Assembly: GCA_017633865.1 (NCBI GenBank) | Contig: JAGBOM010000101.1 | Location: 1-21,022 of the forward strand | From: Opitutales bacterium | GTDB lineage: Bacteria > Verrucomicrobiota > Verrucomicrobiia > Opitutales > Intestinicryptomonadaceae | Length of the DNA: 21,022 bases | Direction: 5' to 3' | Shown here: positions 1 through 21,022 of the stretch, one piece after another | Layout of the letters: every line of letters starts with the position of its first letter | How positions within the stretch are numbered: the first letter of the stretch is position 1 | Translations under genes and position numbers: made by a program | The notes under the pieces: model-generated | What the model saw: the letters and a program-made list of their open reading frames with translations, nothing else | Database searches by the model: none | What the model was told of the DNA's origin: nothing

Positions 1-113
1 AAATCCGCCTCGCGAGGGTAGGCGAGCCTGCCGCTATCGTCCACTACGACCTGCATTTGCGCGGGCGCAAATTGCGGGAACAATGCCGATAAAAATATTA
101 GCAGCTTTTTCAT
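1..113 (-). CDS. Secreted or envelope protein, N-terminal fragment
   Basis: Only the first 37 residues lie in the window; the rest is beyond the left edge. The protein begins MKKLLIFLSALFPQFAPAQ, which has two Lys, a hydrophobic core and a plausible AQ signal peptidase I cleavage site. No lipobox is visible. The start codon overlaps the stop of the gene before it as ATGA, so it belongs to the same distal tail operon. AGGAATAGAAG upstream can serve as a ribosome binding site. An exported protein at the end of a tail operon could act in the envelope, be a lysis or exclusion factor, or be an adhesin; nothing in the visible part separates these. Confidence 0.6.
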   Translation of the reverse strand, partial: MKKLLIFLSALFPQFAPAQMQVVVDDSGRLAYPREAD

Positions 114-700
114 TCTTCTATTCCTACAAATTTTTGGGTGTAAACTCCATCGGCGACCTTGACGGTTATCCACTTCCCCTTCTCAGGCAACGGATTGTCT
201 TGCTCGTCGTAAACGGCGGTTAGCATTGCGTCTATTTGGGGCTTGTCGTAAAATCTGTCCTGAAGCTCCGCTGCGGGGCTTCCGTCTATCAGGTCGTTTT
301 TAACGGTGCACGTCGTTTGCAGGACCGTCACGATTTTGCCGTCGGAAGTGGAATACTCGACCTCGAGATACGCCGGGACGGACTCGGAGTCGCCGAGAGC
401 CTGCTCGATGTTTACGGTGTTTAGGGGCAGCGTAATTTCGGCGTGGCCGCCCTCGTTTATGGCGTAGGAATCTGCGAAGGTAAGGAGCTTGGGGTAGCCC
501 TTGAATCTCGCTATCGCGACCTTCAAAAAATCGCGGCGGGGGACGAGCGTCCTTTCGGCATATACCCCCTCGGCCTTTTCGAGAAGGCGGACGACAAGGG
601 GCTCGTTGTCGCCCTGCATAAATACGGGGGAGGGGACCGCCCTTTCGGATGTCTCGCTCTGGACGAGTTTTTTGCTGTCGGCGTCGATGAAAAGCGTCAT
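110..700 (-). CDS. Distal tail / baseplate-type protein, unknown family
   Basis: Protein of 196 residues from the chosen start (MTLFIDADSKKLVQ). The frame is open up to position 784, but the ATG at 700 lies just after the upstream gene's stop at 717 and exactly 14 nt after a TTTGACA element, a spacing repeated at other starts here. The sequence is acidic and beta-rich, with no signal peptide or catalytic motif. The C-terminal stretch (DRFYDKPQIDAMLTAVYDEQ) resembles the short helical linkers of receptor-binding or baseplate proteins. Position at the distal end of the tail genes suggests a baseplate or fibre-associated role; this is inference from gene order. Coupled by overlap to the secreted protein that follows. 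Confidence 0.65.
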   Translation of the reverse strand: MTLFIDADSKKLVQSETSERAVPSPVFMQGDNEPLVVRLLEKAEGVYAERTLVPRRDFLKVAIARFKGYPKLLTFADSYAINEGGHAEITLPLNTVNIEQALGDSESVPAYLEVEYSTSDGKIVTVLQTTCTVKNDLIDGSPAAELQDRFYDKPQIDAMLTAVYDEQDNPLPEKGKWITVKVADGVYTQKFVGIEE

Positions 701-714
701 ACAAATTATGGCGG

Positions 715-721
715 TGTCAAA
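715..721 (-). promoter_or_regulatory. TTTGACA start-associated element (site 1)
   Basis: TTTGACA on the minus strand, 14 nt before the ATG at 700. It includes the TGA stop of the upstream gene, so it overlaps coding sequence. It favours the short start of the downstream gene. Confidence 0.5.
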
Positions 722-1412
722 TTTCAGGGCCTTCGGCATCGGGTTTTTCGGGCTCGCGGGGGCGGCCGTTCTCGCCGCCGCCAAGCGTCGGGTCGAAAGT
801 TTTGTCCGTGTTTTCCTCGACGTCGAAAACGTCGTAATATAGGGCGCCTTCGTTCAGATTCAGGTATCCTCCGCGCTCCTCGAATCCCCCATAAAAAAAC
901 GAGCTCTCAAATTCCGAAAACGAGCCGAATTCGGAGCGGCTTTCGGGAAGGTCAAGCCCGACGCCGGCGAACCTCCTTACCGCGCCGCCGATTAGATAGC
1001 TTTTAATCTCGTCTTCGGAGAACGCAAAATCCCCCAAATACACAAAATCAACCGCGGGCTCGCCGTCCCCGATTGCGCCTGTTTGCAAGTTGTATGCGAT
1101 GCGCTTAAAGACGAGCGGAACGGGCTTGGTAGGAAGCGGATTTTCGCAAATAATCCCGACGCCTAAAATTTCAACCTCCTCGCCGAGTCTGCCCTCGAAA
1201 TTCGTGTTGCCGCTGTGTATATTGACTCCGAAATAGCTTCTTGCGTTAGGCGCGCCGTCGTGAAACGGGGTCTTGTAAAGCTCATGCTGGTAGGCGTAAA
1301 TCCCGACGGGCCTATGGCTCCATTCGGCGAACACCTTATCGTCCGCCTCTGTATTTGTGCCCATGAATCCGTAAAGGCGGACGGGGCGGCCTATCTCCTC
1401 GCTGAAAGTCAT
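717..1412 (-). CDS. Distal tail protein, unknown family
   Basis: Protein of 231 residues starting MTFSEEIGRPVRLYGF. This start was preferred over one ten codons earlier because its ATG overlaps the upstream stop as ATGA (1409-1412). It has aromatic and Gly-rich segments and an acidic, Pro/Glu-rich tail (about the last 30 residues) that looks disordered. No recognised domain, transmembrane segment or active site. It sits in a run of four overlapping or closely spaced minus-strand genes downstream of the tape measure, where siphophages keep distal tail and baseplate proteins. Function is otherwise unknown. Confidence 0.65.
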   Translation of the reverse strand: MTFSEEIGRPVRLYGFMGTNTEADDKVFAEWSHRPVGIYAYQHELYKTPFHDGAPNARSYFGVNIHSGNTNFEGRLGEEVEILGVGIICENPLPTKPVPLVFKRIAYNLQTGAIGDGEPAVDFVYLGDFAFSEDEIKSYLIGGAVRRFAGVGLDLPESRSEFGSFSEFESSFFYGGFEERGGYLNLNEGALYYDVFDVEENTDKTFDPTLGGGENGRPREPEKPDAEGPEI

Positions 1413-1984
1413 ACGCGCCAATAAAGAAGCCTCGGCGAGCAAAATTCGGCTCCCAGGCTTCCGCTTAAAAAATTGTAGATTTTCCCGTCAACTACCTTTG
1501 CGAGCGTAATATAGGCGATTGTCTGCGAATCTTCGTGCTCGGTTGTTTCCTGCGCTATTACGGATACGGAATCGGGAAGCTCCATAAACCTATCCTCGAA
1601 TTCCAGCTGCAAAAAGACGTAAAAAGCGCCTTCCTGCGCGACTTCAAGCTCCGCTTTTTCAGAGCTTATTGCCATGCCGTTTATCGTCGGCTCAATGTCG
1701 CATACGGTGCCGCTTCTTATTCGGAGCTTTATAGTCTTATCTCCTGTGCCCGACTTGTATGCGGTTAGGGGAAGCTTGGGCGAGGCCGCCGACGCTTCCC
1801 TGTCGAGAATTGTAAGCGTGGTTCCGCCGTAGCCGCGGTTCATGGCGTACCCTACGCCGTTTTGCAGGCGGCAGGCCTCTATCATCGAGCATATGTCGTT
1901 TAGCCTTTCCGCGGTAACCTGGTCTAAAAGGGGCTCTCCCGCCTTGAAGCGCGGCAGCTTCTGGTTCCCGAAATCCTTAACCAT
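1409..1984 (-). CDS. Distal tail protein, unknown family
   Basis: Protein of 191 residues (MVKDFGNQKLPRFKAGEPLLDQVTAERLN...). The first 45 residues are helical and include a conserved-looking LNDI segment; the rest is beta-rich. Similar short proteins with an N-terminal helix for trimerisation and a beta body are common in baseplates, but no named family was recognised. The start overlaps the previous stop by 8 nt and the 3' end overlaps the next gene by ATGA, so it is translationally coupled on both sides. No Shine-Dalgarno or TTTGACA element is seen before it. Confidence 0.65.
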   Translation of the reverse strand: MVKDFGNQKLPRFKAGEPLLDQVTAERLNDICSMIEACRLQNGVGYAMNRGYGGTTLTILDREASAASPKLPLTAYKSGTGDKTIKLRIRSGTVCDIEPTINGMAISSEKAELEVAQEGAFYVFLQLEFEDRFMELPDSVSVIAQETTEHEDSQTIAYITLAKVVDGKIYNFLSGSLGAEFCSPRLLYWRV

Positions 1985-2663
1985 AAATGTATTTGTTCCA
2001 ACCGTTTGGCCCGCTTAATAGATATGTGGCGGACACTTTGTACTTGCCGTCGGCCATAGTGGCGTATGAAATGCCCGTGCACATCCACTGCCTCTTGCCT
2101 CCGACGGATGGGAGCCCCGCAGCGCCGCCCATCGAGCCTATGCCGCCGAGACCCGGCCTCGTCTTTGAAACGTAGCTTACGGAGGCGGAATACGACGGCA
2201 CTAAATAGGACTTTACCCCGGCCATTATTTTGCCGCCGTCAGTCTTTGAGCTCCAGCCCGCGAACTTTCCGTCCTCGTCGAATATTCCGCTTTTGGGGCT
2301 CTCGGGCGTTCCGGCCCAGCGCTCGAAATTCGGATGGGACTCTATAGGCTCCTCCCTCATTGTGCAGGAAACCTCTATTGTGTTTTCGCGCGAATCGTTC
2401 GTGGAACTCCAAGACTCCGAGCCCTCGTATTGGGCGGTGATAATCGCGCCTTCGCCGTGCTTTTTTATTGAGACCGATTTGCAGTACAATCCCGCCCATA
2501 TCGGGTGGACTGATTTATTTACTATCGGGCAGTGCGAAACCGCCGCCGAATACGGATAGCAAAACCAAATAGCAGAACACGTCGCAACGGAATCGGCGGA
2601 AACTATCCTTTCCCCCGAATCCCTCAAAAAACAAACCTCTCCGTTTTTTAAGCGTACGCGCAT
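1977..2663 (-). CDS. Tail protein downstream of the tape measure, unknown family
   Basis: Protein of 228 residues with many Ser, Gly and aromatic residues and several Cys in the N-terminal half (ATCSAIWFCYPYSAAVSHC, YCKS, SCTM). It has no signal peptide. A Gly-rich loop (RPGLGGIGSMGGAAGLPSVGG) sits around residues 170-190. It is the first tail gene after the interruption by the toxin-antitoxin/BRO cargo and heads the distal tail operon. The ATG lies 14 nt after TTTGACA and lacks a Shine-Dalgarno. A distal tail or baseplate hub role is inferred from position only. Confidence 0.65.
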   Translation of the reverse strand: MRVRLKNGEVCFLRDSGERIVSADSVATCSAIWFCYPYSAAVSHCPIVNKSVHPIWAGLYCKSVSIKKHGEGAIITAQYEGSESWSSTNDSRENTIEVSCTMREEPIESHPNFERWAGTPESPKSGIFDEDGKFAGWSSKTDGGKIMAGVKSYLVPSYSASVSYVSKTRPGLGGIGSMGGAAGLPSVGGKRQWMCTGISYATMADGKYKVSATYLLSGPNGWNKYIYG

Positions 2664-2677
2664 AAAAAATGGAGGCT

Positions 2678-2684
2678 TGTCAAA
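2678..2684 (-). promoter_or_regulatory. TTTGACA start-associated element (site 2)
   Basis: TTTGACA on the minus strand, 14 nt before the ATG at 2663. It lies in the 39-bp divergent gap shared with the BRO-like gene. Confidence 0.5.
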
Positions 2685-2702
2685 AAGAATGGGAAGTGCT
2701 AA

Positions 2703-3134
2703 ATGGAAGCATTAACAAAATATTTAGCCATGCCGAAAAAAGAACTTCCGGAAAACAACAAAGGGCTTGTGATATTCAAGGGCAAAAATATTCGCAGGAT
2801 TGAGCATAACGGCGAATGGTATTTTTCGATTATCGACATTGTGGAAGCCCTTACAGACACAAACAATGCCCGCCGCTATCGGAGCGACCTAAAAAGAAAA
2901 CTGTCTGATGAAGAGGGATTTAGCCAAGTGTACGAAAAAATCGTACAGTTGAAATTGCCGGCGTCCGACGGGAAAAATTATTCCACCGACACTATAAAAG
3001 GTGGGGAGAAAAGTGAGGAGAAAGGTAAGGAGAAAATTCCAAAATTTCCTATTCAATCAAAAGGTTGGGGATCTCTTTTTGCCAATCTTTTGAAGGCGTT
3101 TCGATATGATATTATAAAAAACTCTCCGTTTTAG
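2703..3134 (+). CDS. BRO-N domain protein, probably truncated
   Basis: Reading frame of 143 codons. Residues about 30-95 match the BRO family N-terminal domain, which binds DNA and occurs in phage antirepressors: IRRIEHNGEWYFSIIDIVEALT, then an RYRSDLKRKL segment, then a VQLKLPASDGKNY segment. In intact relatives the domain continues into a helix with an IPSPKAEPFK-like motif and a C-terminal half. Here homology stops after YSTDT and the next residues are a Gly/Glu/Lys-rich stretch made by three imperfect GGAGAAA repeats, then unrelated sequence to the stop. I read this as a decayed or recombined copy that may still give a DNA-binding fragment. It is divergent from the tail operon and convergent with the antitoxin gene. 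Confidence 0.6.
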   Translation: MEALTKYLAMPKKELPENNKGLVIFKGKNIRRIEHNGEWYFSIIDIVEALTDTNNARRYRSDLKRKLSDEEGFSQVYEKIVQLKLPASDGKNYSTDTIKGGEKSEEKGKEKIPKFPIQSKGWGSLFANLLKAFRYDIIKNSPF

Positions 3135-3149
3135 CGGAGAGCTCCTTTT
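3116..3149 (-). terminator. Intrinsic terminator after the toxin-antitoxin operon
   Basis: Seven-bp perfect stem CTCTCCG/CGGAGAG (3122-3128 with 3135-3141) and a 6-nt loop. Read on the minus strand it is followed by TTTTTT, a canonical rho-independent terminator for higBA. On the plus strand it is followed by CTCCTTTT, so it may also weakly end the BRO-like transcript. Confidence 0.8.
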
Positions 3150-3155
3150 AAATGC

Positions 3156-3446
3156 TTAGGCCTCGACAAGCTGGACTTTGAATTTCATTCCGAGAGCGGA
3201 AGCCGCCTTTGTCGCGGTCTTAAATGTCAGGCTTGTATTTTTTGGATTTAGAATTCGCGTGGCTACCGCGCGCGTGGAGCCCATTTTTCTTGCAAATTCC
3301 GAAACGGTCATGCCTTTTGACTCCAATTCTTCGGAGAGTTTGATTGCAAGAAATTTGCACGAAGCCAATTCCTCGACATCGGAGCGGATTTCGTTGTCGT
3401 CGAGAAAGCTGTCGAAAGAAGAGCCTATATGTTTATTTTTTTTCAT
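3156..3446 (-). CDS. higA: HigA-type antitoxin, XRE helix-turn-helix
   Basis: Protein of 96 residues with an XRE-type helix-turn-helix at about 46-86 (MTVSEFARKMGSTRAVATRIL, then SLTFKTATKAASALGM). It should bind and neutralise the RelE-like toxin encoded just upstream and repress the shared promoter. The gene overlaps the toxin gene by 14 nt, is second in the operon (the usual order for HigBA) and has a strong Shine-Dalgarno (AAAGGAGG, 6 nt before ATG), unlike most phage genes nearby. A strong terminator follows. The assignment to a toxin-antitoxin pair rests on domain and order; activity is not shown by sequence. Confidence 0.85.
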   Translation of the reverse strand: MKKNKHIGSSFDSFLDDNEIRSDVEELASCKFLAIKLSEELESKGMTVSEFARKMGSTRAVATRILNPKNTSLTFKTATKAASALGMKFKVQLVEA

Positions 3447-3798
3447 TTAATACCTCCTTTAATCTTTTTATCGCCATTTTAATGTCTTTATCGTCTGTTT
3501 TTTGCGTCTTTTTTATGAAAGAGTGCAAAAGAACGAGTTTATCGCCGATTTGGGAAAAAAGAACTCGGGCAATTCTGTTTTTTAGCGTGGAGCGAATTTC
3601 GTAAACGGAATTCCCGAGATTTTTCACCAAAGGCTCTCCCGTAGGCCACCGCCACTGGACAACCTTGATGTCCGTTCCTATGATTTTCTTTTCTTCGTCG
3701 GAAAGGGTTTGCAGAAATTCGCGCACAGGTTCTCTACCAGCCGATGTTCTGTAAAAATAAACCTCTATGCGTTCGTTCCTTTTCATTTTTTCGCCCAT
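3433..3798 (-). CDS. higB: HigB/RelE-family toxin (phage Gp49-like)
   Basis: Protein of 121 residues, or 117 if translation starts at the second ATG (3786). It has the pattern of the phage-derived Gp49-like/HigB branch of the RelE superfamily: an N-terminal IEVYFYRTSAGREPVREFL, a central YEIRS strand and the hallmark LHSFIKKTQKT (91-101) before the final helix. Family members are ribosome-dependent mRNA interferases. The gene is promoter-proximal and overlaps the antitoxin start. It sits between the tape measure and distal tail genes, so it is cargo in a late region. The autoregulatory site upstream supports an intact operon. Confidence 0.85.
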   Translation of the reverse strand: MGEKMKRNERIEVYFYRTSAGREPVREFLQTLSDEEKKIIGTDIKVVQWRWPTGEPLVKNLGNSVYEIRSTLKNRIARVLFSQIGDKLVLLHSFIKKTQKTDDKDIKMAIKRLKEVLNEKK

Positions 3799-3801
3799 AT
3801 G

Positions 3802-3829
3802 TGTATCAAAAAAGATACAGTCATGTCAA
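3802..3829 (-). promoter_or_regulatory. higBA promoter with overlapping operator
   Basis: On the minus strand a TTGACA box (3824-3829) is followed after 16-17 nt by a weak -10 (GATACA/ATACAC). The spacer holds a perfect inverted repeat, TGTATC-N6-GATACA (3802-3819), a typical size for an XRE antitoxin operator. Placed only 3 nt before the toxin start, so the transcript would be nearly leaderless for the first ATG; the second ATG at 3786 may be the real start. Confidence 0.6.
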
Positions 3830-3833
3830 GAAA

Positions 3834-5306
3834 TTATTTCATTAAAAGATTAGGCGTTTCCGCTTTTTTCTCAGTATTTTCAACAATCTTTTGAAGCAGT
3901 TTAGATTGTTTTTTAGCTTCTGAAAGCTGATGTGCCGAAACGTCGTATCTTGCGGCAGTTAGCCCGCCGCCGCCGATTTTTGCCAAAGACGAGTCATTAT
4001 ATCTGCTTTGGGATTTGCCAGAGCGTTTGTCTTTATTCTTGATTTCGACTTCGGAGTCGGCTTTTTGGTATTTTGCCTTGCGGAGCTTCTCTGCGGAGAT
4101 AACCGACTGTTTTTCGGCTTCTCTTGCCGATTCTTTGGCTTCTATTTGGGTTTTGTACCAGTCAACGCTTTTTGCCGACCATAGGTTCGAACGCTTGCGG
4201 TTTGCGTTATTTTCGGCGGCGGCGTAAGTTTCTTCCTCGAAAATCTGCCCAAAACTCTTTCCTTTGTCCTTTTGTGCAAGCCTGTTTGCCTCGTCTTTAA
4301 GACGCCTCATGCCGTCTATTGCATTGTCGATTGCGTTGCTCCAATCTTCCGAAAACAGGCTTATAAACCTCGAAAGCGCGCCGCCGACAGTCTCAATAAA
4401 ACTAAAAAACACATTGCGTATAGGAACTATAAAGTCGGCAAACACCCCGTTCAAATATCTAAATACCGACGAAAATACCGCCAAAATGTAGTTGGAAATA
4501 TTCCTCAACGCCTCCTCGATAAATTCGCCCGCTTGGGCAAACTTCATGCCAATCATAAGCCCCCATTTCTGGCGGCCTATGGAGCTTCCCATATCGGATA
4601 GAAAGTTTCCGAACCAAACAATTAACCTGTTTTGCCAACGCCCGATTTCGTCGCTTGCCCTGTCGAGAGATGCGATAGTTTCCTCGTCCATAACCTCTCC
4701 CGCCTTTATTGCCGATGCCGTAAGGCTTTCCATTCCCTCGGTGGAGATTCTGTCCAATACCTCCAATAGCTGCGGGCCAGCTTTCTGCCCGAGCAATGTT
4801 GAAACATCATTTAAAGATGCAAGGGACTCTCCCGCATTTTTGTAGCCGTTTGCGATTTCGGCAAGCTTCTGCTCTATAGGCAGAGTCGCAAACTTTTTAA
4901 GGTCGATACCGAGACGCTCAAACGCCTCGCGGTATTTGTCGTTTCCCTCGCACGCTTCCGCTGTGCGCAGGTTGAGGTTGTTTAGGGCCATTTCAAACTT
5001 GGACATATCGACCCCTGCGTCCCTTGCCACAGATTGCAGCACTTGAAGCTCGGTGGTGCCTATTCTAAGGTGAGAGGTCATATCGGAAATCTGGCTACCG
5101 GTCTCGATCGCTTTTCTTGTAAGCATGCCAAGTCCTGCGACTCCTGCCGTCAATCCGAAAGCTCCCAAAATTTGGGAACCGATGCCCGAAAACATACCGC
5201 CTACGGATTTCTTGAAAGAGCTTGCCGCCATTCGGCACTGGGCAAGCCCCGTTTTAAATCCCGCCGAATTTAGCCCGATTTTCGCGAGTATGCTGCTACT
5301 TGCCAT
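3834..5306 (-). CDS. Tail tape measure protein (short)
   Basis: Protein of 490 residues. The N-terminus (ILAKIGLNSAGFKTGLAQCRMAASSFKKSVGG) and the following Gly/Ala-rich hydrophobic segment are typical of tape measure proteins. Hydrophobic helices occur at about 45-65 and 265-320, and a Lys/Glu-rich helical region fills the last 150 residues. The C-terminus (SEAKKQSKLLQKIVENTEKK) is the usual coiled tail, so it looks complete. It sets tail length and occupies the tail lumen during assembly. At 490 residues it is short for the family and predicts a short tail. It has a good Shine-Dalgarno (GAGGAGG, 6 nt spacing) and overlaps the previous gene by 11 nt. Confidence 0.85.
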   Translation of the reverse strand: MASSSILAKIGLNSAGFKTGLAQCRMAASSFKKSVGGMFSGIGSQILGAFGLTAGVAGLGMLTRKAIETGSQISDMTSHLRIGTTELQVLQSVARDAGVDMSKFEMALNNLNLRTAEACEGNDKYREAFERLGIDLKKFATLPIEQKLAEIANGYKNAGESLASLNDVSTLLGQKAGPQLLEVLDRISTEGMESLTASAIKAGEVMDEETIASLDRASDEIGRWQNRLIVWFGNFLSDMGSSIGRQKWGLMIGMKFAQAGEFIEEALRNISNYILAVFSSVFRYLNGVFADFIVPIRNVFFSFIETVGGALSRFISLFSEDWSNAIDNAIDGMRRLKDEANRLAQKDKGKSFGQIFEEETYAAAENNANRKRSNLWSAKSVDWYKTQIEAKESAREAEKQSVISAEKLRKAKYQKADSEVEIKNKDKRSGKSQSRYNDSSLAKIGGGGLTAARYDVSAHQLSEAKKQSKLLQKIVENTEKKAETPNLLMK

Positions 5307-5823
5307 TTTGCACCTCCTCGATTATCCGCCTTTCCTCGTCAGACTGGATTTGCGCGACTCCTTCCTGCTCGGCAAATGTCGCGCAATACCATAAAAGCTC
5401 GCCAAGAGGCATATTCCAGACTTCGTTTAGCGTTATAGACGTTTTAGAGAGCAAAAGCATAGCTTTTGACAATATCCAAGGCGCGTTGAGCGTGGTTTCC
5501 GAGTCGGTTCTATCCCAAAACTCGGGAACGGCTATAAAGTCCGTCAGATACGAAAGGAATGCCGTTAATCCGCGCTTAAAGCTGTAAAGCTTCATAAGCA
5601 AATGCGGACGCCTCAATTCATTTATTACATCGTCCGACGAGCAGACGATGACGGCGACTTCCAAGTCTTGGCGGGCGATTTCCGCCTCGTCGCCGTTTAT
5701 GAGTTTCATTACGGGAGAGCCGATAGCTTCCAGATAGAGACAATGTTTTAGAGAAAACGGCTTCAGGCGTCTGCCCAAAGCCGTATGATTGCAATTTATG
5801 AAGGCCTCGTAAAAGCTTTCCAT
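5296..5823 (-). CDS. Tail assembly chaperone candidate
   Basis: Protein of 175 residues from MESFYEAFINCNHTALGRRL. This start shares its A with the TGA of the previous gene (TGATG), so translation is coupled; the frame is open further upstream but only within the neighbour's sequence. The protein is mostly helical, with no catalytic or membrane motif. It lies between the tail tube candidate and the tape measure and overlaps the latter, which is where siphophages encode the chaperone that keeps the tape measure soluble. No slippery site joining it to a second chaperone product was noticed. Role inferred from position. Confidence 0.6.
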   Translation of the reverse strand: MESFYEAFINCNHTALGRRLKPFSLKHCLYLEAIGSPVMKLINGDEAEIARQDLEVAVIVCSSDDVINELRRPHLLMKLYSFKRGLTAFLSYLTDFIAVPEFWDRTDSETTLNAPWILSKAMLLLSKTSITLNEVWNMPLGELLWYCATFAEQEGVAQIQSDEERRIIEEVQNGK

Positions 5824-6188
5824 CAGTTGACCTCTGCAAGCGGAACGTCGGGGTAGAAATTCCCTTCCAAGTCCCACTTTTCAACGTCCTTTCTCGCCCG
5901 CGACTTCTTGACTGATTTCACGATGAAAGAAAAGTTTTCGCCAATGGTGAAAGTGTCTCCCGGACTCGGAGCTGTCGTCCCGACAAGCGGAATGACGCTC
6001 GCAGTGCGCTTAATGCGAATGCCAAATCCCGAAAAGTGCGCTACGACGTTCCCTTCCTCGTTCTCGACTTCCAGCTCTTCGCCCTCGACCGTCTCTTCTG
6101 TCGCGTCGACTATGTAGCCTGTAAGCTTTTCGACGCCGAATGAAATCGGCTGTTTTGTGCCCCTAAGTTTGTATGTTTCGTTCGCCAT
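5823..6188 (-). CDS. Tail tube protein candidate
   Basis: Protein of 121 residues (MANETYKLRGTKQPISFGVEK...), beta-rich, with Gly/Glu loops and a basic KSVKKSRARKD segment near the C-terminus. It is shorter than most major tail proteins. Its position after the tail terminator-like gene and before the chaperone and tape measure fits the tube protein. No family was recognised with certainty; it could also be a small connector. The ATG follows TTTGACA by 14 nt and no Shine-Dalgarno is present, notable for a protein expected at high copy number. Confidence 0.5.
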   Translation of the reverse strand: MANETYKLRGTKQPISFGVEKLTGYIVDATEETVEGEELEVENEEGNVVAHFSGFGIRIKRTASVIPLVGTTAPSPGDTFTIGENFSFIVKSVKKSRARKDVEKWDLEGNFYPDVPLAEVN

Positions 6189-6202
6189 ACAAAAGATATG
6201 CG

Positions 6203-6209
6203 TGTCAAA
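6203..6209 (-). promoter_or_regulatory. TTTGACA start-associated element (site 3)
   Basis: TTTGACA on the minus strand in the 23-nt gap before the tail tube candidate, 14 nt before its ATG at 6188. The 14 nt end in TTTTGT directly before ATG. Confidence 0.5.
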
Positions 6210-6211
6210 AT

Positions 6212-6610
6212 TTACAATCTCTGGAATACGAGTTTGTACGTCAAAACAACGCCTAAATTATTGTCGTCTCTGGCGTCTGTTTCCGATTCAAACCACAAGC
6301 CCTCGCAACGATATTTGTCATTTTCGAGCGCAAATGTTCCAAGAATTGCCCGAACTTCAGATATGCGAGGGAAAAGGTATTTGTAGTCTATATCGTGCGC
6401 AGAATCCGCAATGGCTACATTTACCTCGGCTTCAAAGATTCCGTCTGATTCAAGCATATCTCCGAAAGGCTTTATTTCGCCCACATCTATGGAGATGTAC
6501 GGAATATGCCTGTCGTCCGTCGAATGCCCGCGCACGAGCATTGTTTTAAGCTCCGCAGAAAGCGAAGTTTTCAAGTGGTCAAAAAGTATGTTTTCAAGTT
6601 CTTTTCTCAT
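6212..6610 (-). CDS. Tail terminator / tail completion-like protein
   Basis: Protein of 132 residues (MRKELENILFDHLKTSLSAELKTMLVRGHSTD...), with an N-terminal helix, a short loop and a beta-strand-rich body ending YKLVFQRL. Size, fold pattern and place (after the gp10-like protein, before the tail tube) fit the tail terminator or minor tail protein family that caps the tube at the head-proximal end. It overlaps the upstream gene by 17 nt and has GGAAGAA as a possible ribosome binding site. The name is from synteny and length; no signature motif was found. Confidence 0.55.
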   Translation of the reverse strand: MRKELENILFDHLKTSLSAELKTMLVRGHSTDDRHIPYISIDVGEIKPFGDMLESDGIFEAEVNVAIADSAHDIDYKYLFPRISEVRAILGTFALENDKYRCEGLWFESETDARDDNNLGVVLTYKLVFQRL

Positions 6611-7349
6611 TAAAAATTCTTCCAGATTTGTCCATAAGACGCTTGATATTGTTTTCCATCGCCTTCATTTGGGCGGCAAAAGCCCGTTTTAATATCCTCA
6701 TAGGCGTCCCGCCCTGCGGGAATGTCGAAACTCTGTTTATGAGTGTAAAGAATGGGTTGTCTCCCTTATTGCCGTCTATAAATCCGCCGTATTTAACGCC
6801 GTGCCGATTTACAAAGCTTGGTGCTTTGCCTCCAAGTTTTGTAAGTGCCGCAAGCCAGCCAGACTTTGCAACGCCCACTTGAAGCTGAACCTTGCGTATA
6901 TACTTTTTAAGCTCGCCTTTACCCGCGACTGCGTATTGCGTGCGCCAATTTTTCGGCACTCTGCCGTTCTTGCCGATAGCCGCTTTGTGGATATTTCTGA
7001 CGGGCTTTGCGAATATGCGCTTGTATTTGAAAATCGGCATTTCGGACTTGTTCGGGTGGTTCTCAAGAGCCTTTTTTACGCCCTCGAAGTTTCCCGCCCG
7101 CCATATTTTGTTCAGCGACTTGTCTTCCCAATTTGTACCGCTTAGATCTGCGAACACTTTGCCAATGTCCCGAGCAACATTGCGCTTACCGATAGCCGCA
7201 GTTTTAGGCGGCGTGAATTTTAAAAGCTTTTCGCCTACAATGCGCGACTGCTGGCGAACTACAAATTGCCAATCTTTCTGGCATGCGACTTTATATCGGA
7301 CAAGGGCGTCTTCAAAATCTTTGGTGATAATTTGAAAATCCACGCTCAT
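6594..7349 (-). CDS. HK97 gp10-like / minor tail protein Z-like
   Basis: Protein of 251 residues, strongly basic, with an N-terminal helix (FEDALVRYKVACQKDWQFVVRQQSRIVGEKLLKFTPP) that is the common opening of gp10-like and tail protein Z-like connectors, where the protein joins head and tail or completes the tail. The middle is Lys/Arg-rich (KRIFAKPVRNIHKAAIGKNGR), and the C-terminal helix ends the molecule. It overlaps the previous gene as ATGA and the next by 17 nt. It is longer than the HK97 protein, so the middle insertion may be lineage specific. Confidence 0.6.
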   Translation of the reverse strand: MSVDFQIITKDFEDALVRYKVACQKDWQFVVRQQSRIVGEKLLKFTPPKTAAIGKRNVARDIGKVFADLSGTNWEDKSLNKIWRAGNFEGVKKALENHPNKSEMPIFKYKRIFAKPVRNIHKAAIGKNGRVPKNWRTQYAVAGKGELKKYIRKVQLQVGVAKSGWLAALTKLGGKAPSFVNRHGVKYGGFIDGNKGDNPFFTLINRVSTFPQGGTPMRILKRAFAAQMKAMENNIKRLMDKSGRIFNEKRT

Positions 7350-7657
7350 TTGTCGATATGCCTTAGGGTTATTTCAACTTGTCCGCGATTGGTGCGCACA
7401 GAAACCCAATGTATGCGGTATTGCTTGCCGTTATATTCGACGATTTCGCCGATATGGGGAGTCTCGCCGCCAAGCTCCGACTCCAAAAACTTTATGTTAA
7501 AAGTAAAGTCAGGGACAAACCCGCCAGACTCCAATTCCACCGCTTCTTGCCCCTCGGCAATTATCGCGTTCATCTCACGCCCGCGCCAGATTACAGGTTG
7601 GGAGAATTCGGAAAATATCTCCCTAAGCGCAGATTTTACTTCACTAAAAAAGCCCAT
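7346..7657 (-). CDS. Head-tail joining protein, gpFII-like
   Basis: Protein of 103 residues (MGFFSEVKSALREIFSEF...). An N-terminal helix is followed by a beta barrel-like body with EIVEYNGKQYRIHWV, the pattern of small head-tail joining proteins (lambda FII type), where a putative ligand-binding loop precedes a YRI strand. It is the first gene of the tail-joining group. Its start codon is inside a terminator-like hairpin and follows TTTGACA by 14 nt. Because a terminator and an antisense ATPase gene separate it from the head genes, it may need its own promoter in the 140-bp gap upstream. Confidence 0.65.
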   Translation of the reverse strand: MGFFSEVKSALREIFSEFSQPVIWRGREMNAIIAEGQEAVELESGGFVPDFTFNIKFLESELGGETPHIGEIVEYNGKQYRIHWVSVRTNRGQVEITLRHIDK

Positions 7658-7672
7658 ACAAATATGGGCTTT
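7646..7672 (-). terminator. Terminator-like hairpin over a start codon
   Basis: A 10-bp stem (AAAGCCCATA with TATGGGCTTT, 7649-7658 and 7663-7672) closes a 4-nt loop and, read on the minus strand, runs into TTTTTT. The right arm contains the ATG of the joining protein gene, whose first codons ATG GGC TTT TTT form the arm and the T tract. It could be an attenuator, a translation-blocking hairpin or chance. Confidence 0.45.
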
Positions 7673-7678
7673 GTCAAA
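7672..7678 (-). promoter_or_regulatory. TTTGACA start-associated element (site 4)
   Basis: TTTGACA on the minus strand, 14 nt before the ATG at 7657 and at the outer edge of the hairpin that encloses that ATG. Confidence 0.5.
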
Positions 7679-7710
7679 ATAATTAGATGACTCATCGTCT
7701 AAAAAATATC

Positions 7711-7795
7711 TTGAAAACGTGAAAATTATTGCTTGTAAAAACCTTGAAAACGTGATTTAAGCTGTTCCGTAAAACCTTGAAAACGTGATTTAAGC
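7711..7795. repeat. Three direct repeats with exact 33-bp period before an ATPase gene
   Basis: The core TTGAAAACGTGA occurs at 7711, 7744 and 7777, each 33 bp apart. Copies two and three are identical over 25 bp (7738-7762 and 7771-7795), extending to TTTAAGC; copies one and two share a GTAAAA(A)CC right part. The last copy ends 2 nt before the ATPase start. Three helical turns of spacing suggests a cooperative protein-binding array in a divergent promoter region. An imperfect inverted repeat (TTAGATGA/TCGTCTAA, 7683-7702) lies just upstream. Confidence 0.75.
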
Positions 7796-7797
7796 CT

Positions 7798-9150
7798 ATG
7801 AAACGCAAGATATACGAAAAATTGCTTGATTGGAAAAAAAACGACGCCAAAAGAACCGCATTGTTAATAGACGGGGCAAGGCGTGTTGGGAAAAGCTATA
7901 TCGCCGAAGAATTTGCGAAATCGGAATACAAGTCGCATATTATTATAGATTTCAACCGCGCAGGCAGCGATATAAAGGATATTTTTGAGCGCCATCTCAA
8001 CGATTTGGACACGTTTTTTACGTATCTTTCGGCTTACTATGGCGTCCGCCTATATGAAAGGGAGTCGCTTATAATTTTCGACGAAGTCCAGATGTTTCCG
8101 AAAGCCAGAGGCGCGGTAAAATATCTTGTTTCCGACGGGAGGTACGACTATCTCGAAACGGGCTCGCTAATGTCGATAAAGGCGAATGTCGGCGGCATAG
8201 TGATTCCGTCGGAGGAGCGCCACATAAAAATGTACCCGCTGGATTTCGAGGAATTTATGTGGGCGACAAAAAACGAAGCCCTGATGCCTATAATTTCAAA
8301 TTGCTTTTCCGAAAGGAAACCTTTGGGGCAGGCAATGCACAGAAAAGTTATGGATGTCTTTCGCCAATATTTGATTGTCGGCGGAATGCCCCAGGCGGTA
8401 AACGAATATATAAACTCAAAAGATTTCGAGAAGGTAGACCAAGTAAAGCGGGATATTCTAACTCTTTACAGGGCTGATATAGTAAAATACGCAAAGTCCT
8501 ATGAAAGGAAAGTCGAGAGCATCTTTGACGAAATCCCATCGCAGCTGCAAAAGCACGAGAAGAAATTCAACCTTGCCTCAATATCCAAAGAGGCTCGTTT
8601 CCGCGAATACGAAGACGCAATGTTTTGGCTCTCAGACGCGATGATTGCAAACATATGCTACAATTCGACCGCCCCGAATATTGGGTTGAAGCTGAACATG
8701 CACAGAATGACGCTCAAATGCTATATGGCGGATACGGGGCTGTTAATAAGCCATGCGTTTGACGAAAACAGCATAGTGTCGGAAGAGCTGTACAAAAAGC
8801 TTCTTTTTGGTACTTTGGAGATTAACGAAGGCATGATAACCGAAAACATCGTCGCCCAAATGCTGCGGGCGGCGGGGCACGACTTGTATTTCTATTCGAA
8901 TTCCAATAGGGAAGACGCTTCCGAGCGAATGGAGATAGACTTTCTCGTTTCAAAAAGCAGGGCGACGAGCAGCCACAACGTATCGCCGATAGAGGTAAAG
9001 TCAGGCAAAAAATACGCCCTTGCTTCCATGCGCAAGTTTATAAAGAAGTTCGGCAAACAGCTTCATACCCCTTATGTTCTGCACTCGTCGGATCTTCGGG
9101 TAAGCGATGATATTGTGTATTTGCCGCTCTATATGGCGGGGCTGTTGTAG
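7798..9150 (+). CDS. AAA ATPase with DUF4143 domain
   Basis: Protein of 450 residues. The N-terminal AAA_14 domain has Walker A GARRVGKS (26-33) and Walker B LIIFDEVQ (91-98), followed by a LETGSL sensor-like segment (119-124). A winged-helix middle leads to a DUF4143 C-terminal domain with MEIDFLV (378-384) and PIEVKSGKK (397-405), which matches the D...ExK spacing of PD-(D/E)XK nuclease folds. Members are numerous in bacterial and archaeal genomes and their function is poorly known. The gene is antisense to the surrounding structural genes and separates head from tail genes. It has no clear Shine-Dalgarno; a three-copy 33-bp repeat precedes it. It is probably mobile or defence-like cargo, which is inference. 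Confidence 0.85.
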   Translation: MKRKIYEKLLDWKKNDAKRTALLIDGARRVGKSYIAEEFAKSEYKSHIIIDFNRAGSDIKDIFERHLNDLDTFFTYLSAYYGVRLYERESLIIFDEVQMFPKARGAVKYLVSDGRYDYLETGSLMSIKANVGGIVIPSEERHIKMYPLDFEEFMWATKNEALMPIISNCFSERKPLGQAMHRKVMDVFRQYLIVGGMPQAVNEYINSKDFEKVDQVKRDILTLYRADIVKYAKSYERKVESIFDEIPSQLQKHEKKFNLASISKEARFREYEDAMFWLSDAMIANICYNSTAPNIGLKLNMHRMTLKCYMADTGLLISHAFDENSIVSEELYKKLLFGTLEINEGMITENIVAQMLRAAGHDLYFYSNSNREDASERMEIDFLVSKSRATSSHNVSPIEVKSGKKYALASMRKFIKKFGKQLHTPYVLHSSDLRVSDDIVYLPLYMAGLL

Positions 9151-9155
9151 TTCAC

Positions 9156-9183
9156 AAAAAGAGAGCTTTTTTCAAAAGCTCTC
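9156..9183 (-). terminator. Intrinsic terminator at the end of the head genes
   Basis: A perfect 10-bp stem (GAGAGCTTTT 9161-9170 with AAAAGCTCTC 9174-9183), 3-nt loop, followed on the minus strand by TTTTT. It ends transcription coming from the capsid genes before the antisense ATPase gene. On the plus strand no T tract follows, so the ATPase gene itself is not obviously terminated. Confidence 0.8.
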
Positions 9184-9209
9184 CCGAATATGGAATCGTA
9201 TTCAAATTC

Positions 9210-9473
9210 TTACGCAGAATCCTTAATAAGGCCCTTTTCGACGAGGGCGTCGCGCAGTTCGTTTGCGAGCGCGGTTAGGGCTTTTATTTCTTCGGCTATT
9301 TCGGAGACGCTTGATTGGGCGGTTAAATTGCTGACGAGTTTTTCCTGAACCTTGCCCGCTCTTTGCACGGTTGGAATTGCTCCGTGAAATCCCAGCGTTT
9401 CTTGCGGCGCCGCGCAAACCTGCAGGCTATCGGAGTGGGTATGCTCGGGGCGGATGATTCGCATGCGCTTCAT
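9210..9473 (-). CDS. Small head-associated protein with LGFxG motif
   Basis: Protein of 87 residues. It carries LGFHGAIPTVQRA (about residues 27-39) followed by a Ser/Ala helix and a C-terminal ELRDALVEKGLIKDSA. Proteins with a similar LGFFGATPV motif and a terminal LR..L...GLI helix are common as small structural ORFs next to capsid or tail genes, and occasionally as fusions in tail fibres. The exact role is not known to me. It overlaps the previous gene as ATGA and is the last gene before the terminator. Confidence 0.6.
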   Translation of the reverse strand: MKRMRIIRPEHTHSDSLQVCAAPQETLGFHGAIPTVQRAGKVQEKLVSNLTAQSSVSEIAEEIKALTALANELRDALVEKGLIKDSA

Positions 9474-9772
9474 GAAGCTTTGCCTTTTCGTTTTTTGGCG
9501 GGTTTTGTTTCGGCGGGTTCGTCTATTTTGAAATCATCCCCCGGCGAAGTTTCCCCGTCGGCCGAATCAACCGCGCCGGCAATGCCTTCAGTATTGCGCA
9601 GCCGCTTGGATTTTTCCAGGCCGTTTGCCCTCGACCAAATTTCCAGCTTGGAATACTTGTCGCTTACCTTCGTTTGAATGTACGCTTTTTTGATTTGCGC
9701 ATAGGGCGCTCCGTCGAGGATTACCCTGTGCGTTTTGTCGAAGGCGTATCCGATTAGTATGTGCGAATTCAT
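9470..9772 (-). CDS. Small protein after the capsid gene, unknown
   Basis: Protein of 100 residues. The first 50 are beta-rich (MNSHILIGYAFDKTHRVILDG...), and the rest is an acidic then Lys-rich, likely disordered tail ending KPAKKRKGKAS. It lies 3 nt after the capsid gene and is coupled to the following small gene. Small proteins here are often head decoration or connector proteins, but nothing in the sequence decides it. Confidence 0.6.
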   Translation of the reverse strand: MNSHILIGYAFDKTHRVILDGAPYAQIKKAYIQTKVSDKYSKLEIWSRANGLEKSKRLRNTEGIAGAVDSADGETSPGDDFKIDEPAETKPAKKRKGKAS

Positions 9773-9775
9773 AGG

Positions 9776-10678
9776 CTAGCTGGATGCGCAGATTCTCTTT
9801 ATCGCCGAGGCTTCGCCGACGCCGAATCCGTAGTTGCATTCGATAATGCTTTTTGCCGAGTCCGAGTCGGGGTCGCCCCAGGAGCGGTATTCTAGCGTAA
9901 GCCCCGTTTCGGGGTCGGTGTAGGTCTCGTACGATGAAAGCGCCGTCCGCACTTCTGGGGCGGGCGTTATGGGGGATAGCGCGACCAAAATCGCGCTCGG
10001 GTAAACCGCAAATCCCGCGAGCATTTCCCCTCCCGCCGGAATCCTGTTGAAGCGCGAGAGCCTGAATCCGAACAGCTCCGGAAGCTCCTTAGCGATAGGC
10101 GAGAATCCGAAATTCCCTTCGCCGCCCGCCGAGACTATGTTCTTTTTGAGATTGCCAAGATACGAGCTTTTTATGACGAGCCCGCGCATCGCGTCCGGCC
10201 AGTCGGATTCGTCGCAGACAGTTTCCAGGTCTATGACGTTGTCCGCGTCGAATTCGTCGGCGTTCGCGGTAACGGCTGCCGGGCCGAAATTCGCGGCCGT
10301 CACGCAGGAGAGGATGTCGCAGAGAATGTCCTCGGCGAGTTTCGCGCCTTTTAGCCGGCCGAGCTGTTCGGGGTCGAAGTAGGGCTGCCTTGACTTTTCC
10401 TCCGACGAGTAGGTTAGGGACTGGTATTTCCTGCGGTTTACCGTGACTTTCTTGGACTGCAAATCCCCGTCGTCGAATTGGTACGTGCCGTTGTAGTCCT
10501 TCGAGGCGGCGGTCTCGAGGGGGTAGTACGGGACTTCGATGTCGTTCGACCCCTCCAGGGGGACGTCCCTGAAAACGGTTGAAAAAAGCCCGAGAGAGAC
10601 GAGCCTGTGCTTGAACGCCGCCATCGCGGATTTAAGAATTACCGCGCGTTTCAGCGCGGGGGCTATGTTGTTTGACAT
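9776..10678 (-). CDS. Major capsid protein
   Basis: Protein of 300 residues, within the range of HK97-fold capsid subunits of this type. The N-terminal arm (MSNNIAPALKRAVILKSAMAAFKHRLVSLGLFSTVF) is helical, followed by a DIEVPYYPLET strand, an E-loop-like KDYNGTYQFDDGDLQSKKVTVNRR hairpin, and an Ala/Gly-rich A-domain (MLAGFAVYPSAILVALSPI) near the C-terminus. It has the best non-motif ribosome binding site of the late genes (GAAAGGAAA, 5 nt spacing), as expected for the most abundant protein. It follows portal, protease and scaffold-like genes, the standard order. I did not recognise the exact capsid subfamily. Confidence 0.8.
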   Translation of the reverse strand: MSNNIAPALKRAVILKSAMAAFKHRLVSLGLFSTVFRDVPLEGSNDIEVPYYPLETAASKDYNGTYQFDDGDLQSKKVTVNRRKYQSLTYSSEEKSRQPYFDPEQLGRLKGAKLAEDILCDILSCVTAANFGPAAVTANADEFDADNVIDLETVCDESDWPDAMRGLVIKSSYLGNLKKNIVSAGGEGNFGFSPIAKELPELFGFRLSRFNRIPAGGEMLAGFAVYPSAILVALSPITPAPEVRTALSSYETYTDPETGLTLEYRSWGDPDSDSAKSIIECNYGFGVGEASAIKRICASS

Positions 10679-10695
10679 GTGGGTTTCCTTTCAAA

Positions 10696-11157
10696 TTATT
10701 TGTTTTCGCGCAGATATGCGGAGATCTTTTCCCCGTATTTTTCCATAAGAATCGCCTTTTCTCTCCCCGAGGATTTCGAGAGCATCTCGGAGATTTCCGG
10801 CATCGAAAGCTCGTCGGATTCCAGCGGGGCTTCTACGGGCGCCTCTATCCCCGATTCGCCCGCGATTTTAGCGGCGAGCGCCGAGGCCCGCTTTTCGACG
10901 TCCATATCCTTCGCGGAAAGGATGTCGTACTCTTTTTGGAGCCCGGAGAGCTTAGACTTTAATTCGGCGTTTGCGTTTTGCTCGCTTTCGACCGAGCTTT
11001 TAAGCGCGAAAATTTCCGAGGAAAGCTCGTCGTTTCGGCTTCTAAGCTTCAAGTTTTCCGCCTCCAGCGATTCGATTCGCGCGGAGAGGCTGTCGATTTT
11101 GTTTTGCGAATTCTCGATTAGAAGAACCGCTTCCTGCAGTGTGTTTGGCTTGTTCAT
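10696..11157 (-). CDS. Coiled-coil scaffold-like protein
   Basis: Protein of 153 residues. Residues about 10-90 form a long heptad-like coiled coil (LIENSQNKIDSLSARIESLEAENLKLRSRNDELSSEI...). A short Ala-rich segment (RASALAAKIAGESGIEAP) and an acidic linker lead to a C-terminal helix (MSKSSG.. then EKYGEKISAYLRENK) that could bind capsid subunits. Position between the head protease and capsid gene, and removal by that protease in related systems, fit an internal scaffold. It is coupled to the protease gene by ATGA and also has TTTGACA 14 nt before its ATG; AAGAGG in between may act as a weak Shine-Dalgarno. Confidence 0.65.
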   Translation of the reverse strand: MNKPNTLQEAVLLIENSQNKIDSLSARIESLEAENLKLRSRNDELSSEIFALKSSVESEQNANAELKSKLSGLQKEYDILSAKDMDVEKRASALAAKIAGESGIEAPVEAPLESDELSMPEISEMLSKSSGREKAILMEKYGEKISAYLRENK

Positions 11158-12011
11158 ACAGATTGCCTCTTTGTCAAATAGAGCAGCTTTTCGTACGCGG
11201 CGGATTCGCCGCGAATGCCGTCGATTAGGTTGTTTTCCAGCGCTTTAAATCCCACAAAAGGCTGACCCCGCATCGCCTCCGAGGGAATGTTTCGGTATTT
11301 TAAAACATGGCTTTTGAAGAGCTCGAAAAACGATTCGGTTTCGAGCTGCAGGCTTTGGCGCTCCAATGCGGACTGGCCCGGGGGCATTCCGCTTGCCTTT
11401 AAGATCCCGTCGCGGTTTGTAATGTAGTCGGGCTTTATCCCGAGCTTTTCCCAAAGCGCCTCCTCGTTCAATAAGGGTAGAATCGTCCCAATGCTTCCAG
11501 CGAGCGTGTCGGGGTTTGCGAAGATGTAGTTTGCGCCCGACGCTATTGCGTATGCGGCCGAGCAGCAATAATCCTGAGCGTGGACGACCACGGGGAGCTT
11601 TGAGGCGGCGAAGGCTTTTGCCGCGTTCGCGTTCCCCGAAGCGTGTCCGCCCGGGGAATTGATTTTAAGAAATATTCCGCGCGCGCTTTTTTCGGCATAT
11701 TTCAAATCCTCCAAAAGCTCGTCGTATCCCGTCCCTCCGTATGCCGCCACGATAAACGGGGCTTCGTCCTGAAACAGCGCCCCGCGAATTTCGATGTGGG
11801 CTATGCCGCTTTCGTCTATGCGGGATTTCGCGCGCTGCCTTACAAAAGGCGCGAAAAATTCCCGCAAAGCGTCTAAGTTCGCGCCCTCGGGAGCCCCTCC
11901 TTTTTGCATATGCGGCGGCTGCGCGGCCTCGCGGTTGCACAGTTCCAAAAAAGCGGCGGGAAGGATATTCCACGCCCTAAACGACATTTGTAAAAATTTT
12001 TCGGTTTCCAT
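11154..12011 (-). CDS. Head maturation protease, S49 (SppA-like)
   Basis: Protein of 285 residues from METEKFLQM. It has the S49 core: KINSPGG (116-122, oxyanion region) and the nucleophile segment YCCSAAYAIASGA with Ser151, then GSIGTI (172-177). Phage members cleave the scaffold and capsid N-terminus, equivalent to lambda gpC. The frame is open to 12146, inside the portal gene, but the start at 12011 is supported by TTTGACA 15 nt upstream and by placing translation after the portal stop. A 69-nt gap upstream holds a perfect 22-bp palindrome. Confidence 0.85.
   Translation of the reverse strand: METEKFLQMSFRAWNILPAAFLELCNREAAQPPHMQKGGAPEGANLDALREFFAPFVRQRAKSRIDESGIAHIEIRGALFQDEAPFIVAAYGGTGYDELLEDLKYAEKSARGIFLKINSPGGHASGNANAAKAFAASKLPVVVHAQDYCCSAAYAIASGANYIFANPDTLAGSIGTILPLLNEEALWEKLGIKPDYITNRDGILKASGMPPGQSALERQSLQLETESFFELFKSHVLKYRNIPSEAMRGQPFVGFKALENNLIDGIRGESAAYEKLLYLTKRQSV
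11172..11178 (-). promoter_or_regulatory. TTTGACA start-associated element (site 5)
   Basis: TTTGACA on the minus strand, 14 nt before the ATG at 11157. It lies inside the last codons of the protease gene (leucine-threonine). Confidence 0.45.
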
Positions 12012-12026
12012 TAAAATACGCCGAAT

Positions 12027-12033
12027 TGTCAAA
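12027..12033 (-). promoter_or_regulatory. TTTGACA start-associated element (site 6)
   Basis: TTTGACA on the minus strand, 15 nt before the protease ATG at 12011, and 4 bp from a 22-bp palindrome. Confidence 0.5.
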
Positions 12034-12037
12034 TCGA

Positions 12038-12059
12038 ATAATTGACGCGCGTCAATTAT
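12038..12059. repeat. Perfect 22-bp palindrome between portal and protease genes
   Basis: Half-site ATAATTGACGC followed directly by its reverse complement, no spacer. It begins 20 nt after the portal stop. As DNA it resembles a dimeric operator; as RNA it can fold a 9-bp stem with a GCGC loop just before the protease start. It has no T tract, so it is not an intrinsic terminator. Confidence 0.7.
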
Positions 12060-12079
12060 CGCCGGCAAAACTTGGGAGT

Positions 12080-13501
12080 TTAAGCTTCGGTATGCCCCGA
12101 ATCCACAGTTATGACCTGGCTGCCCTGGGGCTTGTAGAGCATCCAAAGCGGGATGGGCTCGCTGTCGGCAATCCCCGCAAGGCGCATTATGTGGCGCGCG
12201 TTTGAGGCGCGGGTTTGCATTTCGTCCTCAAAGTCCAGCCCCAATTCGGAATAGGCGTTTTCAAGGGTTTTTAGCCCCGCCTCGACATTGAGGCGCTGCT
12301 GCTGTTCCTCACGCCCCGCGTCGACGGTGGCGCGTTTGGGGTGCGTCCACGCGACTTTGTGCCAGCCTGTTTGGTTTTCGAGCTCGCCCGTTTTTATGGC
12401 GTGTCCTATTACGAACATCCATACGGGATAGTTCAGCCTTTCGTCGAGCGTTCTGCCGCGGTCGTCGATATAGCGCTGGGCTTTCGACAGGATTAGCCGC
12501 ACGCCCGCGCCGCCCACCGATGACGGATCGACCGCGAATTCGTAGGGGAGAACCCCGAGGGAGCCGCTGCGCTGAAGCTCGGCCAAAAATCCCGAAAAAG
12601 TGGGGGAGGGAATGTTGCTTTCAAACGCCTCTATTTTTTCGCCGGGGTTTAGCCTGAAGCTTTTGCCGCCGAACTTTTTTTCTATGTCGCGCGGATTTGT
12701 TTCGCGGATTTCGCAATTTTCCGAATTTATGCTAAAATCCGAATCGTCTATGTTGGAGTTTTCGCTTGTGATAATCCGCGCGATGTCGGAGATTAGCTTT
12801 ACCTTGTGCTTTTCAAGCGATAGAATTTCATTCCTATCGAGAACGTCCAATATAGAATGCTGTATGCCCGGGAAAGCCCGTATGCAGGAGGCGCGCTCTG
12901 GCTCGAATATGTGCAAAACGGCGTACGCGGGAATTTTTCTTATAGGCGCATCGTCGGAGGATTTAAAATAGTAGAATAGCGGCTCTCCGAACCTCCCGAA
13001 CTTTATTCCCGACTGCGCGCCTTCTTCGCGGCATTCCCCCGCGAGGCGGTGCGTTTCCAAAACCTGGATTTTCGGGCGCTTTTGGGCGTCGTAGGTTTTT
13101 ACAGCAAAAATTTCGCCGTCGACGTCTATTGCGCGCGACACCAACCCTTGGACTTCGCGGAAGGAAAAACGGTTTGTGACGTCGCATTTTCGCGACCAGC
13201 TGCGGAAATACTCCTCGGCATTGCGGTTCCAGTCGGAATTCGGGCTTTTTGCGTTCGGGCGGATCCCGTCGCCGATGCCGTAGACTTTCATGTCGCGCAG
13301 CGTCCCGCGAATGTGTCCGGAGTTCTTCTCCAAATACCTGGCGCGGCGGACGAGTTCGCTCCTCGTGTACGGGGTGAGCTCGTTTTTGGCGTCGGTAGGG
13401 TACGCCCCCGGCGGGGTTCCCCTTCGCGGGGAAACTTTGGCGGAATCGAAGGCGTCGCCTATAGAATAAAATATTCCGCTTAGAAATTTGCGGAGTTTCA
13501 T
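12080..13501 (-). CDS. Portal protein, lambda gpB family
   Basis: Protein of 473 residues, close to the family length. The N-terminal ELVRRARYLEKNSGHIRGTLRDMKVYGIGDGI (about 46-78) is the typical start of lambda-type portals. It continues with FSFREVQGLVSRAIDVDGEIF, a clip region, and a C-terminal crown helix region (GREEQQQRLNVEAGLKTLENAYSELGLDFEDEM). It forms the dodecameric DNA channel and binds the terminase and connector. It is coupled to the upstream gpW-like gene as ATGA. Confidence 0.85.
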   Translation of the reverse strand: MKLRKFLSGIFYSIGDAFDSAKVSPRRGTPPGAYPTDAKNELTPYTRSELVRRARYLEKNSGHIRGTLRDMKVYGIGDGIRPNAKSPNSDWNRNAEEYFRSWSRKCDVTNRFSFREVQGLVSRAIDVDGEIFAVKTYDAQKRPKIQVLETHRLAGECREEGAQSGIKFGRFGEPLFYYFKSSDDAPIRKIPAYAVLHIFEPERASCIRAFPGIQHSILDVLDRNEILSLEKHKVKLISDIARIITSENSNIDDSDFSINSENCEIRETNPRDIEKKFGGKSFRLNPGEKIEAFESNIPSPTFSGFLAELQRSGSLGVLPYEFAVDPSSVGGAGVRLILSKAQRYIDDRGRTLDERLNYPVWMFVIGHAIKTGELENQTGWHKVAWTHPKRATVDAGREEQQQRLNVEAGLKTLENAYSELGLDFEDEMQTRASNARHIMRLAGIADSEPIPLWMLYKPQGSQVITVDSGHTEA

Positions 13502-13749
13502 TTCGGGAATCCTCCGCTTAAATCGGCATAGCGCAATCGGCTTGCTTTGCCGTATTTTTTCGGATTCATTTTTTGGAGCGCCTGCTGGCAGCTTGAAATT
13601 ATGGAGTTGATTTCGTCTAGGCGCCGCTTCGTCGCAGAGCTTCCAGAATCCGAGAACGACTGCAAGGTCTTTTTTAGCTCCTCTTTTTGGATTGCGAGGA
13701 TTCCCAAAACCTCCTCTTCCGTAAAGCCTATCGAGTAGTCAATCGCCAT
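13498..13749 (-). CDS. gpW-like head-tail connector
   Basis: Protein of 83 residues from MAIDYSIGFTEEEVL. Two helices (TEEEVLGILAIQKEELKKTLQSF and KRRLDEINSIISSCQQALQKMNP) and its place directly before the portal gene match small gpW-like joining proteins. The frame is open to 13770 with an ATG at 13764, but the start at 13749 lies 15 nt after TTTGACA, the spacing seen elsewhere, while the earlier ATG would abut the element. The following terminase-side DNA has been replaced by cargo genes. Confidence 0.65.
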   Translation of the reverse strand: MAIDYSIGFTEEEVLGILAIQKEELKKTLQSFSDSGSSATKRRLDEINSIISSCQQALQKMNPKKYGKASRLRYADLSGGFPK

Positions 13750-13764
13750 TTGGAATTGGCGCAT

Positions 13765-13771
13765 TGTCAAA
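13765..13771 (-). promoter_or_regulatory. TTTGACA start-associated element (site 7)
   Basis: TTTGACA on the minus strand, 15 nt before the inferred ATG at 13749 and directly abutting an alternative ATG at 13764. Confidence 0.45.
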
Positions 13772-13810
13772 AAGAAATCCCTTGAATCTGAAAATTTTAC
13801 GATAAAACTA

Positions 13811-13843
13811 TTGACTAATTTATATCGGCACTATAAATTAGTC
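13811..13843 (+). promoter_or_regulatory. Promoter with a 12+12 inverted repeat before an ATPase gene
   Basis: A perfect inverted repeat GACTAATTTATA-N7-TATAAATTAGTC (13813-13843). A -35-like TTGACT (13811-13816) and -10-like TATAAA or TAAATT (13832-13839) lie inside or at its edge at 15-17 nt spacing, so a protein bound to the repeat would block the promoter. The ATPase start is 37 nt further on. Confidence 0.65.
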
Positions 13844-13880
13844 ATAAATAAACTCGATAATTCAATGTAAGGATTTAACA

Positions 13881-15095
13881 ATGCATCTAAAAAGAACTCT
13901 TACCCCCAAAATAATTCAGGCTTCGAAATCTTTTCCGGTAGTCCTAATAACGGGGCCGCGCCAAGTCGGGAAAACGACTATATTTGAAGACGTAAAAGAG
14001 CCCGAAAGAATTTCGGTGAGTCTTGACGATCCCGAAGTCAGGGTTCTTGCGCAGGAAGATCCCAGGCTGTTTCTGTCAACATACAAACCGCCTGTTTTAA
14101 TTGACGAAATCCAATATGCGCCCCAATTATTCCCGTATATAAAGATGATTGCTGACAAGGAAAAGAAGCCGGGCAGTTATTGGATAACCGGATCGCAGGT
14201 ATTTCCGCTTATGAAGAACGTGTCCGAAAGTTTGGCGGGGCGCGTCGGGGTGTTGGATCTGCAGGGATTATCGCAATCCGAAAAGCAAAAGCGGCCTTTT
14301 AGAAAGCCGTTTCTGCCTTCTTCCGAAATAAACAATGAATTGATTCCCTACACTTCGGAAAGTTTGTACGAATGCATATTTCGCGGTTCTTTTCCCGGAT
14401 TTGTCGCAAACAGCAATATGGATTGGCAGTCTTTTTATCGCTCGTATGTCTCCACTTATCTGGAAAGAGACGTGAGGCAAATATTAAATATTGCCCAGGA
14501 AAACAATTTCATAAAATTTCTTTCCGTCGCGGCCGCTAGGACCGGACAAATTTTAAACTATAGCGATATGGCAAGAGACTGCGATGTTACTGTCGCGACT
14601 ATAAAGTCTTGGGTATCGGTTTTGCGGACTTCGGGACTGGTTTTCCTGCTTTATCCGTATTCAAACAATTTAACCAAGCGCGCTATAAAAACGCCCAAGC
14701 TGTATTTTTACGACACGGGGCTTGTATGCTATTTATGCCGCATTTGGGATTCGAAAAGCGCGGAGGACGGAATTTTATCGGGTGCCTTGATGGAGACATT
14801 TGTCGTTTCCGAAATAGCAAAGAGCTACATCCATAACGGCAAAATGCCCAATTTCTATTTTTACAGGGATAAGACGGGAAAAGAGATAGATTTAATTATC
14901 GAGGAAAATCTTGCGTTATATCCCGTTGAAATAAAGCGCACCGCCACTCCGAGCAAAGCGGATATCAAAAATTTTAAAGTCCTGGATTCAATAAAAGGAA
15001 AGAAGCGTTTGGGATTGGGGGCAGTTATATCTTTGCGCCCAGACTTATTGCCCATAAGCAAGGACACAGTCGCCATTCCGGTATCGTACATATAA
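13881..15095 (+). CDS. AAA ATPase with DUF4143 domain
   Basis: Protein of 404 residues. Walker A GPRQVGKT (25-32), Walker B PVLIDEIQ (71-78), an ITGSQ sensor segment (102-106), a winged-helix-like linker (DMARDCDVTVATIKSWVSVL, 229-248) and a C-terminal DUF4143 region with GKEIDLII (333-340) and PVEIKRT (348-354), giving the D...ExK layout of restriction-like nucleases. It is a different subgroup from the other ATPase in this window and is not a recent duplicate. A weak ribosome binding site (TAAGGAT) is present. Antisense to the late genes and convergent with the 87-aa gene 2 nt away. Probably cargo. Confidence 0.85.
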   Translation: MHLKRTLTPKIIQASKSFPVVLITGPRQVGKTTIFEDVKEPERISVSLDDPEVRVLAQEDPRLFLSTYKPPVLIDEIQYAPQLFPYIKMIADKEKKPGSYWITGSQVFPLMKNVSESLAGRVGVLDLQGLSQSEKQKRPFRKPFLPSSEINNELIPYTSESLYECIFRGSFPGFVANSNMDWQSFYRSYVSTYLERDVRQILNIAQENNFIKFLSVAAARTGQILNYSDMARDCDVTVATIKSWVSVLRTSGLVFLLYPYSNNLTKRAIKTPKLYFYDTGLVCYLCRIWDSKSAEDGILSGALMETFVVSEIAKSYIHNGKMPNFYFYRDKTGKEIDLIIEENLALYPVEIKRTATPSKADIKNFKVLDSIKGKKRLGLGAVISLRPDLLPISKDTVAIPVSYI

Positions 15096-15097
15096 TC

Positions 15098-15361
15098 CTA
15101 AAATGCCCATTTAGATTCGGGCAAATAGCGTTTTACGATTGTCTCTTTTGTATCTGATTCTTCGGTATGCCCAACGACTTTGTAGAATTTTGTTTCGAAG
15201 AAATTGACTGCCGGGATTTCCATCGCCGTATTTAGCTCCATCGTTTTTACCATCGGAACTTTCGAGGGCGTCGTTTCGTCTTCCAGTGCCAGCATAAGCC
15301 TGGATTCGTCGCCTTCCTCCAAAATCTCTGAATACATTAAGATGTCGTTTTTCCTTATCAT
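15098..15361 (-). CDS. Unknown 87-aa protein with its own promoter
   Basis: Protein MIRKNDILMYSEILEEGDES... of 87 residues, acidic in the first half. The ATG at 15361 was chosen because GAAAGAGC lies 5 nt upstream; a TTG five codons earlier is less likely. No domain recognised and no membrane segment. Its promoter region is a diverged inverted copy of the one before the amidoligase operon, so the two are probably regulated together. It ends 2 nt from the convergent ATPase gene. It could be an accessory regulator or inhibitor, which is speculation. Confidence 0.65.
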   Translation of the reverse strand: MIRKNDILMYSEILEEGDESRLMLALEDETTPSKVPMVKTMELNTAMEIPAVNFFETKFYKVVGHTEESDTKETIVKRYLPESKWAF

Positions 15362-15380
15362 GTCTTGCTCTTTCAACGCC

Positions 15381-15446
15381 GCCTATATACGCTCTACAAA
15401 TCATTTGTATCAAGCTTTATATCAACTATTTGAAAAGATTTATTTT
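15381..15446 (-). promoter_or_regulatory. Promoter region copy A (before the 87-aa gene)
   Basis: On the minus strand: -35 TTGATA (15408-15413), 18-nt spacer, -10 TATATA (15384-15389), then a short leader with the ribosome binding site. A second TTGATA lies 12 bp upstream of the first. By eye about 80% identical over about 65 bp to the region at 16904-16970. Confidence 0.65.
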
Positions 15447-15481
15447 GAGGTTTTTTTTGAAAAAACTTGGCTTGTTAGAAA

Positions 15482-16726
15482 CTAATCAAGCTCGAATTTT
15501 TCCCCGTTTTTCAAAATTTTAGTGCCGGGATAAAGGGCGAGATATCGTTTTAAAATCACGTCGCAGTATTTGGGGTCGAGCTCCATCATGCGGCATTTGC
15601 GTTTTGATTGGGCGCAGGCGATTAGCGTCGAGCCGCTGCCGCCGAACAAGTCCAAAACAATGCCCTTGGGCTTCGAGGAATTCAAAATCGCGCGCTCGCA
15701 AAGCTCGACGGGCTTCATCGTGGGGTGGACGTCGTTTTTCTTCGGCTTGGGGAATTCCCAAACATCGCCCTGCGAGCGGTCCGCGCAAAAGTAGTGCGGG
15801 TTGCCGTCCTTCCATCCGTACAGAATCGGCTCGTATTGCCTGTGGTAGTCGGAGCGGCCGAGGGTAAAAGTATCCTTAGCCCAGATTATGAATGTCGACC
15901 AATGCCCGCCGAGCCTTCTGAACGCCGATTGGAGGGCGTCGATTTCGGAGCTGGACATGCAGATGTAAATCGCGCCCTTAGAATGTTCGAAAATGGTTTT
16001 TATGGCTTTCTCCAAAAATCGCGGAAACTCCTCTCCCAAGTTGTCGTTTTCGATTTTCCGCCCGCCGCTTCCGTAGTTGACATTGTACGGGGGGTCGGTA
16101 AAAACCATGTCGGCGACATCGCCTTTCATGAGGGTTTCCGCCTGCGCCGCGTCGGTGGAATCCCCGCACATAAGCCTGTGGCCTGCGAATTCGAATACGT
16201 CCCCGAATTTCGCAATAGGATTTTCCGAAGCTTCGGGAATGTCCTCGTCCAAGATTTCTTTTGAATCAATCTCGCGCAAAAGCTGCTCTGCCTCCGCTTC
16301 CGAAAATCCCGTAAGGTCTATGTCGATTTCGCCGTCGAGCTCCGAAAGAATTTTTTTCAGATCGTCCTCGGACGTTTCGGAAAGCTCCGCCAAGCGGTTG
16401 TCGGCGACAAGAGCCGCCGTTTCCTCGGCGTCCGAGGAAAATTCCTGGTAGTCGACCGGAACGATTTGTAGCCCCAATTTTTTTGCGGCGGCCAGCCTGC
16501 CGTGCCCCGCCACGATATATCCGCTGCGCTTGGACACCGTAATCGGATGGCGCCAGCCTAGATATTTTATGTTTTTTGCAAGCAGCCCTATTTGGGAATC
16601 GGGATGCTTGTTGGGATTTTTCGGATTCGGCTTTAATGCGTCCGAGGAAACGAGCTCGTCGAACGAGCACCATACTTCTATCCCGTTTGCGAGGGCCTTC
16701 GCTTTTGCGTTTTTGTCTTCGTCCAT
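15482..16726 (-). CDS. ParB/Srx-domain and beta-class DNA methyltransferase fusion
   Basis: Protein of 414 residues from MDEDKNAKAKALANG, a start 14 nt after TTTGACA; an ATG four codons earlier is possible. The N-terminal ParB-like nuclease domain has GWRHPITVSKRSGYIVAGHGR (57-77). The methylase has the motif order DPPYNVNYG (211-219) before FGGSGST (361-367), i.e. beta class, acting on N6-adenine or N4-cytosine. Such fusions are frequent in phages, where they may modify phage DNA against restriction or aid packaging-linked methylation. No cognate endonuclease is next to it. It is flanked by two inverted promoter copies. Confidence 0.9.
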   Translation of the reverse strand: MDEDKNAKAKALANGIEVWCSFDELVSSDALKPNPKNPNKHPDSQIGLLAKNIKYLGWRHPITVSKRSGYIVAGHGRLAAAKKLGLQIVPVDYQEFSSDAEETAALVADNRLAELSETSEDDLKKILSELDGEIDIDLTGFSEAEAEQLLREIDSKEILDEDIPEASENPIAKFGDVFEFAGHRLMCGDSTDAAQAETLMKGDVADMVFTDPPYNVNYGSGGRKIENDNLGEEFPRFLEKAIKTIFEHSKGAIYICMSSSEIDALQSAFRRLGGHWSTFIIWAKDTFTLGRSDYHRQYEPILYGWKDGNPHYFCADRSQGDVWEFPKPKKNDVHPTMKPVELCERAILNSSKPKGIVLDLFGGSGSTLIACAQSKRKCRMMELDPKYCDVILKRYLALYPGTKILKNGEKFELD

Positions 16727-16729
16727 GCA

Positions 16730-16748
16730 ATTTGACATTTTGTCAAAT
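16730..16748. repeat. Inverted repeat ATTTGACA-N3-TGTCAAAT
   Basis: Perfect 8-bp arms and a 3-bp centre. One arm is the TTTGACA element (site 8) on the minus strand, and the other is its mirror image, so a dimeric DNA-binding protein could use both. The ATG at 16738 lies at the junction of centre and arm. Confidence 0.6.
16741..16747 (-). promoter_or_regulatory. TTTGACA start-associated element (site 8)
   Basis: TTTGACA on the minus strand, 14 nt before the methyltransferase ATG at 16726. It suggests MDEDKN rather than MSNCMDEDKN as the true N-terminus. Confidence 0.5.
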
Positions 16749-16903
16749 CAAGCGAAGCGCGTCCGGCGTCGCGCGACGGCAAAAACCCGAAGGGCGCGTC
16801 GCTTTGCGAACGCGTATGCGGGCAAAATCGCGGCTTTGGCGCTCGGGCTTTTTCCCTATCCATTTCGCGAAAAATTAGTCAAGCAAAATAGCGTAAATCT
16901 TTA

Positions 16904-16970
16904 AAAATAAATCTTCATAAATAGTTGATATATAACTTGATATAAATCGAGTAAAGAGCGTGTATAGGGC
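16904..16970 (+). promoter_or_regulatory. Promoter region copy B (before the amidoligase operon)
   Basis: -35 TTGATA (16937-16942), 18-nt spacer, -10 TGTATA (16961-16966), then a leader of about 20 nt to the amidoligase start. A second TTGATA lies 12 bp upstream of the -35 box. The direct TTGATA repeat with 12-bp period is kept in copy A. The GC-rich stretch between the methyltransferase and this region (16750-16860) shows no gene; see the findings. Confidence 0.65.
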
Positions 16971-16993
16971 CGCAAAAACAAGGAAAGGCAATT

Positions 16994-17914
16994 ATGGAAA
17001 ACATACAAAGCATACTCGAACAGGCCACAACCAAAACTAACAAAATCAAAATGCTTTTGCGGCTCGGAATGACGCGCAAGCAGGTCGCCGAAGCGATGGG
17101 CGTAGGCTACGGATTTGTGCAAAACGTTTACGCCTCGGTTTACGGGGTCGCGCATCCGAGAAAATTCCTCGCCGAAAGGTTTTTCTTCAACAGGACATTC
17201 GGCGTCGAAATGGAAATCATCCACAACAGCAAAAGCGAGGTTTGCGGGGCGCTGAGGCGCAGCGGCGTCGAATGCGTAAGCGAAAGCTACAACCATACGA
17301 CAAGAACCCATTGGAAGATCGTTTCAGACGCCTCCGTAGAGGGCGGCTTTGAAATCGTAAGCCCGGTTCTGAAAGGGCGGGAGGGATTGGACGAGCTTAA
17401 AAAGGTTTGCGACGCCCTTGTGGGCGCGGGCGCGAAAATCAAAAAATGCTGCGGGCTGCACGTCCACCTTGGAACGGACGATTTTAAGGCCGATATTAGA
17501 GTCTGGAAAAACCTCTACAAAAACTACGCGACGCTCGAAAGCATAATCGACTCCTTCATGCCCCCGAGCAGAAGGGACAATCGGTTCTGCCAGTCGATGA
17601 GGGTCGGAGGCTGGAGAGGCAAAATCGGCTCCGCAAGGACCCTCCAGGATTTGGAAAGCAAAATTACCGGCCGCAGCCGCTACTTCAAGCTCAACAGCCA
17701 GAGTTACTGGAGGCACCGCACGGTTGAGTTCCGCCAGCACAGCGGAAGCGTGGAATTCGAAAAGGTCAAAAACTGGATTCTTTTCTGCGCGAGGTTCGTT
17801 GAGTTCAGCAAAAAGAACGCGGTGCAAAGCGGGGAAAAGGCGGAGCTTAAAAAGTTCCTCGATTCGGATTTGATAAATTTTTACGACAACCGCGCGGCGA
17901 AATTCGCCGCATAG
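16994..17914 (+). CDS. Amidoligase (Amidoligase_2, COOH-NH2 ligase)
   Basis: Protein of 306 residues. An N-terminal helix-turn-helix-like segment (TRKQVAEAMGVGYGFVQNVY, 27-46) precedes the amidoligase core, which belongs to the glutamine synthetase/gamma-GCS fold: FGVEMEI (69-75, metal-binding Glu), SDASVEGGFEIVSP (111-124), CGLHVHLG (153-160) and RTVEFRQHSGS (242-252). The family is predicted to join a carboxylate and an amine in an ATP-dependent reaction, making amide or gamma-glutamyl bonds on peptides or small molecules; the substrate here is unknown. It heads an operon with two cyclotransferase-like genes, which supports a gamma-glutamyl-type linkage. Strong ribosome binding site (AAGGAAAGG, 5 nt spacing). 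Confidence 0.9.
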   Translation: MENIQSILEQATTKTNKIKMLLRLGMTRKQVAEAMGVGYGFVQNVYASVYGVAHPRKFLAERFFFNRTFGVEMEIIHNSKSEVCGALRRSGVECVSESYNHTTRTHWKIVSDASVEGGFEIVSPVLKGREGLDELKKVCDALVGAGAKIKKCCGLHVHLGTDDFKADIRVWKNLYKNYATLESIIDSFMPPSRRDNRFCQSMRVGGWRGKIGSARTLQDLESKITGRSRYFKLNSQSYWRHRTVEFRQHSGSVEFEKVKNWILFCARFVEFSKKNAVQSGEKAELKKFLDSDLINFYDNRAAKFAA

Positions 17915-17929
17915 AAAGGGGAATAAATT

Positions 17930-18172
17930 ATGGAAACAAAAAAATATGAAATGCTCGGGGGCGGAATCGTCAAGGGGCGCACGCCGAAGGAAATAATCGG
18001 CGCGCTCAGATTCTCCTCCTTCAACCCCATGTCCTCGGAGGAAATCTTCATGAAGGAGATGTCCGAAAGGTGCAAGTTCTACAACAACGCCGCCGTCCGG
18101 TCTGATTCCCCCGAAAGCTTCGTGGAGGATCTGGTAAAGTACGGATTTATTTGGGAGGCGCGAAATGGGTAG
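17930..18172 (+). CDS. Small protein of the amidoligase operon, unknown
   Basis: Protein of 80 residues starting METKKYEMLGGGIVKGRTPKEIIGALRFSS. The C-terminal half has a helical MSSEEIFMKEMSERCKFYN segment and ends ESFVEDLVKYGFIWEARNG. I recall similar small proteins next to phage amidoligases but no function. It begins 15 nt after the amidoligase with its own AAAGGGG site and overlaps the next gene by 8 nt. It could be an adaptor, a subunit or a substrate carrier. Confidence 0.75.
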   Translation: METKKYEMLGGGIVKGRTPKEIIGALRFSSFNPMSSEEIFMKEMSERCKFYNNAAVRSDSPESFVEDLVKYGFIWEARNG

Positions 18173-18593
18173 GCTATATTTCGCGTACGGCTCGAATATG
18201 AACCCCGCGCAAATGCTTTCGCGGTGCCCGCATTCCAAGGCGGTTGCAAAGGCGACGGTAAAAGGCTACAAACTCGCGATAAACTCCCGCGGGGTGGCGA
18301 CGATTGTAAAATCTGAAAATTCCCGCGTGTCGGGGGTGGTGTGGAAGATTTCCGCGTCCGACGAAGCCGCGCTGGACTTTTTCGAGGGGGTGCATGTCGG
18401 CGCGTATGCAAAGCTGCGGATGGATCTTTGCCTCGGGGAAAACCGCATAGCCAATGCCCTCGTCTACGTAGACAAAAACTCCGAGGCCGGCGTTCCCCGC
18501 GCGGGATACCTGGAAAAGATTATTCGCGGCGCGAAATTTTTCGGATTGGGCAGGGACTATATCTCGAAACTGGAAAGGCTTGCGTATGCGTAA
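18165..18593 (+). CDS. Gamma-glutamylcyclotransferase-like protein
   Basis: Protein of 142 residues with the GGCT fold signature: AYGSNMNPAQM (7-17, substrate-binding loop) and DFFEGVHVGAYAK (71-83), where Glu74 is the expected acid/base. Known members cleave gamma-glutamyl amides by cyclising the glutamyl group to 5-oxoproline. In this operon it would undo, edit or complete what the amidoligase makes. Its ATG overlaps the previous stop by 8 nt (ATGGGTAG) and has GGGAGG 6 nt upstream. Confidence 0.85.
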   Translation: MGRLYFAYGSNMNPAQMLSRCPHSKAVAKATVKGYKLAINSRGVATIVKSENSRVSGVVWKISASDEAALDFFEGVHVGAYAKLRMDLCLGENRIANALVYVDKNSEAGVPRAGYLEKIIRGAKFFGLGRDYISKLERLAYA

Positions 18594-18957
18594 AAATCTT
18601 GTGGCGGTCTACGGGACGCTGAAACGCGGAAAAACAAACCATTTTATAATGGATTTGATGTCGGCGGAATTTTTGGACGAGGGGAAAACAGTCGAAAAAT
18701 ATCCGCTAACAAGCGACGGCAAGCTGCCTTATTTGTTCGACAAAAAGGGGATAGGGCACCGGATAGCCGTTGAAGTCTACCGCGTGTCCGACGCGGCGCT
18801 GGCTGTCATAGACAGGTTCGAATGCCACCCGAAGTTCTACGAGAGGAAAACCGCTAAATGCGAGCTTTCGACGGGGAAAATCATCGATTGCTTCGTTTAT
18901 TTCACCGCCCAAAACAGGAATGATTTTTCGGGAGCCAAGCTCCTGAAAAATTTTTAA
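18586..18957 (+). CDS. GGACT/AIG2-like cyclotransferase
   Basis: Protein of 123 residues with YGTLKRG (9-15), the variant loop of the GGACT/AIG2 branch, and DRFECHPKFYER (76-87) with Glu79 at the catalytic position. That branch acts on gamma-glutamylamine (for example epsilon-lysine) conjugates. Thus the operon holds two cyclotransferases of different subtypes. The ATG overlaps the previous stop by 8 nt (ATGCGTAA); GGAAAGG lies 7 nt upstream. A TTG two codons earlier is possible but unlikely. The last codons form a terminator. Confidence 0.85.
   Translation: MRKNLVAVYGTLKRGKTNHFIMDLMSAEFLDEGKTVEKYPLTSDGKLPYLFDKKGIGHRIAVEVYRVSDAALAVIDRFECHPKFYERKTAKCELSTGKIIDCFVYFTAQNRNDFSGAKLLKNF
18924..18955 (+). 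terminator. Intrinsic terminator inside the end of the last operon gene
   Basis: A 12-bp stem with one GT pair (18924-18935 with 18939-18950), loop CAA, followed by TTTTT. It overlaps the last 11 codons of the AIG2-like gene, so the amidoligase operon ends here and the repeat-containing gene 37 nt further is probably transcribed by read-through or its own promoter. Confidence 0.75.
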
Positions 18958-18993
18958 AAACCGAAATATATTCGCAGGATAGGAGAAATAGAA

Positions 18994-19788
18994 ATGGAAG
19001 AATTATTCTTAAAAAAAGGAATAAAATACATAGTGAAAGTAGGGCGAAATCGCATCGCGGTGCGCCTTGTACAAAAGAACGCCGACGGGGTTTCGTACCT
19101 CGTAAAAAACCTGAAAACGCTCAAGCCTTTTTTCGTAAAAAGCGCAAAGTCGTTTGCCGATTTTCAAAACGGCGCCGAAAGGCAAAAAGCGATGAAAATA
19201 ATCGAAGAGGAGAACGCGCCTATTGCGTTTCCCAAAGTTTCAAAAATTTCCAAAGAGGCCGAAGCTTCACAAGATCACAATATATCAAAAGTATCCGAAA
19301 CTTCAGAATTATCAAACAGAGCCGAAATTCCAAAACTTCCTAACGGTACAAAAATATCAAGCGAAGCGGAAGTTGCAAAAGTCTCAAACGGTTCAAAGGT
19401 ATCCGAAACTTCAAAATTATCAAACGGAGCCGAAATTCCAAAACTTCCTAACGGTGCAAAAATATCAAGCGAATCAGAAATTGCAAAAGTTCCAAACGAT
19501 TCAAGAGTATCCGAAACTTCAAAATTATCAAACGAAGGCAAAGTTTCCAAAAGTCCAAAAATTATGGGTTTTGGCAAATGCGCGTTCGTAAAAGCCCTTG
19601 GCCGCTTGGGATATAATTGCGAGCAGGCTCAAAAAATATTGGCGCATTTCGGCGTCGAAATGCCCGAAAAGTCTGTAAGGATACAGCTGTATTTTGGAAA
19701 AAACGAAAAATTCTGGAAGAAATTCGGCAAACCTGCGGAACTATCGGAAGAGCAGAAATCGGAATTAAAATCAATCGTAGAAATATAG
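18994..19788 (+). CDS. Two-domain protein with a repeat linker, unknown
   Basis: Protein of 264 residues. The N-terminal 60 or so residues (KKGIKYIVKVGRNRIAVRLVQKNADGVSY...) form a small beta domain with a KTLKPFFVKSAKSF end, a pattern seen in phage and host small proteins. Residues about 80-188 are a Ser/Lys/Glu-rich linker made of 36-residue repeats. The C-terminal domain (about 191-264; CAFVKALGRLGYNCEQAQKILAHFG, then RIQLYFGKN and AELSEEQKSELKSI) looks helical and may bind DNA like a winged or resolvase-type helix-turn-helix; that is tentative. Ribosome binding site AGGAG at 8 nt. It is convergent with the terminase, 2 nt away. Confidence 0.7.
   Translation: MEELFLKKGIKYIVKVGRNRIAVRLVQKNADGVSYLVKNLKTLKPFFVKSAKSFADFQNGAERQKAMKIIEEENAPIAFPKVSKISKEAEASQDHNISKVSETSELSNRAEIPKLPNGTKISSEAEVAKVSNGSKVSETSKLSNGAEIPKLPNGAKISSESEIAKVPNDSRVSETSKLSNEGKVSKSPKIMGFGKCAFVKALGRLGYNCEQAQKILAHFGVEMPEKSVRIQLYFGKNEKFWKKFGKPAELSEEQKSELKSIVEI
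19288..19540 (+). repeat. 108-bp coding tandem repeats
   Basis: Two full 108-bp units (19288-19395, 19396-19503) and a partial third unit. The first two differ at about 10 of 108 positions. The unit encodes 36 residues built of shorter sub-repeats around a KLxNG core (ETSKLSNGA, EIPKLPNGA, EIAKVPNDS). Two more reading frames, one on each strand, are also open across the array. Confidence 0.85.
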
Positions 19789-19790
19789 AC

Positions 19791-21022
19791 TTATTGTTCG
19801 GCCTTAAAAAGCTTCATCATATAGGCGGCGCAGACTTGCATGGCTTCGCAGTCCCAATAGTGGTTCGGGCGTTTGCCGATTTGCTGCCATTCCCAAGTAT
19901 TTCCCTTTTTCACGCGCTGCTCGGAGTCGAGCATTTTTAGGTAGTCTTCGGGGGCGTCGGAGGGGATTTCCCAAGTCGCGCCGCTGTCGGGATTTTGGTT
20001 CGAGCGGAGACGCGCCAAGGTGTCCTTAATTCCGAGATTGCTCCAATAGTGCATTCTGCACTTTTTGTCGGAAACCAGCGGATGGCGCGCCGTCGAATAA
20101 AACCTTTGCGCGATTTTCCCGTTTACCCTGTGCGGGAAATCCTTTCTGCCGTCGCCCATCAAGGCCGTCCAGCCGTGCTTTGCGCAGTTTCTGTAAACCT
20201 CGAACGTCGAATACCCGGCATCGATAAAAACCAATTGGTGAAAAACCCCGAATTTGTCCCGCAGAACTTCGATATCCTCCCAAGTTTGGAGCTTTGCGCA
20301 GTAAATGAGCCTGCTTGAAGCATTTGCGGCCCAGCTGCGCACAACTGCATAAAAGTGGTCCATCTGGACGTCGACAGTAAGAAACCGAAGCCTTACACGG
20401 TTTTTGTTTTCGTGGGGCGGCGGAATAATCGCTCCGTTTGCGCCGACAGCCGCCTCAACCTCCCAGTCGTCGCCCATTCTATATCCCGACGGCGAAATAT
20501 CCAAAGTAAAATCCTCCTCCAAATCTCCCCAGGGAAGAGCAAGGCGCTTCTGGTAGAAATTTTTCAAGCCCTCTATGTCGCCGCGCCTGCTTGACTCCTT
20601 CGCGCGGAGATACATTTCCGCAAGCTCTCCCCAAGACATGGACGCCAGGGAATTCCAGTGGAATCCCGCCTTTGACTTCGGCGCATTTGGATTTTGCGGA
20701 ACGAACTTAGCGCCGGAATTCAGCATCTTTCTGTTCGCGTCGGAGTCCGGAATTTCAAATTTGCAAAATTCGCACACGAGCCTGGCGGAATTGTACACCT
20801 TTGAAAAATCTATCTGCCCGTTTTCGTCGCGGTAGTTTTTGTCCCATTCGATATTTTGCCATTTGTATGGCTGGTATTTGCCGCACTTTGGACATTTGAA
20901 CTGCCATTCGCGCATGTCGGTTGTCTCGAACTTTTTGTGGGTGTCGTCGTTTTCGAGGCCGCCCTGCGATAAGAAGATGCACTTGCCGAGCCACCCGAAG
21001 GCGGTTACGCGCGCCTCCGCCT
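19791..21022 (-). CDS. Terminase large subunit, GpA family, C-terminal part
   Basis: The frame is open to the right edge with no start, so the ATPase domain lies outside the window. The visible 410 or so residues contain two Cys pairs, QFKCPKCGKYQPY and LVCEFCKFE, typical of the GpA zinc-binding insertion. The nuclease region has LTVDVQMDHFYAVV, FIDAGYST and a C-terminal HYWDCEAMQ, which supply the three acidic residues expected. It cuts concatemeric DNA and packages it into the portal. The internal Met at MREWQF is not the start. It is convergent with the repeat-containing gene. Confidence 0.9.
   Translation of the reverse strand, partial: AEARVTAFGWLGKCIFLSQGGLENDDTHKKFETTDMREWQFKCPKCGKYQPYKWQNIEWDKNYRDENGQIDFSKVYNSARLVCEFCKFEIPDSDANRKMLNSGAKFVPQNPNAPKSKAGFHWNSLASMSWGELAEMYLRAKESSRRGDIEGLKNFYQKRLALPWGDLEEDFTLDISPSGYRMGDDWEVEAAVGANGAIIPPPHENKNRVRLRFLTVDVQMDHFYAVVRSWAANASSRLIYCAKLQTWEDIEVLRDKFGVFHQLVFIDAGYSTFEVYRNCAKHGWTALMGDGRKDFPHRVNGKIAQRFYSTARHPLVSDKKCRMHYWSNLGIKDTLARLRSNQNPDSGATWEIPSDAPEDYLKMLDSEQRVKKGNTWEWQQIGKRPNHYWDCEAMQVCAAYMMKLFKAEQ

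Follow-up and report, generated by a model that had tools for sequence, protein, structure and literature searches.

A start-associated TTGACA element in phages of Verrucomicrobiota and its possible role as a late promoter

Many genes of a large clade of phages are preceded, at a near-fixed distance from the start codon, by a short asymmetric element that is found at this spacing only at background level in the host samples and is linked to a phage gene for a small helix-turn-helix (HTH) protein. The element is well supported as a phage-specific regulator site, as an earlier sequence-only reading had suggested. We rate the chances as about even that it is a phage-specific bipartite late promoter, which would abut the start codon, yield leaderless mRNAs and be read by the host RNA polymerase under the direction of the HTH protein. 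We know of no bacterial promoter of such geometry.

The window (the whole stretch of 21,022 nucleotides analysed, from an Opitutales bacterium) contains 11 copies of TTTGACA on its two strands. The chance expectation for both strands is 2.6, and none of 100 shuffled sequences reached at least 11 copies. All eight minus-strand copies lie 14-15 nt upstream of an ORF start, while none of the three plus-strand copies precedes a recognised gene. These eight are exactly the sites listed by the sequence-only reading, and its distances to the ATG were reproduced: 14 nt for the genes starting at 700, 2663, 6188, 7657, 11157 and 16726, and 15 nt for those starting at 12011 and 13749. The elements and the genes that they lead, all on the minus strand, are as follows.

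715..721 (-): TTTGACA element of gene 700, whose ATG is at 700; the spacer covers 701-714
110..700 (-): motif-led ORF; the orthologues in both prophages of genome G005 also carry the element
2678..2684 (-): TTTGACA element of gene 2663, within a 39-bp divergent gap; opposite-strand ORF at 2703
1977..2663 (-): motif-led ORF of 228 aa; 79% identity in the G005 prophages
6203..6209 (-): TTTGACA element of gene 6188, among the tail genes
5823..6188 (-): motif-led ORF of 121 aa; 79% identity in the G005 prophages
7672..7678 (-): TTTGACA element of gene 7657, between this gene and a divergent AAA/DUF4143 gene on the opposite strand (gap of 140 bp)
7346..7657 (-): motif-led minor tail protein ORF (phrog_2551, E 3.5e-4)
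11172..11178 (-): TTTGACA element of gene 11157, within the protease ORF (ATGA overlap)
10696..11157 (-): motif-led ORF upstream of the capsid gene, scaffold-like in our own reading
12027..12033 (-): TTTGACA element of gene 12011, with a 15-nt spacer
11154..12011 (-): motif-led head maturation protease (phrog_53)
13765..13771 (-): TTTGACA element of gene 13749, with a 15-nt spacer, between this gene and a divergent AAA/DUF4143 gene on the opposite strand (gap of 131 bp)
13498..13749 (-): motif-led small ORF upstream of the portal gene
16741..16747 (-): TTTGACA element of gene 16726, between this gene and the divergent amidoligase operon on the opposite strand (gap of 267 bp)
15482..16726 (-): motif-led ParB-N/DNA methyltransferase gene; an alternative ATG is possible at 16738

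A scan of the complete host assembly (1.80 Mb) for TTTGACA-N14/15-ATG gave 11 occurrences, eight of them inside the window, and none for the reversed control pattern. The capsid, tape-measure, higA and amidoligase genes of the window lack the element, as had been reported. The accompanying remark that motif-led genes mostly lack a Shine-Dalgarno sequence holds for seven of the eight spacers, but not for that of gene 11157, which holds a Shine-Dalgarno-like GAGG.

The enrichment that the earlier reading had proposed to look for was found in the relatives. In a sample of 73 dereplicated relatives (0.81 Mb), there are 364 gene-strand copies of TTGACA and 282 start codons 13-17 nt downstream of them, and control hexamers gave no comparable peak at this distance. 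Another count gave 298 start-associated sites out of 374 on the plus strand and 338 out of 458 on both strands. The corresponding figure in two host genomes was 7 of 192 copies, which is background. A host regulon was considered and rejected, host genes showing the motif spacing only at background. In the other host-family genomes inspected, the recurrent sites belonged to integrase-like and excisionase-like genes; an integrase was confirmed by Pfam in L069 and, below the Pfam cut-off, in L280. Motif-led integrase genes also occur in G002, G004, G006 and G008, genomes without a match to the HTH gene. In Verrucomicrobia phage P8625 and Akkermansia phage Moulinsart, TTGACA was not found 13-17 nt before starts. 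P8625 has four TTGACA copies exactly 30 nt upstream of annotated starts.

The heptamer TTTGACA describes the sites of the window, but the core conserved across the relatives is TTGAC followed by A, less often G and least often T. A second conserved element is a G about 11 nt beyond TTGACA, whose distance is fixed to TTGACA and not to the ATG. This phasing was examined with one site per family at start distances of 15-17 nt, which are GC-rich loci (n = 39). G was present at position 11 after TTGACA in 29 of the 39 sites and at position 10 in 23, compared with four at -2 of the ATG and 16 at -3. The two kinds of phasing are inseparable in the window, because the spacing there is 14-15 nt throughout. 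Neither a -10-like box nor an upstream element was found near the motif sites. The position expected for a -10 box, about 17 bp past TTGACA, lies inside the ORF and has no conserved hexamer, in agreement with the earlier statement that this is not a canonical sigma-70 promoter. That argument excludes the sigma-70 geometry, but leaves room for another kind of promoter whose start point is the ATG or close to it.

The upstream ORF 1442-717 ends with the TGA that lies within the element of gene 700 (719-717). Among 267 sites with an upstream ORF, the TGA of TTGACA is the stop of that ORF in 70, the upstream ORF reads through the element in 60 and it ends earlier in 137; in 130 cases the element shares bases with the upstream ORF, stop codon included. 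An internal stop codon as the functional unit was rejected: since the TGA serves as upstream stop in just 70 of the 267 sites, this usage looks like economy rather than mechanism.

The tight distance to the start codon would also be expected of a translation-initiation signal, the other function suggested by the sequence-only reading. UUGACA at about -20 to -14 of the mRNA would replace the Shine-Dalgarno sequence, and an RNA-binding protein of the phage or of the host would bring in the 30S subunit. We regard this reading as unlikely. It has in its favour that Shine-Dalgarno-like tetramers are scarcer in the spacers than in the average shuffle (15 of 303, against a mean of 26 and a minimum of 14), and that the protease gene of the window has the element without a Shine-Dalgarno sequence, while its G005 orthologue has a Shine-Dalgarno sequence without the element. 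In addition, TTGACA is so frequent in host DNA (119 copies in the 400 kb examined) that specificity would call for a further landmark, such as a start codon. However, the absence of Shine-Dalgarno sequences in the phages says little, because by a crude count just 56 of 226 host genes have such a tetramer. The reading is weakened further by the G phased with TTGACA instead of with the start codon, by elements at other distances from the gene (19, 26 and 53 nt in L139, L137 and L254, respectively) and by elements upstream of tRNA genes. In the bacterial genomes G037, G273 and G038, a phage tRNA-Met gene, which has no start codon, lies 18-19 nt downstream of the element; these three cases are related insertions adjoining the portal gene, two of them from one genus. 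In L091 the element is 45 nt upstream of a phage tRNA-Met gene. A few tRNAs outside the late region also have TTGACA or TTGACG within 45 nt, which may be part of ordinary promoters.

Pairing with 16S rRNA, a check put forward by the earlier reading, gave no support to a translation signal. An anti-motif was rejected, as TGTCAA does not occur in the two complete host-family 16S genes found (L237 and L238). In these genes GTCAA is confined to two regions, both of which we take to be paired helices, and the preference for A over G at position 6 of the element is contrary to pairing with CGUCAA. A hairpin between element and start was likewise rejected as a general feature, being strong in two of the eight window genes (7657 and 13749). 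When the spacer and nine coding bases were folded, the means were only slightly better than in shuffles: -4.6 vs -4.2 kcal/mol at distance 13, -5.1 vs -3.8 at distance 16, and -3.3 vs -1.6 for the eight window genes.

A small HTH protein gene is located at the early/late junction, at the end of the early region, in motif-bearing phages. A profile (A5) built from one viral HTH member and its database relatives matched the HTH gene in 10 of 12 genomes whose portal regions hold at least two motif-led ORFs, and in none of five genomes with one or no motif-led ORF on a long contig. The match was absent from G203 and G127, though both have the motif, and in G185 the matches are located elsewhere than in the portal prophage. 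The ten strong hits of another HTH profile carry no independent weight, since the profile itself derives from those sequences. Nine of the 11 HTH loci that were retrieved irrespective of the motif have TTGACA before starts in their vicinity (29 of 63 copies, vs 7 of 192 in the host samples); in G262 and G352 the motif and the HTH gene are on opposite strands. In the host assembly, the HTH gene adjoins another motif gene (G000:C86). The linkage suggests that the HTH protein may bind the element.

The resemblance of the HTH proteins to sigma factors is weak: three of six matched a PHROG sigma family (E 1e-3 to 4e-3), and the 52 members examined showed weak matches to MarR_2 (41) and Sigma70_r4 (6). 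The pair of sigma domains, regions 2 and 4, was not found: the protein contains one HTH with weak region-4-like matches and gave no match to sigma region 2. The structure model was of moderate quality (mean pLDDT 72, pTM 0.40), and a fold search with it returned nothing significant (best PDB match E 0.1).

In the late-promoter reading, the HTH protein would direct the host RNA polymerase, with which it probably acts together, to a promoter of the form TTGAC[A/G/T]-N10-12-G in front of late (structural) gene blocks, of the neighbour of the HTH gene and of some integrase genes. Transcription would begin a few bases past the G, at the start codon or immediately ahead of it, which would account for the constant spacing to the ATG, and the mRNAs would be leaderless or nearly so. 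Within a block, the genes that follow are mostly coupled to the preceding one, its stop codon overlapping or adjoining their start codon, or else have a Shine-Dalgarno sequence. The window has four divergent opposite-strand units, all of which sit upstream of a motif-led late gene. The smallest gap, 39 bp upstream of gene 2663, means that this gene needs its own start signal. The enrichment across the clade with its strict core, the G phased with TTGACA, the elements before tRNA genes or at other distances and the linkage to the HTH gene also speak for this reading. Cleavage of one long late transcript just upstream of each gene block or tRNA would likewise yield RNAs that begin at a start codon or ahead of a tRNA gene, but such RNA processing leaves unexplained both the four genes isolated behind opposite-strand units and the link to the HTH gene, and we consider it very improbable.

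Oriented sites before gene starts are known from other phages. The start-associated sequences (SAS) of cluster K mycobacteriophages are described as 13 bp, GGGATAGGAGCCC-like sequences containing AGGAG, typically 3-7 bp from the start and in the genome half with non-structural genes (PMC3203893, PMC11373665). The present element resembles SAS in being short, asymmetric, almost always in one orientation, placed before many phage genes at a near-fixed distance and almost absent from the host. It differs in having a TTGAC[A/G/T] core in place of 13 bp with a Shine-Dalgarno core, in lying 13-17 nt away, and in marking structural genes and also tRNAs.

The stoperators of cluster A mycobacteriophages are 13-bp sites bound by the immunity repressor; they are short, asymmetric, multi-copy, orientation-specific and intergenic (PMC9283540). 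They share with the present element multiple oriented DNA sites near gene starts and TTGACA in the sense-strand reading, and the site of phage D29 precedes some start codons. It is conceivable, if quite improbable, that the element is a similar repressor site, at which a phage protein near gene starts halts elongating RNA polymerase in the lysogen. D29 stoperators, however, are less tied to start codons and have a Shine-Dalgarno-like sequence between site and start. The 29 kb of D29 examined hold 19 sense-strand sites when no more than one mismatch is allowed. An ORF of at least 40 aa starts 13-15 nt beyond four of them, a low share beside the counts of start-associated sites given above. The present element is an oriented multi-copy site in short intergenic regions, but with the overlaps of upstream ORFs noted above (130 of 267). 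Moreover, early genes would be the expected targets of an immunity system, whereas the replication genes of prophage ph1 lack the motif and the linked HTH gene is at the end of the early region.

The late promoters of jumbo phages AR9 and phiKZ are also very short elements near the transcription start before many phage genes. They are AACA-N6-T[A/G] in AR9, with leaders of 26-491 nt, and TATG at the start point in phiKZ, and are read by phage-encoded multisubunit RNA polymerases (PMC5312081, PMC12809450). The TTGACA element differs from them in sequence and geometry. No polymerase gene was noticed when the ORF listings of the two G005 prophages were read by eye. Sigma-like late activators of the ArpU/RinA/Xpf type are small HTH proteins encoded at the early/late junction of phages. 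The HTH protein described here resembles them in size and gene position rather than by any demonstrated homology, and the geometry of its presumed target is not of the -35/-10 type.

To our knowledge, hardly any work has dealt with gene control in phages of Verrucomicrobiota, the phylum to which Akkermansia belongs. Our results suggest that, in a family of viruses infecting this phylum, a short DNA word and a small phage DNA-binding protein form a private switch by which transcripts start directly at the gene. More tentatively, this may be a new promoter class, in which the HTH protein retargets the Verrucomicrobiota RNA polymerase to TTGACA-N10-12-G and each late block has its own leaderless mRNA, in a system common to a large phage clade in many metagenomes. 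If the late-promoter reading is right, the late genes would be under a simple switch for which a candidate factor exists, and leaderless expression in Verrucomicrobiota would become directly testable. TTGACA at 13-17 nt is a ready marker to flag these prophages and their likely gene starts.

The sequence-only reading had described eight TTTGACA sites at a fixed distance before phage start codons in the window, and this was confirmed: all eight minus-strand copies precede the ATG of an ORF, by 14 nt in six cases and 15 nt in two. The window contains 11 copies on both strands against 2.6 expected, and a count of 11 was reached in 0 of 100 shuffles. Across the whole host assembly (1.80 Mb, 80% complete), of which the window is contig C106, TTTGACA-N14/15-ATG occurs 11 times, eight of them in the window, and the reversed control pattern does not occur. 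The window minus strand encodes a tailed phage, with profile matches to large terminase, portal, protease, major head, tape measure and minor tail proteins. The element of the methyltransferase gene (ATG at 16726) is itself a palindrome, TTTGACA-AAA-TGTCAAA (16731-16747), with an alternative ATG inside it at 16738. A 22-bp palindrome, ATAATTGACGCGCGTCAATTAT (12038-12059), with TTGAC on both of its strands, lies immediately upstream of the motif of the protease gene (12011); a resembling sequence, TTAACGCGCGTTAA, is found upstream of a motif-led gene on host contig C86 (L081).

Enrichment at a fixed offset is present in phage relatives too: in 76 loci (viral loci with genome loci added) TTGACA, the commonest form of the core TTGAC[A/G/T], is enriched 25-fold at 13-17 nt before start codons. 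A portal-protein alignment search of viral contigs provided 20 loci and then the best 80 of at least 575 confirmed; 96 loci were analysed, leaving 73 (0.81 Mb) once dereplicated. The portal-gene strand of these 73 loci has 364 copies of TTGACA and the opposite strand 59; start codons of ORFs of at least 60 aa follow TTGACA at 13 nt (144 sites), 14 nt (78), 15 nt (11), 16 nt (35) and 17 nt (14). Among 11 control hexamers, TGACAT (19) and CATTGA (11), both able to overlap TTGACA, were the most frequent at 13-17 nt; for each of the other nine the count did not exceed 5 in that range, or 9 at any single distance within 40 nt. Of the one-base variants in the 76 loci, TTGACG (72 vs 26) and TTGACT (22 vs 7) were clearly raised at 13-17 nt, and CTGACA (17 vs 9) slightly. 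GTG served as start codon at 82 of 303 sites. Among other Verrucomicrobiota genomes with portal matches, 20 of the 22 best regions were taken for analysis; 13 had at least two motif-led ORFs, three had one and four had none. In host DNA, a start codon lay at 13-17 nt from 3 of 119 TTGACA copies in G005 (400 kb) and 4 of 73 in G037 (320 kb). Within this phage group, about 20 tRNA genes form an array in L147 and L149, on the other strand from the portal gene. A class I methyltransferase gene lies directly before the large terminase in L062 (820-1515) and relatives, and is motif-led in several members.

Among close relatives, two prophages of G005 also have the element, 14-16 nt upstream of orthologues. 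Scored orthologue pairs show it in both prophages for five of the eight motif-led genes in the window; for genes 13749 and 11157, counterparts with the element were matched by position only, and the orthologue of the protease gene has a Shine-Dalgarno sequence instead. Over the 35 pairs listed, mean identity was 72% in the first ten codons, 51% in the spacers and 38% in the upstream flanks, while the 100% identity of the motif itself results from selection of the pairs.

Aligned on TTGACA, the high-GC members read roughly (c)G-TTGACA-C-N9-GGC, followed by the start codon. The G some 11 nt beyond TTGACA is not in step with the start codon: at start distances of 15-17 nt it was at position 11 in 29 of 39 sites, with a G at -2 in 4 and at -3 in 16 (counting a single site for each gene family and distance, in loci with a GC content above 50%). 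In the window, a hand count found G two bases before the ATG in five of eight spacers, where the distance of 14-15 nt makes phasing to TTGACA and phasing to the ATG inseparable. Because the downstream G keeps register with TTGACA and not with the start codon, the two appear to form a single bipartite element, which the start codon follows after 0-4 nt. An upstream ORF ended nearby at 267 of 345 sites; in approximate proportions (simple ORF calls, start choice partly motif-guided), it ended before the motif at 137 of the 267, used the TGA of the motif as its stop codon at 70 and read through the motif at 60, 41 of these with an ATGA overlap.

Judging from this internal phasing, together with sites before tRNA genes, sites at other distances and the divergent gaps of the window, we think that the element acts at the DNA level rather than the RNA level. 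Of the 65 tRNAs predicted by ARAGORN in the loci and joined regions, five have TTGACA no more than 45 nt upstream: a tRNA-Met adjoining the portal gene in G037 and G273 (18 nt) and in L250 of G038 (19 nt), another tRNA-Met ahead of the tape-measure gene of L091 (45 nt), and a tRNA-His outside the late region in G208. Between the tRNA-Met sites of G037 and G273 the N10 differs, and TTGACA and GG are kept. Some tRNA-associated sites may be ordinary promoters, since TTGACG is found within 45 nt of three further tRNAs (tRNA-Gln in G273, tRNA-Gly in G039 and, in a non-motif region, tRNA-Leu in G334). Sites picked by eye at other distances before genes, with G at position 10 or 11, occur in L139 (19 nt), L137 (26 nt) and L254 (53 nt). 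In all, 57 plus-strand sites lack a start in range, and by hand count 14 of them have GG at positions 10-11; the opposite strand gives 5 of 44, the site classes being defined slightly differently and some genome loci running in the opposite sense. Four opposite-strand units in the window lie divergently upstream of motif-led late genes, separated by the following gaps:

Bro-N fragment, opposite strand, gap of 39 bp
AAA/DUF4143 gene, opposite strand, gap of 140 bp
second AAA/DUF4143 gene, opposite strand, gap of 131 bp
amidoligase operon, opposite strand, gap of 267 bp

Each of these late genes must have a start signal of its own, and all four gaps contain the motif. The G005 prophages provide an exception, in which the gene after one cargo block has a Shine-Dalgarno sequence and no motif. 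The opposite-strand operon within the late region (16994-18957) includes the amidoligase gene and a gamma-glutamyl cyclotransferase-like gene. Upstream of gene 7657, three direct repeats with core CTTGAAAACGTGA and a 33-nt period (7704-7795), iteron- or operator-like, separate its motif from the opposite-strand AAA/DUF4143 gene. The divergent gap at the second AAA/DUF4143 gene holds a perfect 13-nt inverted repeat with a 7-nt loop (13812-13844).

When ORFs were clustered from 14 sets (the window plus 13 prophage regions with the motif), 10 sets had one small helix-turn-helix (HTH) family, encoded where the early region ends, directly before the late genes. A profile built from these members recovered them, which is circular; beyond them it matched G172 and G127 weakly, gave no match in the G185 region, and hit one of eight comparison phages (G161), again weakly. 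The less circular profile A5, built from the L139 copy and database relatives, matched 10 of 12 genomes with at least two motif-led ORFs in portal regions (G172 and G229 weakly; in G185 elsewhere in the genome than the portal region), with no match in G203 or G127, and none of five genomes with one or no motif-led ORF (G194, G334, G161, G074, G021). The HTH gene is present in 16 of 387 genomes of the phylum; in the host assembly it is on C86, adjoining a motif-bearing gene. Conversely, of 11 HTH loci chosen regardless of the motif, nine had start-associated TTGACA nearby (29 of 63 copies overall), and of the two negative loci one is a contig of 3.4 kb and the other 9 kb of AT-rich sequence. 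The HTH gene and the motif lie on different strands in G262 and G352. A search with the HTH protein gave 758 relatives; of the 120 listed, few had a source name, and these names were mostly “hypothetical protein”, with one sigma24 and one YlxM, some of them from Verrucomicrobiota. The predicted structure was of moderate confidence (mean pLDDT 72), and its comparison yielded no significant match, many of the weak ones being sigma factors and MarR-type regulators. We regard the protein as a DNA-binding HTH protein and not as a sigma factor.

The leader TTTGACA-GGAAAGGATTTTGT-ATG, or a close variant of it, belongs to integrase-like genes in G002, G004, G006, G007, G008, G012 and G018 (L068-L072, L078, L079), an integrase being confirmed by Pfam only in L069; excisionase-like genes occur in L067-L069. 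Of five of these genomes tested, G012 has the HTH gene and G002, G004, G006 and G008 do not. These loci are possibly phage satellites or remnants using the regulator of a helper.

The known systems nearest to this one come from cluster K phages (start-associated sequences), cluster A phages (stoperators) and the phages AR9 and phiKZ (short late promoters). Sites matching a presumed stoperator consensus in the 29 kb of D29 compared have a looser association with start codons (4 of 19). The titles and abstract openings listed for open-licence literature on promoter motifs of Verrucomicrobia phages, motifs of Akkermansia phages, leaderless genes of prophages, and TTGACA at leaderless genes of phages contained no account of this element. 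In Verrucomicrobia phage P8625 (L107), four TTGACA copies lie exactly 30 nt before annotated starts (5412, 10736, 15558 and 22406), which in our reading fits candidate leaderless sigma-70 promoters with ordinary -35 and -10 boxes, starting at the ATG. A GTATCC/GGATAC-like inverted repeat lies between TTGACA and the start at three of the four sites. Because of this exact spacing in P8625, a leaderless design is plausible, by analogy, in this group. We infer promoter activity, the start point and binding of the HTH protein to the element. The proposal is that the element is a phage late promoter with an unusual geometry, that the transcripts of the genes it leads are leaderless, and that the HTH protein is its cognate factor.
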